In this document: positions 1 to 61,347 of the stretch, in pieces
How the letters are laid out: each line of letters opens with the position of its first letter
Numbering within the stretch: the first letter of the stretch is position 1
Source: an uncultured Verrucomicrobia subdivision 3 bacterium
Lineage (GTDB): Bacteria; Verrucomicrobiota; Verrucomicrobiia; Limisphaerales; UBA11358
Direction: 5' to 3'
Assembly: GCA_903917705.1 (NCBI GenBank)
Contig: CAIXBQ010000102.1
Coordinates: forward strand, 1-61,347
Length of the DNA stretch: 61,347 nt
Translations under genes and position numbers: made by a program
The notes under the pieces: generated by a model
Told to the model about the DNA's origin: nothing
The model's input: the letters and a program-made list of their open reading frames with translations, nothing else
Database searches by the model: none

Positions 1-528
1 AAAGATAATTCCATCGGCTCAAAACTGACAATTTCACTGACAGTGGCCACCTTTCTTGTCACGAAACCCTTTATTCATATGGGCTTAAACAAGCATGCCA
101 AGGAAAAGGTAAAGTTTTTGAACCTCTATCAAGCACTTACAGAAGTTGACCCCCCTGCTGGTAAAGTTTTCAGCCGGGGGGTGGTAAAGTTCCTGACCCT
201 TTCCCATTCGCGCCAATCGATGGCCCGTGCGGCACGCACTTTCTACATTCTGCATTCTTCCTTCTGCCTTTCCCCACTCGGGCGCGCGCCAAAAACTCGG
301 TGAAAAAGCCGCCAAAATGCGACAAAACCCGCCAAAATGTGACATGACTTATTACCGAAGTTAACCCGCTGTAAATTGTTAATATGTTCATAATAAACAT
401 GTTATGTCGTTTTTGGTAGAAGTTTGCCGGATTGTTCCGCTCTCCGCTTTTCCGAAGCCGTCTTTTCAAAAAAAGGTCGCGTTTAACCCTATAATAGGGC
501 ATGTTTGCACGATTAAATTGTCTCTGTC
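1..528. other. Non-coding 5' region with short repeats
   Basis: I see no convincing gene here. The visible structure is short repeats. GGTAAAGTT occurs at about 109, 160 and 183. Two 20-bp units starting CGCCAAAATG lie head to tail at 310 and 330. A heptamer-period block lies at 244-271. A 17-base string containing GTGCGGCACGCAC (about 224-240) recurs at about 57042-57058. The last part carries a TATAAT inside a palindrome that probably serves the nuclease gene downstream. Confidence 0.6.
487..499 (+). promoter_or_regulatory. Palindromic -10 element upstream of the nuclease gene
   Basis: CCCTATAATAGGG is a perfect 13-base palindrome that contains a consensus TATAAT at 490-495. It lies about 30 bases before the GTG start at 529, which would give a short leader. 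No good -35 hexamer stands 16-18 bases upstream, so this would be a weak or activated promoter. The dyad centred on the -10 could be a repressor site. The sequence is observed; the function is inferred. Confidence 0.35.
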
Positions 529-2442
529 GTGAGTAATTTGCCCCCGCACAACCCTCCCCGGAGGCGTTTGGTTCTGGCCTACGTTTCCATCGTGATGGTC
601 CTCCTGCTGGTTGCCCTGCGGGCGGATGCCACCATTGATATCACCCTCCAAATGCAGTTGGGCAATCCGAGCGGCGCCATTGTGGACACCAATAACCACA
701 ACCATTACTTGGTTCAGCGCACGGTCGAGGCTTTGGATTACAGCGACAATCTGGGCGAGCCGGTCTGGGCCAGTTGGGATTTGACGGCTGGCGATGTGGG
801 CACCAATTCCCGCTCCGCCAACTTTTTCACCGATACGAATCTGCCGGCGAACTTTTACCGCGTGACGGACAATGATTATAACGGCGTCGGTGCGACCAAT
901 GTTAATCTGAATCGCGGTCACCTGTGTCCTTCGGAAGACCGCACGGATACCCGCGCCGACAACGACCTGGTGTTTTTCATGTCCAACATCATGCCCCAGA
1001 GCGCCGTCAATAATCAGGGCGTGTGGGATCAGTTTGAAAACTATTGCCGCTCGCTGCTTTCCACCAACGAGCTGCTCATCATTTGCGGCCCGTGCGGTTT
1101 CGGCACCAACCGCATCCCCAGTGGCAAGGCCTATGTGCCCGATTATGTCTGGAAAATCGCCGTCGTGGTGCCGACCAACAGCGGCACCGCGTTGAGCCGC
1201 ATTACGAATTCCACCCGCGTCATCGCCCTGAAGATTCCCAACACGCAGCAGGCGACGAATCTCTGGCAGGATTACGTGACCTCGGTGAACCAGCTTCAGG
1301 TGGACACCGGCTTCACATTTTTCACCGCGTTGCCCGCCGGCGTCGCTTCTGTTTTGCGCGGCGTGGTGGACGGCCAGACCAATCCGCCGCCGGTCATCTA
1401 TGCTTTTTCGCCGACGAATGGCGCTGCCTATACCAATGTGTTCATCACCGGCACCAATTTCTCCGCTGCCACGGCGGTGGCCTTCAACGGGGTCGGCGCG
1501 TCGTTCACGGTGAACTCCGCCACGCAGATCACGGCCGTGGTGCCGACGAATGGCACCTCCGGCCTGATCAGCATCACCACCGGCAGTGGCACGGCCATCA
1601 GTTCCAACAGCTTCACGGTGATCGGTGGTCCCGTCGTCACGGTCTACCCCACCAATCTGCTGGCCGGCTGGGATGTCAGCGGCTGCACCAATTACGGCGT
1701 GTCCCCGCTGGCGGCCGCCACCAACAGTCCCAACATGACCGTGGTGACCGGCCTGTCGCGCGGCAGCGGGGTGACCACCAGCGGCTCAGCGGCTGCCCGG
1801 GGCTGGGGTGGCACGGGCTTTACCAATGTTTCCCCCGCCGCCGCCGCTGCCACCAATGAATACGTCTCCTTCACCCTCGCGGCCAATGCGGGCTATGTGG
1901 TTTCGTACACCTCGGTCAGCCGGTTCGACTATCGCCGTTCCACCGGCGGGCCCACCAATGGCGTGCTGCAATATCGGGTCGGGTTGGGGGCGTTTGTGGA
2001 TGTCACGAATCTCTCCTACCCCGTGGCCAACAGCGGTGCTTCCATCGGGCCGATTGACCTTGCCGGCATTGCGCCCCTGCAAAACCTCGTCGCCGGCACC
2101 AATGTCACCTTCCGCATCGTCAATTGCAACGGCGGTTCCGGCGGCACTTGGTATGTGTTTGATTCGGCGAACAGCAGCGCCCCGGATCTGGCCCTGCAGG
2201 GTGTCGTGGTTCCGGCTGTGGTGCCTGTTCCGCCGGCTCTGGCCATCGCCTTCACCAACTCGAATTCCATGATTATTACTTGGCCGGCCGCTGCCGCTGG
2301 CTTTGGCCTGCAGCAAAATGCCGATTTGACCACGACGAACTGGACCGCGGTGACCAATGCCGTCAGCCCCGCCGGTGACCGCTCTCAAGTCATTCTGCCT
2401 TGCTCATCCGTAAAAAACTTCTTCCGCCTGGTCGGCCCGTGA
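529..2442 (+). CDS. Exported DNA/RNA non-specific endonuclease with IPT/TIG domain
   Basis: The 637-residue protein begins with a basic stretch and a hydrophobic segment (residues 11-31), so it is probably secreted. Residues about 45-280 form a NUC1/NucA-type endonuclease domain. RGHLCPSEDR at 129-138 matches the family DRGHLAP site with the general-base histidine at 131. The NNQGVWDQFE stretch at 161-170 holds the metal-binding asparagine region and the downstream glutamate. An IPT/TIG immunoglobulin-like fold follows (about 286-365), then a module beginning LLAGWDVSGC, and a short C-terminal module ending FFRLVGP of a kind common in exported Verrucomicrobiota proteins. The start is a GTG; no ATG gives a complete signal peptide. 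The likely role is extracellular nucleic acid degradation. The nuclease call is firm; the roles of the C-terminal modules are inferred. Confidence 0.85.
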   Translation: MSNLPPHNPPRRRLVLAYVSIVMVLLLVALRADATIDITLQMQLGNPSGAIVDTNNHNHYLVQRTVEALDYSDNLGEPVWASWDLTAGDVGTNSRSANFFTDTNLPANFYRVTDNDYNGVGATNVNLNRGHLCPSEDRTDTRADNDLVFFMSNIMPQSAVNNQGVWDQFENYCRSLLSTNELLIICGPCGFGTNRIPSGKAYVPDYVWKIAVVVPTNSGTALSRITNSTRVIALKIPNTQQATNLWQDYVTSVNQLQVDTGFTFFTALPAGVASVLRGVVDGQTNPPPVIYAFSPTNGAAYTNVFITGTNFSAATAVAFNGVGASFTVNSATQITAVVPTNGTSGLISITTGSGTAISSNSFTVIGGPVVTVYPTNLLAGWDVSGCTNYGVSPLAAATNSPNMTVVTGLSRGSGVTTSGSAAARGWGGTGFTNVSPAAAAATNEYVSFTLAANAGYVVSYTSVSRFDYRRSTGGPTNGVLQYRVGLGAFVDVTNLSYPVANSGASIGPIDLAGIAPLQNLVAGTNVTFRIVNCNGGSGGTWYVFDSANSSAPDLALQGVVVPAVVPVPPALAIAFTNSNSMIITWPAAAAGFGLQQNADLTTTNWTAVTNAVSPAGDRSQVILPCSSVKNFFRLVGP

Positions 2443-2454
2443 GGCCTTCGGGGA

Positions 2455-2491
2455 TAAAAAAACGCAGCCGCGGCGGTGGCCGGCGGCTGCG
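2455..2491 (-). terminator. Rho-independent terminator of leuB
   Basis: CGCAGCCG (2463-2470) pairs with CGGCTGCG (2484-2491) around a GC-rich loop. Read on the minus strand, the stem is followed by a run of seven T. It lies between the convergent 3' ends of the nuclease gene and leuB, and its T-tract orientation assigns it to leuB. Confidence 0.75.
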
Positions 2492-2524
2492 CTTCTGAAA
2501 TGATTCCGGCGTCCTTGATTTTGC

Positions 2525-3631
2525 TTAAATCGCCGCCGCCACCGCATCGCCCATCTCGCGCGTGCCCACGCGCCGGGCGCCGGTTTCGCTGGCGCTGAAG
2601 ATGTCGCCCGTGCGGTTGCCCGCCGCGATGGCCTTGCCCACCGCCGCTTCAATCGCCGCCGCCGCCTCGTTCAAGCCGAAGCTGTGCCGCAGCATCAGCG
2701 CGCTCGACAGGATTTGCGCGATCGGGTTGGCCAGGTTTTTCCCCGCGATGTCCGGCGCGGTGCCGCCGGCGGGCTCGTAAAAGCCGAAGGTCTGGTTGCC
2801 GTTCGTCGCGCCAAGGCTCGCGCTGGGCAGCATGCCCAGCGAGCCGCCGAGCGCCGCGGCCTCATCGCTCAGGATGTCGCCGAACATGTTTTCGCAGAGC
2901 ATCACGTCGAACTGCGTGGGCTTGAGCATGAGCTGCATCGCCCCGTTGTCCACGAACATGTGTTCCAGCGTCACGTCGGGATAATTTTTGCCGACGCGCG
3001 TGACTACCTCGCGCCAGAGGATGCCGTTCTCCAGCACGTTCGCCTTGTCGATGCTCGTCAGCTTTTTGCGGCGCAGCTGCGCGGCCTTGAACGCGACGTG
3101 CGCGATGCGCTCGATTTCCGGCGTGGTGTAAACCATCGTGTCGATTGCGCGAAAATTTCCGCCGCCGATGTCCTCGGTCTTTTTCGGCTGGCCGAAATAC
3201 ATGCCGCCCGTCAGTTCCCGCACCACCAGGATGTCGATGCCGTCGCCCTGGCGTTCCTTCGCCAGCGGGCACGCATGTGCCAGCACCTTCGGCAGCGAGA
3301 CGGGGCGCAGGTTGGCGAACAGGCCGAACTCCTTGCGCAGCCGCAGCAGCGCGGCGCGTTCGGGGCGCTCCTCCTTCGGGATCATCGGGTCGCGGTCGGG
3401 CAGGCCGACGGAGCCGAACAGGATGGAGTCGGATTTTTGGCAGAGCGCCAGCGTCGCGTCCGGCAGGGCCTTGCCCGCCGCGTCGATGCCCGCCCAGCCG
3501 ACGGGCGCTTCCGTGATGTTGAGCTGGAAGCCGGATTTCTTTTCCGTGGCCCGTAAAACCTTGATGGCCTCGGCCATGACTTCGTTGCCGATGCCGTCGC
3601 CCGCGAGCGCTGCGATGTTGTAAGTTTTCAT
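2525..3631 (-). CDS. leuB: 3-isopropylmalate dehydrogenase
   Basis: LeuB oxidatively decarboxylates 3-isopropylmalate to 2-oxoisocaproate with NAD in leucine synthesis. The 368-residue length is normal for the family. GDGIGNEV near the N-terminus, ELTGGMYFGQP around 139-149 with the conserved tyrosine, Lys196 in SIDKANVL, and the metal-binding aspartates in GDILSDEAA (251-259) are all present, as is the NAD-site segment around GTAPDIAGK. The gene stands alone: leuA, leuC and leuD are not adjacent. A good terminator follows it. The 14-base stretch upstream of its start (3638-3651) recurs upstream of serA with one mismatch. Confidence 0.96.
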   Translation of the reverse strand: MKTYNIAALAGDGIGNEVMAEAIKVLRATEKKSGFQLNITEAPVGWAGIDAAGKALPDATLALCQKSDSILFGSVGLPDRDPMIPKEERPERAALLRLRKEFGLFANLRPVSLPKVLAHACPLAKERQGDGIDILVVRELTGGMYFGQPKKTEDIGGGNFRAIDTMVYTTPEIERIAHVAFKAAQLRRKKLTSIDKANVLENGILWREVVTRVGKNYPDVTLEHMFVDNGAMQLMLKPTQFDVMLCENMFGDILSDEAAALGGSLGMLPSASLGATNGNQTFGFYEPAGGTAPDIAGKNLANPIAQILSSALMLRHSFGLNEAAAAIEAAVGKAIAAGNRTGDIFSASETGARRVGTREMGDAVAAAI

Positions 3632-3637
3632 GAAAAC

Positions 3638-3651
3638 GAGCGGACAGTTTA
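3638..3651 (-). promoter_or_regulatory. Motif shared by the leuB and serA leaders
   Basis: On the minus strand this reads TAAACTGTCCGCTC, ending 6 bases before the leuB start codon. The same string with one mismatch (TAAACTGACCGCTC) lies 13 bases before the serA start at 56498-56511. Both genes are amino-acid biosynthetic. It could be a shared -10 region (TAAACT plus discriminator) or an operator. Confidence 0.35.
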
Positions 3652-3725
3652 TTCAAACAAAAAGTCGGAAGGAAGAAGGAAGAATGCCGGCCGCCGACGC
3701 AAACGCAGGCTTTGATTTTTGTTTT

Positions 3726-3753
3726 CGCATTCTGCATTCTACCTTCTGCATTT
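3726..3753. repeat. Heptamer-period block
   Basis: Four consecutive 7-base units, CGCATTC TGCATTC TACCTTC then TGCATTT, fill the gap just before the NUDIX start codon. The block at 244-271 is nearly identical. It belongs to the family of 7-bp periodic intergenic sequences found throughout the window. Confidence 0.7.
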
Positions 3754-3760
3754 CCGGTTT

Positions 3761-4267
3761 ATGACCCTGCCCTACAAAATCGCCACCTTGCTCTACTGCT
3801 TCAATGCGGCGGGCGATATCCTCCTGCTCGAGCGCGCGCAGGAGCCCAACCGCGGCCTCTGGAGCCCCTGCGGCGGCAAGCTCAAGCTGGACACCGGCGA
3901 ATCGCCTTACGCCTGTGCCTGCCGCGAGGCGCACGAGGAGATCGGCCTGGCCATCGCCCCCCCGGACCTGCACCTGACCGGCCTCATCAGCGAGCACGGC
4001 TATCAGGGCCAGACGCACTGGCTCATGTTCCTATTCGAGGTGAAGGTGCGGCTGCAAACCCTCCCGCCGCCGCATGCGGAAGGGCGCTTTGGCTTCTTCC
4101 CGCGCGACCAGATCCTGGCGCTGAACATTCCGCAGACCGACCGCGAGCAGATCTGGCCGTGGTTCTGGCAATACCGTGGCGGCTTCTTCGCCGCGCACTG
4201 CCATTGCCACCCGGACGGGCGGAACGATTGGACCCTGGAAGAATGCCAGGCGGCGAATGGCCGCTGA
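3761..4267 (+). CDS. NUDIX hydrolase
   Basis: The 168-residue protein carries the NUDIX box at about residues 40-62: GG, then GES, then REAHEEIG. The GG-to-GE spacing is two residues longer than the textbook G-x5-E, a variation seen in MutT-like members. NUDIX enzymes cleave nucleoside diphosphates linked to another moiety; the substrate cannot be told from the sequence. I start at the ATG at 3761, because the open frame upstream of it consists of heptamer repeat sequence. The C-terminal tail carries a His/Cys-rich AHCHCHPDG stretch. It is followed by tadA on the same strand after 54 bases. Confidence 0.85.
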   Translation: MTLPYKIATLLYCFNAAGDILLLERAQEPNRGLWSPCGGKLKLDTGESPYACACREAHEEIGLAIAPPDLHLTGLISEHGYQGQTHWLMFLFEVKVRLQTLPPPHAEGRFGFFPRDQILALNIPQTDREQIWPWFWQYRGGFFAAHCHCHPDGRNDWTLEECQAANGR

Positions 4268-4283
4268 CGCCTTCGCATCGGAT

Positions 4284-4319
4284 TAAATTGGAAATTTGAA
4301 ATTCGCAATTCGAAATTTG
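4284..4319. repeat. Heptamer-period block before tadA
   Basis: AAATTTG AAATTCG then CAATTCG AAATTTG, four 7-base units, sits immediately before the tadA start codon. It is partly self-complementary, so it could also fold into a weak AT-rich hairpin. There is no recognisable Shine-Dalgarno sequence in it. Confidence 0.65.
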
Positions 4320-4321
4320 CC

Positions 4322-4819
4322 ATGAGTGAACCCATCATCGACCTGCACAGCGACGAATATTTCATGGGCGAGGCCCTGCGGCAGGCCGCCCGGGCCTATG
4401 AGCGGGACGAAGTGCCCGTCGGCGCGGTGGTGGTGCGCGAGGGGCGCATCATCGCGCGGGCGTACAACCAGGTGGAGACGCTCAAGGACGCCACCGCCCA
4501 TGCCGAGATGCTGGCGCTCACGCAGGCGGAAAACGCCGTGGGCGACTGGCGGCTGACCGACTGCACCCTGTATGTGACCAAGGAGCCCTGCCCCATGTGC
4601 GCCGGGGCGGTGGTGCACACGCGGCTGGCGCGGGTGGTGTTCGGCGCCGGCGACCCCAAGGGCGGCGCGGCCGGCGGGGCCATGAACCTGCTGCAATTTC
4701 CCACCCTCAACCACCGGTGCGACATCACCGCCGGGGTGCGGCTGGAGGAATGCCGGGCCCTCCTGCAAAGCTTCTTCGCCGAACAGCGCGCCGCCGCCAA
4801 GGCCAGACCGGAAAATTGA
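4322..4819 (+). CDS. tadA: tRNA-specific adenosine deaminase
   Basis: TadA converts adenosine 34 of tRNA-Arg(ACG) to inosine. The 165-residue protein has the complete CDA-fold zinc site: His60 and catalytic Glu62 in HAEM, and Cys90 and Cys93 in PCPMC. The DPKGGAAG segment around 118-125 and NHRCDITAGV near the C-terminus are typical of TadA rather than of free-base cytosine deaminases. The length is normal. The first ATG after the repeat block is used. Downstream lies the 21-bp array and no further co-directional gene. Confidence 0.93.
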   Translation: MSEPIIDLHSDEYFMGEALRQAARAYERDEVPVGAVVVREGRIIARAYNQVETLKDATAHAEMLALTQAENAVGDWRLTDCTLYVTKEPCPMCAGAVVHTRLARVVFGAGDPKGGAAGGAMNLLQFPTLNHRCDITAGVRLEECRALLQSFFAEQRAAAKARPEN

Positions 4820-4898
4820 TGGTTTTTTGATAAGTCATTGATAACCATTTGGTTTTATGAAAGTCCTGGGGGATGAGGCTCGTCGGAAAGCCCTCTTT

Positions 4899-5087
4899 CT
4901 GATTAGAAATCGTCAATTCCTGACCAGAAATTCCCGAGGACTGACCAGAAAACGAGGATTTCCGGTCAGACTTTTTGGGTCCCTGACCGGCGAACGGGAA
5001 AATCTGGCCAGTGACCACCGATTTCCGGTCAGTGATTAATGGTTTCCAATCAGACTTTCCGAATCACTGGCTGGAAAATGGAAAAGT
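4899..5087. repeat. Tandem array of nine 21-bp units
   Basis: Units start at 4899, 4920, 4941, 4962, 4983, 5004, 5025, 5046 and 5067 without a single insertion or deletion. The unit start alternates between CTGACCAG-like and CCGGTCAG-like octamers, which are near reverse complements, so most units carry a small dyad. The rest of each unit is heavily diverged. A tenth partial unit starts at 5088. The period equals three of the heptamers seen in other intergenic regions and two turns of B-DNA. Confidence 0.85.
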
Positions 5088-5236
5088 CTGGCTCGCTCAC
5101 TTCAAAGCCGGTCTCGCGCCGCGCTTCGTTTCAGGCTTCGCCCATCGCCAAGATCAATAAGGTGATGGCGGCTTGGCCGCCGCTGTGCCGGCCGAATGAA
5201 GGATAGGGAACTCGATCAAACCACTTTGCGCTGTAG

Positions 5237-5255
5237 CGGCGGTCTATGACCGCCG
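5237..5255. repeat. REP-like perfect palindrome
   Basis: CGGCGGTC TAT GACCGCCG forms an 8-bp perfect stem with a 3-base loop. Its preceding context, TTTGCGCTGTAG, is of a type I associate with dispersed intergenic repeats in this phylum. That is a recollection and was not checked here. Confidence 0.55.
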
Positions 5256-5318
5256 TGAATGAATCGTTCTCAAGCGTTCACAAAGCGCCGTTACAGGGGA
5301 GAGAAATCATTTCAAGGC

Positions 5319-5349
5319 AAAAAAAAAGGCACCCTTTCGGGTGCCTTTT
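5319..5349 (-). terminator. Rho-independent terminator of the pilin-like gene
   Basis: On the minus strand AAAAGGCACCC (5349-5339) pairs with GGGTGCCTTTT (5334-5324) around the loop GAAA. The stem runs into nine consecutive T. It lies 22 bases past the stop codon of the pilin-like gene. This is the strongest intrinsic terminator in the window. Confidence 0.92.
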
Positions 5350-5370
5350 GTGTAAGGAACAGAAACTATA

Positions 5371-6180
5371 TTACCAGGTGAAGTTGAAGGACTGGGCCGC
5401 AACCGTGTTGGTGCTGTTCTGCAGCGCGGTGTGGAGGCCGCTGATGGTCACAGATTGCACGCTGCCGTCAGCCAGGCCGACGTTGCCGCTCTTCTGGTGC
5501 AGGTCGGTCGCCGTCCACGCCCAAGCGAGGTTGGCCGCACCGAACGCGACACCGGTCAGCACCTGCGCCGTCGGAATGGCGGCGATGGCCGAAGCAGCCG
5601 TCTGGCCGAAGCGATAGGAAGCCGCGCCGTTGTTGGCGGTGGCCGTCTGGTTGCCGATGTTTTCGTCACCGGACAGAACGACGGACGGATCCGCGTCCGT
5701 GGCGTCACCGTTCACGAAGTAGCTGACCTTGGTGATGCCGCTCTGGGCCGCTTTGACGCCGGCGCCGGGAGCTCCGCAGCCCAAAAGGTCACCAAAGGAG
5801 AAGTTCGTGGCATAGCCGGAACCCGCGGTGTGCATGCTGTCCGAGGGGCAATACACGATCTTGGCCGTGGAGAGCTCGTTGGACATGCACATATAGACCA
5901 TGCCGGGGTTGTTCACGTTGGCCAGGGCGGCGCCGTGACCGACGTATTCATTGGCACCACCGGAGGAGAAGGTGATGGCCTGGGGATACTTGTCACCGTT
6001 GTCACCCGCCCAGATGCGGTAGGCGAGCCCAACCTGCTTGAGGTTGTTGGTGCAGTTGATTTTCTGGGCCTTCTTCTTGGCGGCGGCGAGGGCCGGCAGG
6101 AGCATGGCGGCGAGAATCGCGATGATCGCGATGACGACGAGGAGTTCGATGAGCGTGAACGCGCTTTTTTTATTTTTCAT
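5371..6180 (-). CDS. Prepilin-type protein with H-X9-DG motif
   Basis: The 269-residue protein starts [12 protein letters not shown]. It has a short basic leader and a type IV prepilin peptidase site before the phenylalanine, with Glu at +5, followed by the hydrophobic helix [19 protein letters not shown]. The body has the [22 protein letters not shown] stretch typical of the large Planctomycetota/Verrucomicrobiota pseudopilin family. Near the C-terminus His is followed by nine residues and DG ([13 protein letters not shown]), the H-X9-DG signature. I take the ATG at 6180 because it gives the canonical leader; upstream in-frame codons would bury it. It is monocistronic, with a sigma-54 type promoter (6278-6294) and a strong terminator. 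It probably forms a surface filament assembled by GspE/L/M/D or an equivalent machine. Confidence 0.9.
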
Positions 6181-6277
6181 AATTCGTTGTTGTTTGTGGT
6201 TTCGTTTGTTTTCCGGAACCGGCGCGGGATTCCATTGAATCGCCGCTTCAGTCAATCCGGGTTTCTGAATTCTCTTT

Positions 6278-6294
6278 AGCAATGCCGGTGCCAA
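6278..6294 (-). promoter_or_regulatory. Sigma-54 (-24/-12) promoter of the pilin-like gene
   Basis: On the minus strand the sequence TTGGCACCGGCATTGCT matches the RpoN consensus TGGCAC-N5-TTGC(A/T) at every defined position. The invariant GG and GC are separated by the required 10 bases. The start site would fall near 6267, giving a leader of about 87 bases before the ATG at 6180. RpoN control of pilins is known in other phyla. Use of this promoter is inferred. Confidence 0.75.
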
Positions 6295-6365
6295 GTGGGG
6301 ATTTCATCAAAACCCCAATGAATGACCATCTCCGGCTTCGCGCCAACCCTTGGTGTGGTGAAAAG

Positions 6366-6393
6366 TTCACGCATTATGCGTGAAGTTCACGCA
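6366..6393. promoter_or_regulatory. TTCACGCA palindrome with third half site
   Basis: TTCACGCA tta TGCGTGAA is a perfect 8+3+8 dyad at 6366-6384. A third TTCACGCA follows directly at 6386-6393. This geometry looks like a dimeric regulator site. It lies about 90 bases upstream of the pilin sigma-54 promoter and about 160 bases upstream of glyQS, so it could be an enhancer for the former or an operator for the latter. Confidence 0.45.
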
Positions 6394-6553
6394 AGGCGGG
6401 AAAAGTTGTTCACAACCTCGTTGAACCGGGTCGCGCGAAGGAGAGGGGGATAAATTGCCTTCCTTCGCCACCTTTGCGTCCTTCGCGCGACCCCAAACTC
6501 CGTCACCTTCAAGATTGATTTTCCGGCGCGATTGGCGAACACTGGCCATTCCT

Positions 6554-8191
6554 ATGGCCGAACCAAAAGAGAATTTGCAGATGGAAAAGATTGTGTCGCT
6601 GTGCAAGCGGCGGGGCTTCGTGTTCCAGTCCTCGGAGATTTACGGCGGCATCAACGGTTTTTGGGATTACGGCCCGCTCGGCGCGGAGCTCAAGCGGAAC
6701 GTGAAGGAGCTCTGGTGGAATGCCATGACCCGCCAGCGTGATGACGTGGCCGGCCTGGAGGCGACCATCATCATGTCGCCGGAAATCTGGAAGGCGTCCG
6801 GCCATGTGGCGACGTTCAGCGACCCGATGGTCGATTGCAAGACGTGCAAGGGCCGTTTCCGCGCGGATCAGGTGGGGGAAATTCCCTGCCCGCAAAAGCC
6901 CAGCAAGTTCGTCAGCGAATGTCACGGCGAGAAGACCCCGGCGCGGGCGTTCAACCTGATGTTCCAAACCTACGTCGGCCCGACGGCGACGGAGGCGGAC
7001 ATCGCGTATCTCCGCCCGGAAACGGCGCAGGCGATATTCGCGCAGTTCAAGAACGTGCTGGAAACGTCGCGGCAGAAGGTGCCGTTCGGCATCGCGCAGG
7101 TGGGCAAGGCGTTCCGCAACGAGGTCACGCCGCGCAACTTCACTTTCCGCTCACGCGAGTTCGAGCAGATGGAGCTGGAGTTTTTCATCAAGCCGGACGA
7201 GGTCATCGAGGCGATTCATGGCGCGGTGGCGACGCTCGGGGCCCTGGACCCGAAAGCCCCGACGCCCGAGCCCCGGCCGGATTGGGGCTGGCAGGCGTGG
7301 CACCAATATTGGGTGGAGGAGCGCGTGCGCTTTTACGAGGGCATCGGCCTTTCGCGGGAGACGCTGGGTTTTCATCACCAGACGCCGGCGGAACTGGCGC
7401 ATTACGCCCGTGCCTGCACGGATATTTTGTTCAAGTTCCCGTTCAGCAAAAAGGCTGCGGACGGCAACGTGACCGGCGACGAATTGGAAGGCATCGCCGC
7501 GCGTAGCGATTTCGACCTGAGCCAGCACCAGCGGTTTTCCGGCAAGCCAATGGGCGTGTTTGATGACGAATTGCGCGCCGCGTGGGCCAAGCTGCCGAAA
7601 GAGAAACAGGACGACCTCTGGCGGCGCTACTACGAGAACCGGAAGAATTACCTGACCAAGTCGGCTAAGCCGGACGAGACGCCGGAGCAAATCCAGAAGC
7701 AGGCGACGGACGACGCGAACGGCCTGGCGAAGGGCCAGTATATCCCGCACGTCATCGAGCCGAGCGCGGGCGTGGATCGCCTGATCCTGGCGCTCATCGC
7801 CAATGCGTATTCCGAAGTCACCAAGACCGACGACAAGGGCAAGAGTGAAACGACCGTGCTGATGAAGTTTCATCCGCGCGTCGCGCCGGTCAAGGTCGGC
7901 GTGCTGCCGCTGTTGAAAAACAAGCCGGAGCTGGTGAAGAAGGCGCTCGCCGTCCGCGATCTCCTGCGCCCGTGGATGAATGTGTTCTACGATGATGGCG
8001 GCTCGATCGGCCGCCGCTACGCGCGCCAGGATGAGGCCGGCACCCCGTTCTGCGTGACGATTGATTTCGACACGCTCGGCGAAAAGCCGGAGTTGCTGGA
8101 CACGGTGACAATCCGCTACCGCGACGATGGGAAACAAGAGCGGCTGAAAATTTCTGAACTTATGGATTTTTTGCTGTCTAAAATCCGTTGA
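6554..8191 (+). CDS. glyQS: Glycyl-tRNA synthetase, alpha2 (eukaryote/archaeal-like) type
   Basis: This class II aminoacyl-tRNA synthetase charges tRNA-Gly. The single 545-residue chain has the KRRGFVFQSSEIYGGINGFWDYGPLG start. It continues with the RPETAQAIFAQFKN and FRNEVTPRNFTFRSREFEQMELEFF core (motif 2 region) and the PHVIEPSAGVDRL segment leading to motif 3. The C-terminal anticodon-binding domain begins near VAPVKVGVLPLL. A CKTCKGRF cluster suggests a structural zinc. Many bacteria use a separate alpha2beta2 enzyme instead. I start at the ATG at 6554 (MAEPKEN); sequence upstream is repeat-like, and MEKIV 27 bases later is the alternative. The stop codon overlaps the start of the next gene, opening a four-gene operon. 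Confidence 0.93.
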   Translation: MAEPKENLQMEKIVSLCKRRGFVFQSSEIYGGINGFWDYGPLGAELKRNVKELWWNAMTRQRDDVAGLEATIIMSPEIWKASGHVATFSDPMVDCKTCKGRFRADQVGEIPCPQKPSKFVSECHGEKTPARAFNLMFQTYVGPTATEADIAYLRPETAQAIFAQFKNVLETSRQKVPFGIAQVGKAFRNEVTPRNFTFRSREFEQMELEFFIKPDEVIEAIHGAVATLGALDPKAPTPEPRPDWGWQAWHQYWVEERVRFYEGIGLSRETLGFHHQTPAELAHYARACTDILFKFPFSKKAADGNVTGDELEGIAARSDFDLSQHQRFSGKPMGVFDDELRAAWAKLPKEKQDDLWRRYYENRKNYLTKSAKPDETPEQIQKQATDDANGLAKGQYIPHVIEPSAGVDRLILALIANAYSEVTKTDDKGKSETTVLMKFHPRVAPVKVGVLPLLKNKPELVKKALAVRDLLRPWMNVFYDDGGSIGRRYARQDEAGTPFCVTIDFDTLGEKPELLDTVTIRYRDDGKQERLKISELMDFLLSKIR

Positions 8192-8739
8192 TGAGCGAAG
8201 CGCAAGAAAATCTACCGTTGGTGCTGCCACCGGAACCGAAGCCCAAGCCCGCACCGACGCTGTATTTCATCATCGGCTTCAAGCTGCTGAAAAGCACGGT
8301 GGCGTTGCTGCTGGCGCTGGGCGTTTCCCGCCTGAAAGATGAAAACCACGACGGCATACCGGATGACCTGCCCGCCGACTTTGAGAAGCTGGTCCAGTTT
8401 TTTCATGTGGATCCGGAAAAGAAATTCGTCGTCGAACTCGCCACCCGCGTCGCGGAGATTACGCAAAACAACCTCCATTGGGTGCTTATTTTTTCGGTAA
8501 TTTATGGCTTGTTCATGCTGCTGCAAGCCGTCGGCCTGATGTTCCGGGTGAGTTGGATCGTCTGGCTGGTCATTGCCGAATCCGCCTTTTTCGTGCCCGT
8601 CGAGGTGTTTGAGCTGGCGCACCGCCCGTCGTGGGTGAAAGTCGCCATCCTCGGTGTGAACGTGCTGATTGTGTGGTATCTGTTTGCCAACCGCGCCCGG
8701 CTTATCAAGCATCCCCATCACCACACGATTGAACTATGA
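8191..8739 (+). CDS. DUF2127-like integral membrane protein
   Basis: The 182-residue protein has an N-terminal hydrophobic helix (LYFIIGFKLLKSTVALLLALGV) and a polar loop with DENHDGIPDD. Three further membrane segments follow (HWVLIFSVIYGLFMLLQAVGL, WIVWLVIAESAFFVPVEVFEL, VKVAILGVNVLIVWYLF). The FKLLK start, the LLQAVGL segment and the PVEVFEL segment agree with DUF2127 membrane proteins, whose function is unknown. The ATG overlaps the glyQS stop by one base, and its own stop overlaps the next start as ATGA, so it is translated within the operon. Confidence 0.7.
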   Translation: MSEAQENLPLVLPPEPKPKPAPTLYFIIGFKLLKSTVALLLALGVSRLKDENHDGIPDDLPADFEKLVQFFHVDPEKKFVVELATRVAEITQNNLHWVLIFSVIYGLFMLLQAVGLMFRVSWIVWLVIAESAFFVPVEVFELAHRPSWVKVAILGVNVLIVWYLFANRARLIKHPHHHTIEL

Positions 8740-10181
8740 ACACCCCGCTGCCGTTTGAAGTTTCCGAGTTCGAAAACCTCCTCCGCAAGCCGAACAGCGA
8801 CCCGACGGGTTTCGCCGGCTTTTTCAACAGCGGCGAAGTGTGGGTTGCCCGCGTCCCGGCGCGGCTGGATGTGATGGGCGGTATTGCCGACTACTCCGGC
8901 GCGAACGTTTGCGAAGCCGTTCTCGGTCATGGCATGTTGATGGCTATTCAGGCGCGCACCGACCGCACCCTGCGCATCCGTTCCGCCCAAATCGGCCCGC
9001 GTAGCCTGCCGGTGGAGACGCGCATCCCCCTGGATTATTTCACGTCCGGTGACGCGATCGGGAATTATTCGCAAATCCGCGAACTCTGCCATGCCAATCC
9101 CATCGCGTCGTGGGCGGCTTACATCGGCGGCAGCATTTTCACCTTGCTCAAGGAGGAATCCGTCGAGTTGCCGTTCGGCTTCAGTTTTCTGCTGTTGAGC
9201 GCGGTGCCGATGAACGTCGGCATCGGCAGTTCCGCCGCGGTGGAAATCGGCACGCTTTCCTGCCTCAACGCCTATTTGCATCTGAAGCTCGACGGCGCCC
9301 GCATCGCGCGGCTCGGCCAGATGGCGGAGAACCACGTCGTCGGGGCGCCGTGCGGCATCATGGACCAGATCGCCGTCGCCAGCGGCCGCAAGGAAAAGCT
9401 CACGCACATTCTCTGCCGGCCCGGCGCGATTGTCGGCGAGGTGGAAATTCCGCCCGGCACCGGCTTCGTCGGCATCAATTCGATGGTGCGTCATTCCGTC
9501 GCGGGTAATGCCTATGGCAACGTCCGCATCGGCGCGTTCATGGGCAAAAAAATCATCAATGAACTCCGCGCCAAAACCGGCCGCGCCGCCCTGAACTATC
9601 TTACGGAAATTTCCAGCGAGGAATTCAAGGCCGGGTATCAGGCGCAGATTCCCGAGACGATTCTCGGCTCCGACTTTCTGGCCCGGTACAAAACCCACGA
9701 TGACCCGGTCACCACCGTGCAGCCGGATGCGACCTATCGCGTCGTCGGGCCGGCGCGGCATCCCATTGGTGAAAATGAGCGCGTGTTGAAATTCATTGAG
9801 GCGCTCAAGGCCGCCAAGGCTGGCGATGACCGGGCGCTCGTGACGGCGGGCGAGCTCATGTATGGGGCGCATGAAAGCTATCGCGATAACTGCCGGCTGT
9901 CCGTGCCGGAAGTGAATTTCCTCGTCGATGCCGTGCGCAAGCGCGGGCCCGAACAGGGGCTGTTTGGCGCAAAAATCACCGGCGGCGGCACCGGCGGTAC
10001 CGTGGCCGTGTTTGGGCGGACCGCCGCGCTCAAGGAGCATATTCCGCAGATTGCGATCGAGTATTCGCGTCGCGTCGGCGAGGTGCCGGACATTTTTGAA
10101 GGCACGTCGCCCGGCGCGATTGAATTTGGCGCCAAGCGCTACGCCTTCGGCGCGAAGGGCTGGAAGCGGTTCGACGTTTGA
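8736..10181 (+). CDS. GHMP-family sugar kinase, L-arabinokinase (ARA1)-like
   Basis: The 481-residue protein belongs to the galactokinase branch of GHMP kinases. Motif 1 is RLDVMGGIADYSG rather than the galactokinase GRVNLIGEHTDY, and RLDVMGGIADYSG is what plant L-arabinokinase ARA1 carries. The phosphate-binding motif GIGSSAA, the stretch NHVVGAPCGIMDQ, and GFVGINSMVRHSV also resemble ARA1. The ITGGGTGGT motif 3 is near the C-terminus. It should phosphorylate C1 of a free sugar with ATP. The galactose/arabinose class is likely, but the actual sugar is not determined. It overlaps the DUF2127 gene by ATGA and is followed after two bases by a GalU-like gene. Kinase plus pyrophosphorylase would turn a free sugar into an NDP-sugar. 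Confidence 0.8.
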   Translation: MNTPLPFEVSEFENLLRKPNSDPTGFAGFFNSGEVWVARVPARLDVMGGIADYSGANVCEAVLGHGMLMAIQARTDRTLRIRSAQIGPRSLPVETRIPLDYFTSGDAIGNYSQIRELCHANPIASWAAYIGGSIFTLLKEESVELPFGFSFLLLSAVPMNVGIGSSAAVEIGTLSCLNAYLHLKLDGARIARLGQMAENHVVGAPCGIMDQIAVASGRKEKLTHILCRPGAIVGEVEIPPGTGFVGINSMVRHSVAGNAYGNVRIGAFMGKKIINELRAKTGRAALNYLTEISSEEFKAGYQAQIPETILGSDFLARYKTHDDPVTTVQPDATYRVVGPARHPIGENERVLKFIEALKAAKAGDDRALVTAGELMYGAHESYRDNCRLSVPEVNFLVDAVRKRGPEQGLFGAKITGGGTGGTVAVFGRTAALKEHIPQIAIEYSRRVGEVPDIFEGTSPGAIEFGAKRYAFGAKGWKRFDV

Positions 10182-10183
10182 GC

Positions 10184-11074
10184 ATGAAAGTTCGCAAGGC
10201 TGTCATTCCCATCGCCGGGCTTGGCACTCGGCACTTCCCCGCGTCGCACGCGGTGAAAAAAGAATTATTCCCTGTCGTCGGTGCCGACGGCATCGCCCGC
10301 GCCTTGTTTCATTACCATCTGCTTGAACTCGATGCCGCTGGCATCGAGGAGATCTGCATCATTGTTCAGCCCGGCGAGGATGACCGGGTGCGCGATTATC
10401 TGCGCGGCCCGGACGACCGCTATCTCCAGCGGCTCGAAAAATACCCCGCGCTGCTCCGCGAGGCCGGGCAGATGAAATCATTCTCCCGGCGCGTTACCTT
10501 CGCCGTGCAGCGTGAGCAGGAGGGGTATGGCCACGCGGTTTTCCAGTCGAAAAATTTTGCGGCGGACGAAATGGTTTTGCTCGGCCTCGGTGACCACTTG
10601 TTCCGGGGCCATCCCGTTTCGCCCTATCGTGAACTGGCGGACCTGGCGGAAATTTCCGGCGGGCAGAGTGTTTCCGCCGTGAACCGCATTTCCGCCGGCG
10701 AACTCAAGGGGTACGGCACGATCGCCGGCGCCCGCCGCGCGGGAAACCCCCGGCTGATCGATGTTTCGCTTATCATCGAAAAGCCCGCCGTGGCGGTGGC
10801 GCAGGAAAAACTGCGCGTCAACGACCTGCCCGCCGGAACGTGGCTTGGCTGGTTCGGGATGCATCTGCTCGCGCCGTCGATTTATGATATCCTCGGCGAA
10901 ATGATCCGCGATAACGTGCGCGATCACGGCGAATTCCAGCTCACCCGTGCCCAGGAAATTCAGCGCCAGCGCCACGGCTATCTTGCGCTGGAGATGACCG
11001 GGGCGGAGCGGTTTGATTTCGGGGTGCCGGATGATTTTGTCCGCAGCGTGTCGGCGTTCCGCCGATTGCCATGA
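10184..11074 (+). CDS. GalU-like sugar-1-phosphate nucleotidyltransferase
   Basis: The 296-residue protein starts KAVIPIAGLGTRHFPASHAVKKELFPV, a GalU-type variant of the nucleotide-binding signature GxGTRxxPxTxxxPKxxxPV. Here the usual PK is VKKE. The rest matches UTP-glucose-1-phosphate uridylyltransferases: EQEGYGHAVFQSK, the LLGLGDHLF metal-site region (usual Asp-containing LPD replaced by LGD), and GTIAG. These departures suggest a different sugar from glucose. I use the ATG at 10184, two bases after the kinase stop. An in-frame TTG two codons earlier would overlap the stop. It likely uses the product of the upstream GHMP kinase. Confidence 0.78.
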   Translation: MKVRKAVIPIAGLGTRHFPASHAVKKELFPVVGADGIARALFHYHLLELDAAGIEEICIIVQPGEDDRVRDYLRGPDDRYLQRLEKYPALLREAGQMKSFSRRVTFAVQREQEGYGHAVFQSKNFAADEMVLLGLGDHLFRGHPVSPYRELADLAEISGGQSVSAVNRISAGELKGYGTIAGARRAGNPRLIDVSLIIEKPAVAVAQEKLRVNDLPAGTWLGWFGMHLLAPSIYDILGEMIRDNVRDHGEFQLTRAQEIQRQRHGYLALEMTGAERFDFGVPDDFVRSVSAFRRLP

Positions 11075-11093
11075 TTATATTGCGATTATTTGC

Positions 11094-11122
11094 TTGCGTC
11101 GCGGGCATTCCGGGCTTAATTA
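11094..11122 (+). promoter_or_regulatory. Putative sigma-70 promoter of infC
   Basis: TTGCGT (11094-11099), a 17-base spacer and TAATTA (11117-11122) lie in the gap between the GalU-like gene and infC. They predict a start near 11129 and a leader of about 70 bases before the TTG start at 11199. Confidence 0.4.
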
Positions 11123-11198
11123 AAAGGCATCGTAAGAATTAGCCAGACGAAGTTTTGATGCATTACATCCCAGTTAAGCTCCAACCGGTGGGGGTCGC

Positions 11199-11951
11199 TT
11201 GAGTCGCCCCTTTTCTCCGCGTAACAATTCCCCCGTCTCGTTCATCCGGGTCAACGGTAAGATTCGTGCCCGCGAAGTCCGCGTCATCGGGGTGGACAAC
11301 AAGCAGGTTGGTATCGTCATGCTGAATGACGCGCTGGGTATGGCGCGTCAGCACGGCGTGGATCTCGTGGAGATTTCCCCGAACGCCGAACCGCCCGTCT
11401 GCCGCCTCGTGGATTTTGGCAAATACCGCTACGAACTCGCCAAGAAGGAGAAGGACTCCCGCAAGCACCAGCACGCCTCGACGGTGAAGGAGGTCCAGTT
11501 GAGCCCGCGCATCGACCCGCACGACCTCGGCATCAAGGTGCAGCACGCGGTGAATTTTCTGTGCGAGGACATGAAGGTGAAGGTCGCCCTCAAGTTTCGC
11601 GGCCGGGAGATGCAGCACACCGAATTCGGCTTTGAGGTCATCAAAAAATTTATCGAGCAGATCGCGCCCTTTGGCCACCCCGATTTCCAGCCCAAACTCG
11701 TGGGCCGCGCGATCAATCTGATGATCAGTCCGCTCCCCCGCAACAAGCGCGCCAAAAATCCCCGGCATGAAGATGCGGAACTGCACGAGCCCGATGAACC
11801 TGATGAGGCGGATGAAGCTGAAGCGCCGCCGGTAAAAATTCAGAAGCATCCGCCCGCCCCGTCCGCGCCGGAAAAAGTGAAAGTTCCTGTCGCCGAACAG
11901 CCGGCGACCGGCGGTCTCCAGAATCCGTTCGCCGATCTCGAGATCAAGTGA
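11199..11951 (+). CDS. infC: Translation initiation factor IF-3 with acidic/Pro-rich C-terminal tail
   Basis: IF-3 binds the 30S subunit and monitors start-codon choice. Residues about 15-185 hold both domains: RVNGKIRAREVRVIG, the linker region with YRYELAKKEKDSRKHQ, and the C-domain with VKVALKFRGREMQH. The start is a TTG, the only start codon in this frame after an in-frame TAA at 11175. A rare start codon is a known feature of infC, where IF-3 discriminates against its own message. After the usual end there is a tail of about 65 residues rich in Glu/Asp, then Pro/Ala/Val, ending NPFADLEIK. The usual downstream partners rpmI and rplT are absent; a convergent DUF2851 gene follows instead. 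Confidence 0.93.
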   Translation: MSRPFSPRNNSPVSFIRVNGKIRAREVRVIGVDNKQVGIVMLNDALGMARQHGVDLVEISPNAEPPVCRLVDFGKYRYELAKKEKDSRKHQHASTVKEVQLSPRIDPHDLGIKVQHAVNFLCEDMKVKVALKFRGREMQHTEFGFEVIKKFIEQIAPFGHPDFQPKLVGRAINLMISPLPRNKRAKNPRHEDAELHEPDEPDEADEAEAPPVKIQKHPPAPSAPEKVKVPVAEQPATGGLQNPFADLEIK

Positions 11952-11993
11952 TTGGTTTGCTTGGGACGGTGTGAGGGATTTTTGGTTGTTCTC

Positions 11994-13508
11994 TTAGCCG
12001 CCACCGTGGGCTGCGAGAGGTGCGTTTTCCGTCGCTGCCCAGCTATGGACCAGTTCGGGAAACCGGCAGTCCGCGCAGATCGCGTTCGAATGCTCGCAAA
12101 AATCGCGGACAATTTGCATTAACCCCTGTTGCGCCGCCGCGCCGCGAAACCAGCGTTGGTTTGTGGATCCCAGCAAACGCTGCCGCGCCAGTTTCAACAC
12201 CGAATTATCCTCTGCCGCCGGCCAGGCAAAGAAACGACGCTCCATTTCAAGTTGGAATTTTTCATTGCCGCCTTCTTTTGCGCGGACCCACAGCCAGGGC
12301 AAAACGACATTTACCGCCAGATCGGTCGATCGCGCCGCCCCCAGCAGTGGCAGCGGCTTCACCAGGCGCGCCGATTTGAACGTCCAGTGCCATGACCAAT
12401 ACTCGTCGTATTCAACCTGAAAAATTTTATGGAATGAGTCCACCAGTGCGCCGGAATGGGTGGCCGGGTTCTCTTGGGGGTCGGCCGGCTGGATCGCGGG
12501 GATTTTTGCCGCGCTCCAGGCCTCGATGTTTGAAACCAGGTTTTCCGCCGCCAGCCAGTGCGCGGCCAGCGCCAGCCGCCGCTGCGGGTGATTGGCTGGG
12601 CGTAGGCCGTGGAACTTCCAGATTTCACGTGGCAAGATGCAGCTTTCAAATTCATCGCGGTCGCGCCACCAGAGATCCCAGGCGCGGCGCAGAAACGAGT
12701 CGGAACCTTTATCGGGGCGGGGCAGATCCGCTGGCAAAAGCCCGCTGACACCAAGCAGGCGCGTCTGTATTTCAAACGTGGTATCCACGCCGCGCATCCA
12801 GCGGGATTTGGTTTCGGCGAGGGTATGCATCGGCCAGATGTTGTTTTTGTAGCCGATCCCGCGGAATAAATTTTCCCAGAGCGCCTGTTCCCAGCCTGAC
12901 TGTTTGGCGCGGGCGAGCAGCGCGGCCGCCTTGTTTTGAAAGCGTACTTTCGCGGCGGCGTGAAGAATTTCCTCGAGTTGCGGTGCGGGCAGTTCGCGCA
13001 GCGGCGAAGCGCACTGGCCGCGGAGGGCTGCGGGCAGGCTGGCTTCATTTTCGAGCGCCAACGCAAGTTTGGCGAGCGGTGCATCGAGGACATTTTGTAG
13101 CGGCAGGGTGACTGGCGGGATGATGGCTCGGGATTTGGGGTTTTGGCCTTCGGTCCAGACGACGTGGAGGATGACGTTGTGGAAGGCGGGATTCCGGTCG
13201 TGACCATGCGCGTGCCAGTTGGGGGGTATCAGGTCGATTTCTACGTCGCCGGAAACGGGCTTTTCCTCGCCCCATTGTAAAACTGCCCCGCGAAAATCCG
13301 GACCGCCTTCCGTGCTGATAAAGCCGGGATGCAGGACGCGGAGGTTTTTCCCATCCGCAGTTTTGAGCTGATCTCGTTTCAGGCGCTGATGCTGCCAGAT
13401 GGCCTGGAGCAGTTTTTCCGGCGGCGCAGCCTGGCCGTCGCGCAGCTCGTTGACCGCGCGGCATTGCCGCCGCCAGGTGGCGTAGAAGTTTTCAGCGCGG
13501 GGGGTCAC
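11994..13508 (-). CDS. DUF2851 family protein
   Basis: The 504-residue protein matches DUF2851, a family of unknown function found in Bacteroidota and Verrucomicrobiota. The early segments AIWQHQRL, LRVLHPGFISTEGGPDFRGA and GDVEIDLIPPNWHAHGHD are recognisable. So is the ending with a cluster of cysteines (CEHSNAICADCRF) that may bind metal. No signal peptide or membrane segment is seen. The frame stays open upstream as far as the ABC gene, but that part is low-complexity. I use the GTG at 13508 just before TPRAENFY; an ATG at 13583 is the alternative. It is convergent with infC. Confidence 0.7.
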   Translation of the reverse strand: MTPRAENFYATWRRQCRAVNELRDGQAAPPEKLLQAIWQHQRLKRDQLKTADGKNLRVLHPGFISTEGGPDFRGAVLQWGEEKPVSGDVEIDLIPPNWHAHGHDRNPAFHNVILHVVWTEGQNPKSRAIIPPVTLPLQNVLDAPLAKLALALENEASLPAALRGQCASPLRELPAPQLEEILHAAAKVRFQNKAAALLARAKQSGWEQALWENLFRGIGYKNNIWPMHTLAETKSRWMRGVDTTFEIQTRLLGVSGLLPADLPRPDKGSDSFLRRAWDLWWRDRDEFESCILPREIWKFHGLRPANHPQRRLALAAHWLAAENLVSNIEAWSAAKIPAIQPADPQENPATHSGALVDSFHKIFQVEYDEYWSWHWTFKSARLVKPLPLLGAARSTDLAVNVVLPWLWVRAKEGGNEKFQLEMERRFFAWPAAEDNSVLKLARQRLLGSTNQRWFRGAAAQQGLMQIVRDFCEHSNAICADCRFPELVHSWAATENAPLAAHGGG

Positions 13509-13731
13509 GCCGCATTTATTTGCCCAACGGGCGGTAATGTCAAGCCGTGTTGACTGGCAAGAGCGCTGGCCGGTGGCGGCCATGACGTCGGTTCTTGGTT
13601 TCACGCCGGATATCTTTGGGCGCAACTCCGGCGGTTTTCGCCTGTTTAATGATGGCGGCTTGAAATTTTTAATCGCCGCAGCGGGATTTTTCCGGCTACA
13701 CTGGCGCAGATTTTTTACGGATGCCGAGTCG

Positions 13732-14679
13732 ATGATCCAAGTATCGAACATGACCAAATGCTACGCGGGCCGCACGGCGGTGGACGATATTTCGTTCACG
13801 GTTGCGCCCGGCGAGATCGTGGGCCTGCTCGGCCCGAACGGCGCGGGCAAAAGCACGACGATGCGCGTGTTGTCGGGCTTCATGCCGGCGACGAGCGGCA
13901 CGGTGCGCGTGGCCGGGCTGGATGTTTTTCATGATTCTGATGCGGTGCGCCGGCGGATTGGCTATATGCCGGAAAATAATCCGCTTTATCCCGAAATGCG
14001 CGTCCGCGAATACCTGAAATATCGCGCGCGGCTGAAGGGCCTTGGCTGGACAAACTCGCGCGCGCGTGTGACGACGGTGATGGAGCAGTGCGGTTTGACC
14101 GATGTGGGCCGCCGCGTCATCGGGCAGCTTTCCAAAGGCTATAAGCAGCGGGTGGGTCTCGCGGATGCCCTGGTGCACGAGCCGGAGTTGATTATTTTGG
14201 ACGAGCCGACCATCGGCCTTGACCCGCATCAGATCCGTTCCGTCCGGCAATTGATTAAGGGGCTGGCTGGCCGGCACACGGTCTTGATTTCTACGCATAT
14301 TCTGCCGGAGGCGGAAATGATGTGCAACCGGATGCTGATTATGTTCGACGGGCGCGTGCTGGCGTCGGACACGCCGGAGAATTTGCAGCGCCGGATGGCC
14401 GGCGGCAGCCAGGTCATTGCGGAGATTGCCGCGCCCGAAAATCTGCTGCGCGCGGCGTGGGAGCAGTGGCCGGATGTGGCGCGGTTTGATGTGGTGCCGG
14501 GTGAGGGCGATTTTTTTCGCTGCGCGCTGACGCCGTCCGACGGTCGGGATTTGCGGCCGGCCATCTTCAATCTGGCGCGCGAGCGCGGCTGGGTTTTGCG
14601 CGAGTTGACCCGCAGCCGGCATTCGCTGGAGGACATTTATCTGCAGGTGACCAAACCGGACCAGGAGGAGGCTGAATGA
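13732..14679 (+). CDS. ABC transporter ATP-binding protein (GldA/NosF-like)
   Basis: The 315-residue ATPase has Walker A GPNGAGKST, the ABC signature as LSKGYKQRVG, Walker B LIILDEPTIGLD, and the switch histidine in LISTHILPEAEMMC. A C-terminal extension of about 90 residues is typical of ABC-2 exporters of the Gld/Nos/Nat type. I start at ATG 13732 (MIQVSNM), which aligns with the family; the frame upstream is non-coding. Its stop overlaps the permease start as ATGA. It energises the permease encoded next, probably with the GldG-like subunit. Confidence 0.9.
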   Translation: MIQVSNMTKCYAGRTAVDDISFTVAPGEIVGLLGPNGAGKSTTMRVLSGFMPATSGTVRVAGLDVFHDSDAVRRRIGYMPENNPLYPEMRVREYLKYRARLKGLGWTNSRARVTTVMEQCGLTDVGRRVIGQLSKGYKQRVGLADALVHEPELIILDEPTIGLDPHQIRSVRQLIKGLAGRHTVLISTHILPEAEMMCNRMLIMFDGRVLASDTPENLQRRMAGGSQVIAEIAAPENLLRAAWEQWPDVARFDVVPGEGDFFRCALTPSDGRDLRPAIFNLARERGWVLRELTRSRHSLEDIYLQVTKPDQEEAE

Positions 14680-15425
14680 ATATTTTCTGGACGCTGCTGC
14701 GCCGGGAATTGTCGGCGTTTTTCCTTTCGTTGACGGGCTACGTCATTATCGCGGCGGTGACGTTGCTGACGGGCTTGAGTTTTGTGGTGTTGGTGCAGAA
14801 TCTCGGCTCCGACCCGTCACCGATGCCCGTGACGGAAATGTTCTACCAGACGTATTTTTTCTGGCTGATCGTGCTGCTGGCGGCGCCCGTGATCACCATG
14901 CGGCTGTTTGCGCTGGAAAAGGCCGCCGGCACTTTTGAAACGCTGATGACGACCCAGGTGGGCGACGCGCAGGTGGTGGCGGCAAAATTCACGGCGTCGC
15001 TGGTTTTTTATTTGATCACGTGGCTGCCGCTGCTGGCGTGCCTGTTCATCGTGCGGCATTTCACCAACCAAAGCGGGCTGGATGCGGGAACCGTGGGCGG
15101 TATGTTCCTGGGAATTTTCCTGACGGGCGGGCTCTTTTTATCGCTCGGCTGTTTTGCCTCGTCGTTGACGCGCAGCCAGATGTCGGCGGCAACGATCAGC
15201 TTCGTGCTGGGGGTGAGTTTGTTCGCACTCGGTTTTCTGGCCGAGGCGCTGCCGGCGGCGCCGCAATGGTCGTCGCAGGTGATCGCCTATTTTGGGCTTT
15301 TCAAGCAGATGCACGATTTCGCCCGCGGCGTGGTGGACACGCGCACCGTGATTTTTTATGTGAGCGCGACCTTCTTGTTTTTGTTCCTGACCCTGCGCGT
15401 GGTGGAAAGCCGCCGGTGGAAATGA
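14676..15425 (+). CDS. ABC-2 type permease (GldF-like)
   Basis: The 249-residue protein has six hydrophobic segments, starting with LTGYVIIAAVTLLTGLSFVV and ending with VIFYVSATFLFLFLTLRVVE. It carries the FALEKAAGTFETLMTTQV stretch that is conserved in ABC-2 membrane subunits such as GldF and NosY. It pairs with the overlapping ATPase gene. The substrate is unknown. In Bacteroidota the corresponding complex is needed for gliding, but no other gliding genes are visible here. Confidence 0.87.
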   Translation: MNIFWTLLRRELSAFFLSLTGYVIIAAVTLLTGLSFVVLVQNLGSDPSPMPVTEMFYQTYFFWLIVLLAAPVITMRLFALEKAAGTFETLMTTQVGDAQVVAAKFTASLVFYLITWLPLLACLFIVRHFTNQSGLDAGTVGGMFLGIFLTGGLFLSLGCFASSLTRSQMSAATISFVLGVSLFALGFLAEALPAAPQWSSQVIAYFGLFKQMHDFARGVVDTRTVIFYVSATFLFLFLTLRVVESRRWK

Positions 15426-15426
15426 C

Positions 15427-16923
15427 ATGAGCCACGACCCCAAATCCCGCCCCAGCTTCTCGCCCGGTTATCGCTGGCGGATCGCCTTGGATGCGGCGCT
15501 GCGCACGGTGCTGGTGTTGGCCGTGGTGCTGATGCTGAATTATCTCGGCGCAAAGTTTTTCCACCGGTTTTATTTGAGTTCGCAGACGAACGTGAATTTG
15601 TCCTCGCGCACGCTTGCGGTGCTGCATTCGCTTACCAACCGCGTGACCGTGACTCTGTATTACGACCGGAAGGCGGATTTTTATTCGGACATCAAGGCGC
15701 TGCTGGACGAATACCGCGCGGCCAACAACAACCTTTCCATCCGCACGGTGGACTATGTTCGCGATGCCGGCGAGGCGGAGAAGGTGAAGGAGCAATACAA
15801 CCTGCCCGGTTCGCCGGACAGCCCGAACGCGCCGCCGGGCAAGGACCTGATTATTTTTGACAACGGCAAACGCAGCCTCGTCGTCCCCGGCGACGCGATT
15901 GCGCAATACCAGCTGGAAAAGGTCGCGCCGGGAAATCCGGGGCAGAAGGAGTTGGAATTCCGGCGGAAACCGGTTGCCTTCAACGGGGAGGTTATGTTCA
16001 CGTCCAAGCTGATTGCGCTGGCAAATGCCCAGCCGCTGATGGCGTGCTTTCTGCAGGGTCACGGCGAATCATCGCTGGCCGACAAGGATAACTACGGCTT
16101 TGCTAAATTCGGACTGGCGCTCGCGCAGAATTATATCGCGGTGCAAAACCTGGAGCTGACCGGCGATAATCCGGTGCCGATGGACTGTAATCTGCTCATC
16201 ATCGCCGCGCCCACCGCGCCTTTGTCCGATCCGGAACTGAAAAAAATAGAAAAATATCTGGCCGAGGGCGGGCGGCTGCTCGCGCTTTTCAATTACGCCT
16301 CGGTCAATCGCCCGACCGGGCTTGAGCCAATCCTCCAACACTGGGGCGTCAATGTGTTTTCCGATTTCATCAAGGACCGGAACAACGCCACCGATGATTT
16401 GGTCGTCCGGAAATTCAGCTCCCATCCCGCGGTCAATCCGCTCACCCAGCTGGCCTTGCAGATGATCCGGCCGCGCGGTGTCGCCAGGGTGGACTTGTCG
16501 CATGCGCCCGCCAATGCGCCGCAGGTGGATGAAATTGCGTTCTCCAGTGACAACTCGGTGTTGGTTAGCGAGCCCGCCGCGTCGCCGCGCAGTTACCCGC
16601 TGATGGTCGCGGTGGAGCAGAAGCCTGTTGCCGGGGTGGTCAATCTGCGCGGCAATACGCGCATGATTGTTGTGGGTGATTCGCTTTTTCTCGGCAACCG
16701 CTTCATCGAAGCCGGCGGGAATCGCGACTTCGTCAGCTATGCCGCCAACTGGTTGCTCGACCGGCAGCAACTCGTTGCCGGCATCGGCCCGCGTCCCGTC
16801 ACCGAATTCCGCCTGCTGCTCACCAACCAGCAGCAGCGGCAGCTCCGCTGGCTGTTGCTTGGCGCCCTGCCCGGCGCGGTGCTGGTTTTTGGCTGGTTCG
16901 TTTGGTTTGCCCGTCGAAAATGA
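15427..16923 (+). CDS. GldG-like membrane-anchored ABC accessory protein
   Basis: The 498-residue protein has one N-terminal membrane helix (TVLVLAVVLMLNYLGAKFF) and one C-terminal helix (LLGALPGAVLVFGWFVWFA), with a large periplasmic part between. The segment NLSSRTLAVLHSL followed by VTVTLYYDRKADFY and the later LLIIAAPTAPLSDPELKKIEKYL match the GldG/DUF7088 family. It starts one base after the permease stop and overlaps the DUF4340 gene by four bases. This places it in the same exporter complex. Confidence 0.82.
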   Translation: MSHDPKSRPSFSPGYRWRIALDAALRTVLVLAVVLMLNYLGAKFFHRFYLSSQTNVNLSSRTLAVLHSLTNRVTVTLYYDRKADFYSDIKALLDEYRAANNNLSIRTVDYVRDAGEAEKVKEQYNLPGSPDSPNAPPGKDLIIFDNGKRSLVVPGDAIAQYQLEKVAPGNPGQKELEFRRKPVAFNGEVMFTSKLIALANAQPLMACFLQGHGESSLADKDNYGFAKFGLALAQNYIAVQNLELTGDNPVPMDCNLLIIAAPTAPLSDPELKKIEKYLAEGGRLLALFNYASVNRPTGLEPILQHWGVNVFSDFIKDRNNATDDLVVRKFSSHPAVNPLTQLALQMIRPRGVARVDLSHAPANAPQVDEIAFSSDNSVLVSEPAASPRSYPLMVAVEQKPVAGVVNLRGNTRMIVVGDSLFLGNRFIEAGGNRDFVSYAANWLLDRQQLVAGIGPRPVTEFRLLLTNQQQRQLRWLLLGALPGAVLVFGWFVWFARRK

Positions 16924-18698
16924 AAACCAAGACCACCGCCATCTGGTTCGTCCTCGCCGCTGCGCTGGCCGCGTTCATCTGGATTTTCGACCACCATTTC
17001 CAGCCGGCTGCGCCGGTGGTTTCCACCCTGCTCCCGGGCTTGCGCCCGGCTGAGGTGACGGGTATCCAGGTTATTCCTGTCGGCACGCGGGAAATCGGCG
17101 CCGGCCGTACCAACGGTGTTTGGCAGTTGCAGAGGCCCGTGGTATATCCCGCGCAGGCTGCCGGAATCGAAACCTTGCTTGCGGTTCTGGAAAAACTGAT
17201 GCCCGCCCTGCCTCCTCTCACCGCCGGCGAATTGCGCGGTCACAAGAACGTCGATGCCGAATTTGGTTTTGAAAACAAGCAGTTCTCCATCGCCGTCGAG
17301 GCGGGCGATCAGCGCTGGCAGTTGCTCATCGGCAACCGGACCGCGCCTGGCGACCAGGTTTTTGTGCGCGTCGTCGGTGTGGACGACGTGTTTGTCACCG
17401 ACGCCGCCTGGCTCCAGTTTCTGCCGCGTACTGCCAATGACTGGCGCGACACCTCCTTGGTGGACGTGGCGGGCGCATGCGATTGGATCGTTATCACCAA
17501 CGGCGCGAAGGTCATCGAACTCCGCTGCAATCCGACCAACCATCTCTGGAACATGACGCGGCCGTTGCAGGCTCGTGCCGATGGTTCGCGCATCGCCGCC
17601 GCCCTGCAACAGCTCCGTTCTGCCCGCGTGACACAGTTCGTCAATGATGATCCCAAGGATCCGGCCGCATTCGGCCTGCAACCCGCCGACCTCGACTTGT
17701 GGCTCGGCAGCGGAACGAATTATATGGCCGCCGTTCACGCCGGGAAGAGTCCGGCGGACAATCCGGCGCAGCTTTATGTGCGGCGGGAAGGCTGGAATTC
17801 CATCGTGGCCGTGGCTAAAGACGCCCTGGCTCCCTGGCGCGGCGCGGTGAATGATTTCCGCGACGCGCATCTGCTTGCGCCGGTCGATCCGGTGGCGGAA
17901 ATTGAGGTGGGCGGCGAAAATAGCTTCACGCTGCAGCGGCACGGCGCCAAGGACTGGGCGCTGGCGGGCGAGAAATTTCCCATCGACGCGGAAAACGTGC
18001 AGACATTCCTCAAGCTGCTGGGCGACCTTCGGGCGTCGGAGTTCAAGAAAGATCGCAATACGGCTGCGGATTTGCAGGACTTTGGCCTGGTGGCTCCCGC
18101 GCGGCAGATTTCGTTGCGCGCTGTCGCCGGCGCCACCAACAGCGTTCTCGCCCAGTTGCTCTTTGGTGTGACCACCAACGGCATATTTGTTAAGCGGGCG
18201 GACGAGTATTTTGTTTATGCGCTGGCCGAGACGAATTTCAACCGGCTGCCGGAGAACGGTTGGGAATTCCGCGAGCGGCGCGTGTGGAGTTTCAGCACGA
18301 ACGATGTGGTGCAATTGACCATCCGCCAGGATGGCAAGATCCGGCAGATTGTCCGCGACCAGGTCGGCAAATGGTCGCTCGCGCCCGGCTCCCAGGGCGT
18401 CCTGGATGGTCGCTGGCTGGATCAGATTATCGGTCAATTCGGTGAAATGAGTGCCGTCGGCTGGGTCGCCCGGAATTTCACCTCGCCGGAAAAACTCGGG
18501 TTTACCGCGGCGGGCCTCCAGATTGCCATTGAGTTGAAGGATGGCCGGAAATTATCCGTGGATTTCGGGCCGGAAGTCAGATCCGAGGCCGGTTTGGCCG
18601 CCGTTACCTTGGAAGGCGAGCGCTGGGCTTTTGTTTGCCCCTCCTTGCTTTACCAGTTTGCCCGGCTGTATCTCGCTATTCCACCGAACACCCCGTGA
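16920..18698 (+). CDS. DUF4340 domain membrane-anchored protein
   Basis: The 592-residue protein has an N-terminal helix (TTAIWFVLAAALAAFIWIF) and repeated DUF4340-type beta-rich units in the periplasm. These include GLRPAEVTGIQVIP, AEFGFENKQFSIAVEAG and, near the middle, DFRDAHLLAPVDPVAEIEV. DUF4340 genes usually follow GldG-like genes and their function is unknown. The start overlaps the previous stop as ATGA (16920-16923), which fixes it. It probably acts with the ABC exporter. Confidence 0.8.
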   Translation: MKTKTTAIWFVLAAALAAFIWIFDHHFQPAAPVVSTLLPGLRPAEVTGIQVIPVGTREIGAGRTNGVWQLQRPVVYPAQAAGIETLLAVLEKLMPALPPLTAGELRGHKNVDAEFGFENKQFSIAVEAGDQRWQLLIGNRTAPGDQVFVRVVGVDDVFVTDAAWLQFLPRTANDWRDTSLVDVAGACDWIVITNGAKVIELRCNPTNHLWNMTRPLQARADGSRIAAALQQLRSARVTQFVNDDPKDPAAFGLQPADLDLWLGSGTNYMAAVHAGKSPADNPAQLYVRREGWNSIVAVAKDALAPWRGAVNDFRDAHLLAPVDPVAEIEVGGENSFTLQRHGAKDWALAGEKFPIDAENVQTFLKLLGDLRASEFKKDRNTAADLQDFGLVAPARQISLRAVAGATNSVLAQLLFGVTTNGIFVKRADEYFVYALAETNFNRLPENGWEFRERRVWSFSTNDVVQLTIRQDGKIRQIVRDQVGKWSLAPGSQGVLDGRWLDQIIGQFGEMSAVGWVARNFTSPEKLGFTAAGLQIAIELKDGRKLSVDFGPEVRSEAGLAAVTLEGERWAFVCPSLLYQFARLYLAIPPNTP

Positions 18699-18704
18699 CG
18701 TGAT

Positions 18705-21356
18705 ATGCCCGGATTCTGGCGCAAATGCCGTGTCACCCTTCGTTGGTTCCGCTTCGCGGTTTGGGCCGTCTTGCTTGCGACGCTATGTGTGTTCGCCTGG
18801 TTCAACCTCGTTGGCCTGCCTGGCTTCCTCAAAACCCGGCTGGTCACCGCGTTGCACGAGCGCGGTGTGAGGCTGGAATTTTCCCGGATGCGTCTGCGTC
18901 TCGTCCACGGTTTTGTTTGCGACAACGTTCGTCTCGGCGCGGTCGATTCTCCGGACCGCCCGGTGTTTTCGTCCCGCGAGATCCAGCTGCGGCTGAACCT
19001 TCCCGCGCTCTTGCACCGGCGCCTGCAGGTGGATGGCTTGGTGGTGCGCAATGGAAGATTTACCCTGCCGTTCACCTCCGCCAATCCGCTTGCGCTGACC
19101 AATCTCCAGACGGAGCTGCGGTTCGCGGCCGACGACACCTGGACGCTCGATCATTTCAGCGCGGATTTTAACGGTGTGCGGCTGCTGCTTTCCGGCGAGG
19201 TCGCGCATGCGCCGGAGGTGCGTAACTGGAAATTGTTTTCGGGTCCGGCCTCCGCCGACCATGGCGCGACGGCCGCGTCCTTGGAAAAATTTTCCGACAA
19301 GTTGTCCGCCATCCGGTTTGACGGTCGGCCTCAGGTGGTCGTCCGGCTGGACGGCGATGCGCGGGATGTTCATTCCTTTACGCTGCGTCTGGGGGCGACC
19401 GCCCCGGGCGTGCGGACGCCTTGGTTCGCCGCCCGCAATCTGGAGGCCACCGCGAACCTCACCGCGCCGGTCGACGCGCCGACGAACTCCGATTCAGGGT
19501 GGAATTTCTGGACCAACCTGCAGCCGTTCCGGCTCGCTTGGACGGTGCGGGCCGCCGATTTGCAGGCGGAGCAGGTGAACGCCAACACGGTCGCGTGCGA
19601 GGGCGTTTGGCGGGCGCCGGAACTGGCCGTGACCAGCCTGTCCGCCCGGCTTGGGCGCGGCAAAATCGATGTCAGCGCGCGGCTGGATGTGGCGACGCGC
19701 GAGTTGACTTTCACCAACGACTCCAATTTTGATCTCCACGCCATTGCGTCGCTGCTTCCGGGCCAAAGCCGGGAGCAGCTTGCGAAAATTTCCTGGACGC
19801 ATCCGCCGGTGCTGCGAGTGGATGGCGCCATGGTTTTGCCCGCTTGGACAAACGCCGCCGGGGATTGGTCCGCCCGGATCGCGCCGCCGGGGCGGCTGCG
19901 CGGCGCGCTGGCGTTCACCAATGCGGTCGCGGCCGGTATCCCGGTGGACCGGCTGCAAACGCATTTTGCATATGCCGGCCGAATCTGGCGGCTGGCGGAT
20001 TTGGAGCTGGCGCAGGGCCGGACGAAATTAAACCTGGCTGGCGAAGCGGATGAGTCCACCAAAAACTTCACCGCTCGCCTCGACGGCGATTTTGATGCGG
20101 AAAGCGTGCGGCCATTTTTGACCACCAGCAACGCCGTGCGCGGCTTTGCTCACTTGCGCTTTGGCGCGCCGCTGACGCTGATGCTGGCCGCGGCCGGGAA
20201 CTTGAATGACCTGGACCGGCTGACGGCAACGGGACACATCGCGTTGACCGACTTTGCGATCCGCCAGCAGACGGTCGAGCGGCTGACGGCGGATTTGAGC
20301 TACTCGAATCGCCTGGCGGAATTCTTCCAGCCGCAGCTGGTGCGGGCGGGCGGAACCCAGCGGTTCGCCGCGGAAAAATTGACCTGGGACATCACCGGCC
20401 AGAAGCTGATTTTCACCGGCGGCGAGGGCAATGTGGAGCCGACCGTGGTGGCGCGGGCCATCGGGCCGAAGACGGCGCTGGCGATGGAGCCGTATCAATT
20501 CCTGGGCATCCCGCAGGCGCGGGTGGCGGGCTGCGTGCCGCTGCGGCACGACGCGGAGGGCGAGCTGGTGGCGGATGATGCGGACCTGCGGTTTGACATT
20601 GTGGGCACCACGCCGTTCCGCTGGCGGAAATTCGAGACGCCGGCCATCACCGGGACGATCCATTGGCTGGGCAACGAGCTGATCCTGACCAACGCGGTCT
20701 CGGAATGTTACGGCGGCGAGGTGCGCGGCTGGGCGGGCTTTGACCTCCAGACGCCGGGCGACGGGACCGATTTTTATTTTTTCATCACCGGCACCAACGT
20801 GGATTTTCACCAGATGGGCCGGGCGTTGTGGTCGCCGACAAACCAGCTGGAGGGTGCATTGTCGGGGACGGTGATGGTAACCAAGGCCAACTCTGAGGAC
20901 TGGCGGACGTGGAACGGCTACGGCGCGATGCAGCTGCGCGACGGGCTGCTGTGGAACGTGCCGGTATTCGGGCTGGTGTCGCCGGTGTTGAACACGGTGG
21001 CGCCGGGGCTGGCGCTGGGCAACAGCCGGGCGAAGGACGCGGCGGGGCGGTTCACCCTGACCAACGGCGTGGTTTACACCAGTTCGCTGGAAATCCACAC
21101 GGCGACCATGCGGCTGGACTACAACGGCACCGTGGATTTGCAGGAAAATGTGAATTCGCGGGTGACGGCGCATTTGCTGAGCAACGCGCCGGTGCTCGGG
21201 TCGGTGATGAGTATGTTGCTGCAGCCCGTGAGCAAGGCCTTCGAATGTGATGTGACCGGCACGCTTAGCGAGCCGAAGATCAAGCCGGTCCATGTCGTCC
21301 CGCGCCTCTTTCTCGTCCCTTTGCATCCCCTCCGCAGCGTCGAGGACTTTTTCTAA
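18705..21356 (+). CDS. AsmA-like envelope protein
   Basis: The 883-residue protein has a single N-terminal membrane helix (AVWAVLLATLCVFAWFNLVG) followed by a long region of beta-strand repeats. It shows the AsmA/TamB/YhdP style: FLKTRLVTALHERGVRLEFSRM near the start and, at the end, RDGLLWNVPVFGLVSPVLNT and RLDYNGTVDLQENVNSRVTA. AsmA-like proteins bridge the periplasm and are linked to lipid traffic to the outer membrane. It starts six bases after the DUF4340 stop and closes the five-gene operon, suggesting a link between the exporter and envelope assembly. The family is assigned by pattern, so the exact subfamily is uncertain. Confidence 0.7.
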   Translation: MPGFWRKCRVTLRWFRFAVWAVLLATLCVFAWFNLVGLPGFLKTRLVTALHERGVRLEFSRMRLRLVHGFVCDNVRLGAVDSPDRPVFSSREIQLRLNLPALLHRRLQVDGLVVRNGRFTLPFTSANPLALTNLQTELRFAADDTWTLDHFSADFNGVRLLLSGEVAHAPEVRNWKLFSGPASADHGATAASLEKFSDKLSAIRFDGRPQVVVRLDGDARDVHSFTLRLGATAPGVRTPWFAARNLEATANLTAPVDAPTNSDSGWNFWTNLQPFRLAWTVRAADLQAEQVNANTVACEGVWRAPELAVTSLSARLGRGKIDVSARLDVATRELTFTNDSNFDLHAIASLLPGQSREQLAKISWTHPPVLRVDGAMVLPAWTNAAGDWSARIAPPGRLRGALAFTNAVAAGIPVDRLQTHFAYAGRIWRLADLELAQGRTKLNLAGEADESTKNFTARLDGDFDAESVRPFLTTSNAVRGFAHLRFGAPLTLMLAAAGNLNDLDRLTATGHIALTDFAIRQQTVERLTADLSYSNRLAEFFQPQLVRAGGTQRFAAEKLTWDITGQKLIFTGGEGNVEPTVVARAIGPKTALAMEPYQFLGIPQARVAGCVPLRHDAEGELVADDADLRFDIVGTTPFRWRKFETPAITGTIHWLGNELILTNAVSECYGGEVRGWAGFDLQTPGDGTDFYFFITGTNVDFHQMGRALWSPTNQLEGALSGTVMVTKANSEDWRTWNGYGAMQLRDGLLWNVPVFGLVSPVLNTVAPGLALGNSRAKDAAGRFTLTNGVVYTSSLEIHTATMRLDYNGTVDLQENVNSRVTAHLLSNAPVLGSVMSMLLQPVSKAFECDVTGTLSEPKIKPVHVVPRLFLVPLHPLRSVEDFF

Positions 21357-21824
21357 CCCGGTCCGGCTAGTCGTTTCCGGCCGAGTCCGGCCAAAAACGA
21401 GCTCTTCTTGCGTAAATCGTTGATTTCCAAAACGAAGGACGGCAAAACTCCCGCCTGAACCGGTTCCGGGGAATGGAATTCCGTTAACGGAAAACGAAAA
21501 ACCGGTAACGGAATATCACATTCCGGCATCGGAATATGGTTTTCGGTCAACGGAAAATGGAATTCCGGTATCGGGAAATGAAAAACCGTCAACGGAAAAT
21601 GATTTACCGACATCGAAAAATGACATTCCAGTGACGGAAAATGAAAAGGGGAGAACTGGAAATGGGTTTCCGAACCCGGAAAACCCCAAAAGGGCGTCGT
21701 AAAATCTCCGGATGCGACCGGAAAGTGATACGGGGTAAGCATCCCCCGCTTGGCGCAGACCCAAGGCTTTGGCCGGTGCGGCACTCCGCAGCCCCACTGT
21801 TCAAAGCATGTACCGCCGGCGTCG
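21357..21824. other. Convergent intergenic region dominated by a 21-bp array
   Basis: Between the AsmA-like gene and gspD nearly half of the sequence is the 21-bp array (21467-21687). A minus-strand frame at 21353-21784 encodes imperfect 7-residue repeats. It has no start context and no conserved flanks, so I do not call it a gene. Confidence 0.65.
21467..21687. repeat. Tandem array of ten 21-bp units
   Basis: Units start at 21467, 21488, 21509, 21530, 21551, 21572, 21593, 21614, 21635 and 21656, each beginning CGGAA or a close variant, with no slippage. A partial unit follows at 21677. The junctions form dyads such as TTCCGGCATCGGAA. The sequence differs from the 4.9-kb array but the period and gapless spacing are identical. 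Confidence 0.88.
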
Positions 21825-24266
21825 TTATTTGATCGGGGCCGGGGCGTTGGTGGCGTCCAGTTCGCTCATTTTCTGCGTCAGGGCGGCGCGGGCTTTGGCC
21901 TGTGCCTCCTGTTCGGTCAGCGGCTGGCCGGACGCCGGAGCAGTGATGGAGCCGGGTGCGTGGTTGGTGTCGGCATCATCCGGTATCGGATTGAAGAAGC
22001 CGTCGTATTGCTTCGTCTTGTTAAATTTGCTTTTTTCGCGTTTGCGTTCGGCTTCCACCAGCTTGCGTTCGTATTCGGTGTCTTCGGCGGCGGCGGCGGA
22101 GATGCCGGGCAGGCGCTGCTCTTCTTTGATGGTATGCTGGGCGGCCAACTCCGGCGTCTTCAGGACGGTGGGCCGCATCAGGACAATGAGTTCCTCGCGG
22201 TCTTTCGTGTCGCTGCGCTGTTTGAACAGGTTGCCCAGCAGGGGGATGTCCTGCAAAAAGGGAACGCCGGACTGGGTGTGGCCCTTGTCGGACTTGATGA
22301 AGCCGCCGAGCATGATGGTGTCGCGGTCCCGGACGGCGATTTCTGTGTTGAGGGTGCGCTTGATGGTGTTGGGAATGTCACCGACCCCGGAAATGGAGGT
22401 GCTGCCGCTGATCTCGTCATATTCCTGCTGGATGTCCATGACGACGAGGCCTTCGGGATTGATGAACGGCGTGACATCCAGCTCCACACCGACGGATAGC
22501 TGGGAGTAGGAGGAGCCGCCGTAGCCGCCGCTGTAACCATTGTAGGTACTGGTGACGTAAGGCACGGTTTCACCGACAAAGAACTGCGCGGCCTTGGCCT
22601 GCGAGGTCTGGATGCGCGGGCGCTGGATGATGCTGGCATTGTTGTCCGACTCCAGCGCCTGCACGGCCACGTCCCAGGTCTGGCCGATATTGCCGAAATA
22701 GTTCAAGCCGTTGCCGCTGCTCAGCCCGTTGGCAAACGATGAATACAAGTTGGTGCCGATGGACGTCGTGCCATTGGTGGCGATGGAAGTCAAAAAGTTT
22801 GCAAAGGAGGGGCCGTTGTTAAAACCGCCCCCGCCGATCACCTGGGTGCCGTTGGCACCGGTGAATGATTTAGGATTCTGGGCCGCCGAGACGCCGAGCG
22901 TGAATTTGCTGCCGAGCTTCACGTCCATGATGATGGCCTCGACCAGCACCTGCGCGAGCGGCACGTCCAGCTTGGCGATGATGTTGGTGATCACCGCCAT
23001 GTCCTGCCGCGTGGCGTAGATGAGCAGGGTGCTGCTGCTCTCGTTGGGAATGATCTTCGTCTGGCCGAATAGCTGGATTTGATCCTGGCCGCTGCCGCCG
23101 GACGGACCGGACGCCCGGTTGATGATGCTGTTCAACCGCTGTGCAAACGAGCTGCCGCCGGTCGGGGTGCCATTGGGATTGGGTGTTGCTCCGCCGCCCA
23201 GGCCGGTGCGGTTGGCATACTGGCCGGCGCCACCGCCGATGCCCCCGCCGATGCCGCCGGACTGGTAACCGGCGCCACCGATGCCGGAACCGACCCCACC
23301 CATGCTGCCGCCCATACCGCCCATGCTGCCCATGCGGCTGCCGGCCAGTCCGCTGATCTGGCCGCTGTTCTGGCTGCTGCCGATGCTCACGGTCGCGCCG
23401 CCGCCGCCGCCGCCGAGGCTGTTCAAGGCGGAGGCAATGTCGTCCACTTTCGCATAGCGGATCGGAATGACCTCGGAGATGTATTCCGCCGGCACGCTCA
23501 CGTCGATCTTGTCAATCATCTCCAGCATCCGCTTGATGTTTTCCGCGTAGTCGCGCATGACCAGGATGCCGTTGTCATCAATCGGAAAGAGTCCCCCTTG
23601 CAATTTGGCGAACGGCTGGATGAGCGGCGCCATGATGCTGGGTTTGACGTATTTCAACTGGGTGATGTGCGTGATGTAGGAGCCCAGATTCGGCAGGTTC
23701 GCGGCGCTGGTGTCGTCCAGCGCGGCGCCGGCGGCATTGGCCTGGTCCACCGGCAGCACTTTTACGAATTTCTCGCCGATGTTGACCACCGCAATGCCGT
23801 TGAGCGCCAGCACCGCCTGCAAAGCCTGGATCACCTCGGCCTTGGTCAGTTGCGTTTCGGTCTTCAATGTGATTTTCACGTCCGGCAGGTTGGCGCGCAG
23901 CAGCGTCCGGCCGACATATTTGGCGTAAATTTCCAGGGCCTGATTCAAATCCACGCTCGGCCAGTTGATCATGGGTTGCAATTCATTCGCCTGCGGATCG
24001 ACGGTGGTATTGCCTGAGGTTGCCGGCGAAGCCGCTCCGGGTGTGCCGGGCGCGCCCGCGGCCGTCCCCGGCGAAAACGGCGTGGCTCCGGGAGTGCCCG
24101 GCGTGGTCCCCGGCGGCTGATAGCGCGGGAGCGTCCCCTGGATGTTGTTGGTTCCGAGGAAACGCGGCAGTCGCCCGGCGCCGGGCGCGGGCAGGCCGGG
24201 CGCGGGTTGCGCCAGAAGTTCGAGGCCGGTGAGGGCCAAAGCCAGTGCGAGAAGGGTCGTTTTCAT
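21825..24266 (-). CDS. gspD: Type II secretion / type IV pilus secretin
   Basis: The 813-residue protein has a signal peptide (MKTTLLALALALTGLELLAQ) and a Pro/Gly/Thr-rich linker. N-type domains follow (ITLKTETQLTKAEVIQALQ; YITHITQLKYVKPSIMAPL; VIPIRYAKVDDIASALNSL). Residues about 285-365 are a very Gly/Met/Ser-rich insert. The secretin core follows: VEAIIMDVKLGS, the VGVELDVTPFINPEGLVVMDI stretch, AVRDRDTIMLGGFI and GVPFLQDIPLLGNLFKQ. It forms the outer-membrane channel. Its start overlaps the stop of the gspM-like gene by four bases, making it the last gene of the gspE-L-M-D run. It has no pilotin or gspC neighbour. Confidence 0.92.
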   Translation of the reverse strand: MKTTLLALALALTGLELLAQPAPGLPAPGAGRLPRFLGTNNIQGTLPRYQPPGTTPGTPGATPFSPGTAAGAPGTPGAASPATSGNTTVDPQANELQPMINWPSVDLNQALEIYAKYVGRTLLRANLPDVKITLKTETQLTKAEVIQALQAVLALNGIAVVNIGEKFVKVLPVDQANAAGAALDDTSAANLPNLGSYITHITQLKYVKPSIMAPLIQPFAKLQGGLFPIDDNGILVMRDYAENIKRMLEMIDKIDVSVPAEYISEVIPIRYAKVDDIASALNSLGGGGGGATVSIGSSQNSGQISGLAGSRMGSMGGMGGSMGGVGSGIGGAGYQSGGIGGGIGGGAGQYANRTGLGGGATPNPNGTPTGGSSFAQRLNSIINRASGPSGGSGQDQIQLFGQTKIIPNESSSTLLIYATRQDMAVITNIIAKLDVPLAQVLVEAIIMDVKLGSKFTLGVSAAQNPKSFTGANGTQVIGGGGFNNGPSFANFLTSIATNGTTSIGTNLYSSFANGLSSGNGLNYFGNIGQTWDVAVQALESDNNASIIQRPRIQTSQAKAAQFFVGETVPYVTSTYNGYSGGYGGSSYSQLSVGVELDVTPFINPEGLVVMDIQQEYDEISGSTSISGVGDIPNTIKRTLNTEIAVRDRDTIMLGGFIKSDKGHTQSGVPFLQDIPLLGNLFKQRSDTKDREELIVLMRPTVLKTPELAAQHTIKEEQRLPGISAAAAEDTEYERKLVEAERKREKSKFNKTKQYDGFFNPIPDDADTNHAPGSITAPASGQPLTEQEAQAKARAALTQKMSELDATNAPAPIK

Positions 24267-24844
24267 TTTGCCTTTGCGGTTGCGGTTTTCGCGGCGGTCG
24301 CCGGGGTCGGATTTTTCTGGTAGCTCGCCACGAGCCGGATGTTGGCGGAAAGTTTCTGGCGCGGTTGGTCGGGTTGCAGTTCCAGGTCACGGACGCGGAT
24401 CATCGAGGCGCCGGAGCCGAGCTTGTAGAGGAAATCCACGAGCTGCTCTTCCGTGGCGAGGACATTGATGTTTTGCATCTGCTCGATGAACAGTACGTCG
24501 TTGGTGTGCGTGATCTGGCGCGAGGTGTTTTGGATCTGCACGCCGCATTGGGCGGACTGCGTTTGGATGGTGCGCATGAAATTGATGGACTGGTCCTCCA
24601 ACGCGACGAATTCACCCTCGCTCTCGAATTTTTTAACATCCGCCTTCAGCGCCGGAATCTGCGCCACCATCGCCTGGTCGCGGGTGAGTTCCTTCTGTGC
24701 TTTCTCCCGTCGCGCTTGCAGGGTGGTCCAGTCGTTGAAGTGTGGCCAGATGAACACGCCGTTCAACACGATCAACAGGACCACCCCCACGCCGACAACC
24801 AGGCGGCGCTCTAGTGGACGCAGTTGGGCAAAGTATTTTTTCAT
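24263..24844 (-). CDS. PilO/GspM-like inner-membrane assembly protein
   Basis: The 193-residue protein has a short cytoplasmic N-terminus, one membrane helix (RRLVVGVGVVLLIVLNGVFIW), and a coiled-coil stretch (LQARREKAQKELTRDQAMV). A compact periplasmic domain follows (INVLATEEQLVDFLYKLGS), as in PilO and GspM. The start at 24844 overlaps the upstream stop by ATGA and is preferred over a longer in-frame start. It would link the PilN-like part of the neighbouring protein to the secretin. Confidence 0.75.
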   Translation of the reverse strand: MKKYFAQLRPLERRLVVGVGVVLLIVLNGVFIWPHFNDWTTLQARREKAQKELTRDQAMVAQIPALKADVKKFESEGEFVALEDQSINFMRTIQTQSAQCGVQIQNTSRQITHTNDVLFIEQMQNINVLATEEQLVDFLYKLGSGASMIRVRDLELQPDQPRQKLSANIRLVASYQKNPTPATAAKTATAKAK

Positions 24845-26250
24845 CGCTGTTCCGCCTCCGTGTGCAGCAGTTCCAGGCCGAAATTCCAAAATACCTGGTT
24901 GCCTTGCTGGCGGTAGGTGAGTTGGTCGCCGCTACCCGGGTTCGGGTCGAACATTGCCTGGCCGTTCAATTTTGCCTTCCGCAGCGTATCGTAGAAATCG
25001 ATGATCTTTTGTGTGTCGTCAGGACTCACCTGGCCGTTGAGCGTCAGTTTCCGCCCGTCGGCAAAACTTGAGCGCTGTAGTGAAATCCCCGGCGGCAGTT
25101 CCTGCGCCACCAGTTCCCAGCAGTCCAGCGCCGCATATTTCAACTGCGACCGTTCCTGCAAAATCCCGTAGCGTACCTTGAGTTGGATGGCGTTTGTATA
25201 GTTATTGCTGATTTTTGCCACGTCGCCTTCGACCTGGCGGGTTTGGTAGCCCAGAAAAGCGGTCGCACAGAAATAAATGACGAGAAAAACCGCATACGCC
25301 AGGCCGGCGTAGGCCAGCCCGCGCAGCCATAGCCGGTCGATGAATTGCTGGTGATACCGGGCTGTGAATTCCGCCGGCAACAAATTCAGCTTTGCTGCCG
25401 CTGCCGCCCGCTTGGCGGTGCGGCTGGCCAGTTCCGCCGGAGCCGGCGGCGGCATTGTCTGCACCGGTTCGTTGAGGCCCGTGCGCAAAAGATTTTCCCA
25501 TTCCGCCGCGTTCACCGGGTCGGCGACAAGATGCCATTTCGGCGGCGTTGTCAGCCACCCTTCGAGTTCGCCTGACCACGTGATGTGCGCGAGTTGGTCC
25601 TTTAATTCCTTGGCGCGGTCGCCGGCGGGTGGGAGGGCGACAAAGCTTAAATTCCGCAGTCCGCCGCCGCTCCACCAGGCCACGAGCGCGGCGTTCTGCC
25701 CGCCCAATGTCAGCGGGAAAAACCATGCGCCGTCGTCCGTTGGCGTCACCGCTTCAATCAGATCGAGCATCGGTGTTTCCAGTCGGTCGGCTAAAAACCC
25801 GGCTTTCTCCAGCCGGCCAAGAAACTCCTCTACGACGCTGCGCGCGGCGATGACCACAATCACCGTCTGCAAGCTTTCCGGCGGGGCGCCGCCCTTCTGC
25901 TCGCCGGTGTGCGTGTCGAACAAGTGCATCGTCCAGACGATTTGGGTGACGGGCAGCGGGGAAATCTTTTCCAACTGCAGTTCCACCATGGAAAGGGTTT
26001 CCTCCGCGTTGCTTGCGGGCAGTTCGACGACGCGGAGAAAGACGCTTTCCGGCGGCAGCCAGGCGATGTTCAGCTTCGGTTGCCAGAGCGACGCCCAGTT
26101 TTTGGCGCCAAATTTTGCGGGCACCGTCTCGGAGTGTGGCACGCGTTGTTCGCGGCCCAGCACAAAGCCTCCGCCTTTCGCGTCAAACTGCCAGAGCCGT
26201 TTGGCGTCGGGCGCGAGTTGCAGGATATTGCAGGAGTTCCAGCGGGCCAT
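24841..26250 (-). CDS. GspL-like protein (PilM-like and PilN-like halves fused)
   Basis: The 469-residue protein has a cytoplasmic half with features of the PilM/GspL actin-like fold (LRVVELPASNAEETLSMVEL; TVIVVIAARSVVEEFLGRLE). One membrane helix follows (LAYAGLAYAVFLVIYFCATAF), then a periplasmic PilN-like half with a coiled coil and a PPGISLQRSSFADGRKLTLNG strand region. GspL in type II secretion has this same fused arrangement. It would couple GspE to the periplasmic ring. Its stop overlaps the gspM-like start. A 105-base gap with heptamer repeats separates it from gspE. Confidence 0.75.
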   Translation of the reverse strand: MARWNSCNILQLAPDAKRLWQFDAKGGGFVLGREQRVPHSETVPAKFGAKNWASLWQPKLNIAWLPPESVFLRVVELPASNAEETLSMVELQLEKISPLPVTQIVWTMHLFDTHTGEQKGGAPPESLQTVIVVIAARSVVEEFLGRLEKAGFLADRLETPMLDLIEAVTPTDDGAWFFPLTLGGQNAALVAWWSGGGLRNLSFVALPPAGDRAKELKDQLAHITWSGELEGWLTTPPKWHLVADPVNAAEWENLLRTGLNEPVQTMPPPAPAELASRTAKRAAAAAKLNLLPAEFTARYHQQFIDRLWLRGLAYAGLAYAVFLVIYFCATAFLGYQTRQVEGDVAKISNNYTNAIQLKVRYGILQERSQLKYAALDCWELVAQELPPGISLQRSSFADGRKLTLNGQVSPDDTQKIIDFYDTLRKAKLNGQAMFDPNPGSGDQLTYRQQGNQVFWNFGLELLHTEAEQR

Positions 26251-26252
26251 GT

Positions 26253-26337
26253 GATTTTGGATTTACGAATGACAATGAACGCGCCCGGTTGATTGGGGGC
26301 GCGTGAATCGTGAATCGTGAATCATAAATGATTTCAT
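26253..26337. repeat. Heptamer-period blocks between gspE and gspL
   Basis: GATTTTG GATTTAC then GAATGAC AATGAAC fill 26253-26280. Three exact GTGAATC units followed by ATAAATG and ATTTCAT fill 26303-26337. Both blocks keep a strict 7-base step. They occupy most of the only gap in the secretion gene run. Confidence 0.75.
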
Positions 26338-26355
26338 TATAGGAGCGGCAATGAA

Positions 26356-28092
26356 TTAAGCCTTGTCCTCGCCGCCACCCAGGGTGTCTAGGTGTTCTTC
26401 CATCTGCGTGACGCGGAGGACTTCTTCGATGGTTGTGACGCCTGCTTTGACCTTGTTCCAGCCGTCGGTGCGGAGCGTTCTCATGCCGTTTTCGATGGCG
26501 CGTTGCGCGATGGTCGAGGCGTTCGCCCGGTTCATGACCAGCGGGCGCAGCGCCTCGGTGACGATAAGCAGTTCGTAGATGCCTTTGCGGCCCTGATAGC
26601 CCTGCTGGCGGCAATTTTCGCACCCGGCTCCGCGCCAGATTTTCGCCGTTTCGATGTCCGCCTCCGGAAAGCCGATTTTTCGGAGGTAGTCGTGATCCAC
26701 TTTCTGCTCCGTCTTGCAGTGCGGGCAAATCGTGCGGATGAGCCGCTGCGCCATCACCGCCTCCACCGATGACGCGATGAGGAACGGCTCGATGCCCATG
26801 TCGGTCAACCGTGTGAACGCGCTCGGCGCGTCGTTGGTGTGCAGCGTGGAAAAAACCAGGTGGCCGGTCAGCGACGCGCGGATGGCGATGTCCGCTGTCT
26901 CCTGGTCGCGGATTTCGCCGACCATCACCACGTTTGGGTCTTGGCGCAAGATATGGCGCAACCCCATCGCGAAGGTCAGGCCGATTTCCGGCCGCACGGC
27001 GATTTGATTGATGCCCTTGAGTTCGTATTCGACCGGTTCCTCGACGGTGATGATGCGCTTGTGCACCGAGTTGATCGCGCTCAAAAATGCGTAGAGCGAT
27101 GTGGATTTTCCGGAGCCGGTCGGGCCGGTGACAAGAAAAATGCCGTGCGGCTTGACGATGATGTCGCGGATGGCGTCTTCTTCCAGCTTGGAAAAACCCA
27201 GCTTGTCCAGCGACAGGAAAATTTTTCCGCGCGTCAGCAGGCGGAGGGAAACGCTTTCGCCGTAAACCGTCGGCACGGTGGAGACGCGGATGTCGATTTC
27301 CTCGCCCTTGATGCGGACGTTGATGCGGCCGTCCTGCGGCAGGCGTTTTTCGGAAATATTCATGCCGCTCATCACCTTGATGCGCGAGATGATCGCCGCT
27401 TGGAACCGTTTCAGCTGCGGCGGCAGTGGAATCTGGTGGAGAATGCCGTCAATGCGGTTGCGGATGCGCAGTTCGTCCTCCTGCGGCTCGAAATGAATGT
27501 CCGTGGCGCGGTCCTTGAATGCCTCCCAGATGATCTGATTGACGAACTTGATGACGCTCGCTTCCTGGTCGCCTTCGGTGATTTCCTTGTCGTAGGCGAG
27601 TTCGAGTTCCATGGGTTCGCCTTCACCCATTTCGTCGAGCGTTTCGGCGCCGACGCCATAGTATTTTTTCAGCGCCTTCTCGATCTCGCCGCGGGGTGCG
27701 AGTGCGAACGTCACCGGCATTTTTGCGTCGAAGCGGATGGCATTCATCATCGCTGCGTCAAACGGGTCGCTGGCGGCGATCTGTAAAACACCGTTGTTCA
27801 CGGCGATGGGAATGACGAAATATTGGAACGCGATCTTGGTGGAGATCTTGTTCCGGGCCTCGCTGTCCACGGTGAGCTTGGCGAGTTCTAAATATGGCCA
27901 GCCGAGTGCCGCCGCGAGCCGCTGCGTGAAGACATCCTCCGCCACTCCGCGTTCCCGTGCCACAAATGTCAGGAGTGGCTCGGCGGAACCGGCGTCCGTC
28001 GCGGCGCGCCACGATTTGCGCCAATCGTCGAACTGCGCCGGTGACGCTTCCGCGACCGTCGCAACCAGGGTTCTGATCGGGCTAAATGCCAT
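26356..28092 (-). CDS. gspE: Type II secretion / type IV pilus assembly ATPase
   Basis: The 578-residue hexameric ATPase powers pilin or pseudopilin extrusion. It has an N-terminal MshEN-type domain and an N2 domain with TDIHFEPQEDELRIRNRIDG (about 197-216). Walker A GPTGSGKS is at 323-330 and the Asp box region at 341-355. Walker B VVMVGEIRDQETA is at about 388-400, the His box LVFSTLHTND around 412-421, and a tetracysteine zinc site at CPHC (456-459) and CENC (491-494). It is first in the gspE-L-M-D run, with its ATG at 28092. A 13-base palindrome, GTTCAAATTGAAC, lies four bases upstream (28097-28109). Confidence 0.93.
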   Translation of the reverse strand: MAFSPIRTLVATVAEASPAQFDDWRKSWRAATDAGSAEPLLTFVARERGVAEDVFTQRLAAALGWPYLELAKLTVDSEARNKISTKIAFQYFVIPIAVNNGVLQIAASDPFDAAMMNAIRFDAKMPVTFALAPRGEIEKALKKYYGVGAETLDEMGEGEPMELELAYDKEITEGDQEASVIKFVNQIIWEAFKDRATDIHFEPQEDELRIRNRIDGILHQIPLPPQLKRFQAAIISRIKVMSGMNISEKRLPQDGRINVRIKGEEIDIRVSTVPTVYGESVSLRLLTRGKIFLSLDKLGFSKLEEDAIRDIIVKPHGIFLVTGPTGSGKSTSLYAFLSAINSVHKRIITVEEPVEYELKGINQIAVRPEIGLTFAMGLRHILRQDPNVVMVGEIRDQETADIAIRASLTGHLVFSTLHTNDAPSAFTRLTDMGIEPFLIASSVEAVMAQRLIRTICPHCKTEQKVDHDYLRKIGFPEADIETAKIWRGAGCENCRQQGYQGRKGIYELLIVTEALRPLVMNRANASTIAQRAIENGMRTLRTDGWNKVKAGVTTIEEVLRVTQMEEHLDTLGGGEDKA

Positions 28093-28243
28093 TTTGGTTC
28101 AAATTGAACAATGCGAGCCGCGAAAAGTTGCAGAAATTCGCAAGTATTACAATCCCAGTTTTGGGGCCCGCTGGCCGGATTTTATGGGTTTGGTGGCTTT
28201 AAAATGGGTTTCAATTGCCGGGAATCTATGTAATTCATGTCGC

Positions 28244-29077
28244 GTGAAACAGTTCGCCACCATCACGGTCATCGGGCGCGACAAGACCGGCGTCATTGCG
28301 CGCGTCACCAATTTTCTCTTTGAACAGCGCGCCAACATTGAGGCGTTGGAGGAGCAGGTCACGCGCGGCCATTTCAGCATGACGCTGCAGGCTTCGTGGA
28401 AACGCGGTGCTTTGAAAACTTCTTCGCTTCACGCCGGCCTCGACGCGCTGGCCCGCGTGCTCGGTATGGAAATCAAATTGCGCCTGACCGACCCGCGTCG
28501 CCGCCAGCGCTTCGCCATCATGGTCACCAAGGAGACGCACTGTTTTGACTCGATATTGGCTGCCAGGTTGCCGGCCGAGCCGGTGCTGGTCATCGGCAAC
28601 CACCCCGACTTTGCGCCGCGCGCCAAAAAACACCAGCTGCCGTTTGTGCACCTCAACTGGCACGACCGCGCCAGGTCGGAAAACGAGGTGCTGCGACTTT
28701 TGGAGGAGCAGGAGATCGATTTTGTTGTGCTGGCTCGGTTCATGAAAATTCTTTCACCCAACTTTGTCTGGCGTCACAAAAACAAGATTATCAACATTCA
28801 TCCGTCGCTGCTGCCGAGCTTCCCCGGCCCGCAGGCCTACCGGCAGGCCTACGAAAGCGGCGTTAAAATCGCCGGCGTTACCGCGCACTTCGTTTCCATG
28901 CGGCTGGATGAGGGTCCGATTATTGCGCAAGGCTCGTTTGCCATCACTCCCGGCATGGGGCTTAAGGAAATAATGGCTCGCGGCCAGAAACTTGAGGCGG
29001 ATGTGCTGGTGAAGGCGGTAAGGCTTTACCTCGGCAAGCGGCTGGACGTTTATTGGGGCGTCGTGCGGGAAGTTTGA
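28244..29077 (+). CDS. purU: Formyltetrahydrofolate deformylase
   Basis: PurU hydrolyses 10-formyl-THF to THF and formate, balancing one-carbon pools and feeding PurT. The 277-residue protein starts with an ACT domain (VKQFATITVIGRDKTGVIARV). The formyltransferase fold follows, with VIGNHPDF, NIHPSLLPSFPG (catalytic His) and TAHFVSMRLDEGPII (catalytic Asp). I take the GTG at 28244, since family members start right there with MKQ-like residues. Translating further upstream gives unrelated sequence. It is divergent from gspE and upstream of mqnE. Confidence 0.9.
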   Translation: MKQFATITVIGRDKTGVIARVTNFLFEQRANIEALEEQVTRGHFSMTLQASWKRGALKTSSLHAGLDALARVLGMEIKLRLTDPRRRQRFAIMVTKETHCFDSILAARLPAEPVLVIGNHPDFAPRAKKHQLPFVHLNWHDRARSENEVLRLLEEQEIDFVVLARFMKILSPNFVWRHKNKIINIHPSLLPSFPGPQAYRQAYESGVKIAGVTAHFVSMRLDEGPIIAQGSFAITPGMGLKEIMARGQKLEADVLVKAVRLYLGKRLDVYWGVVREV

Positions 29078-29157
29078 TTTCCCGGTCCGAACATATTTTG
29101 CAATCGGTTTCTTTTATTTTGGGGGAAGCTGATGATGTTTCCTTCGTTCTGCCACAT

Positions 29158-29185
29158 TTGCCTTGCTTCCGCGAAGCTGTATAAT
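29158..29185 (+). promoter_or_regulatory. Promoter of mqnE, possibly giving a leaderless mRNA
   Basis: TTGCCT (29158-29163), a 16-base spacer and a perfect TATAAT (29180-29185) precede mqnE. The mqnE ATG begins at 29193, only 7 bases after the -10. A standard start site would fall on or next to the A of the ATG. Confidence 0.6.
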
Positions 29186-29192
29186 TGGAACA

Positions 29193-30368
29193 ATGAATTT
29201 TTTCATTCAACGCGGCGATCTGCGCGATATCTATGACAAGGTTGTGGCGGGCGAACGCATTTCCGAGGCCGATGCGGTGCGGCTGTTTGAATCGAAAGAC
29301 TTGAATGCCGTCGGCGCCATCGCCGATTTTGCGCGGCAGAAAATAACCGGCACCCGGCGCGCCAGCTACATTGTTAATCGCTATATCAACTACTCGAACT
29401 ACTGCATTCTCTCCTGCCAGTTCTGCTCCTTCGCCAAAAAGAAGCGTGACGCCGATGGTTTCCAGTATTCGGTGGGGGAGATCGTCGGGAAGGCTCGCGA
29501 GGCGCTCAAGCTGGGCATCACCGAATTGCACATTGTCGGCGGACTGCACCCGTCGCTGCCCTTCGGGTATTATTTGGAAATGCTGCAGTCGCTGAAGGAA
29601 CTCGATGCGCGCCTGCAATTGAAATGTTTCACCGCGATTGAAATATTGCACCTCGCTTGGCTCGCAAAAAAAACCGTCGAGCAGACGCTCATCGAATTGA
29701 AGGCAGCCGGTTTGGATTCGCTCACTGGCGGCGGCGCGGAAATCTTCCGCAAGGATGTCCGTGCCACCATCGCCAGGGGCAAGGAATCTGCCGGGGAATA
29801 TCTCGACGTGCATCGCATCTGGCACAAGCTGGGCGGCCGCAGCACCTGTACGATGTTATACGGCCACGTCGAGAGTCTGGCTGATCGCGTGGATCATCTG
29901 CGGCAGCTGCGCGCGTTGCAGGACGAAACCCGCGGGTTCGTGGGCTTCATTCCGCTGGCGTATCATCCGGAAGACAACGACATTCCGGTCACGCATCCGC
30001 CAACCGGATTCGATTCGCTGCGCACGATCGCTGTGAGCCGTATCTATCTCGACAATTTTCCGCACATCACCGCGTATTGGGTCGGCCTCGGCATGAAGCT
30101 GGCGCAGGTGGCTTTGAGCTACGGCGCGGACGATCTCCATGGCACCATCATTGAGGAACACATTTTCCACATGGCTGGCGCCACCTCGCCGCAACTGCAG
30201 ACTGAGGCGGACATGGTCAAAGCCATCCGCGAAACCGGCTTTACACCGGTGCAACGCAACACGTTCTACGAGCCGATCAAAATCCTTGCGGACGGCCAAC
30301 AAGCCGGCCCCTTGGGTGAGAACCCCGCGTACTCAAAAGTGTTGGAGGACAATCTGGCGACGGCGTGA
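29193..30368 (+). CDS. mqnE: Aminofutalosine synthase
   Basis: MqnE is a radical SAM enzyme joining 3-[(1-carboxyvinyl)oxy]benzoate with the adenosyl radical to make aminofutalosine in the futalosine route to menaquinone. The 391-residue protein has the 4Fe-4S motif CILSCQFC (Cys71, Cys75, Cys78) after NRYINYSNY. ELHIVGGLHP, ECFT-like LKCFTAIEI, GAEIF and MLYGHVE are as in the family, and so is the C-terminal DLHGTIIEEHIFHMAGA. MqnA, which makes the substrate, is encoded 1.7 kb downstream with pfkA between. The ATG at 29193 directly follows a good promoter. Confidence 0.93.
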   Translation: MNFFIQRGDLRDIYDKVVAGERISEADAVRLFESKDLNAVGAIADFARQKITGTRRASYIVNRYINYSNYCILSCQFCSFAKKKRDADGFQYSVGEIVGKAREALKLGITELHIVGGLHPSLPFGYYLEMLQSLKELDARLQLKCFTAIEILHLAWLAKKTVEQTLIELKAAGLDSLTGGGAEIFRKDVRATIARGKESAGEYLDVHRIWHKLGGRSTCTMLYGHVESLADRVDHLRQLRALQDETRGFVGFIPLAYHPEDNDIPVTHPPTGFDSLRTIAVSRIYLDNFPHITAYWVGLGMKLAQVALSYGADDLHGTIIEEHIFHMAGATSPQLQTEADMVKAIRETGFTPVQRNTFYEPIKILADGQQAGPLGENPAYSKVLEDNLATA

Positions 30369-30716
30369 GTCGGGAATATTACGGCCTCCGGTCCCGGAAG
30401 AATCACGCCTTGGTTTGTGTCGCGGGGCGCGTTGTGAATCAGCTGAATTCAGGTAAATCATCCCGCCAAAATGCGTTAGCCCGATCCGCTGGATGGACAA
30501 ATGCCGTATGTCTTTCTGCGGATGGCGGGACGCGTCACCAGACGGCTAGTGTTCGCGAATACCGATCGGTTTGCCGCGGGCCCCTGCGCTCGCAATGGCC
30601 GCCGGAATGAGGTTTTTATCGCGCAACCAATATCGGGTCACCCTGACGATTTGGCTTTATGCTGTTTGTGAGAGGTGTAAAATGACGCCGCTGGCGAACC
30701 CGTATATTCAAGAATT
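30369..30716. other. Intergenic region upstream of pfkA
   Basis: No gene is supported in these 348 bases. I see a small perfect palindrome, CTGAATTCAG (30443-30452). TTGGCT (30651) and TGTAAAAT (30676) precede pfkA, but their spacing (19-21 bases) is too long for a confident promoter call. No heptamer block or 178-bp element is present. Confidence 0.5.
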
Positions 30717-31793
30717 ATGAAAATCGGCATTGTCACAGGCGGCGGCGATTGTCCCGGCTTGAACGCCGTCATTCGCGCTGTTGCTAAAACCGCCGCCTCG
30801 CGCGGTTGGGAAACCCTCGGCATCATCGGCGGCTACGACGGCCTGTTGTCGCCCCAGAATTATCGCGTGCTGGATTACAAGGCGCTTGACGGCCTGCTGG
30901 TGCGGGGCGGGACAATTCTTGGCACGGCCAATCGCGGCCGGTTTTCCGCCAAAACCGGTCACGGCGAGACGCGCCAGCTCCCCAGGGAACTGTTGGATGA
31001 AACCAAACGGGGGATGGAAACGCTGGGCATTTCCGCGCTGGTGTCCGTCGGCGGCGACGGGTCGCTGACCATCGCGCAGCAGATGCACGAGGCGGGTATT
31101 CCGATCGTGGGCGTGCCCAAGACCATTGACAACGACTTGGCGGCAACCACGGTCACGTTCGGTTTTGATTCCGCCGTGGCCTGCGCCACCGACGCGCTGG
31201 ACCGCCTGCACACCACCGCCGAAAGCCATAATCGCGTGATTGTGCTGGAGGTGATGGGGCGGTACGCGGGTTGGATCGCGCTTTACGCCGGCGTCGGCGG
31301 CGGCGCGGATGTGATTCTAATCCCGGAAATTCCGTTTCGCTACGAGAGCATTTGTGAAGCCGTTGGGGAGCGCGAAAAGAAGGGCAAGCATTTCACGCTG
31401 GTCATTGCGGCGGAAGGCGCGCGGATGGCGGGCGGCGATTTTGTCACCGCCGGCGGCCAGCAGCAAAATCGCGAGGCGCGCCTCGGCGGCATCGGCGCGG
31501 TGGTTGCGGCTGAAATTGAAAAGCGCACCGGCAAGGAGACGCGCTCGATGGTGTTGGGGCATTTGCAGCGCGGCGGCAGCCCGACGTTCATGGATCGCGT
31601 GCTTTGCACCTTGTTTGGCGCCAAGGCCGTGGAATTGATCACCGAGGGTCGTTTTGGACGAATGGTTGCCCATAATGGAAAATTTGTGGACAGCGTACCA
31701 CTGGCGGCGGCCACTGGCCAATTGCGCACGGTGCCGCTGGACGAGGGCTTTGTCCGCACGGCCCGTTCGCTGGGCATCAGCATGGGCGACTAG
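30717..31793 (+). CDS. pfkA: 6-phosphofructokinase
   Basis: The enzyme phosphorylates fructose 6-phosphate to fructose 1,6-bisphosphate. The 358-residue chain begins MKIGIVTGGGDCPGLNAVIR. It has GGDGS at 112-116 and PKTIDND at 134-140. Glycine in GGDGS is typical of ATP-dependent enzymes. Lysine in PKTIDND replaces the glycine of E. coli PfkA and is found in PPi-dependent and group III enzymes, so the phosphoryl donor is uncertain. The RMGRYAGWIAL-like VMGRYAGWIAL and GHLQRGGSP motifs are intact. The stop codon TAG is the left end of a 178-bp inverted-end element. Confidence 0.92.
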   Translation: MKIGIVTGGGDCPGLNAVIRAVAKTAASRGWETLGIIGGYDGLLSPQNYRVLDYKALDGLLVRGGTILGTANRGRFSAKTGHGETRQLPRELLDETKRGMETLGISALVSVGGDGSLTIAQQMHEAGIPIVGVPKTIDNDLAATTVTFGFDSAVACATDALDRLHTTAESHNRVIVLEVMGRYAGWIALYAGVGGGADVILIPEIPFRYESICEAVGEREKKGKHFTLVIAAEGARMAGGDFVTAGGQQQNREARLGGIGAVVAAEIEKRTGKETRSMVLGHLQRGGSPTFMDRVLCTLFGAKAVELITEGRFGRMVAHNGKFVDSVPLAAATGQLRTVPLDEGFVRTARSLGISMGD

Positions 31794-31969
31794 AGCGTTT
31801 GAGAAAATAGTGTGGCCGTTCGGCGCGAGGATTTTTGGGATTTGGCGAGGCTTTGGCGAAGGAGCAGGTTCAAGCAACCCTGTGACCGAGCCGAAACGAA
31901 GCCAAAACCAAAAAAGACCGCCCTCATTTTGGTTCCAGCCGGGCGGCTCCAGTATTTATGAAAACGCTC
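31793..31969. mobile_element. Inverted-end element, copy 1 (177 bp)
   Basis: The left end GAGCGTTTGAGAAAATA and the right end TATTTATGAAAACGCTC are imperfect inverted repeats. Inside, CCGTTCGGC pairs with GCCGGGCGG by GT wobbles, and a TTTGG-type arm pairs with CCAAAA. A central CAGGTT/AACCCTG hairpin has a variable loop. The left end shares the G of the pfkA stop TAG, and the right end supplies the first ATG of the mqnA frame. No coding sequence is inside. It resembles a MITE or a structured repeat. Confidence 0.75.
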
Positions 31970-32797
31970 AAAATCATTCCGCAGGCTGGTTTTGCCGCGG
32001 ATAATTTTATAGGCTGTCATAGATTGGAAGCCAAGCCAGAACCAGAATTTCGCATCGGTTCGGTGCATTATCTGAATGCCGCGCCGCTGACGCGTGGTAT
32101 CGTAAGCGAACTCGTTTTTACCACGCCCGCGAAGCTCGCCGGCATGCTCCGGCGCAATGAATTGGATGCCGCGCTCGTCAGCCTCACCGAGGTCTTGCTC
32201 AACGATCGTTATGATCTCCTCGAGGACATCGCCATCGCGTCGTTTGGCGAAGTTTATAGCGTGCTGCTGGCGCACCGGCAACCGCTGGCCGGGGCCAAGG
32301 AGATTTTTTGTGACCCCGCCTCGCTCACCAGCGTGAACCTCCTGAAAGTGCTGCTCGCCGAGCGCGGTTTAAAACCGGAGTTCAAGCCGCTGGAAAATTA
32401 CGCCGCCGCGCCGGAAAAGGATTTTGTTCTGCTCATCGGCGACCGGGCGATTGAATTTCAGCGTTCGCCGCACTCCCACGAAATACTGGATCTTGGTGCT
32501 GCGTGGTCGGAGTTGACGAATCTGCCGTTTGTATATGCGGTCTGGGCGCTGCGGCGCGGGATTCAAAACCAGGCGCTGCGCCGGGAGCTGCGCGCGGCCA
32601 AACATTTCGGATTGGAGACGCTGGAGCAGATCATCGAGACGCGCGCGGAGTTTGACGAGGCTTTCCGTCGTGATTACTTCGAATGGCACATCCACTACCA
32701 CCTCGGCGAGGATGAAAAGCGGGCCATCAAAAGATTCTGCGAATTGCTTCGCAAGCATGACCTCGGCCCGGTGTTCGAGCCGAGGTATGTAAGTTGA
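31958..32797 (+). CDS. mqnA: Chorismate dehydratase
   Basis: MqnA dehydrates chorismate to 3-[(1-carboxyvinyl)oxy]benzoate, the first step of the futalosine pathway. The family signature RIGSVHYLNAAPL, the DAALVSLTEVL stretch, and DPASLTSVNLLKVLL are clear, as is the C-terminal HYHLGEDEKRAI region. The first ATG (31958) lies inside the repeat element, and its first roughly 30 residues have no family counterpart. An in-frame TTG at 32024 would start eight codons before RIGSVHYLN, which is where family members begin. I give the ATG as the outer limit but think the TTG is at least as likely. Confidence 0.88.
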   Translation: MKTLKIIPQAGFAADNFIGCHRLEAKPEPEFRIGSVHYLNAAPLTRGIVSELVFTTPAKLAGMLRRNELDAALVSLTEVLLNDRYDLLEDIAIASFGEVYSVLLAHRQPLAGAKEIFCDPASLTSVNLLKVLLAERGLKPEFKPLENYAAAPEKDFVLLIGDRAIEFQRSPHSHEILDLGAAWSELTNLPFVYAVWALRRGIQNQALRRELRAAKHFGLETLEQIIETRAEFDEAFRRDYFEWHIHYHLGEDEKRAIKRFCELLRKHDLGPVFEPRYVS

Positions 32798-32848
32798 CGG
32801 TTTAAGGAAAACGCCGCCGGCCTGACAAACCCCCTTTGTCAATCCTGC

Positions 32849-33748
32849 CTAAAACTTCGTCAGCTTTTCCAGTTCCTTAACGCGTTTCTCGATTTCGGCG
32901 CGTTTCGTCTTGGTCGTGCAATTCAGGCCGAAACCTTCGCAGCAGAATGACGCGGTGACGCTGCCGTAAACCATCGCGCGGCGGATGTTCCCGTCTATTG
33001 AGCCTTTCGCGGCGGCGAGATAGCCCATCAGTCCGCCAATAAATGAATCGCCCGCTCCGGTGGGGTCTTCGACGGTGTGTAGCGGATACGCCGGGCAGAT
33101 GAAGATGCCTTTCGGCCCGGACAGGATCGAGCCGTGCGAACCCTTTTTGATGATGACATATTGTGGGCCGAGTCGGTGGATCTTTTTCAGCGCCGTGAAA
33201 AGGTTGTCTTCCTTCGTCAACTGCTGTGCCTCACTGTCGTTCAGGACAAAGCCGTCCACGCGCTTGAGCAGCTTGAGCAGGTCCGCCAGGGCGATGTTCA
33301 GCCACAAATCCATGGTGTCGGCGACCACAAACTTCGGCTTGCGCATCTGGTCGAGGACGCAGTGTTGCAACGCCGGCGCGATGTTGCCGAGCAGGACGAA
33401 CGGCGTGTGTTGATACGCCGCCGGCAGCTTGGGTGTGAATGTTTCGATCACGCCCAGTTCCGTCGCCAGCGTGCGGCGGTTGTTCATGTTCAACTCATAT
33501 TCGCCGGACCAGTGGAAGGTTTTTCCGGGCAAAGTCTGCAGGCCCGCGAGGTCGATCTTGTGTCGGCGATAAAGTTCGATGTATTTCTTCGGAAAATCTT
33601 CACCGACGCCGCCCACGAGCTTCACCGGCGAGAAAAAACTGGCCGCGACCGCCGCGTGGCTGGCCGAGCCGCCGAGCAGTCGTGGGTTCTCCTTGGCGGG
33701 AGTTTTGATGGAATCAAGTGCGGTGGTGCCGACGATGAGTACGCTCAT
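32849..33748 (-). CDS. PfkB-family carbohydrate/nucleoside kinase
   Basis: The 299-residue protein has the ribokinase fold: an N-terminal glycine pair in LLGGSASHAA, GGVGEDF, and the PfkB signature DPTGAGDSF with the catalytic Asp. This is followed by GGLMGYLA. The substrate is unknown: it could be a sugar, a sugar phosphate or a nucleoside. The long non-transferable stretch MNNRRTLATELGV places it away from classical ribokinases. It is convergent with mqnA and 41 bases downstream of the VOC gene on the same strand. Confidence 0.85.
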   Translation of the reverse strand: MSVLIVGTTALDSIKTPAKENPRLLGGSASHAAVAASFFSPVKLVGGVGEDFPKKYIELYRRHKIDLAGLQTLPGKTFHWSGEYELNMNNRRTLATELGVIETFTPKLPAAYQHTPFVLLGNIAPALQHCVLDQMRKPKFVVADTMDLWLNIALADLLKLLKRVDGFVLNDSEAQQLTKEDNLFTALKKIHRLGPQYVIIKKGSHGSILSGPKGIFICPAYPLHTVEDPTGAGDSFIGGLMGYLAAAKGSIDGNIRRAMVYGSVTASFCCEGFGLNCTTKTKRAEIEKRVKELEKLTKF

Positions 33749-33789
33749 TTAATTGGATGGTATGGTTGGGAGTTGGTGGACGGGGGCAT

Positions 33790-34185
33790 TCAGGCGCCGC
33801 CCTTGGCTTTTTGGATCAGTTCGATTTCGTAGCCTTCCGGCGCGTCGATGAAGGCGAACGTTGTTCCGCTGGAGCTCGTCGTCGGGCCGTCGGAGTATTT
33901 CAGTCCGTGCGCCGCAAGGTGTTTGCCGAATTCTTCGAGGCTGTCCACCTCGAACGCGAGATGCGTGAGGTCGGGCTGTACCTGCACCGGGCCGCTGCCG
34001 GGGAAATATGTGATTTCGATCAATTCTTCGCTGCCGGCCGTTTTTAAAAAAACGAGTTCCGAGCCGCGCGGCGATTTGTGACGCCTGGTTTCCTCCAGGC
34101 CGAGGACGGCGCGGTAAAAATTGACCGTGCGCTCCAGATCGTTCACCCGGTAGCGCGTGTGCAATAGTTTCGTGACCTTGCTCAT
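33790..34185 (-). CDS. VOC-family protein, glyoxalase I (GloA)-like
   Basis: The 131-residue protein has the paired beta-alpha-beta-beta-beta modules of the vicinal oxygen chelate fold: HTRYRVNDLERTVNFYRAVL in the first half and HLAFEVDSLEEFGKHL in the second. Glu in LIEITYF and the C-terminal GYEIELIQ are in glyoxalase I metal-ligand positions. It probably detoxifies methylglyoxal thioadducts, though other VOC activities cannot be excluded. Confidence 0.78.
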   Translation of the reverse strand: MSKVTKLLHTRYRVNDLERTVNFYRAVLGLEETRRHKSPRGSELVFLKTAGSEELIEITYFPGSGPVQVQPDLTHLAFEVDSLEEFGKHLAAHGLKYSDGPTTSSSGTTFAFIDAPEGYEIELIQKAKGGA

Positions 34186-34209
34186 GCGCGAAATTTATCA
34201 GGCCGCCGC

Positions 34210-34285
34210 CCAAAGTCCAACGCCCAAAGTCGGGTCAGGTAGTTAGACTTTGGACTTTAGACTTTGGACTTTAGACTTTAGACTG
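34210..34285. repeat. Heptamer-period blocks before nusB
   Basis: Six consecutive units T(A/G)GACTT run from 34244 to 34285. In the opposite sense CCAAAGT CCAACGC CCAAAGT fills 34210-34230. The two sets are complementary, so a hairpin is possible. The block ends six bases before the nusB ATG, leaving no room for a normal Shine-Dalgarno sequence. Confidence 0.8.
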
Positions 34286-34291
34286 TGGTTT

Positions 34292-34792
34292 ATGGGTAAA
34301 CGACGAGAAGCGCGTGAACGCGCAGTGCAATTTCTGTTTCAGCATGACCTGAATCCGCCGGACGACCTTGAACTGGAGCTGGCGACGTTCTGGAATTCCC
34401 AGCGCACCGCCGCCATCGAGGAGGAAAAAGGACCGGCCAGCTGGGGTGAAAAGGTCGAGCTGCCGCCGCCAACCGTCGAGGAGGCCGAGACGCGCCTGTT
34501 CGCCGAGCCGCTCATCAAGGGCGTGCTCCAGCACCGCGACGTGATTGACGAGATCATCAAGAAACATTGCCGGAACTGGGATTTTCACCGGATCGCCGCC
34601 GTCGACCGCAATGTGATGCGGCTGGCCATTTTTGAAATGCTGCACCGCGAGGATATCCCCCCGGTGGTCAGCATCAACGAGGCGGTGGACATCGCCAAGA
34701 AGTTTTCCACGGAGGACAGCGGCAAGTTCGTGAACGGCATTCTGGACAAGGTGCGCGGCGAAATCCTTCGGCCGGCGCGCATCGTGAAATGA
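34292..34792 (+). CDS. nusB: Transcription antitermination factor NusB
   Basis: NusB binds boxA RNA with NusE (S10) in antitermination complexes on rRNA operons. The 166-residue protein begins KRREARERAVQFLFQHDLN and ends with the family segment RIAAVDRNVMRLAIFEML then VVSINEAVDIAKKFSTEDSGKFVNGILD. A Glu/Pro-rich insert of about 25 residues between helices is longer than in E. coli. The start follows the heptamer block. The stop overlaps the PHP gene as ATGA. Confidence 0.92.
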   Translation: MGKRREARERAVQFLFQHDLNPPDDLELELATFWNSQRTAAIEEEKGPASWGEKVELPPPTVEEAETRLFAEPLIKGVLQHRDVIDEIIKKHCRNWDFHRIAAVDRNVMRLAIFEMLHREDIPPVVSINEAVDIAKKFSTEDSGKFVNGILDKVRGEILRPARIVK

Positions 34793-35634
34793 AATTTGCC
34801 GACCTCCATCTGCACACGCAGTTTTCCGACGGGACGTTCACGCCCGAGGAGCTCGTCCTGTACGCGCAGAAAAGTGGACTGGCGTGCATCGCGCTGACCG
34901 ACCACGACACGGTCGAGGGCTGCGCCCGCGCGGCGTCGGCCTGCGCGGCGGTGAAGATGGAGTTCATCCCCGGCGCGGAGCTGACCGCCGAACACGAGGA
35001 GACCGAAGTCCACATCCTCGGCTATTTTCTCGACACGAATAACCAGGTCCTGCTCGAACGGATCGCCCGGTTCCAGTCTGTCCGGCAGAACCGCATCCGC
35101 GAAATGGTCGCCGCCCTGAACCAGCTCGGCATCCCGCTCAAGGCCGAGGCGGTTTTTGCGCTGGCGAGCTGCAAGTCGCCCGGCCGGCCGCACGTCGCTC
35201 GCGCGCTGGTTAAGGAAAAACTCATCGGGAACCTCGATGAGGCTTTTGAAAAATATCTGAAAAAAGGCCGGCCGGCCTGGGTTCCCAAGACGAAGATGTC
35301 CGCGCTCGAAGGGGTTGAGCTGATCCATCAGGCCGGTGGCTTGGCGGTGATGGCGCATCCCGGCCTGAACCGCTCGGATGATATCATTCCCGCGCTCGTC
35401 CGGGCTGGGCTGGACGGCATCGAATGTTTTCATACGAAGCACTCCACCGTGATGGCCGAGCGGTATCTGGAGATTGCTGAGAAATACGGCCTGCTGGTCA
35501 CCGGCGGCAGCGATTGTCACGGCTTCAGCAAAAATCGGCCGCTCATCGGCACGGTGAAGCTGCCTTACGACCACGTCAAAAAACTTTACGCCGCCAAAAG
35601 ATCCGCCGACGGGAAGCGTGCCGCCCCGAAATAG
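34789..35634 (+). CDS. PHP-domain phosphoesterase (RNase AM / nucleoside bisphosphate phosphatase-like)
   Basis: The 281-residue protein has all PHP metal-site motifs: DLHLHTQFSDG at residues 5-15, LTDHDT, PGAELTAE, HILGYF, a MAHPG block, and GGSDCHG near the end. The size and the inserted FALASCKSPGRPHVARAL segment match the YciV/Rnm group, which removes 5' nucleotides from short RNAs and 5S/23S precursors and hydrolyses 3',5'-bisphosphates. Overlap with nusB suggests coupling to rRNA metabolism. Confidence 0.85.
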   Translation: MKFADLHLHTQFSDGTFTPEELVLYAQKSGLACIALTDHDTVEGCARAASACAAVKMEFIPGAELTAEHEETEVHILGYFLDTNNQVLLERIARFQSVRQNRIREMVAALNQLGIPLKAEAVFALASCKSPGRPHVARALVKEKLIGNLDEAFEKYLKKGRPAWVPKTKMSALEGVELIHQAGGLAVMAHPGLNRSDDIIPALVRAGLDGIECFHTKHSTVMAERYLEIAEKYGLLVTGGSDCHGFSKNRPLIGTVKLPYDHVKKLYAAKRSADGKRAAPK

Positions 35635-35650
35635 CTCCTTTCTTTCCAAC

Positions 35651-36562
35651 ATGGGCCTTTTTTCCAAATTCAAAGCCGGCCTTGCCCGGACGCACGCCAA
35701 ACTCACGCACGAAATCAAGCGCATCGTTTCGCGCTCGCCGAGGCTCACCGCTGAATCGCTCGATGAAATCGAGCAGGCCCTCATCGCCGCTGACCTCGGC
35801 GTGGCCATGACTTCGCAAATCGTGGCGGCGGTGAAGCAAGCCTACGAATCGCAGGGCACCGCCGGGCTCGACTATCTCGCCATCGCGCGCGCAGAAATTG
35901 AGCAGAGCCTTTCCGCCAACCATCCAAAGCTCCGCGAAATGCCCGGCAGCACCTGCGTCGTTTCCATCGTCGGGGTGAACGGCACGGGCAAGACCACGAC
36001 GAGCGCTAAGCTCGCGCATTATTTTCAGGCGCACAAGAAATCCGTGCTGCTCGCCGCGTGCGACACGTTTCGCGCGGCGGCGATTGAACAGATCAAACTA
36101 TGGGGCGTGCGCCTCCAGGTCGAGGTCATCGCCAGTGGCTATGGCGCGGACGCGGCGTCCGTGGCGCACGACGCCGTCACTGCCGCGGTGGCGCGCAAGA
36201 CGGACTACCTGTTCATTGACACGGCCGGCCGCCTGCATACCAAGCACAATTTGATGCAAGAACTTCAGAAGCTGCACCGCGTGATCGGTAAGCAGCTGGC
36301 GGGTGCGCCGCACGAGGTTTTGCTGGTGCTGGACGCGACGACTGGCATGAACGCGCTGAATCAGGCCCGCGAATTTAATAAAGCCGTGCCCCTCACCGGG
36401 CTCATCGTGACCAAGCTGGACGGCACGAGTAAGGGCGGCATGGTGGTGGCAATCCAGAAGGAACTCGGCCTGCCCATCAAATTCATCGGCCTCGGTGAAC
36501 AGCCGGACGATTTGCAACCCTTTGACGCAAAGCAATTCGCGCAGGCGCTGTTTGGCGAATAA
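35651..36562 (+). CDS. ftsY: Signal recognition particle receptor FtsY
   Basis: FtsY is the GTPase that docks SRP-ribosome complexes at the membrane. The 303-residue protein is essentially the NG domain without the long acidic A domain of E. coli. It has an N-domain helical bundle, then G1 GVNGTGKTTTSAKLA, the insertion-box DTFRAAAIEQIKLW, DTAGRLHTKHNLMQELQKL, TKLDGTSKGG and the closing GLGEQPDDLQPFD. I start at ATG 35651 (MGLFSKFKAG), the family start. It follows the PHP gene by 16 bases. Confidence 0.94.
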   Translation: MGLFSKFKAGLARTHAKLTHEIKRIVSRSPRLTAESLDEIEQALIAADLGVAMTSQIVAAVKQAYESQGTAGLDYLAIARAEIEQSLSANHPKLREMPGSTCVVSIVGVNGTGKTTTSAKLAHYFQAHKKSVLLAACDTFRAAAIEQIKLWGVRLQVEVIASGYGADAASVAHDAVTAAVARKTDYLFIDTAGRLHTKHNLMQELQKLHRVIGKQLAGAPHEVLLVLDATTGMNALNQAREFNKAVPLTGLIVTKLDGTSKGGMVVAIQKELGLPIKFIGLGEQPDDLQPFDAKQFAQALFGE

Positions 36563-36576
36563 TTTCTGTCTACGCC

Positions 36577-37920
36577 ATGGTGCGCCGCGTTCTTTATCGC
36601 ATCCGGCCGCTTTGGCCGCAGGTCTTCCTGGTCGGCGTGGCGTTGGCCGGCAACGTGGCCGCGCCGGAAATCCCGTCCGTCCGCGAGCCGGTGCCGATGA
36701 AACCTTGCGCCGGCAGCCGCGTGGCCGGCGTGGATGTCACGACGCTTGCGGGCAAGGTGATGTGCGGATACCAAGGCTGGTTCGCGGCGCCGGGGGATGG
36801 GTCGGGCGGTGACTGGATTCATTACGGTGAAAATCGCCGCCTGTTTGCGCCGGGTCATTGTGTGTTCGACTTGTGGCCGGATGTGAGCGAGCTGGGCGCG
36901 GATGAAAAATTTGCCACGGCTTTCCAAAATCCGGATGGTGGCCCGGCGTATGTTTTCAGTTCATGTGTTTCCCGGACGGTGCGGCGGCATTTCGAGTGGA
37001 TGCGGGACTACGGAATCGACGGGGTTTTTCTTCAGCGTTTCGGTGCGGACTTGAAATCCGCTGCCGGGTTGAAACGCAACAACCTCGTCGCCGCCAATGT
37101 GCAGGGGGGCGCCAATCAATGTGGCCGCACCTGGGCGATGATGTATGACTTGTCGGGCTTGCCGCCGGGCGAAATCCAGAAGTTTGTGGCCGACGACTGG
37201 AAGCGGCTGGTTAACCGGATGCATATCACTCGTGACCCGGCATATCTGCATCATCATGGCCGGCCGGTCGTGGCGGTCTGGGGCATCGGCTTCAACGACG
37301 GCCGGAAATATTCACTCGCCGAATGTGAGGCGCTCATTCGGTTCTTGAAATCCAATCCGGAATCCGGCGGCAACACGGTCATGGTCGGCGTGCCCGCATG
37401 GTGGCGCACCCTGAATCATGATGCTGTGCCTGACCCGAAGCTGCTGGAAATCATTCGCCTCGCGGACATTGTCAGTCCGTGGAACGTCGGGCGTTGCCGC
37501 AATCCGGTCGAGGCGGGGATTCAGGCGACCAACCGGATTCAGCCGGACCTCGCGTGGTGCCAGGCGAACGGCAAAGAATACTTGCCGGTGATTTTCCCCG
37601 GCTTCAGTTGGCATAATTTGATGCAGACGCGAGGCCTGGACCGTCCGCTGAATGAAATTCCGCGTCGCCAGGGAGCTTTTCTCTGGGCTCAGGCGGTTGC
37701 CGACCGGCGTGCGGGTGCGGCGATGTTTTATGTCGCCATGTTCGATGAGCTCAACGAGGGAACCGCCATTTTAAAATGCACGGATAGGCCGCCGGCTGGC
37801 GCAAGCCCGTTTGTGACGATGGAAGGACTGCCCACTGACCATTATCTCTGGCTTACCGGACAAATCGGAAAAATGTTGCGGCATGAGATCCCGGCAATGG
37901 ATACCCTTCCGCATCGCTGA
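36577..37920 (+). CDS. Exported glycoside hydrolase family 71/99-like protein
   Basis: The 447-residue protein has a basic N-terminus and hydrophobic signal segment (VFLVGVALAGNVAA). GKVMCGYQGWFAAPGDGSGG, HCVFDLWPDVSEL, WMRDYGIDGVFLQRF, AMMYDLSGLPPGE and FPGFSWHNL follow. These are features of the family annotated GH71/GH99-like, built on a TIM barrel. The nearest named activities are endo-mannan and alpha-glucan hydrolases, so the substrate is unknown. It starts 15 bases after ftsY and ends 10 bases before ribD. Confidence 0.75.
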   Translation: MVRRVLYRIRPLWPQVFLVGVALAGNVAAPEIPSVREPVPMKPCAGSRVAGVDVTTLAGKVMCGYQGWFAAPGDGSGGDWIHYGENRRLFAPGHCVFDLWPDVSELGADEKFATAFQNPDGGPAYVFSSCVSRTVRRHFEWMRDYGIDGVFLQRFGADLKSAAGLKRNNLVAANVQGGANQCGRTWAMMYDLSGLPPGEIQKFVADDWKRLVNRMHITRDPAYLHHHGRPVVAVWGIGFNDGRKYSLAECEALIRFLKSNPESGGNTVMVGVPAWWRTLNHDAVPDPKLLEIIRLADIVSPWNVGRCRNPVEAGIQATNRIQPDLAWCQANGKEYLPVIFPGFSWHNLMQTRGLDRPLNEIPRRQGAFLWAQAVADRRAGAAMFYVAMFDELNEGTAILKCTDRPPAGASPFVTMEGLPTDHYLWLTGQIGKMLRHEIPAMDTLPHR

Positions 37921-37929
37921 CCGAATCGC

Positions 37930-39147
37930 ATGAGCCGTTCAATACCAAACCGCGATGAGTCATTTTTGCGCAAAGCCTTGCTCCAGGCGCAAAAAGGGTT
38001 TGGCGCAACCTCGCCCAATCCGCTGGTCGGTGCGGTGCTGGTGAAGGGCGGCAAAATCATCGGTTGCGGCTGGCATCGGCGCGCGGGGTTGCCGCATGCG
38101 GAAATCGAGGCCCTGCACAACGCCCGGCAGCGCGGCTGGTCTGCGAAAGGGGCGACCCTTTACGTCACGCTCGAACCGTGCTGCACGCATGGCCGCACGC
38201 CACCTTGCACGATGGCCATCGTCACCGCCGGCCTCCGACGGGTCGTCATTGGTGCGGTTGACCCCAATCCTCAGCACGGGGGTAGGGGTTTCAAGATTTT
38301 GCAGAATGCGGGGATTGAAGTGGTTGCCGGCATATTAGGCGACGAATGTGCGGCGTTGAACGAGGCGTTCAATCACTGGATTGTCCGCCGCACGCCGTTT
38401 GTCACCGTGAAAGCCGCCATGACGCTGGACGGGAAAATTGCCACGGCCGGCGGTGAATCCAAATGGATCACCGGGGAAAAGGCCCGCGCGTATGGCATGA
38501 AGTTGCGCCAGGGCAGCGATGCCATTCTCGTCGGCGTGAACACGGTGCTCGCGGACGATCCGTCGTTGTCTGTCAGGCCTTCCGGGGGCAAGCCATCGTC
38601 AGCCTGCGCGGCTGAACCGGCCAGGCTGCGCCGCATTGTGCTGGATTCGCTGGCGCGCACCCCGGTGACGGCCAGGGTGGTCAGCGACGGGTTGGCTCGG
38701 CTGACCACCATTGTGGTCAGCCGGTTCGCGCCGGCAAACCGGGTGGCTGCGCTGGCCGATAAAGTGAACCTCATCGTCGCGCCTTTGGCTGGCTCAAACC
38801 GCAAAAACCATAATTCAAAACTGGATTTGGCTTGGCTGCTGGAAAAACTCGGCGCGGAAAACGTGACCAGCCTGTTGGTGGAGGGCGGTGGCGAGGTGAA
38901 CGCATCCTTTCTGCTCGGCGGCCACGCGCAGCGCGTGGCGTTCTTTTACGCGCCGAAAATCTTGGGCGGCCGGTCAGCGCGGAAGGCCGTCGCGGGCGAT
39001 GGCGCCGAAAGTCTGGGCCGGGCGATTCAGCTTCGTGAAGTCGCATGGCGGAAACTGGGTGGCGATTTGTTGCTGACCGCCCTGGCCGGCCGGCCGGACT
39101 CCGGGGCGGCGCGTTTCGGTCCTGGAGCATTGACAGGAAAGATGTAG
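37930..39147 (+). CDS. ribD: Bifunctional riboflavin biosynthesis deaminase/reductase
   Basis: RibD performs two steps in riboflavin synthesis: deamination of the pyrimidine ring and reduction of the ribose. The deaminase domain has the zinc ligands His56 (with Glu58 in HAE), Cys84 and Cys93 in LEPCCTHGRTPPC. The reductase domain starts near VTVKAAMTLDGKIAT and contains the VEGGGEVNASFL and KILGG motifs. The final residues (GALTGKM) and the TAG stop are encoded by the left end of a 178-bp repeat element, so the native C-terminus has been replaced. ribE follows beyond the element. Confidence 0.93.
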   Translation: MSRSIPNRDESFLRKALLQAQKGFGATSPNPLVGAVLVKGGKIIGCGWHRRAGLPHAEIEALHNARQRGWSAKGATLYVTLEPCCTHGRTPPCTMAIVTAGLRRVVIGAVDPNPQHGGRGFKILQNAGIEVVAGILGDECAALNEAFNHWIVRRTPFVTVKAAMTLDGKIATAGGESKWITGEKARAYGMKLRQGSDAILVGVNTVLADDPSLSVRPSGGKPSSACAAEPARLRRIVLDSLARTPVTARVVSDGLARLTTIVVSRFAPANRVAALADKVNLIVAPLAGSNRKNHNSKLDLAWLLEKLGAENVTSLLVEGGGEVNASFLLGGHAQRVAFFYAPKILGGRSARKAVAGDGAESLGRAIQLREVAWRKLGGDLLLTALAGRPDSGAARFGPGALTGKM

Positions 39148-39302
39148 CGATGGGCAGTGTGGATTTTTGGTTTTTTGGCGAGGCTTTCGGGAAGGCGCAG
39201 GTTTGAAAACCCTGTCACTGAGCGGAAACAAAACCTAAAACCAAAAAGACCGCTGTCCGTTAGGGACCTCAGCGCATCGCTACATATTTGATGGATATGC
39301 TC
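39125..39302. mobile_element. Inverted-end element, copy 2 (178 bp)
   Basis: Outer ends GAGCAT/ATGCTC and inner GTAGCGATG (39144-39152) / CATCGCTAC (39275-39283) are inverted repeats. The core contains the family stretches GGCGAGGCTTT, a CAGGTTT/AAACCCTG hairpin and AAAACCAAAAAGACCGC. The left end lies inside ribD and provides its last codons and stop. The closest relative is copy 3 at 48560; their left flanks share CATTGAC(A/C)GGAAAGA. Confidence 0.75.
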
Positions 39303-39366
39303 TAAGCCCGGTGGTCCGGAGTAAACGCGGCTCGACTGGACCTTGTCCCGCCCTTAAAATATTTTC

Positions 39367-39975
39367 ATGTTCACAGGCATTGTTGAAGAAGCGGGCGTTA
39401 TTGAACGCATCAAACCGGCGGCGAAATCCATTGAAATGACCGTGCGTGCCGGCCATTGCGGTCGTGGCGTGAAAGTGGGTGACAGCGTGGCCGTCAACGG
39501 CTGTTGCCTGACCGCGGTGAAAATCACCCCGCGCGGAAAGTTCAAGCTGATTCAATTCGATCTGCTTCAGGAGAGTTGGGCGCGGACGAATTTCCAGTTC
39601 GGCCAGGCTGGGTCGCTCGTGAATCTGGAACGTTCCCTGCGCGCGAATGGCGAGCTGGGTGGCCATTTCGTCACCGGCCATGTGGATGGCCTTGGCCGGA
39701 TCGTCCGCTGGGAACGCGCGGGCAAGGATCATTTGCTCGATATTGCTGCGCCCCCGGACGTGATGCGGTATCTGGTGTTCAAGGGGTCCATTGCCGTGGA
39801 CGGCATCAGCTTGACGGTCGCAGGCGTGGGCAAAAAAACTTTCCGCATCTGGATCATTCCGCATACGTTCGAAGTGACGGCCTTGCGCGAAAGGAAGGTC
39901 GGCGATGCCGTGAACCTCGAGGCGGATCTGCTCGGCAAATATGTGGAAAAATTCCTCGGCGCCAGGAAAAAATGA
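39367..39975 (+). CDS. ribE: Riboflavin synthase alpha chain
   Basis: This enzyme dismutates two 6,7-dimethyl-8-ribityllumazines into riboflavin. The 202-residue protein begins MFTGIVEEAGVIE and has two lumazine-binding repeats: GDSVAVNGCCLTA in the first, GHFVTGHVDGLG and GSIAVDGISLTV in the second. The length is normal. It follows ribD on the same strand, separated by the repeat element, so the two may have been one operon before insertion. Confidence 0.95.
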   Translation: MFTGIVEEAGVIERIKPAAKSIEMTVRAGHCGRGVKVGDSVAVNGCCLTAVKITPRGKFKLIQFDLLQESWARTNFQFGQAGSLVNLERSLRANGELGGHFVTGHVDGLGRIVRWERAGKDHLLDIAAPPDVMRYLVFKGSIAVDGISLTVAGVGKKTFRIWIIPHTFEVTALRERKVGDAVNLEADLLGKYVEKFLGARKK

Positions 39976-39979
39976 AGCT

Positions 39980-40007
39980 GGGCATTTTCCGCGCTTGTAA
40001 AATGCCC
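39980..40007 (+). terminator. Hairpin downstream of ribE
   Basis: GGGCATTTT (39980-39988) pairs perfectly with AAAATGCCC (39999-40007) around a 10-base loop, starting five bases after the ribE stop. The T-run is in the stem rather than after it, so termination would be weak. It may instead protect the 3' end or attenuate read-through into the acyltransferase genes. Confidence 0.4.
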
Positions 40008-40050
40008 GTGGCCTTACGAGAATCGTTCTTGGTTCAAACCACCTGAAGTC

Positions 40051-40803
40051 ATGGGTATCATAAAGGACTCCGTCCGCCTGTTGGCGGGCTCGTCGGCGCA
40101 CTATTCCGTGCGGCTGGCGGCCTCGGCCGGAGAACTGCAGGCTGCGCAGGCTTTGCGGTTTCAGGTGTTCAATCTCGAACTCAATGAAGGACTGCCTCAA
40201 TCCCATGCGACCGGTCTGGATGCGGACGCGTTCGACCCGGTCTGTGATCATCTGCTCGTGGAACATCTGCCCACCCGGCAGATCGTCGGCACCTATCGGT
40301 TGCAAACCGGCCTGGCCGCGCAAAACCACCTCGGCTATTACAGCGAGCAGGAGTTTGATTTCACGCCGTTCGAGCCGTTTCGGAAACAAATTGTTGAGCT
40401 GGGTCGGGCCTGCGTGGAAAAACAGCACCGCAATCTCGTCGTGCTGGGCCTGCTTTGGAAAGGCATTGCCGATTATGCCACGGAGCGGGGGGGGCGTTAT
40501 CTGCTGGGCTGCAGCTCGCTGACCTCCCAGGATCCGGCCGAGGGCGCGGCGGCTTATGAGGAGCTTTCGCGCAAATATCTGCCGGCGCCTGCCTGGCGGA
40601 CCATTCCTTTGCCTGCCTACACGTGTCCGCTGGAACGGAAATCTGCCGCCGCCATCCCCAAACTTTTGCGCGCCTATCTGACTGTCGGCGCAAAAATCTG
40701 CGGTCCCCCGGCCATGGACCGGCAATTCAAGACCATTGATTTTCTCACGTTGATGGACCTGGAGACCATGTCCGCGAAGACCCGCGAGCGCTACTTTAGT
40801 TGA
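40051..40803 (+). CDS. OlsB-like N-acyltransferase (GNAT fold)
   Basis: The 250-residue protein resembles the OlsB/hemolysin-like GNAT group that transfers a 3-hydroxyacyl chain from ACP to an amino acid, usually ornithine. ALRFQVFNLELNEGLPQSH, the DAFDPVCDHLLV segment, IVGTYRLQTG, VELGRACVEKQHRN and LLGCSSLTS are the family blocks. The next gene is a PlsC-type acyltransferase that would add the second chain. The acceptor amino acid is not known. A 12-base palindrome, TGGTTCAAACCA, lies ten bases before the ATG (40030-40041). Confidence 0.8.
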   Translation: MGIIKDSVRLLAGSSAHYSVRLAASAGELQAAQALRFQVFNLELNEGLPQSHATGLDADAFDPVCDHLLVEHLPTRQIVGTYRLQTGLAAQNHLGYYSEQEFDFTPFEPFRKQIVELGRACVEKQHRNLVVLGLLWKGIADYATERGGRYLLGCSSLTSQDPAEGAAAYEELSRKYLPAPAWRTIPLPAYTCPLERKSAAAIPKLLRAYLTVGAKICGPPAMDRQFKTIDFLTLMDLETMSAKTRERYFS

Positions 40804-40816
40804 ACCGACTTGCCTC

Positions 40817-41554
40817 ATGACGCTGCGCGCCGCCGGAAGACTTTGCTGGTTCGCTTGGGAGGTGGTGGTGATCATCGCCGACTACTTTTGCACCGCGGCT
40901 TTCGCCCCTGAAAAAACCCGCCGTCTGGCCCGCGCTGCGTGGTTGAGCCGCTCCTCCCGCCGGCACCTGAAAATCTTCGGCTACTCCAGCACCGTTTCCG
41001 GCGGGATTCCGGCCAGCGGCCTGCTCATCAGCAATCACTTGAGTTACCTCGACATTCTGGCGATTTCCGCGACCACGCCGGCGGTGTTTGTGTCCAAGGC
41101 CGACGTGCGTCGATGGCCTTTGTTCGGCTGGTTTGCGGCGATTGCCGGCACGGTTTTCGTTGAGCGCGAACGGCGCACGCACGTTGGCGAGGTGAACCGT
41201 GAAATTGAGGTCGCGCTGGCCGCTGGCGCGCTCGTGGTGGTTTTCCCGGAAGGCACCAGTTCCGATGGCCGGGCGGTCTTGCCTTTTCGCACCTCGCTGC
41301 TGGAACCGGCGGCGCGTGGCGGACATGATATTTCCGTCGGCTGGATTCATTATGATTTGGAGGATGGCAACGCCGGCGCCGAGGTCTGCTATTGGGGCGA
41401 CCACGCATTTGTCCCGCATCTGGTGAATCTGATGGGAAAACGCCGGGTGCGGGCGACGCTGCGGTTCGGACAATTTCAACGTGCCACCGGCGACCGCAAG
41501 GAGTTGGCGAAGCAATTGCACGCCGCGGTTGTGGCATTGCAGGCGCGCGGCTGA
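40817..41554 (+). CDS. PlsC-type 1-acyl acyltransferase (OlsA-like)
   Basis: The 245-residue protein has an N-terminal hydrophobic segment (LCWFAWEVVVIIADYF). The acyltransferase motif NHLSYLD contains His74 and Asp79, GTVFVERERR is motif II, and FPEGTSSDG is motif III. It follows the OlsB-like gene after 13 bases. The pair matches the two-step synthesis of ornithine or other aminolipids, phosphorus-free membrane lipids often made under phosphate limitation. A role in phosphatidic acid synthesis is the alternative. Confidence 0.83.
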   Translation: MTLRAAGRLCWFAWEVVVIIADYFCTAAFAPEKTRRLARAAWLSRSSRRHLKIFGYSSTVSGGIPASGLLISNHLSYLDILAISATTPAVFVSKADVRRWPLFGWFAAIAGTVFVERERRTHVGEVNREIEVALAAGALVVVFPEGTSSDGRAVLPFRTSLLEPAARGGHDISVGWIHYDLEDGNAGAEVCYWGDHAFVPHLVNLMGKRRVRATLRFGQFQRATGDRKELAKQLHAAVVALQARG

Positions 41555-41560
41555 GGCCCG

Positions 41561-42106
41561 TCACCACTTCACCGGCACGGTCAGCTTTTTCCCGAACTTG
41601 TTCGCGTAGTGAAGCTGCTTGTGCTGGGCGCCGTATTCGTGGACGAGCTTCGTGATCTTCACGTCGTAGCAGCAGTACTCTGCGATCTCCGCCAGCCGGC
41701 CTTCTTTGAACCAGCGGATCGCTTGCAGGCCTTCCGCCGTTTTTTCCACGCCAAATGTCGCGGTGGCGATGGCGTCGAGTGACAGCCGGTGGCCCAGCGT
41801 GTTCTGTAGCTCCACGAGCATGTCGAGGGTCGGCACCTGGCTCAAATCGAGCGCCGTGTAGCCGTGCAGCACTTCGTAGTCGAACCGCAGATTGTTGAAG
41901 CCGACGACGAGATCGGCGCGTTGCAATTCGGTGATCAGATCATTGACCTGAGGTTCGCCGTAAATCCGGTATTCGCCGCGCGTCGTGTTGTAGGTCACGC
42001 CTATGCTCATCCCCATCTTGGAAATGTTGCCCCAGCCGCCGACTTCCTCGGCGGACTTCTGTGTTTCCAGATCGAAATATACAATGTTCTTTGCCACGGC
42101 GCTCAA
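41561..42106 (-). CDS. DEDD-type 3'-5' exonuclease / RNase H-like domain protein
   Basis: The 181-residue protein has the exonuclease acidic residues in sequence: YFDLETQ (Asp and Glu, motif I), NNLRFDYEVL (motif II) and EYCCYDVKIT (motif III with Tyr four residues before Asp). It matches the ribonuclease-H-like domain found alone or fused to DEAD/DEAH helicases (YprB-like). Its nucleic acid substrate is unknown. The start is a TTG at 42106, with heptamer repeats directly upstream; no ATG is available at the family start. Confidence 0.72.
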   Translation of the reverse strand: MSAVAKNIVYFDLETQKSAEEVGGWGNISKMGMSIGVTYNTTRGEYRIYGEPQVNDLITELQRADLVVGFNNLRFDYEVLHGYTALDLSQVPTLDMLVELQNTLGHRLSLDAIATATFGVEKTAEGLQAIRWFKEGRLAEIAEYCCYDVKITKLVHEYGAQHKQLHYANKFGKKLTVPVKW

Positions 42107-42191
42107 ATTTACGATTTATGATTTGCGGTTTACGAGCTTTTTCATATTGCGGGTCGCCGGAGTGACGAACTTAGGGCTTTAGACTTTGGCT
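42107..42191. repeat. Heptamer-period blocks between exonuclease and redoxin genes
   Basis: ATTTACG ATTTATG then ATTTGCG GTTTACG fill about 42107-42134. TTAGGGC TTTAGAC then TTTGGCT fill about 42171-42191. The second block shares the TTTAGAC core with the one before nusB. Together they occupy most of this short divergent gap. Confidence 0.7.
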
Positions 42192-42211
42192 GGCGGAATT
42201 ATATTTGGCGC

Positions 42212-42787
42212 ATGGCACTCACCCCATCCACCATGCTTCCCCTTGGAACGGCCGCGCCGGATTTTGCCCTGCCGGACACGAATGGAAAAACCGTTTCCCT
42301 CGCCGATTTCAGGGATAAGGCCGCGCTCCTGGTGGTTTTTATGTGCAATCATTGCCCCTGCGTCGTCCATCTCCGCGTGGGTCTTGCCCAGCTTGCTCGT
42401 GATTATGCGCCGCGCCCCGTCGCCATGGTTGGCATCAATTCCAACGACGCCAAAAATTATCCGGCCGACGCTCCGTCCAGAATGCGGGACGAGGTGAAAA
42501 CCGCCGGCTACCTCTTCCCGTATCTTTACGATGAAACGCAAGCCGTCGCCAAGGCTTACCGCGCCGCCTGCACCCCGGATTTCTTCCTTTTTGACCGTGG
42601 CTGCCGTCTGGTTTATCGCGGCCAGTTTGATGCCAGCCGGCCCGGTAATGGCATCGCGGTCACCGGCGGGGATTTGCGCGCCGCCTTGGACGCCGTCCTG
42701 GCGGGAAAGCCGGTCTCCGGATCCCAGGTCGCCAGCATCGGCTGCAACATCAAGTGGCAACCCGGCCATGAGCCGGATTATTTCTGA
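42212..42787 (+). CDS. Thioredoxin-like redoxin (AhpC/TSA family)
   Basis: The 191-residue protein has the peroxiredoxin/TlpA fold start GTAAPDFALPDTNGKTVSLADF, an active-site region CNHCPCV with three cysteines, and an end IGCNIKWQPGHEPDYF. This is the hallmark of a redoxin subgroup of unclear substrate. No signal peptide is seen. It probably acts as a thiol peroxidase or reductase. Its stop abuts the stop of the convergent SIS gene (42785-42790), leaving no room for a terminator. Confidence 0.82.
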   Translation: MALTPSTMLPLGTAAPDFALPDTNGKTVSLADFRDKAALLVVFMCNHCPCVVHLRVGLAQLARDYAPRPVAMVGINSNDAKNYPADAPSRMRDEVKTAGYLFPYLYDETQAVAKAYRAACTPDFFLFDRGCRLVYRGQFDASRPGNGIAVTGGDLRAALDAVLAGKPVSGSQVASIGCNIKWQPGHEPDYF

Positions 42788-43354
42788 TCACTCCCGGGGC
42801 AGCTTCTCCTCGACCATTTCACAAAGCGCGTGGAATAACACCTTTTGCGCTTCCTGGATTCGCGCCGTCACGCTGCCGGGAACTATCAGATCAATCGTCG
42901 CCACGCCGGTGGTGAAGCCGCCGTCGCGGCCAAGAATGGCGATGCTCTCGATGCCTTTGCGCTTGGCTTCCTGCAGGGCGCGGAGAATGTTCTTGGATTT
43001 GCCGCTCGTGGTCAGGGCGATGAGGACGTCGCCTTTTCCCGCCAGGCCCCAGACCTGCCGCGCGAAGATTTCGTCGGCGTTATAATCGTTGCACACCGCG
43101 GTCATGAACTCGCCGTTGGCTGTCAGGGAAATTGCGGGGTACGGCCGGCGGTCGCCCATGAAGCGGCAGAGAAATTCCGTGGCGAGATGCGTGGCGTCCG
43201 AGGCGCTGCCGCCGTTGCCGCAGACGAGCAGTTTGTGGCCGCCGGTGAGCGAATGCAAAACCAGCTCCGCCGCGTGCCCCAGCGGTTTCTCCAGCGCGGA
43301 CAGGCCGCGCAGCGTGAGGATGGAATCTTCAATGGCGCGTTGCAAATGACTCAT
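42788..43354 (-). CDS. SIS-domain phosphosugar isomerase (GmhA/DiaA-like)
   Basis: The 188-residue protein has CGNGGSASDATHLATEF and LTTSGKSKNILRAL, the two phosphosugar-binding segments of the SIS fold. It also has the SLTAN...AVCNDY stretch typical of sedoheptulose-7-phosphate isomerase GmhA. GmhA feeds ADP-heptose synthesis for lipopolysaccharide cores. The DiaA replication-regulator branch is similar. No other heptose genes are nearby, so I leave the symbol open. Confidence 0.82.
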   Translation of the reverse strand: MSHLQRAIEDSILTLRGLSALEKPLGHAAELVLHSLTGGHKLLVCGNGGSASDATHLATEFLCRFMGDRRPYPAISLTANGEFMTAVCNDYNADEIFARQVWGLAGKGDVLIALTTSGKSKNILRALQEAKRKGIESIAILGRDGGFTTGVATIDLIVPGSVTARIQEAQKVLFHALCEMVEEKLPRE

Positions 43355-43438
43355 GCCGACAGCCTAGTTGTTGGCCGTTAAAAGAAAAGGCGAAATCCGC
43401 CGCCTTGTGTTTTCAGCGGGATAAATTATTTTCCCCCC

Positions 43439-43663
43439 ATGCCGATTTATGAATTTCATTGTGGAAAGTGCGGGCGCGACAGCGAGATTCTCGTCCGTTC
43501 ATCCAGCTGGCACGGGACCAAATGCCCGCACTGCGGTTCGACGAAATTGGATAAGAAATTTTCCACTTTTGCCTCGGCGGGTGGCGGCGGCGAATCCTCC
43601 CCGGCCTGTGAATCCGGCCGTGGCGGCTGTTGCGGTGGGCACTGCCACGGCCACGGCAGCTGA
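43439..43663 (+). CDS. FmdB-type zinc-ribbon protein with Cys/His-rich tail
   Basis: The 74-residue protein starts MPIYEFHCGKCGRDSEIL and has a second CPHCGS pair, the CxxC...CxxC zinc ribbon of the FmdB/CxxC_CxxC_SSSS family. The tail is unusual: it ends in a Gly/Cys/His-rich run (GGCCGGHCHGHGS) that could bind further metal. Function is unknown, though FmdB proteins are proposed regulators. It is divergent from the SIS gene. A second FmdB-type gene lies at 52518-52841. Confidence 0.75.
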   Translation: MPIYEFHCGKCGRDSEILVRSSSWHGTKCPHCGSTKLDKKFSTFASAGGGGESSPACESGRGGCCGGHCHGHGS

Positions 43664-43673
43664 TTTAGCGGAT

Positions 43674-44354
43674 TTAGCGCGGGCAAATTTGCCGCGCGCT
43701 GATGTGTGTCAGGTCCGCCACCGTCCAGTCCGCGGACTGTTTGGTTAATTCCTCCAGCTTCGCGCCGCCCGTTGCCACCGCCAGGGTTTTTGCGCCGATG
43801 TGTTTGCCGCACCGTACGTCAAACGGGGTGTCGCCGATGACCACGATTTCCTGGGGCTGCAATGTATCTCCCAGCACGCGCCGGGCGCGTTCCAGCGCCG
43901 CGACCGCGATGTGGTTGCGGTCTTCATGGTCGTCCGCAAATCCGCCAAACTGGAACATTTCCCACAGGCCGAAGTGGCGCAGCTTGATTTCCGCGCCCAG
44001 CTGGATGTTGCCGGTGAGCAGGCCCAGCGCGGGCGGACTGGGCAGCGACTGCAGCGCGTGGATGAATTCCCGGACGCCCCGGCACGCCTCGCCGCTGTTT
44101 TGTTCAAGAATGTGGTGCAGCCAGAAAACGTAATGCTCAAAAAACTCCTCGAAATGTTCCGGCGTGGCGGTGATGTCATGAATCCGGAAAAATTCCCGGA
44201 CCAGGCTCACGTCGGTGCGCCCGGCGAACTTCATTTTTTCAGTGCCGTGATGAAGATTGAACTGCCGGGCAAAAGTCTTGGTGAACGCCGCCGTGCCCGC
44301 CCCGCCCGTATGGACGAGCGTTCCATCAATGTCGAATAAAACAAGCCGGATCAT
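43674..44354 (-). CDS. HAD-superfamily phosphatase (phosphoglycolate phosphatase-like)
   Basis: The 226-residue protein has HAD motif I FDIDGTLVHTGG, a helical cap, motif II LLTGN, the motif III lysine near GAEIKLRHFGL, and motif IV VIGDTPFDV. It belongs to the Gph-like subfamily IA. The substrate may be phosphoglycolate or another small phosphate ester. It ends 10 bases from the convergent FmdB stop. Confidence 0.85.
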   Translation of the reverse strand: MIRLVLFDIDGTLVHTGGAGTAAFTKTFARQFNLHHGTEKMKFAGRTDVSLVREFFRIHDITATPEHFEEFFEHYVFWLHHILEQNSGEACRGVREFIHALQSLPSPPALGLLTGNIQLGAEIKLRHFGLWEMFQFGGFADDHEDRNHIAVAALERARRVLGDTLQPQEIVVIGDTPFDVRCGKHIGAKTLAVATGGAKLEELTKQSADWTVADLTHISARQICPR

Positions 44355-44660
44355 GTGCTGCGCGAAAAATACCAGAGTCCCTGACCTGCGCGAGTTATTA
44401 AGCCGTTGCCGGGTGACTCGTCATAAGGATCGTCCGCCAGTCTCCTCCCATTTTTTTTGTGCGTACTGTTCTGATGTCGAATTATCCCTATGCCCGTGCC
44501 GGGATTGTTCCCGGCGTGCGCCCGCTGCTATCGGCCTGCCATCCGCTCTCCCATAAACCGCCGCCGGCGGATCCGTTTTCTTACCGCCTCACGGCGTTAT
44601 TTATAATCGAATGACATCCCCCGTTTTGCCCCGGGGATTGAATGATTTACCCGTGGTCGA
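44355..44660. other. Intergenic region between lipoate ligase and HAD genes
   Basis: No gene is supported in these 306 bases. Two small hairpins are visible: CCGGG/CCCGG at 44499-44514, and a CCCCGTTTTGCCCCGGGG stretch near 44622-44639. Neither has a T-tract. The sequence shows no heptamer phasing. Confidence 0.5.
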
Positions 44661-45341
44661 CTACCGCTTTTGGTTGTAGCCCGCCTGTGAATATTTCATC
44701 TGATACGCTGCCGTTGCTGCCTCCAGCAGCGCCGCGTCGGGCGCAAACTCCCTCCAGGTCACCGCGGAATGGTTTTCCGCGCTCTTGCGCATGGCAAGTT
44801 CCCAGTCGGCCCGCGTTGCCGCGCCCGGCGGCGGTTGCACCGAGCCCTGAATGAGCAGGCCCAGCCGGTTCCGCCGTTGGGCTGCGCCCGCGATTTTTTT
44901 GCCGTGCCAAAGCAGGTCAAATTTTTCATGACCCGAAAAACATTGGCCCGGCAGGGTTTTTTTGCAGCAAGGCGCCAGTTCGGTTTCGATTTCCAGGACT
45001 GCGAAGGCGCATTGGATCCACGCGTGAACGCGCCGGTAACTTTCTTCCGCTTTCAACCTGTGCCATTCGTGGCCCGGCGGGAACGCGGCGCTGTAGGTCC
45101 AGTCCGCCTGGTGGGGTACGATCCCGCCGCCGGTCGGCCGCCGGATGAGTGGGCGCAGGTGCGTGGCGCGTTCCACCTCGGAAAAATTCTGGAAATAGCC
45201 GAATGTCGCCGCTGGCTCCGCCCAGCCGTAAAAACGCAGGACCGGCTGGCCGATTCGCAAAACATTTTCCAGCAGCGCCTCGTCCAGCGCCATGTTGAAC
45301 GCGGCGTCGCACTTGCCGGAGTTGAGGAACAGCCAATTCAT
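44661..45341 (-). CDS. Lipoate-protein ligase A family protein
   Basis: The 226-residue protein has the BPL/LplA/LipB fold: NMALDEALLE near the start, the RRPTGGGIVPH loop, and the catalytic-lysine region HGKKIAGAAQRRNRLGLLIQGS. It is shorter than E. coli LplA and lacks its C-terminal accessory domain, which suggests a LipM-like octanoyltransferase or a split ligase. Biotin ligase is less likely given the RRPTGGG motif. Genes for lipoylated complexes are not nearby. Confidence 0.82.
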   Translation of the reverse strand: MNWLFLNSGKCDAAFNMALDEALLENVLRIGQPVLRFYGWAEPAATFGYFQNFSEVERATHLRPLIRRPTGGGIVPHQADWTYSAAFPPGHEWHRLKAEESYRRVHAWIQCAFAVLEIETELAPCCKKTLPGQCFSGHEKFDLLWHGKKIAGAAQRRNRLGLLIQGSVQPPPGAATRADWELAMRKSAENHSAVTWREFAPDAALLEAATAAYQMKYSQAGYNQKR

Positions 45342-45344
45342 TCG

Positions 45345-45449
45345 GCCACAGATTTACACAGATGCAGCCCGGATGGAAAATTTATCTGCGTGAATCGGCG
45401 GAAACTATCGGTTGTCTAAATCTGTGTTTCATCTGTGTAAATCTGTGGC
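45345..45449. repeat. 20-bp perfect inverted repeat of the CACAGATTTACACAG type
   Basis: GCCACAGATTTACACAGATG (45345-45364) is exactly complementary to the stretch at 45430-45449. The 65-base interior carries further ATCTGTG and ATCTGCG copies spaced 10-11 bases apart. The right arm includes the first base of the nth stop codon. The motif is one I recognise as recurrent in intergenic DNA of diverse bacteria. Its function is unknown; here it could form a cruciform or a bidirectional terminator-like RNA. Confidence 0.8.
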
Positions 45450-46108
45450 TAAAAACTCTTCACGCCAATCTGCGGGCACAGCTTATGGATTTCGCAGTTG
45501 GCGCAGTCCGGTTTGCGCGCGTTGCAGCGCCGGCGGCCATGCCAGATGAGCCAGTGGCTGAACCGCGTCCAGTCGTTTTGCGGCACGAGCGGCATCAGCG
45601 CCCGCTCGATTTTCACCGCGTCGGTTCCTTTCGTCAGCCCCTGCCGGTTGGCCAGCCGCGTGACGTGCGTGTCCACGACCACGCCCGCATTGATGCCAAA
45701 GGCGTTTCCAAGGACGACGTTCGCCGTCTTGCGTCCGACGCCGGCGAGCGCGTGCAGTTCGTCCATCGTGTGCGGCACCTCGCCGCCGAATCGTCCCATG
45801 AGGGCGGCGCAGCAGGCTTTGATGTTCTTTGCTTTGTTGCGGAAAAAACCGGTGGACCGGATGGCTTCCTCAATTTCTGCGGGCGGCGCGTTGGCAAAGT
45901 CTTCCGCCGTCCGATATTTTTTAAACAGTTCCGCCGTGACCAGGTTGACGCGCTTGTCCGTGCATTGTGCGGAAAGGATCGTGGCAACGAGCAGTTGCAG
46001 CGGACTGGAAAAATTCAGTTCGCAGTGCGCGTTGGGATAAGTCCGCTGGAGCGCGGCGCAGATTTTCAGGGCGCGTTCTTTTTTGGCTGCTGTGCTTTCG
46101 CGGGGCAT
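45449..46108 (-). CDS. nth: Endonuclease III
   Basis: Nth is a base-excision DNA glycosylase/AP lyase for oxidised pyrimidines. The 219-residue protein has the helix-hairpin-helix LAGVGRKTANVVLGNAFG with catalytic Lys127, the catalytic Asp146 in VDTHVTRLANR, and the 4Fe-4S ligands Cys195, Cys202, Cys205 and Cys211 (C-x6-C-x2-C-x5-C). I use the ATG at 46108 rather than the TTG one codon earlier. Confidence 0.95.
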   Translation of the reverse strand: MPRESTAAKKERALKICAALQRTYPNAHCELNFSSPLQLLVATILSAQCTDKRVNLVTAELFKKYRTAEDFANAPPAEIEEAIRSTGFFRNKAKNIKACCAALMGRFGGEVPHTMDELHALAGVGRKTANVVLGNAFGINAGVVVDTHVTRLANRQGLTKGTDAVKIERALMPLVPQNDWTRFSHWLIWHGRRRCNARKPDCANCEIHKLCPQIGVKSF

Positions 46109-46137
46109 CAAAACAATTTTGTCACATCGCCGGCAAA

Positions 46138-46170
46138 TAAAAAGCCCGGACGCGTGCGTCCGGGCTTTGT
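46138..46170 (-). terminator. Rho-independent terminator of the EF-hand membrane protein gene
   Basis: AAAGCCCGGACGC (46141-46153) pairs with GCGTCCGGGCTTT (46156-46168) over 13 bp with a 2-base loop. On the minus strand the stem is followed by T-rich sequence. It lies 16 bases past the stop of the gene at 46184-48481. Confidence 0.82.
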
Positions 46171-46183
46171 GAATTTCGAGGAT

Positions 46184-48481
46184 TTATTTTGCCGCCGGGG
46201 CCGGCGGCGCAACCGGAACCGGCGCCGCCGGGGGCATTGCGGCGCGCTGGTCAGCCTCCGTCTTGTCTTTTTTGGCTTTTTCCAGTTTATCCTTCGCGAT
46301 TTGTTCGCGGACGGACAGCGGCGGCGTGGCATAACATTGTATCGCCGGATATTTCTCCGTCCAGCCGTAGAGCCGGCCCTGGCTGTCGTTGAGAAAAGCC
46401 CAGACAAACCAGAGCACAAATGCAAACAAGAGGACTTTCGGCCACGGCGAAGGTTTCTCGGCGTATTCGTCCGCCGCGCCGAAGGTTGCCCCGGGCGGCA
46501 ACGCTGCCACGCCGGTCAATGCACCGCCGAACGGCACGTTCATTTTCGCCTTGGCGTTCACCGCCCAGCCGTTAGCGTCGAGGATCGGACCGAGGTTGCG
46601 CTTGCGCAATTTGAGCCACGCGATGGCCATGGACGGTGCGGAAATCAACAACATGATGCCAAGAATGACCAGCGGCAACTTCCATTGGTCTTCGTTAAAT
46701 CTACCGAGGAAGGTCAAGAAGCCTGCAAAAGCCGTGGCCAAGGCACCGAAGGCCAAACTGAGCAGGGCGATGACACTCGGGTCAAATGCAGATTTTGCCG
46801 GCGCTGCTGGGGCCGCCGCCGGGGCAGCGGGCGCATTGGCCACGGCGGTCAATTGAGCGTTGGACTGGGCATCGGCATCGGCGGCAGCTTTGGCGGCGCG
46901 CTCTTCGATCATGCGGACTAGCTTTTTATACGGTGACCAGAACGCCTGACGGATGCTGATTGGATTATCCACGATCTTGGTGATCGTGGCGTCCCAATCG
47001 CGGCCCTTGCGGTCGTAGAAAATGCCGTTGCGTCCGACGATGAGATTGTCGGAGTCCCCGCCGGTGAAGGCGGCGACGATGGACAGCTTTTCGCCGCTGC
47101 CTTTGCGCCCGCAATCGCAATACGCCAGATAGGTTCCGGCCATGCCCGCCATCGCGGCATGGCGGCCGGCATCATCCACCGAGAGGCAGAGATCGCAGCT
47201 GCGTTGATCGAGAAAGAGTGTCCCCGCCTGGAAAATCGCCTTGTCCTTGCGGCCGTAAAAATCCGCGAAATTGACGAAGTTGCGGCAGAGCCTGGCCAGG
47301 TCGCGATGGTAATGAATCAGGCGGTGCAGGCCGATGACCGCCACGGAATTGCCTTCCTCGGCCTTGTCTTTGGCGATCAGCGCGGTCAGGGTTTCTTTGG
47401 CCTTGGTGGCGAGAATTTCCCGCGCGCGGGCCAGGCCGATCTTTTCAACCGAGCCGCCGGTCTTGCTGGCGTTCCAGGCGTCGAACGCCGCGAGTTTGCC
47501 GACGAGCGCATTCCAGTCCGCCTCGGTTAAAACCGTTTTTGCGCCGAGGAGCGGCGCGATCGCGTGGGTTTGCAGCGCGGCAATCGCATTGGCCCACGCC
47601 GGATTGATGCCTTGCGTAAGCGGGAGTGGCGTGGTTGCGCCGACTTGTGCGAGCGGCAGGCCGGCGATGTCGGCGTGCTGGTTGGTCAGCTCTTTGGCGC
47701 TGATCGCGGCGTATTCCTTCTCGTCGCGGTTCAGGGCATTGACCGCGCGCGGATCAAATGCGGCGAGCCGGCCGCGGGCAAAATAGTCGTCCACCTTGAT
47801 TTTGACGGCCTTGACGGCGCCGGCGGCGGCTTCGGTGTTCACGCCCAGCGGCAGGATGGCGGCATCACTTTCCGCTTTTTTCCACCAATCGGAATACGCG
47901 GCGGCTTCGGCAAAAAACTGGTCCACTTTCGCCTGGTTGACGCCCGGCTTGCCGCTGGCGTCGATGATCGCACTGAGGCAATTGATGATGTCGGCAATGG
48001 CGGCTTTGGTGGCGTCGTCGCCGGCGGAATCGGCGGGCAAAATGCCATCGCCGTTGAACGGCTTGGCGGCAAAGGTCTGCGCGGCGGCGGCCGCCTCGTC
48101 AATGGTGACTTCGCCATCGTCGGCTTTGCCCAGGACCTGCCGGGCAAAATTGGCGATGAGCTTGCCTTCCGGCGTCGCGTCGTTGATCGCTCCCGGGCGA
48201 AGGGTCGGGCTGCCTTTGAGCAGGTCGCCCGGGTTTTTAAACAGGCCGCCGGCCCACTTCACGGCGGCAATCAGCTCCGGTGCGCGGACGCGGCCGTCTT
48301 TGTCGGTGTCTATCAGGGCCAGCGTGGTTTTGTCAAACTCCACGCCGGTGGTCGGGCAGGCGAGGGCCACCCAGAGTTTCTGGTCAAGCTGGTCGAGGTT
48401 CATCAGGTCGGCGCCCGAATTGAGAACAACTTGGTTGAATCCGCCGGCGCGGAAGAATTTCCAGGAATGATTTGTAGCCAT
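46184..48481 (-). CDS. Unrecognised 765-residue EF-hand-like membrane protein
   Basis: I do not recognise the family. Residues 58-69 (DTDKDGRVRAPE) fit an EF-hand loop with D-x-D-x-DG and Glu at position 12. A second calcium-loop-like stretch (KADDGEVTIDE) lies near 115 and FNGDGILPAD near 140. The middle is helical and Ala-rich. CDLCLSVDD and YCDCGRKG carry four cysteines. After an Ala/Pro linker there are three membrane helices (VIALLSLAFGALATAFAGFLTFL, LPLVILGIMLLISAPSMAIAW, VLLFAFVLWFVWAFL) and a charged, Pro/Ala-rich tail. No signal peptide precedes the soluble part, so that part may be cytoplasmic. It has its own terminator. Confidence 0.6.
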   Translation of the reverse strand: MATNHSWKFFRAGGFNQVVLNSGADLMNLDQLDQKLWVALACPTTGVEFDKTTLALIDTDKDGRVRAPELIAAVKWAGGLFKNPGDLLKGSPTLRPGAINDATPEGKLIANFARQVLGKADDGEVTIDEAAAAAQTFAAKPFNGDGILPADSAGDDATKAAIADIINCLSAIIDASGKPGVNQAKVDQFFAEAAAYSDWWKKAESDAAILPLGVNTEAAAGAVKAVKIKVDDYFARGRLAAFDPRAVNALNRDEKEYAAISAKELTNQHADIAGLPLAQVGATTPLPLTQGINPAWANAIAALQTHAIAPLLGAKTVLTEADWNALVGKLAAFDAWNASKTGGSVEKIGLARAREILATKAKETLTALIAKDKAEEGNSVAVIGLHRLIHYHRDLARLCRNFVNFADFYGRKDKAIFQAGTLFLDQRSCDLCLSVDDAGRHAAMAGMAGTYLAYCDCGRKGSGEKLSIVAAFTGGDSDNLIVGRNGIFYDRKGRDWDATITKIVDNPISIRQAFWSPYKKLVRMIEERAAKAAADADAQSNAQLTAVANAPAAPAAAPAAPAKSAFDPSVIALLSLAFGALATAFAGFLTFLGRFNEDQWKLPLVILGIMLLISAPSMAIAWLKLRKRNLGPILDANGWAVNAKAKMNVPFGGALTGVAALPPGATFGAADEYAEKPSPWPKVLLFAFVLWFVWAFLNDSQGRLYGWTEKYPAIQCYATPPLSVREQIAKDKLEKAKKDKTEADQRAAMPPAAPVPVAPPAPAAK

Positions 48482-48559
48482 AATTGTGGTTCTGAATTTG
48501 AGATAAAAGTTTAACCACGAAGTCGCGGCGACACCAAGAAAACTTTTTTAGACGGATTA
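48482..48559. other. Leader region of the EF-hand membrane protein gene
   Basis: This stretch contains ACCACGAAG and GACACCAAGAAAAC text resembling other intergenic repeat sequence in the window. It adjoins copy 3 of the inverted-end element. No promoter stands out. Confidence 0.4.
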
Positions 48560-48752
48560 GGGCATTGACCGGAAAGAGGTGGCGATGGGCAGCGTGGATA
48601 TTTGGTTTTGGGCGAGTGGTGCCGATCATCGGCCTTCCGCGAAGGCGCAGGTTTGAAAACCCGGTCACTGGGCGGAAACGAAGCCAAAAACCCAAAAGAC
48701 CGCTGTCCGTTGGGGACCTCAGCGTATCGCCGCATATTTAATGGATACGCTT
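48560..48752. mobile_element. Inverted-end element, copy 3 (193 bp)
   Basis: This copy is close to copy 2: CATTGACCGGAAAGA on the left, GATACGCTTTAA on the right, and GTGGCGATG pairing with TATCGCCGC. It carries a 15-bp insertion relative to copy 2 that is itself a palindrome, GCCGATCATCGGC. The right end runs into the TAA stop codon of the alpha/beta hydrolase (48752-48754). The element therefore lies directly at the 3' end of that gene. Confidence 0.72.
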
Positions 48753-49624
48753 TAATTGAGGCTTTGGGCCAGAAAATCCAAAACCCGGCGCTCATATTCC
48801 ACCCCGGCAAAGGCGTGCATATCCACATGGGCGGCGCCGTCCAGCAGCCAGAGCTGCTTGGGCCCGGCGGCGGCGGCAAACAAAGCTTGGGATTCCGCCA
48901 TCGTGGTATCGCGGTCGGCGGTGCCGGCGATGAAAAACTTTGGGACGGTGATTTTTCCGGCGTGCTGGATCGGTTTCAAGTCGTCCGGATCGATGCCCAG
49001 CCGCGGTTTCAATTGGCACGTCAGCAATGGGGTCGCCAGTTTTCCCAGGACGCCGAACCGCATGGCCAGCCGGTCTTCGGTGGCCTGGTAAATCGTCGGA
49101 AACGCGGACTCCAAAATCATCGCGCTGACCGGCAGCGGCGGCTCCGCCAGCAGCGCCGACGCTGCCCCCAGCGAAATGCCGAGGACGGCGATTCTTTCGC
49201 CGGGAAACCTTGCGCGGACAAAAGTCACTGCGGCGGTCGCGTCGCGGCTTTCCAGATGACCAAACGTGATGGTCTGGCCGATGCTTTCGCCATGCCCCTG
49301 AAAATCAAACAGCAAAACGGCAAAGCCGGCCCGCGCAAGAAATTCGGCGCGGGCCACCAATGACAGCCGGTTCGCGTGAACGCCGTGCATCAGGACGACC
49401 ACCCCTTTTCCCGGCCGGCCGGCCACCAGCCAGCCGTGCAAAGTCGCCCCGCTGGTGCTGGGAAATTCAACGGGCTGGGCGTGCAACTTCGCCGGTGGCT
49501 TGCCAATCGGGTGATTCGCCGGGGCCACCAGGACGCCGCCGACGTTCCAGATGAAGATGCCGCCAAGAATGATGCCCGCAATCAACAGCGCGCCCAAAAG
49601 CTTCTGCCGGCGGGTGGGTTTCAT
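48752..49624 (-). CDS. Membrane-anchored alpha/beta hydrolase
   Basis: The 290-residue protein has an N-terminal membrane anchor (LLGALLIAGIILGGIFIWNVG). An alpha/beta hydrolase fold follows: oxyanion region VVLMHGVHANR, FDFQGHGES, nucleophile elbow GISLGA with the serine, acid in GTADRDTTM, and His in DGAAHVDMHAF. It resembles the BEM46/YfhR group of unknown substrate. The stop codon touches repeat element copy 3, and the gene lies between copies 3 and 4. Confidence 0.82.
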   Translation of the reverse strand: MKPTRRQKLLGALLIAGIILGGIFIWNVGGVLVAPANHPIGKPPAKLHAQPVEFPSTSGATLHGWLVAGRPGKGVVVLMHGVHANRLSLVARAEFLARAGFAVLLFDFQGHGESIGQTITFGHLESRDATAAVTFVRARFPGERIAVLGISLGAASALLAEPPLPVSAMILESAFPTIYQATEDRLAMRFGVLGKLATPLLTCQLKPRLGIDPDDLKPIQHAGKITVPKFFIAGTADRDTTMAESQALFAAAAGPKQLWLLDGAAHVDMHAFAGVEYERRVLDFLAQSLN

Positions 49625-49666
49625 ACCCCTCCTTCGACACGCGCCTGGGAAGTTTGTTCACCCCTG

Positions 49667-49844
49667 GAGCGTTTGAAGAAATAGTGTGGCCGTTCGGAGC
49701 GGGGATTTTTTGGTTTTGGCGAGGCTTTGGCGAAGGAGCAGGTTCCAGGCAACCCTGTGATTGAGCCGAAACGAAGCCAAAACCAAAAAAGACCGCCCTC
49801 CTTTTGGCCCCCGCCGAACGGCTGCAGTATTTATGAAAATGCTC
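49667..49844. mobile_element. Inverted-end element, copy 4 (178 bp)
   Basis: Ends GAGCGTTTGAAGAAATA and TATTTATGAAAATGCTC are inverted repeats, as in copy 1. The subterminal CCGTTCGG/CCGAACGG pair is perfect here, whereas copy 1 keeps the pairing with GT wobbles. The core and central CAGGTT/AACCCTG stem are conserved. The right end stops six bases before the kamA stop codon. Confidence 0.75.
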
Positions 49845-49850
49845 TAAGAC

Positions 49851-51089
49851 TCAAACCAGCTCCGGCTCCGCAATTTCCTTTGGCGGTTGGCCGCAGGGCT
49901 GGCCGTCGGCCGATTCGGGATACTCAAAAATCTTTCCTTCGTAATTGCGGATGAGCACCCGGCCGGCGTTCCGGCAGAGGACGTATTCGGGATTGATGGG
50001 CACCTTGCCGCCGCCGCCCGGCGCATCGATCACATAAGTCGGCACGGCATAGCCGGTCGTGTGCCCGCGCAGTTGTTCCATGATCTCCAGCCCGCGGCTG
50101 ACGCTCGCCCGGAGGTGGGCGGAGCCGGCGATCAGGTCGCATTGGTAGAGGTAATACGGCTTGACGCGGCACCTCAGCAGCTTTTGCAGATGCGCCTTCA
50201 TCACCTCGGCGTCGTCGTTGACGTGTCGGAGCAGAACACTTTGGTTGCCGAGCGGAATGCCGGCGTCCGCCAGCCGGCCCAGCGCATCGCGTACTTCCGT
50301 CGTGAGTTCGCGCGGGTGATTCGCGTGGATGCTGATGAACAGCGGATGAAACTGCTTGAGCATCGCGCAGAGTTCCGGCGTGATGCGCTGTGGCAGGAAA
50401 ACCGGAATGCGGGTGCCGATGCGCAGAAATTCGACGTGCGGGATCGCGCGCAGCCGGCTTAACAGGTTTTCCAGCTTTTCATCGCTCAGCAACAGCGGAT
50501 CGCCGCCGCTCAACAGCACATCGCGGATTTCCGGGTGCGCGGCGATATAGGCGATCTGCTTGTCGAACTCGGGATGAAAATCGTAGCCGCTGGCGTTGCT
50601 CACCAGCCGCGAACGGGTGCAGTAGCGGCAGTAGCTTGCGCACCGGTCGGTCACCAGAAACAAGACCCGGTCGGGATAGCGGTGGACCAGCCCCGGTACC
50701 GGCGAATGCGAATCTTCACCGCAGGGGTCGCTCATTTCCCATGCCGCCGTGGTGGTTTCCTCGATGCGCGGAATCATTTGCCGGCGAATCGGGCAGTTTT
50801 CATCCGCTGGATCAATCAGGTTGAAAAAATACGGGGTGATGCCCAGCGCCAGCTTGTGGTTTGCCAGCTTGGCCCCGGCCAGTTCCTCCGGCGTGAGCGT
50901 CGGTAGGAACCTTTCCAGTTGCTCCACCGTGGTGATGCGATGCTTGAGCTGCCAGCGCCAGTCGTTCCAGGTGGCCTCGGCCACATCGCCCCAAAAACCA
51001 CGCCCGGCGGAGTAAAATCGTTTCAGGGCCTGGTTTTGACCACCCGCCGGCGGTTCCTCGCTGTCCTTGGATGAATTGTCTGCCTGCAT
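49851..51089 (-). CDS. kamA: Lysine 2,3-aminomutase
   Basis: KamA is a radical SAM and PLP enzyme converting L-lysine to beta-lysine. The 412-residue protein has the 4Fe-4S motif CASYCRYC (Cys150, Cys154, Cys157), LLSGGDPLLL, and the PLP lysine Lys362 in PGGGGKVPI. The substrate-binding aspartates are Asp318 (YQCDL) and Asp355 (YVIDAP). The length fits KamA rather than the shorter EpmB. The acetyltransferase that makes the osmolyte N-acetyl-beta-lysine is not adjacent, so the use of beta-lysine is open. Confidence 0.92.
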   Translation of the reverse strand: MQADNSSKDSEEPPAGGQNQALKRFYSAGRGFWGDVAEATWNDWRWQLKHRITTVEQLERFLPTLTPEELAGAKLANHKLALGITPYFFNLIDPADENCPIRRQMIPRIEETTTAAWEMSDPCGEDSHSPVPGLVHRYPDRVLFLVTDRCASYCRYCTRSRLVSNASGYDFHPEFDKQIAYIAAHPEIRDVLLSGGDPLLLSDEKLENLLSRLRAIPHVEFLRIGTRIPVFLPQRITPELCAMLKQFHPLFISIHANHPRELTTEVRDALGRLADAGIPLGNQSVLLRHVNDDAEVMKAHLQKLLRCRVKPYYLYQCDLIAGSAHLRASVSRGLEIMEQLRGHTTGYAVPTYVIDAPGGGGKVPINPEYVLCRNAGRVLIRNYEGKIFEYPESADGQPCGQPPKEIAEPELV

Positions 51090-51138
51090 TTCCGTAAGCG
51101 CACTATAAGTTCGATTTTTATCCTGTCAAGTTGACCGC

Positions 51139-52521
51139 TTAGGGGCTGGCCCGGTTCAAACCGGGTGGCCGCCCGCCGGAATTCAGCTGTGTCTCGGTCT
51201 TCCGGCGGCGCAGGTCTAGCGCGTCCAGTTTTTTCAACGTATCCTCCAGGCTGGCCCGGCGCCGCATGGGGGGCGCCTGGCGCCCGCCGCCGGAAACCAC
51301 CGATGCTTGCTTCCACTGGCCGAGATAATCGGCCAGGACGTTCCGGTAGCTGCCGGCCAGCTCGGCCAGCGGCGGCGCGAGTCGGAACTGCGCCAGTTCC
51401 AGGTCGCGCAGCTTGGTCGGCAGCACGGTGTCCTGCTGGGCGGGGCTGAAATTGCGGAGGGCGGCTTGCAGCGGGATTTCCGCGTGGGTCGGGAGCGCGT
51501 TGGAGCTGCCGCGAAATTCCACCGGCACGCTCAGCAGGCCGGCGAGGCGCTCACGGCTGGCGGCCGCCGTCCAGCGCGGACCGGGGTCATGCGCCGCAAA
51601 GGCCGCGACGCGCAGCGCCCACCATTTTTCCACGTCGAGCGGCCGTTGGAAGTCCGCGCGGAAGGCGGAGAAAAACGCGGTTTGCCAGTTGAGGCAGCCC
51701 GGCAGTTGCGCCAGCATGGCGCGCATTTTCTCCGCGCCGTTTTTCAGGCCGAGCAGTTCGCTGGCCAGCAGTTGTGCGCTGGCGCGATAGGTGCCGCCGT
51801 CGGCGCCGTCCACCTGCGCGTCATCCGGCCAGCTCAGCTGGCCGAAGGTGAGCGCGGCGGAATTTTGCAGTGCCCGGCGGGTGCCCGCGAGCAGGTCCGG
51901 CCCGCGTTCGGACTCATCGATCCGGCTTTGCGGCGGCAGGCTGGTTTTTTTTGGGGGGGCGGACAAAATTATTTTTGTGCCGCCGACCGCCAGGGTCTGC
52001 TGCGCCAGGCCGTCGACGATCCACGCGGGGATTTCCGCCGAGCGCCCGCCCGCCGCGCTGTCGCGGTTGGCGATTTCCAGCAGCAGGACGGCCGTCAGGG
52101 CGCGGGTGTAACGGATCCGGGTGAGGACGTCCGGCAGTTCCACGCGGTAGTTCCAGGTTTGGAGCAGTGGCGCGGAGGCGATGGTGACGCCATCATCGGT
52201 GGAACGGGCGGGGCGGAGGGACAGGAAAATCTTGCCGCGCCACGGGGCATTGGGCTTCAGGCCGAGCTGGTTCCAGAGGGTGGTTTTGAAGCGCTCGGCG
52301 GAGACGGCGAGCAGCGCGGGCTCCAGCCGGACCAGGTCGGCATTGGTCGCCAGGTCGGGCCGGCGGAACAGCGGGGAATCTTCCCCCGGGCTGGAAATGG
52401 TGAACTGGCCGGAGGCGCTGCGCGCGAAAACCAGATGCGGCGGCGGGGATTGGGCGGGGGCCGGGGCCGCCCCAAGCAGCGCGCTAAAAACGACCGCCGG
52501 ACGGAACAGTGCGCGGATCAT
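51139..52521 (-). CDS. Exported protein of unknown function
   Basis: The 460-residue protein has a signal peptide (MIRALFRPAVVFSALLGAAPAPAQ). I do not recognise its family. It contains IPAWIVDGLAQQTLAVGG, which sits where peptidase-like proteins have a helical core, but there is no HExxH motif. WWALRVAAFAAHDPG and a C-terminal helical stretch with many Arg/Glu residues follow. The ATG at 52521 overlaps the FmdB stop by four bases, fixing the start. It belongs to the minus-strand run from serA to here. Confidence 0.6.
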   Translation of the reverse strand: MIRALFRPAVVFSALLGAAPAPAQSPPPHLVFARSASGQFTISSPGEDSPLFRRPDLATNADLVRLEPALLAVSAERFKTTLWNQLGLKPNAPWRGKIFLSLRPARSTDDGVTIASAPLLQTWNYRVELPDVLTRIRYTRALTAVLLLEIANRDSAAGGRSAEIPAWIVDGLAQQTLAVGGTKIILSAPPKKTSLPPQSRIDESERGPDLLAGTRRALQNSAALTFGQLSWPDDAQVDGADGGTYRASAQLLASELLGLKNGAEKMRAMLAQLPGCLNWQTAFFSAFRADFQRPLDVEKWWALRVAAFAAHDPGPRWTAAASRERLAGLLSVPVEFRGSSNALPTHAEIPLQAALRNFSPAQQDTVLPTKLRDLELAQFRLAPPLAELAGSYRNVLADYLGQWKQASVVSGGGRQAPPMRRRASLEDTLKKLDALDLRRRKTETQLNSGGRPPGLNRASP

Positions 52522-52841
52522 TTTTTTTCCGCTTTGGCGGCGGGCTTGGCCGGAGCAGCCTTGGCTTCGCCGCTCTTGGCTTCGCCGCCGGCAGCCTTTG
52601 GCGCGGCGTCTTTTTTCGCCGCCTGCTTGTAGCCTTCGCTGCGGTAGTCGGTGATGTAGAACCCGCCGCCCTTGAACAGCAGGCCGGTGCCCGCGCTGAT
52701 TTTTTTGGTCACCCGCCCGCGGCCCCATTTTTTCTGCGGGCAGCTTTCCCGGGGGCAGCTGGTCAGCGGCTCGGCGGACATGGAGCGGACGGCCTCAAAT
52801 TCGTGGCCGCACTTTTTGCAGATGTATTCGTAAGTCGGCAT
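52518..52841 (-). CDS. FmdB-type zinc-ribbon protein with Lys/Ala-rich tail
   Basis: The 107-residue protein starts MPTYEYICKKCGHEFEAVRSM, the FmdB start, with a second cysteine pair in CPRESCPQKKW. GTGLLFKGGGFYITDYRS is the family's conserved middle. The last 35 residues are Ala/Lys/Pro-rich low complexity. Function is unknown. The start at 52841 is set by family alignment; its stop overlaps the next gene. It is the second FmdB-type gene of the window. Confidence 0.78.
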   Translation of the reverse strand: MPTYEYICKKCGHEFEAVRSMSAEPLTSCPRESCPQKKWGRGRVTKKISAGTGLLFKGGGFYITDYRSEGYKQAAKKDAAPKAAGGEAKSGEAKAAPAKPAAKAEKK

Positions 52842-52870
52842 GGCCACCCGCGACGGGTCGGGGTCGGGCT

Positions 52871-53674
52871 TCAGCGGGCCGCCGGGGCGTTGGTCGCGCC
52901 GAGCGGCGGGATGACCTTCACGGTGCCGTCCGAGCCGATCTCGACATTGAGGTCGTAGTTCGGTGCGCGGCTGGCGGGCGAATTGGTGGCGGGCACGTTG
53001 CGCTGGATGAGCAGCTCGGCGCCTTTTTTCTGGCTGTTGTCGTTTTTCATCCATTGGAGCCGGCGCGCGATGAACATCTCGTCGCGCAGCTTCTTCACCT
53101 GGGCGCGAACTTCGTCCAGGTCGTTGAACTTGTGCTCCAGCTCGGCCTTTTTGGCGAGCTGCTTCTGCAATTCCTGCTCGATGTACACCCGGTTGGTTTC
53201 GGCGATGGCCAGCTGGTTCTGGGTGTTTTCAATGGAGAGGCTCAACTGCGCGATGGTGTTGGTGAGCTCGTTGGCGCGCTGGTCCAGCACCTTGTTCTGC
53301 GTTTCCAGTTCGGAGATGTGGCTGTTGAGGTTGGCGATCTGGCCCTGGGCGCTGGTCAGCTGGCTGTTCAGCGAGGTCCGGGTTTCGGCGAGCGTGGCGG
53401 CGGCGGTGGCAAGGTTGTTGGACAGCTGCGCGAGCTGCTGCTCGGTTGACGAGAGCTGCTGCCGGGCGGACGCCACGTCGTTGGAGTAGGTCAGGTTGAC
53501 CTGGCCCAGCTCGTCAATCTGCTTTTGCGCGTTCACCACCTGGCCGGATAGGTTGGAGATGGTCGCCGCGTCCTTGGTCTGCTGCTCCTCCGCCGATTTC
53601 TTGATGGTGAAAAGCGCGATGCCCAGCCCGGCGCAGGCAACGGCCAGAATAATGATGGCAATCTTGATTTTCAT
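52871..53674 (-). CDS. Membrane-anchored coiled-coil protein
   Basis: The 267-residue protein has an N-terminal helix (IAIIILAVACAGLGIALFTI) and then about 150 residues of Gln/Leu/Asn-rich coiled coil (for example QQLSSTEQQLAQLSNNL). A short ending follows with NYDLNVEIGSDGTVKVIPPL. It likely spans the periplasm as a spacer or scaffold. It lies 44 bases after the parvulin gene and 29 bases before the FmdB gene, in the same run. Confidence 0.65.
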   Translation of the reverse strand: MKIKIAIIILAVACAGLGIALFTIKKSAEEQQTKDAATISNLSGQVVNAQKQIDELGQVNLTYSNDVASARQQLSSTEQQLAQLSNNLATAAATLAETRTSLNSQLTSAQGQIANLNSHISELETQNKVLDQRANELTNTIAQLSLSIENTQNQLAIAETNRVYIEQELQKQLAKKAELEHKFNDLDEVRAQVKKLRDEMFIARRLQWMKNDNSQKKGAELLIQRNVPATNSPASRAPNYDLNVEIGSDGTVKVIPPLGATNAPAAR

Positions 53675-53718
53675 AACCTGTTTAACATGGCTGTCCGCGC
53701 CGGGTTTGGCAAGTCCCC

Positions 53719-54840
53719 TTACTTGCCGGCGGCGGCGGCGGGGGCGGGGGCGGCCGCGCTGGCGGCGGCCTCCTGGGCCTCCTGGGCGGCCCGGACTTTT
53801 TCATCCAGCGCCTTCAGGGCCGGATCCAGGATCTCCAGCTTGGCGGCCGCGCGCAGCTTCTTCACAAAATCCGGCGCGAGCTTGGAAATCTTCTGCCGGC
53901 TGAGCGCTTCCTTGATGTCCGCCGCGACGGTGGCGTATTCAATTTTCTTCGCCGCCGTCTTGCCGATCATCCTGATGATGTGGAAGCCGTAGGCGCTGGT
54001 CACGATGTCGCTGGTCTGGTCCTTGGCCAGGGCGAACGCCGCCGCCTCGAATTCCGGCACCATCTGGCCGCGGGCAAACTCCGGCAGCTCGCCGCCGTTT
54101 TCCTTGGAGCCGGGATCCTCGGAGAAATCCTTCGCCAGCTTGGCAAAATCCTCGCCGCCCTTGGCGCGCTTCAGCAGGTCGTCCGCCTGCTTGCGCTTGG
54201 CGGCGACCGTGTTGGTGGAGAGCGGTGTGTGGGTGGCCGGATCCATCGTCATCAGCAGAATGTGCCGGACATGGGCCAGCTCCGGCTGTTCGAAGTCCGC
54301 CGGATGCTTGGTGTAATAATCCTTGGTGTCCTCCTCCGTGACCGCGATGTTCAGCTCGCGCTTGAGCGCGGCCTTGGCGACCGCCTCCTGCACGGCTTTG
54401 GCGCGCAGGTCGCCCACCGTCATGCCGACGGCCTTGAGCTGGCGCTCGAACGCCTCGGGCGAACCGAATCGCTTGAGCAGGTTCGTGTATTGCAGGTCGG
54501 CGTCCACCTGGCCGGCCGCGCGGTCGGCGTCGGTCGCCTTTTGCAGCAAAAGCTGGATGGTCACAAGCTGGTTCAGCACGCCGATTTCAAATTCCGGCGG
54601 GAGCTGCTGGCCCTGGGCGGCGGCGTTGGCCTTCGCCCCGGACACCACCTGGTCCAGTTCGCTGCGCTTGATCTGGAAACCGGCGGCCGAGGCGACGACG
54701 GGGTCGCCGAACAGGGCCGTCATCGCGGCTTCCGTGCTGGTGTTGGTGCCGGCGGCTTTGGCGGCGGCGTTTTCGGTGGCCGCCGGCGCGGCCATCACAC
54801 CGGCCATCAGCGCGGCGGAAAGGATCAGGTTCAGTTTCAT
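53719..54840 (-). CDS. Exported peptidylprolyl isomerase (SurA/PpiC parvulin type)
   Basis: The 373-residue protein has a signal peptide (LILSAALMAGVMAAPAATENA) and a SurA_N-like helical domain (about 50-190). The parvulin domain follows from about 195: ELAHVRHILLMT, KGGEDFAKLAKDFSEDPGSK, GGELPEFARGQMVPEFE and SAYGFHIIRMIG. It would chaperone outer-membrane and secreted proteins. The ATG at 54840 gives the signal peptide. The C-terminus is an Ala-rich tail. It follows serA on the same strand. Confidence 0.87.
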   Translation of the reverse strand: MKLNLILSAALMAGVMAAPAATENAAAKAAGTNTSTEAAMTALFGDPVVASAAGFQIKRSELDQVVSGAKANAAAQGQQLPPEFEIGVLNQLVTIQLLLQKATDADRAAGQVDADLQYTNLLKRFGSPEAFERQLKAVGMTVGDLRAKAVQEAVAKAALKRELNIAVTEEDTKDYYTKHPADFEQPELAHVRHILLMTMDPATHTPLSTNTVAAKRKQADDLLKRAKGGEDFAKLAKDFSEDPGSKENGGELPEFARGQMVPEFEAAAFALAKDQTSDIVTSAYGFHIIRMIGKTAAKKIEYATVAADIKEALSRQKISKLAPDFVKKLRAAAKLEILDPALKALDEKVRAAQEAQEAAASAAAPAPAAAAGK

Positions 54841-54885
54841 TTTGCTCAATTGGACGTTCAAGTTTCGTTTCGGTTCAAAATAGAA

Positions 54886-56484
54886 TTACAAACTTACCAC
54901 TTTCACATTGCTGATGTCATGGTCTTTTTTCAGCTCGTCCAGGACTGCCTGGGGCGGGATGCTGTCGAGGTTCAGCACCGTCAGGGCCAGCCCGCCGGCG
55001 GTGTCGCGGGTGAGGCTCATGTTGGCGATGTTCACCTTGTGTTTCGCCAGGAGGGTGCCGAGGTGGCCGACCATGCCGGGCTTGTCCGCGTTGTTGAGCA
55101 GGAGGAGGGTGCCGCTGACCGGGATTTCCACCGGCGTGCTGAACAGCCGCACGATGCGCGGATTGTTGGGGGAACCGAAAAAGGTGCCGCCCGCCGAGAT
55201 CAGTTTTTTCCCCGCGCCGAAAACCTGGACGTGCACCCACTCGTTGAAGGTCACCGGCTCGTCCGATTTTTTCTCCTCCACGGTGAAGCCGAGGCTCTGG
55301 GCGACGCTGCGGACATTGACGTTGTTCACGTCCTTCAAGTTGCCGGTGGACAAAAAGCCGCGCAGGATGGCGCGGGTGACCGGGTCGATGTTCGGCAGCA
55401 GCCGCGCGTGGCCGCCGAAAGTGATGTGCAGCCGGTCCGCGCCGGCCGGCGCGAGCTGCGCGAGCAGCTTGCCGAGCGCCTCGCCGAGCGGCAGATAGGG
55501 CTTCACCTGCTCGTAGGTTTTCGCGTCGAGATACGGCAGGTTGACCGCGTTGCGGACCTCGCCGGTGAGCAGGTAGCCCGCGATGACCTCGGCGACTTCG
55601 ATGCCGCATTTTTCCTGGGCTTCCTCCGTGCTGGCGCCGAGGTGCGGGGTGAGGATCAAGTTCGGCTGCGCGCGATACGGATGGTCGGCGGGGAGCGGCT
55701 CCACGGCGAAGACGTCCAGCGCCGCGCCGGCCACCTTGTTCGTTTCCAGCGCCGCGAGCAAATCCGCCTCGGCGATGATTTCGCCGCGGGCGCAGTTCAC
55801 GATTTTCACGCCGGGCTTCATGCGGGCGAACGCGGCGGCGTTCAGCATGTGCTTCGTCTCCGGGGTCACCGGCATGTGGACGGTGATGAAGTCGGCCGCG
55901 CGGTAGATGTCGTCCACTTCCGCGGCGAACTCCGCGCCGATGGCTTTGGCGCGGTCCTCCGTGAGATACGGGTCGTAGGCCACTACGCGCATGCCGAAGG
56001 CGAGGGCGCGGCGGGCGACTTCGGTGCCGATGCGGCCCATGCCGAGCACGCCGAGCGTCTTGCCCTGCAGTTCGACGCCCTGGAACAGTTTGCGGTCCCA
56101 TTTGCCGGCGACCATGGTCGCATGGGCCTGCGGCACCTTGCGCGCGAGCGAGAGCAGCATCGTGAAGGTCAATTCGGCCGTCGTCACGGTGTTGCCGCCG
56201 GGGGTGTTCATCACCACCACGCCGTGCTGGGTGGCCGCCTCGATGTCCACATTGTCCACGCCCACGCCGGCGCGGCCGACGACGCGCAGTTGTTTGGCCG
56301 CCGCGATCACCTTGGCGGTGACCTTGGTTTCGGAGCGGACGACGAGCGCGGTGGCATCGGCCACCAGGGGTAGGAGTTCCGCCTCGGACAGGCGCTTGGG
56401 CAGGACGACGACGTGAAATTCAGGCCGCTGCTGGAGCAGCGCGATGCCCTTGGGTGATACGGGGTCGCAGATGATGATTTTCAT
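54886..56484 (-). CDS. serA: D-3-phosphoglycerate dehydrogenase
   Basis: SerA oxidises 3-phosphoglycerate in the first step of serine synthesis. The 532-residue length is that of the long form. It has an N-terminal substrate domain with GRAGVGVDNVD, the NAD site GMGRIGTEVARR, catalytic Arg in CARGEII, and His in TPHLGASTEEAQEK. An allosteric-substrate-binding region follows, and a C-terminal ACT domain (VGHLGTLLAKHKVNIANMSL) likely mediates serine feedback. The upstream motif at 56498-56511 recurs before leuB. Confidence 0.95.
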   Translation of the reverse strand: MKIIICDPVSPKGIALLQQRPEFHVVVLPKRLSEAELLPLVADATALVVRSETKVTAKVIAAAKQLRVVGRAGVGVDNVDIEAATQHGVVVMNTPGGNTVTTAELTFTMLLSLARKVPQAHATMVAGKWDRKLFQGVELQGKTLGVLGMGRIGTEVARRALAFGMRVVAYDPYLTEDRAKAIGAEFAAEVDDIYRAADFITVHMPVTPETKHMLNAAAFARMKPGVKIVNCARGEIIAEADLLAALETNKVAGAALDVFAVEPLPADHPYRAQPNLILTPHLGASTEEAQEKCGIEVAEVIAGYLLTGEVRNAVNLPYLDAKTYEQVKPYLPLGEALGKLLAQLAPAGADRLHITFGGHARLLPNIDPVTRAILRGFLSTGNLKDVNNVNVRSVAQSLGFTVEEKKSDEPVTFNEWVHVQVFGAGKKLISAGGTFFGSPNNPRIVRLFSTPVEIPVSGTLLLLNNADKPGMVGHLGTLLAKHKVNIANMSLTRDTAGGLALTVLNLDSIPPQAVLDELKKDHDISNVKVVSL

Positions 56485-56497
56485 AGGTTAAACAAAT

Positions 56498-56511
56498 GAG
56501 CGGTCAGTTTA
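56498..56511 (-). promoter_or_regulatory. serA copy of the leuB/serA leader motif
   Basis: On the minus strand it reads TAAACTGACCGCTC, one mismatch from the leuB copy. It lies 13 bases upstream of the serA start codon. Confidence 0.35.
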
Positions 56512-56551
56512 AGTCAGCCGGCAATTCGGGTCAAACAGCGAAATCCGGCCC

Positions 56552-56607
56552 CTGACCTCTGACCTCCGATCTCTGACCTCTGGTTTTTGTCCTTTCCGGT
56601 CTCCGGT
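56552..56607. repeat. Heptamer-period block of eight units
   Basis: CTGACCT CTGACCT then CCGATCT CTGACCT then CTGGTTT TTGTCCT then TTCCGGT CTCCGGT follow one another without gaps. It is one of the longest 7-bp phased blocks in the window. Confidence 0.8.
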
Positions 56608-57090
56608 CGCAAGTTTCATCCCTCGGTCCGATGGTGGGGCGAGACTCCGTCGAGCCCTGATTAAAAGAGGTCCCGTGGTCTGTGGTCAGTAGTCCCCTTT
56701 GCGCCTTCGCGTCTTTGCCGCCCACTGAAGCACCGAAGCACTGAAGCACCGGTTTTCCGGTCCGTCATTCGTCATTCAAAATTCGGGATTCGTAATTTCC
56801 CGCGCTTTCCGTTTTCGTGTTTTTAGCGTATTTCGTGATTTAAAAACTTTGCGCCTTTGCGTGACCCATTTCATTGCCGTCTTGGTGTTTCTTGGTGGTT
56901 AATTTCGCTTTCGGCCCAACTCAAAACTCAAAATTCAACGCTCACGATTTGTTTCACCTTCTCCCTTGGTGCCTTGGTGGTCAAGGTTTCCGCTTTCCGC
57001 TTTTCATTTGTAGTCCGTAGTCCGTGGTCTGGTGATTGCCCGTGCGGCACGCACCTTTCCATTTTCAGTTTTTTACATCATTGCCCCGGG

Positions 57091-58011
57091 TTGCGGAGAT
57101 GGCTCAACCCCGACCCCATCGGCTTTGAAGGAGGGCGAAACCTGTATGGGTTCGTTGGAAACGACCCCATCAATTTCCGGGACCAACTTGGACTTCAAAG
57201 CAGTCAAAGTATATTGCCCGTCGTATATGTCCCAGACTATTCGGCATTTGGATCTGTGCCGCCAGTTTCAAATGCTGGCCAAAGCAAGCTGAATCAAATA
57301 CAGGCAGACGTTGCGTCTCTTAAACAGACTATCAGCCTGGGCGAATTGTTCACCCCCGGCACGGATGCTACGCAATGGTGGAAGGACCACCCCGAAGCCG
57401 CGGATGCATTCTGGATGGGGGCGGCGAATGGGGCTTTAACAGCAGCAGTATTCATTGACCCTGAAAGCCTGGCTTTTGAAGGCGGCTTGGAGGGTAGACT
57501 TTTTAGCTTTGGCGGCCAAGCGGACAAAGCAGCAATAACCTCGGAAACCAGATTGGGTTCCCTTGAATGCGGTGAAATAAAGGCTTCGACCACGCCAATA
57601 AAAACGGGGTCCGAATTAACGCAAACAACCAAAAGCTCGGTTGCAAACGGCTCAGATGTGTGCAAAAATGGCGCAGATAGTGAAACGGCGCGTGTTTTCT
57701 GGTCAGGTGGCGATAAGATGAGAGAAGCCGCAGAGGCATGGGCAAAGGCCAATAATGCTACTACCCTTGAAATGACCGCTGCTGGTCAACGTCTTACAAC
57801 AACGACCAAGGATTTGGATTGGCTAACAGAAGCTCGGTCGATGTGGGCCAATGAATCTACAGCCTTTGCCAAGGGTGCTCAGGGCGATGTTCACGTTTTC
57901 CAGTGGAACAGTCCACAAAGTTTTGACAATATGACGATTTGGCGCGAATTTGAGTTTCCCGTTTTAAAGCAACAGGGGAACAATTTAATATACCACCTCA
58001 TAGATCCCTGA
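57091..58011 (+). pseudogene. Orphan Rhs C-terminal tip with toxin domain
   Basis: The frame enters abruptly at the Rhs core end (RRWLNPDPIGF, then NLYGFVGNDPI and DQLGL), with no Rhs core or start codon upstream; repeat DNA precedes it. After the core end come about 110 residues of linker with AAFW-type DAFWMGAANGAL. A C-terminal domain of about 110 residues begins ARVFWSGGDKMREAAEAWA. It continues TTLEMTAAGQRL, AFAKGAQGDVHVFQW and IWREFEFPVL. I cannot name its activity, but its position is that of a polymorphic toxin. The next gene, 3 bases downstream, looks like its immunity gene. It is either a displaced tip awaiting recombination or a decayed gene. Confidence 0.7.
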
Positions 58012-58014
58012 AAT

Positions 58015-58296
58015 ATGTTCTCAATACCCAGAACTAATGTGGTTGAAAGCGATGCTGGATTCTCCGTGGAAGTTCTTGGCAGAACCGGAATACAATACTG
58101 TGAAAACGGTCGTTCGATGAAGATTGATTCAGAGGTTTTGATGGGACCCAAAGCGATGGCCATTTATTCCTATTCATTTACCACTTGGTTGCCTCCGCAT
58201 CAAGCAGAGCTCGTCGATGAAGCTACTAAGGCAAGGATTGCAGAGAATCTTCGCGCGGCGTTTCGATTTCGTGGTGTTGAAATTGACATTATTTGA
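58015..58296 (+). CDS. Imm74-like immunity protein
   Basis: The 93-residue protein starts FSIPRTNVVESDAGFSVEVLGRTG. The blocks IDSEVLMGPKAMAIYSYSF, TTWLPPHQAELVDE, and ARIAENLRAAFRFRGVEI match my knowledge of Imm74-type immunity proteins of polymorphic toxin systems. It starts three bases after the stop of the Rhs tip, the usual toxin-immunity spacing. It is intact while the toxin is truncated at its N-terminus, as expected for an orphan module kept for protection. Confidence 0.65.
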   Translation: MFSIPRTNVVESDAGFSVEVLGRTGIQYCENGRSMKIDSEVLMGPKAMAIYSYSFTTWLPPHQAELVDEATKARIAENLRAAFRFRGVEIDII

Positions 58297-58510
58297 AAAA
58301 GCGAAATACACCAAACTTAAACTGTCCCGTCGCCAGTCCTGACGACCCATATCTTCCCCTGGGATTGGTGTCAAACGGATCAGATGCCCCAAATGACCAA
58401 CAGCCAAATCCCCGAGGTCGCGCCCAAGTCTGGGGGAAACTCAAAAGACGCTGCACTAGCAAGCCGCATCATAAACATCGTGCAGAGTACGTCTCACTCT
58501 TACGAAGTCA
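58297..58510. other. Decayed sequence between the two Rhs modules
   Basis: The sequence is AT-richer than the flanking chromosome and has no frame I can assign. It separates the + strand Rhs tip/immunity pair from the minus-strand toxin remnant. Confidence 0.45.
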
Positions 58511-58705
58511 CTACCGTCGTTCTGTCAAGATGGTTTCCCGCTTGACGCTTACGAGTGAAATGAAAGTCTCTCCTTTCGCAGGAATTTGGCGGGTATTGAG
58601 CAACTGCTCATAGTGCTCCTGGCTCATGGTCCGGAAGAACGTCTCCGTTCCACCCTCTGCGGCTAGTGGTTTCCGCCATTCTCCGCAATTGGTTGCCGCT
58701 ATTTT
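58511..58705 (-). pseudogene. Remnant of a polymorphic-toxin C-terminal domain
   Basis: A minus-strand frame with no start codon encodes AEGGTETFFRTMSQEHYEQL and then LNTRQIPAKGETFIS before degenerating and stopping at 58511. This segment looks like the beginning of a toxin domain seen at the C-termini of Rhs and related proteins, where GGTETFFRTMS is followed by an ATGETF-type block. The catalytic remainder is missing. It lies immediately after the ankyrin gene in the same direction, the usual place for a displaced alternative tip. Confidence 0.45.
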
Positions 58706-59199
58706 TCAAGCGCCGCTAAATACTGGGCAATCGCATCTCTTCCTAAGTTACGTGCGTGGGTCTGTGCATCAACATCTTTCATGTTGTCGCCGTTATACCT
58801 AATTCTGAAATCTATCCCCTCCCTTACCAGCATATGCACCATCGCGAGATTGTCGTTATAAACCGCGCTAAACAAAGGATTTCGAAATGGCTCATCTGTT
58901 TCCATACGTGCGCCATGCGCCAGCAAGTATTCGGCGGCTTCCAAATGGCCATCCGAAACTGCATACATAATCGGGCCTGCCTCGAACGCCCCACCCCGTA
59001 GATTAATATCAGCTCCCATTTTCAGGAGATGCTCAATGGCTGGAATGTTTCCTTCGCCTGCAGCTACGTGAAGTAATGATCCAAATATCGTCAGTTCATT
59101 GATGCGCTGTGGTTCCAGTCTCAACAACTTCTCCAACGTTGCCGAATCTCCGGACTTGATCGCTTCACGCGCCTGTTTTCCAAATGATATAGTATCCAT
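58699..59199 (-). CDS. Ankyrin-repeat protein, probable immunity protein
   Basis: The 166-residue protein contains at least three ankyrin repeats: FGSLLHVAAGEGNIPAIEHL, GPIMYAVSDGHLEAAEYLL, and NPLFSAVYNDNLAMVHMLV. There is no signal peptide. The ATG at 59199 is separated from the toxin stop by one base (TAATATG), so the two are translated together. Ankyrin proteins are known immunity partners of Rhs nuclease tips. An in-frame start 27 bases earlier would overlap the toxin gene. Confidence 0.72.
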   Translation of the reverse strand: MDTISFGKQAREAIKSGDSATLEKLLRLEPQRINELTIFGSLLHVAAGEGNIPAIEHLLKMGADINLRGGAFEAGPIMYAVSDGHLEAAEYLLAHGARMETDEPFRNPLFSAVYNDNLAMVHMLVREGIDFRIRYNGDNMKDVDAQTHARNLGRDAIAQYLAALEK

Positions 59200-59200
59200 A

Positions 59201-60046
59201 TTAGCGACGATTTGCAGCCTTTTCACCCATCCGCCTGAGAAATTTTACAACATCGTCCTTTGTGCCTCCAGCTGCTTCAATTTCTTTGAGTCCGTTAAGC
59301 ACTTCTTCTAGATTAGCAACAATATGTTGGCCCTTAATATTCGGCGCAATAACCCGATTCACTGCGTCTGTAGCATGGATAATTCCATAACGCTCAAGTA
59401 TCTCCGAGCCTTCCTTAACCAAAGCCTGTTGAGTTTTGCCGATCCCCTTTTCGTAAAGAATATGATGATCATGGGGTCTCGGCATTCCCTCTGCAGCATT
59501 GTCACATACTTTACCGCCATTTGCAACCATGTCCTTGACTTGAGTTGCTGCTGCATTTGCGGTGACATGTTCAGTCTGAACTGCCACATCTTTCTCGACG
59601 GTCTTTCCCAGTGAGCTGGCACACCGCTTCAGAAAGTTCTTACCGAAACTCTTTGCTGTTTTTCCAGCTACGGGAACTAGGTCAAGTGCGACCCCAAAAT
59701 AGATGCCTGTCTTTTCCCATCCAGACATATCGATGTTTCCGGATCTGCCAAGTTCAAAACCATCGCGGAAATATGGGAACAAATTGTCGAACGGGTGATG
59801 TGCGATATCCATTATCACGTCTTTGCCCGCCCCAACCATCATGGTTCCAGCTATTGCCAGATCCTTTTGTGGAATCAACGTCAGATCAGCCCCGGGAAAC
59901 CCGGGGACTGCCAACCCCAATTCATCCCAGTTGTTTATCGGATCATTCCCGACGAACCCATACAGGTTCCGGCCACCGGCAAAGCCAATGGGGTCGGGGT
60001 TGAGCCAAACTCCGACATCAAATCGAAGCCTGAAAAATGTGGCAGG
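59201..60046 (-). pseudogene. Orphan Rhs C-terminal tip with AHH/HNH-type nuclease domain
   Basis: The open frame carries the Rhs core end (WLNPDPIGF, NLYGFVGNDPI, WDELGL) from about 60007 downward, with only about 13 unrelated residues and a stop before it. A linker follows with YFGVALDLVPVAGKTAKSF. A C-terminal domain contains PHDHHILYEKG, EILERYGIIHATDAVNRVIAPN, and KGQHIVANLEEVL. The paired histidines and the later N-x-x-x-AP and H positions fit the A-HH subgroup of HNH/EndoVII nucleases. The toxin part is complete, but the Rhs delivery core is missing. The ankyrin immunity gene follows. Confidence 0.7.
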
Positions 60047-60354
60047 TCATTCAATCTCAATGGTTTGCCAAGAAAATGATGCCTGCCCGGATTGGAGTCC
60101 GAAGCTGCTCCCAAAATGGGGAATTGTATTAAATTGCGCGGCGCGGCGGGTAAGTCGGGTTCATCTTAACTTTCTTACTCCAGGTTCTTCGCTCCCTGAT
60201 TCCTTCGCCCTTCCAGTTTCTAACTACTAACTCCTCCCTTCCAACTTAAAACTCACAATTTGTTTAACCTTTGCCCTTGGTGCCTTGGTGGTAAAAGCTT
60301 CCGCTTTTGTCTTTGCTGTCCACCGAAGCACCGAAGCACCGCTTTTCCGGTCCG
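60047..60354. other. Repeat-rich non-coding region right of the Rhs island
   Basis: The main content is a run of ten gapless heptamers at 60185-60254 (TTCTTCG CTCCCTG then ATTCCTT CGCCCTT onward) and a copy of the 56942-57003 repeat at 60251-60310. There are also CGAAGCAC repeats near 60324-60341. No gene is supported. Confidence 0.65.
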
Positions 60355-60400
60355 TCATTCGTCATTCAAAATTCGGGATTGGTAATTTCCTGCCCTTTCC
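60321..60400. repeat. Second copy of the roughly 80-bp intergenic repeat
   Basis: This matches 56731-56810 almost base for base, including GCTTTTCCGGTCCGTCATTC and the heptamer run GTCATTC GTCATTC then AAAATTC GGGATT. It covers the 3' end of the XRE regulator gene and encodes its last residues. Confidence 0.8.
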
Positions 60401-61089
60401 GCCAGATGCATCGCCGCTGGTTTCGGCCATTTCATGCTCCGCCCCGGCGCCCAGCCGGGCACCATTTCCAGCACCAGACGCAGTTCCTCCCGCTCGCCCT
60501 TCGCCGGATCATCCTGAAACCCCGCCGCCGCCAGTGCTTCCGGTTTCCCCCGGCTCATCGCCCGCCAGTCGCGCCATTCCTGCGTCATCCCCACCGCCAG
60601 CCGCCGCTTCGCCAGTTGCTCCTCAATCTGCGGCCCCAGCTTGAAATCCTCCCGCGCCACCTCGCACCATTGCGCAAACGCATCCATCAGCCCCGGCAGC
60701 CGGTGCCGCACCGTCTCCCCGTCCGGCCGCACTGCCGCCATCAGCAGCAGTTCCATCGTGTCATGACAATGCTCCAGTTGCCGCCGCGCGCTCTCTTCAT
60801 CCGTCCGCCCCCACTCGCTCTGCTTGTGGTTCTCAAAATCTGCCGCCGTGTAAAAATGCGCGTCCGCCGCCGTGCTGAACGGCACGCTCACCCCCATTTG
60901 CAGGCTCCGCCCGTCCACCCCCGTCACCAGCGCTATCCGCCGCGCAAACGCCGCCGAAAGCTGGTTCCGCCCCGTCTCCCAGCTCACCACCGCATCCTTC
61001 GAGGCCCCGATCATCACCGCAAATTCCGCCTGGGTTTGACCGATGATCTTCCGCAGCGTCCGGACCGCTTCATTGGGTTGCTTTTTCAT
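60355..61089 (-). CDS. XRE-family helix-turn-helix regulator
   Basis: The 244-residue protein has an N-terminal HTH domain: LRKIIGQTQAEFAVMIGASK (helices 1-2) then DAVVSWETGRNQLSAAFARR. The rest is helical, with a conserved-looking RRQLEHCHDTMELLLMAA stretch, and may bind a ligand or oligomerise. The last 12 or so residues (NYQSRILNDE) are encoded by the intergenic repeat, so the C-terminus is recent. Two direct repeats upstream (61118-61131, 61178-61191) may be its operators. Confidence 0.78.
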   Translation of the reverse strand: MKKQPNEAVRTLRKIIGQTQAEFAVMIGASKDAVVSWETGRNQLSAAFARRIALVTGVDGRSLQMGVSVPFSTAADAHFYTAADFENHKQSEWGRTDEESARRQLEHCHDTMELLLMAAVRPDGETVRHRLPGLMDAFAQWCEVAREDFKLGPQIEEQLAKRRLAVGMTQEWRDWRAMSRGKPEALAAAGFQDDPAKGEREELRLVLEMVPGWAPGRSMKWPKPAAMHLAERAGNYQSRILNDE

Positions 61090-61117
61090 GCGCGTTTTAA
61101 GCTTATGACGTAGAGTG

Positions 61118-61191
61118 AAATAAAACTACAATAAAAACTTGCCAAGTCAACCAAATCGGATTAAATGTACGATAGTCACATCAAACTACAA
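61118..61191 (-). promoter_or_regulatory. Direct repeats upstream of the XRE gene
   Basis: On the minus strand TTGTAGTTTTATTT (61131-61118) and TTGTAGTTTGATGT (61191-61178) match at 12 of 14 positions and are 60 bases apart. They lie in an AT-rich gap of about 145 bases. Autoregulation by the XRE protein is a plausible role. Confidence 0.4.
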
Positions 61192-61233
61192 CATTTAGCC
61201 GAAAGATTTGATCCTAGAAACCGCAGTTGGACT

Positions 61234-61347
61234 TCAACCGGTCGGGGTTGGGGCGGTTTGCGCGAGCCATTCCAAGGGGTCATCGGTGGTTTGACGGGAG
61301 AGCAGGCGAAGAAAACTGCCTTGGGCTTCCAACTGCGGCGCAGTTGC
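61234..61347 (-). CDS. 3' end of a gene running off the window
   Basis: Thirty-seven residues and a TGA stop are open on the minus strand from the window edge: SFLRLLSRQTTDDPLEWL is the central part, followed by AQTAPTPTG. Composition and codon use look coding, but the piece is too short to identify. It is upstream of and co-directional with the XRE gene. Confidence 0.5.
   Translation of the reverse strand, partial: ATAPQLEAQGSFLRLLSRQTTDDPLEWLAQTAPTPTG

Follow-up and report, generated by a model that had tools for sequence, protein, structure and literature searches.

The tandem 7-base arrays between genes of the window (the whole 61,347-nucleotide stretch of DNA analysed here) are likely, at a probability of roughly 80%, to be gene-less or decayed ends of small, apparently mobile elements in which one gene for a four-helix-bundle / 23S-rRNA-intervening-sequence protein (IVP, PF05635) stands between inverted heptad arrays. 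The copies in the window are gene-less, so the protein is not apparent there, and a profile search of its contig gave no PF05635 match. The evidence comes from the phasing of the arrays, from IVP genes in the same genus and from plasmid-borne elements.

Seven-base phasing in the window and its relatives

The phased 7-base units noted in the first-pass annotation are real: in all 14 listed stretches, identity at lag 7 (56-86%) exceeds that at lags 6 and 8. The 35 gaps predicted in the window (9,930 bp, delimited with a home-made hexamer gene finder that missed some genes, such as the ankyrin-repeat gene at 58699-59226) contain 11 lag-7 segments, defined by an ungapped +1/-1 score of at least 11, whereas 100 dinucleotide shuffles gave 0.02 on average and never more than 1. 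The counts for lags 4, 5, 6, 8, 9, 10, 11, 12 and 13 are 0, 0, 0, 2, 0, 1, 0, 0 and 0 segments, respectively. The expected excess over controls also holds outside the window, where 431 kb of the same genome yielded 63 lag-7 segments versus 0.3 in shuffles and 1.2 in length-scaled coding DNA, with at most nine at any lag other than multiples of 7. The host of the window belongs to Verrucomicrobia subdivision 3. Congener G001 (400 kb) has 36 segments, where shuffles give 0.3 and length-scaled coding DNA 4.5, and at least one segment was found in 12 of 13 sampled genomes of the genus (only one in three of these, from small samples), genome G011 being the sole one with none. Loci from 80 named relatives gave 20 segments versus 0-1 in five shuffles, an excess that is weaker because lags 6 and 8-11 there give 5-10.

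The arrays had been taken as a single window-wide family, a view that gives way to several unit families: 130 arrays sort into 27 of them, six accounting for 58% (10% expected with random 7-mers). Array density is similar in convergent, divergent and tandem gaps (4.2, 5.2 and 5.5 per 10 kb), and a promoter or terminator role was rejected on that ground. Plain replication slippage favouring 7-base steps, with arrays arising in any gap and then drifting and no element involved, would fit this evenness, as well as arms of 16 to 40 units in some cases and the over-representation of heptamers in many bacteria, for which a polymerase-footprint cause has been proposed (PMC4692102). Against slippage, the unit families are few and common to several species.

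Unit positions that vary recur across gaps in three of seven unit families (p 0.01, 0.00035 and 0.00015, not corrected for seven tests), and fixed positions were not seen in the other four. Such fixed positions, which also count in favour of the IVP-element reading, together with about four ATTTACG units at the place of the 42107 gap in 5 of 10 genomes compared (similar arrays lie at the orthologous place in 4 of 9 other genomes), would suit operator or RNA sites of a host regulator that reads a 7-base spacing, IVP genes being merely among those regulated. Many different units inside one genome, the lack of promoter-side bias, the rarity of such arms at control genes and the fact that at two clean plasmid sites without the gene the arms are also missing make this highly improbable. 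The genome of the window had no match to the omega family (PF07764), and the control genomes had none either.

IVP genes between inverted arrays

PF05635 matches occur in 12 of 13 genomes of the genus, at 77 places (70 above the curated cut-off), and IVP genes in relatives match both PF05635 and TIGR02436. Flanks were compared at 67 of these places, ten being left out (three on L347, a crowded contig, two within loci L244 and L245, and five below cut-off). Inverted arms scoring at least 16 flank 49 of the 67 IVP genes; the other 18 lack arms of that score. The control counts are far lower, at 6 of 300 genes (Fisher p 7e-39), 2 of 86 where only control genes with wide gaps are taken and 1 of 67 when flank pairs are mismatched. 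The arrangement is thus specific to one gene family, which slippage leaves unexplained. Lag-7 runs of score 9 adjoin 60 of 67 IVP genes but also 57 of 300 control genes. Conversely, of seven inverted array pairs spaced 250-1200 bp apart in the sampled DNA of the genus, six enclose an IVP gene. In the G001 sample, 47 of 52 arrays do not adjoin such a gene, and over 13 genomes the number of IVP genes per Mb does not correlate with the density of arrays (Spearman 0.28, p 0.35).

The same arrangement is present on plasmids of four other phyla (cyanobacteria, Riemerella, Azospirillum, Gemmatirosa), where inverted arms score at least 16 at 17 of 18 IVP genes and each of these 17 pairs outscores all 20 of its own shuffles; the 18 were drawn from 24 records, leaving out four further Riemerella/Trichormus element records, H14 and H21. 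Altogether 85 elements were collected, of which the 74 with an arm score of at least 13 entered a period count and 69 a protein comparison. The best arm period is 7 in 65 of the 74 and 8 in a minority of seven, and 98 of 138 arms have four to five units. Arms are inherited together with the protein: units vary by lineage and similar proteins have similar arms, which are alike in 28 of 35 pairs at IVP identity of at least 70% and in 36 of 2210 below 50%. Pairs with alike arms include Verrucomicrobia and cyanobacterial plasmid elements.

Plasmid elements insert as wholes into otherwise unbroken sites with a short duplication. Between related plasmids with and without an element, one insertion of 423 bp is accompanied by the duplication GTAAT and another of 413 bp by TTCTA; among four comparisons, all of plasmid elements, the target duplication is 5 bp in two, 4 of 5 bases in the third and unclear in the fourth. 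Plasmid copies sit among protein genes (for example cas6/cas4 and nrdB/nrdA), within CRISPR and ribonucleotide-reductase clusters, and if the element reading holds, an insertion can fall directly at the stop codon separating neighbouring genes. The presence or absence of whole elements with a short duplication, and the way arms follow protein identity, already largely refute slippage for the gene-bearing copies, and it is improbable as a general account. Palindromic repeats of REP/BIME or MITE type, mobilised in trans by an ordinary transposase, share with the arrays their hairpins, dispersal, inverted ends and 5-bp duplication; here, however, the end sequences differ by lineage, and therefore no single transposase would recognise them by sequence, while the gene between the arms is that of the IVP rather than a transposase, so this account is unlikely. 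The sole annotated gene of the 413-423 bp elements encodes a four helix bundle protein, with no transposase of their own. A phage origin was rejected, since a search of 50,697 phage records with one IVP query gave no match at E 1e-5.

Nearly all copies lie outside rRNA: in a scan of 60 genus and 18 plasmid stretches, leaving out eight genes in loci up to 20 kb, 77 of 78 gene-bearing loci had no rRNA match. The exception, the Azospirillum lipoferum 4B plasmid element (L369), lies in LSU rRNA, within a 23S rRNA gene, and its arms are heptads; a true intervening sequence thus shares them.

The arrays of the window

The window contains three inverted array pairs, and a clear inverted partner within 200 bp is missing at 9 of 14 sites (Table 1). 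In four of the 14, 17-50% of permuted units match IVP arms equally well. These arrays probably descend from IVP elements.

Table 1. Heptad arrays of the window, with inverted partners and best matches to the arms of IVP elements (percentages, share of random unit permutations that match equally well).
Position	Feature	Inverted partner	Arm match	Remarks
244..271	Solitary heptad array, TTCTGCA type		L357, 5%	Likely decayed arm; lag-7 16/21 identities
3661..3687	Left arm, gene-less heptad hairpin	3726-3753, score 15 vs null mean 7.7		
3726..3753	Right arm, gene-less heptad hairpin, TTCTGCA		L335, beats all 40 permutations	
4285..4319	Solitary heptad array AAATTCG	Looked for, none found	L344, 10%	
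26254..26286	Left arm, gene-less heptad hairpin	26297-26329, score 17 vs null means 7-8		
26297..26329	Right arm, gene-less heptad hairpin, GTGAATC		Not significant	
34210..34231	Left arm, CCAAAGT	34246-34267, score 16 vs null mean 7.6		
34244..34285	Right arm, TAGACTT/TGGACTT, six units		L113, 3%	
42107..42135	Solitary array (ATTTACG)4	None	L342, alone not significant (17%)	Adjoins gene start
56552..56607	Array CTGACCT, then other heptads	None	Not significant	Lag-7 33/49
56764..56798	Array GTCATTC, near-copy of 60354-60388		L344, beats all 40 permutations	
56919..56946	Array ACTCAAA		L322, beats all 40 permutations	
57011..57031	Array TAGTCCG		L310, 7%	
60185..60254	Weak heptad mosaic		Not significant	Lag-7 35/63 identities, weakest of the 14
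60354..60388	Array GTCATTC, second copy		L344, 3%	

The stretch around 60354-60388 shares 94% identity over 81 bp with 56731-56811. A hairpin resembling 3661-3753 is present in congener G004 in another gap, and the gap orthologous to 26297..26329 holds, in ten other genomes, heptads of different units or no array. With respect to pairing, 25 of 36 arrays in G001 have a partner in the same gap versus 6 of 36 in other array gaps and 1 of 36 in shuffled gaps, while in the window's own genome the figures are 8 of 52 versus 10 and 0; there is no excess over the other-gap control there, because 8 stands against 10.

As RNA, the hairpin at 26254-26329 folds well (z -5.06), and for the other two window hairpins many shuffles fold as well, z being only -1.55 at 3661-3753 and -1.39 at 34210-34267. 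Across arm pairs, selection for an RNA hairpin is not visible because arms are not exact mirrors, shuffled unit order mostly scoring equally (23 pairs, median p 0.54), and because G-T and A-C mismatches on the sense strand are equal (16 and 16). Selection at the RNA level was rejected on the mismatch counts, and copying of one arm from the other on the unit-order shuffles; a known RNA family was likewise rejected, the window having zero Rfam matches at gathering score.

Proposed mechanism and comparison with known systems

The complete element, as seen in relatives and on plasmids of other phyla, is a four-helix-bundle (S23 family) gene with an array on either side, the two arrays being inverted to each other and built mostly of four to five 7-base units. 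The solved IVP relatives 2gsc, which is the homologue XCC0516 of Xanthomonas campestris, and 2rld have five chains each, and a pentameric protein (a ring of five is reported for XCC0516) may bind an arm, each subunit taking about one unit. Such binding would keep the 7-base phase while the letters of the units drift with the protein; that each subunit of a five-part IVP ring reads one heptad is a guess. Arm pairs may form a hairpin in the transcript that RNase III could cleave, as reported for 23S rRNA intervening sequences, and slippage probably alters array length. The first-pass annotation had proposed either a 7-base copying or slippage process or recognition of the spacing by a protein; involvement of a protein is upheld, and slippage alone is not, since the arms flank one gene family.

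This reading joins two loose ends, namely the frequency of 7-base tandem units in bacteria and the role of four-helix-bundle intervening-sequence proteins outside rRNA, and it would explain a repeat pattern recorded but unexplained in several bacterial groups. If it is true, a mobile element of about 415 bp with no recognisable transposase has crossed between phyla, and its leftover hairpins form a visible share of intergenic space; the question of why seven becomes testable by varying the spacing of one protein's own arm. A wider proposal, which is conceivable if doubtful, is that the heptads of bacteria in general (cyanobacterial STRRs, Xanthomonas GGGAATC, Beggiatoaceae TAACTGA, Geobacter MTYCTGA and those of this genus) are the ends of one class of single-gene elements spread across phyla, the 7-base phase being the footprint of a pentameric four-helix-bundle ring with one unit per subunit, the letters co-evolving with the protein and the spacing fixed.

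The heptanucleotide STRR repeats of cyanobacteria are tandem 7-base units between genes, with one or few conserved units; the arrays here are likewise tandem and intergenic, but belong to the 27 unit families described above. The omega repressor of pSM19035 recognises 7-base units that adjoin one another in both direct and inverted orientation; its unit is fixed, its heptads are not element ends and its fold differs from that of the IVP. TRAP provides a comparison case for a regulator reading spaced units. The annotation had also known of no described counterpart, which is partly wrong: heptamer excess is known in many bacteria (cited in PMC4692102), and heptamers lie by the S23p gene in one 23S rRNA intervening sequence (PMC4990558). 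GGGGATT of Nostoc and GGGAATC of Xanthomonas are intergenic heptamer repeats, the latter forming 70 convergent pairs in one species and 75 in another (PMC4692102); one unit type per organism is described there, unlike the many that occur here, and the main text leaves four-helix, S23, intervening sequence and XCC0516 unmentioned. In searches limited to open-licence papers, none was found to join a four-helix-bundle or S23 protein to inverted or tandem repeats or mobile elements.

Intergenic heptad arrays resembling those described here are also found in distant phyla. TAACTGA arrays of Beggiatoaceae (two to six units) and Geobacter heptad sites (four or five units) were both interpreted as regulator sites (PMC4679880; PMC2700814); the former are almost all direct, unlike the inverted arms at IVP elements, and four-helix, S23, IVP and intervening sequence are unmentioned in that paper (PMC4679880). 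A close parallel is the 23S rRNA intervening sequence. That of Coxiella burnetii is 428 nt long in all and comprises an S23p gene, a 28-bp stem and tandem heptamers beside the gene start, their number varying between strains (PMC4990558). The elements described here share with it the gene family and the inverted, stem-forming ends (in the genus and on the plasmids around the gene, in the window as three gene-less pairs), but differ from the Coxiella sequence in lying nearly always outside rRNA, in carrying heptad arms on both sides and in the dispersal of gene-less hairpins over the genome.

Seven-base periodicity and unit composition

The first-pass annotation had proposed a strict 7-bp period in 14 intergenic stretches of the window, and this was borne out in 14 of 14, the share of identical bases being higher at lag 7 than at lags 6 and 8. 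An excess over dinucleotide-shuffled controls, the check suggested there, was also observed: 11 lag-7 segments with a score (ungapped, +1/-1) of at least 11 lie in the window's 35 predicted gaps, compared with a mean of 0.02 in 100 shuffles, while 431 kb of the window's genome gave 63 segments versus 0.3 and the congener G001 gave 36 versus 0.3. In the 431 kb, lags other than multiples of 7 yielded at most nine segments; counts were also raised at lags 14 and 21, part of the lag-21 signal being supplied by separate 21-base arrays. A lag-10 excess in G001 (9 and 13 segments) may stem from a second period of about 10 bases (ACAGATGGGCACGGATGGACACAGAT). At least one heptad array was found in 12 of the 13 genomes of the genus, and few in other families of the order (three segments in seven genomes, about 43 kb of gap sequence). 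The serA product of the window shows 84-92% identity to the serA products of numerous genomes assigned to Verrucomicrobia subdivision 3 or Limisphaerales.

The units are non-random, since six families make up 58% of 130 arrays compared with 10% for random 7-mers; ATTTACG occurs in eight genomes, GGACTTT in six and AACATCC in four. A reverse-complement partner was present within the same gap for 25 of the 36 G001 arrays, versus 6/36 in other array-bearing gaps and 1/36 in shuffled gaps. In the window's genome, many of whose arrays are held in long mosaics, same-gap inverted pairing (8/52) did not exceed the other-gap control (10/52; shuffled gaps, 0). Orthologous gaps contain hairpins or arrays built of other units, or lack arrays. 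One gap has AAC at nearly each 7-base step of both arms in G001 and two further congeners (G005 and G010), with the remaining four positions variable, and in a fourth species is without heptads. Identical unit positions are variable across different gaps in three of seven unit families, to which descent of copies from a common source could contribute.

Inverted array pairs, other repeats and neighboring genes (window positions unless another locus, L, is named)
Position	Feature	Remarks
3661-3687 + 3726-3753	Inverted pair	RNA fold not clearly better than shuffles
26254-26286 + 26297-26329	Inverted pair	RNA fold clearly better than shuffles, the only one of the three
34210-34231 + 34246-34267	Inverted pair	RNA fold not clearly better than shuffles
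100-344	Dispersed repeat	Several copies, 75-89% identity, on other contigs of the genome
21472-21643	Eight copies of degenerate 21-base units (AATGGAATTCCGGTAACGGAA)	Further 21-base arrays, of different units, elsewhere in the genome
31791-31972 + 49664-49847	One dispersed family, about 180 bp	Further copies in the genome, about 90% identical
39125-39305	Dispersed repeat, about 180 bp	About 90% identity to copies elsewhere in the genome
56633-56668	Palindrome-like, REP-like GGTGGGGCGAGACTCCGTCGAGCC	Many places in congeners G001 and G004, often close inverted pairs
58699-59226, minus strand	Ankyrin-repeat gene	Inside a repeat-rich 3.9-kb stretch; overlooked by our home-made gene finder
L116:18124-18246 (G001)	Second period of about 10 bases	Also in similar gaps
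L106:15290-15409 + L106:16270-16380	Two gene-less hairpins, one unit family	Sequences directly after them presumably encode prepilin-type N-terminal signals
L338:280-372 (congener G006)	Selenocysteine tRNA gene	Adjoins an IVP gene
L369:1-1521 (Azospirillum lipoferum plasmid)	IVP gene with heptad arms	IVP gene without annotation in the plasmid table

Arrays around IVP genes

In the congener G008, an open frame between two AACATCC arrays matches PF05635 and TIGR02436, the four helix bundle protein of the S23 or 23S rRNA intervening-sequence family (IVP). A search of the 13 genus genomes placed such matches at 77 sites in 12 of them; G011 had no IVP match and no arrays in its 9-kb gap sample. Inverted arms scoring at least 16 enclose 49 of the 67 tested IVP places compared with 6 of 300 control genes (at least 13: 57/67 versus 30/300). 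Control genes with wide gaps on both sides gave 2/86 and 12/86 at these thresholds, and mismatched flanks, in which the upstream and downstream sides were taken from different IVP genes, gave 1/67 and 4/67. Conversely, six of the seven inverted array pairs spaced 250-1200 bp in the genus sample enclose an IVP gene, and the seventh links two gene-less hairpins whose units belong to a single family. Arm units vary from one IVP gene to the next and are alike only among close relatives. We read the heptad arrays as the likely ends of small, apparently mobile one-gene elements.

Plasmid elements, insertion and a possible mechanism

In the plasmid collection, 24 records encode a relative, and in the 18 examined (Cyanobacteria, Bacteroidota, Alphaproteobacteria and Gemmatimonadota) 17 elements have inverted arms scoring at least 16; 15 of these 17 show lag-7 runs scoring at least 9 on either side of the gene, and the remaining two resemble 8-base units. 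Arms scoring at least 13 occur in 74 of 85 elements, with a best period of 7 in 65, 8 in seven and 9 in two. Gene and arms appear to travel together, because arm likeness follows protein identity: arms are alike in 28 of 35 pairs at protein identity of at least 70% and in 36 of 2210 below 50%, and a Verrucomicrobia element (L305) has arms like those of cyanobacterial plasmid elements (L365, L371 and L374) whose proteins are 73-74% identical to its own. The Azospirillum lipoferum plasmid carries its element within a 23S rRNA gene, the LSU rRNA match spanning the entire stretch; thus a true intervening sequence (IVS) has the same heptad arms. The rRNA scan, which found none in the other 77 gene-bearing loci covered, strengthens the link to the IVS. 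Elements on cyanobacterial plasmids were also seen within CRISPR gene clusters, twice between cas6 and cas4 and once between cas10 and a cmr3-type gene (L366, L373 and L376).

Four plasmid comparisons bear on insertion. The element is present in a Trichormus variabilis plasmid typed as conjugative and absent from Nostoc linckia and Fremyella plasmids with flanks about 98% identical; the insert is 423 bp, has GTAAT on either side and lies over the upstream gene's stop codon. Nostoc ATCC 53789 pNsp_a, compared with C057 (flanks about 89% identical), carries a 413-bp insert with TTCTA on each side; here too the site is a stop codon, restored by the element's first base. In pNsp_c the insert is 503 bp and its flanks, TAATG and TTATG, are not identical, and at the nrdB-nrdA site no clear duplication was read. 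The copy on pC052_E of Nostoc C052 is missing the right arm but retains the left one together with a shortened gene, as if decaying toward a solitary array.

Solved relatives 2gsc (XCC0516) and 2rld each contain five chains, and XCC0516 is described as a homopentameric toroid of four-helix bundles (PMC4990558). Each subunit of such a pentameric ring could read about one heptad, which the four to five units found in 98 of 138 measured arms would fit without proving it. According to the same paper, a Coxiella IVS contains the gene for S23p, has a stem of 28 bp, includes tandem heptamers in strain-dependent number and is excised by RNase III; in its authors' view S23p is not produced in Coxiella (PMC4990558). 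A role in RNA alone is disfavored by the arms, which are not exact mirrors of each other and whose mismatch types are symmetric.

Gene-less arrays in the window and published heptamers

The window's contig has no IVP match, so that its arrays would be gene-less forms if the element reading is right. Against 294 arm stretches from 84 elements, three of the 14 window sites outscored all 40 unit permutations, six more ranked in the best 3-7% and one at 10%; four (26303, 42107, 56552 and 60185) did not stand out from permuted units. Sequence matching of this kind supports, and does not prove, that the window arrays are probably gene-less forms of IVP elements.

A description of heptad arrays as the termini of a dispersed S23/IVP one-gene element was not found in the open-licence literature searched, and other papers could have it. 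Published work already describes a bacterial excess of heptamers and, for Xanthomonas, inverted heptamer pairs (PMC4692102), TAACTGA repeats (PMC4679880), Geobacter heptad sites (PMC2700814) and heptamers in one IVS (PMC4990558).
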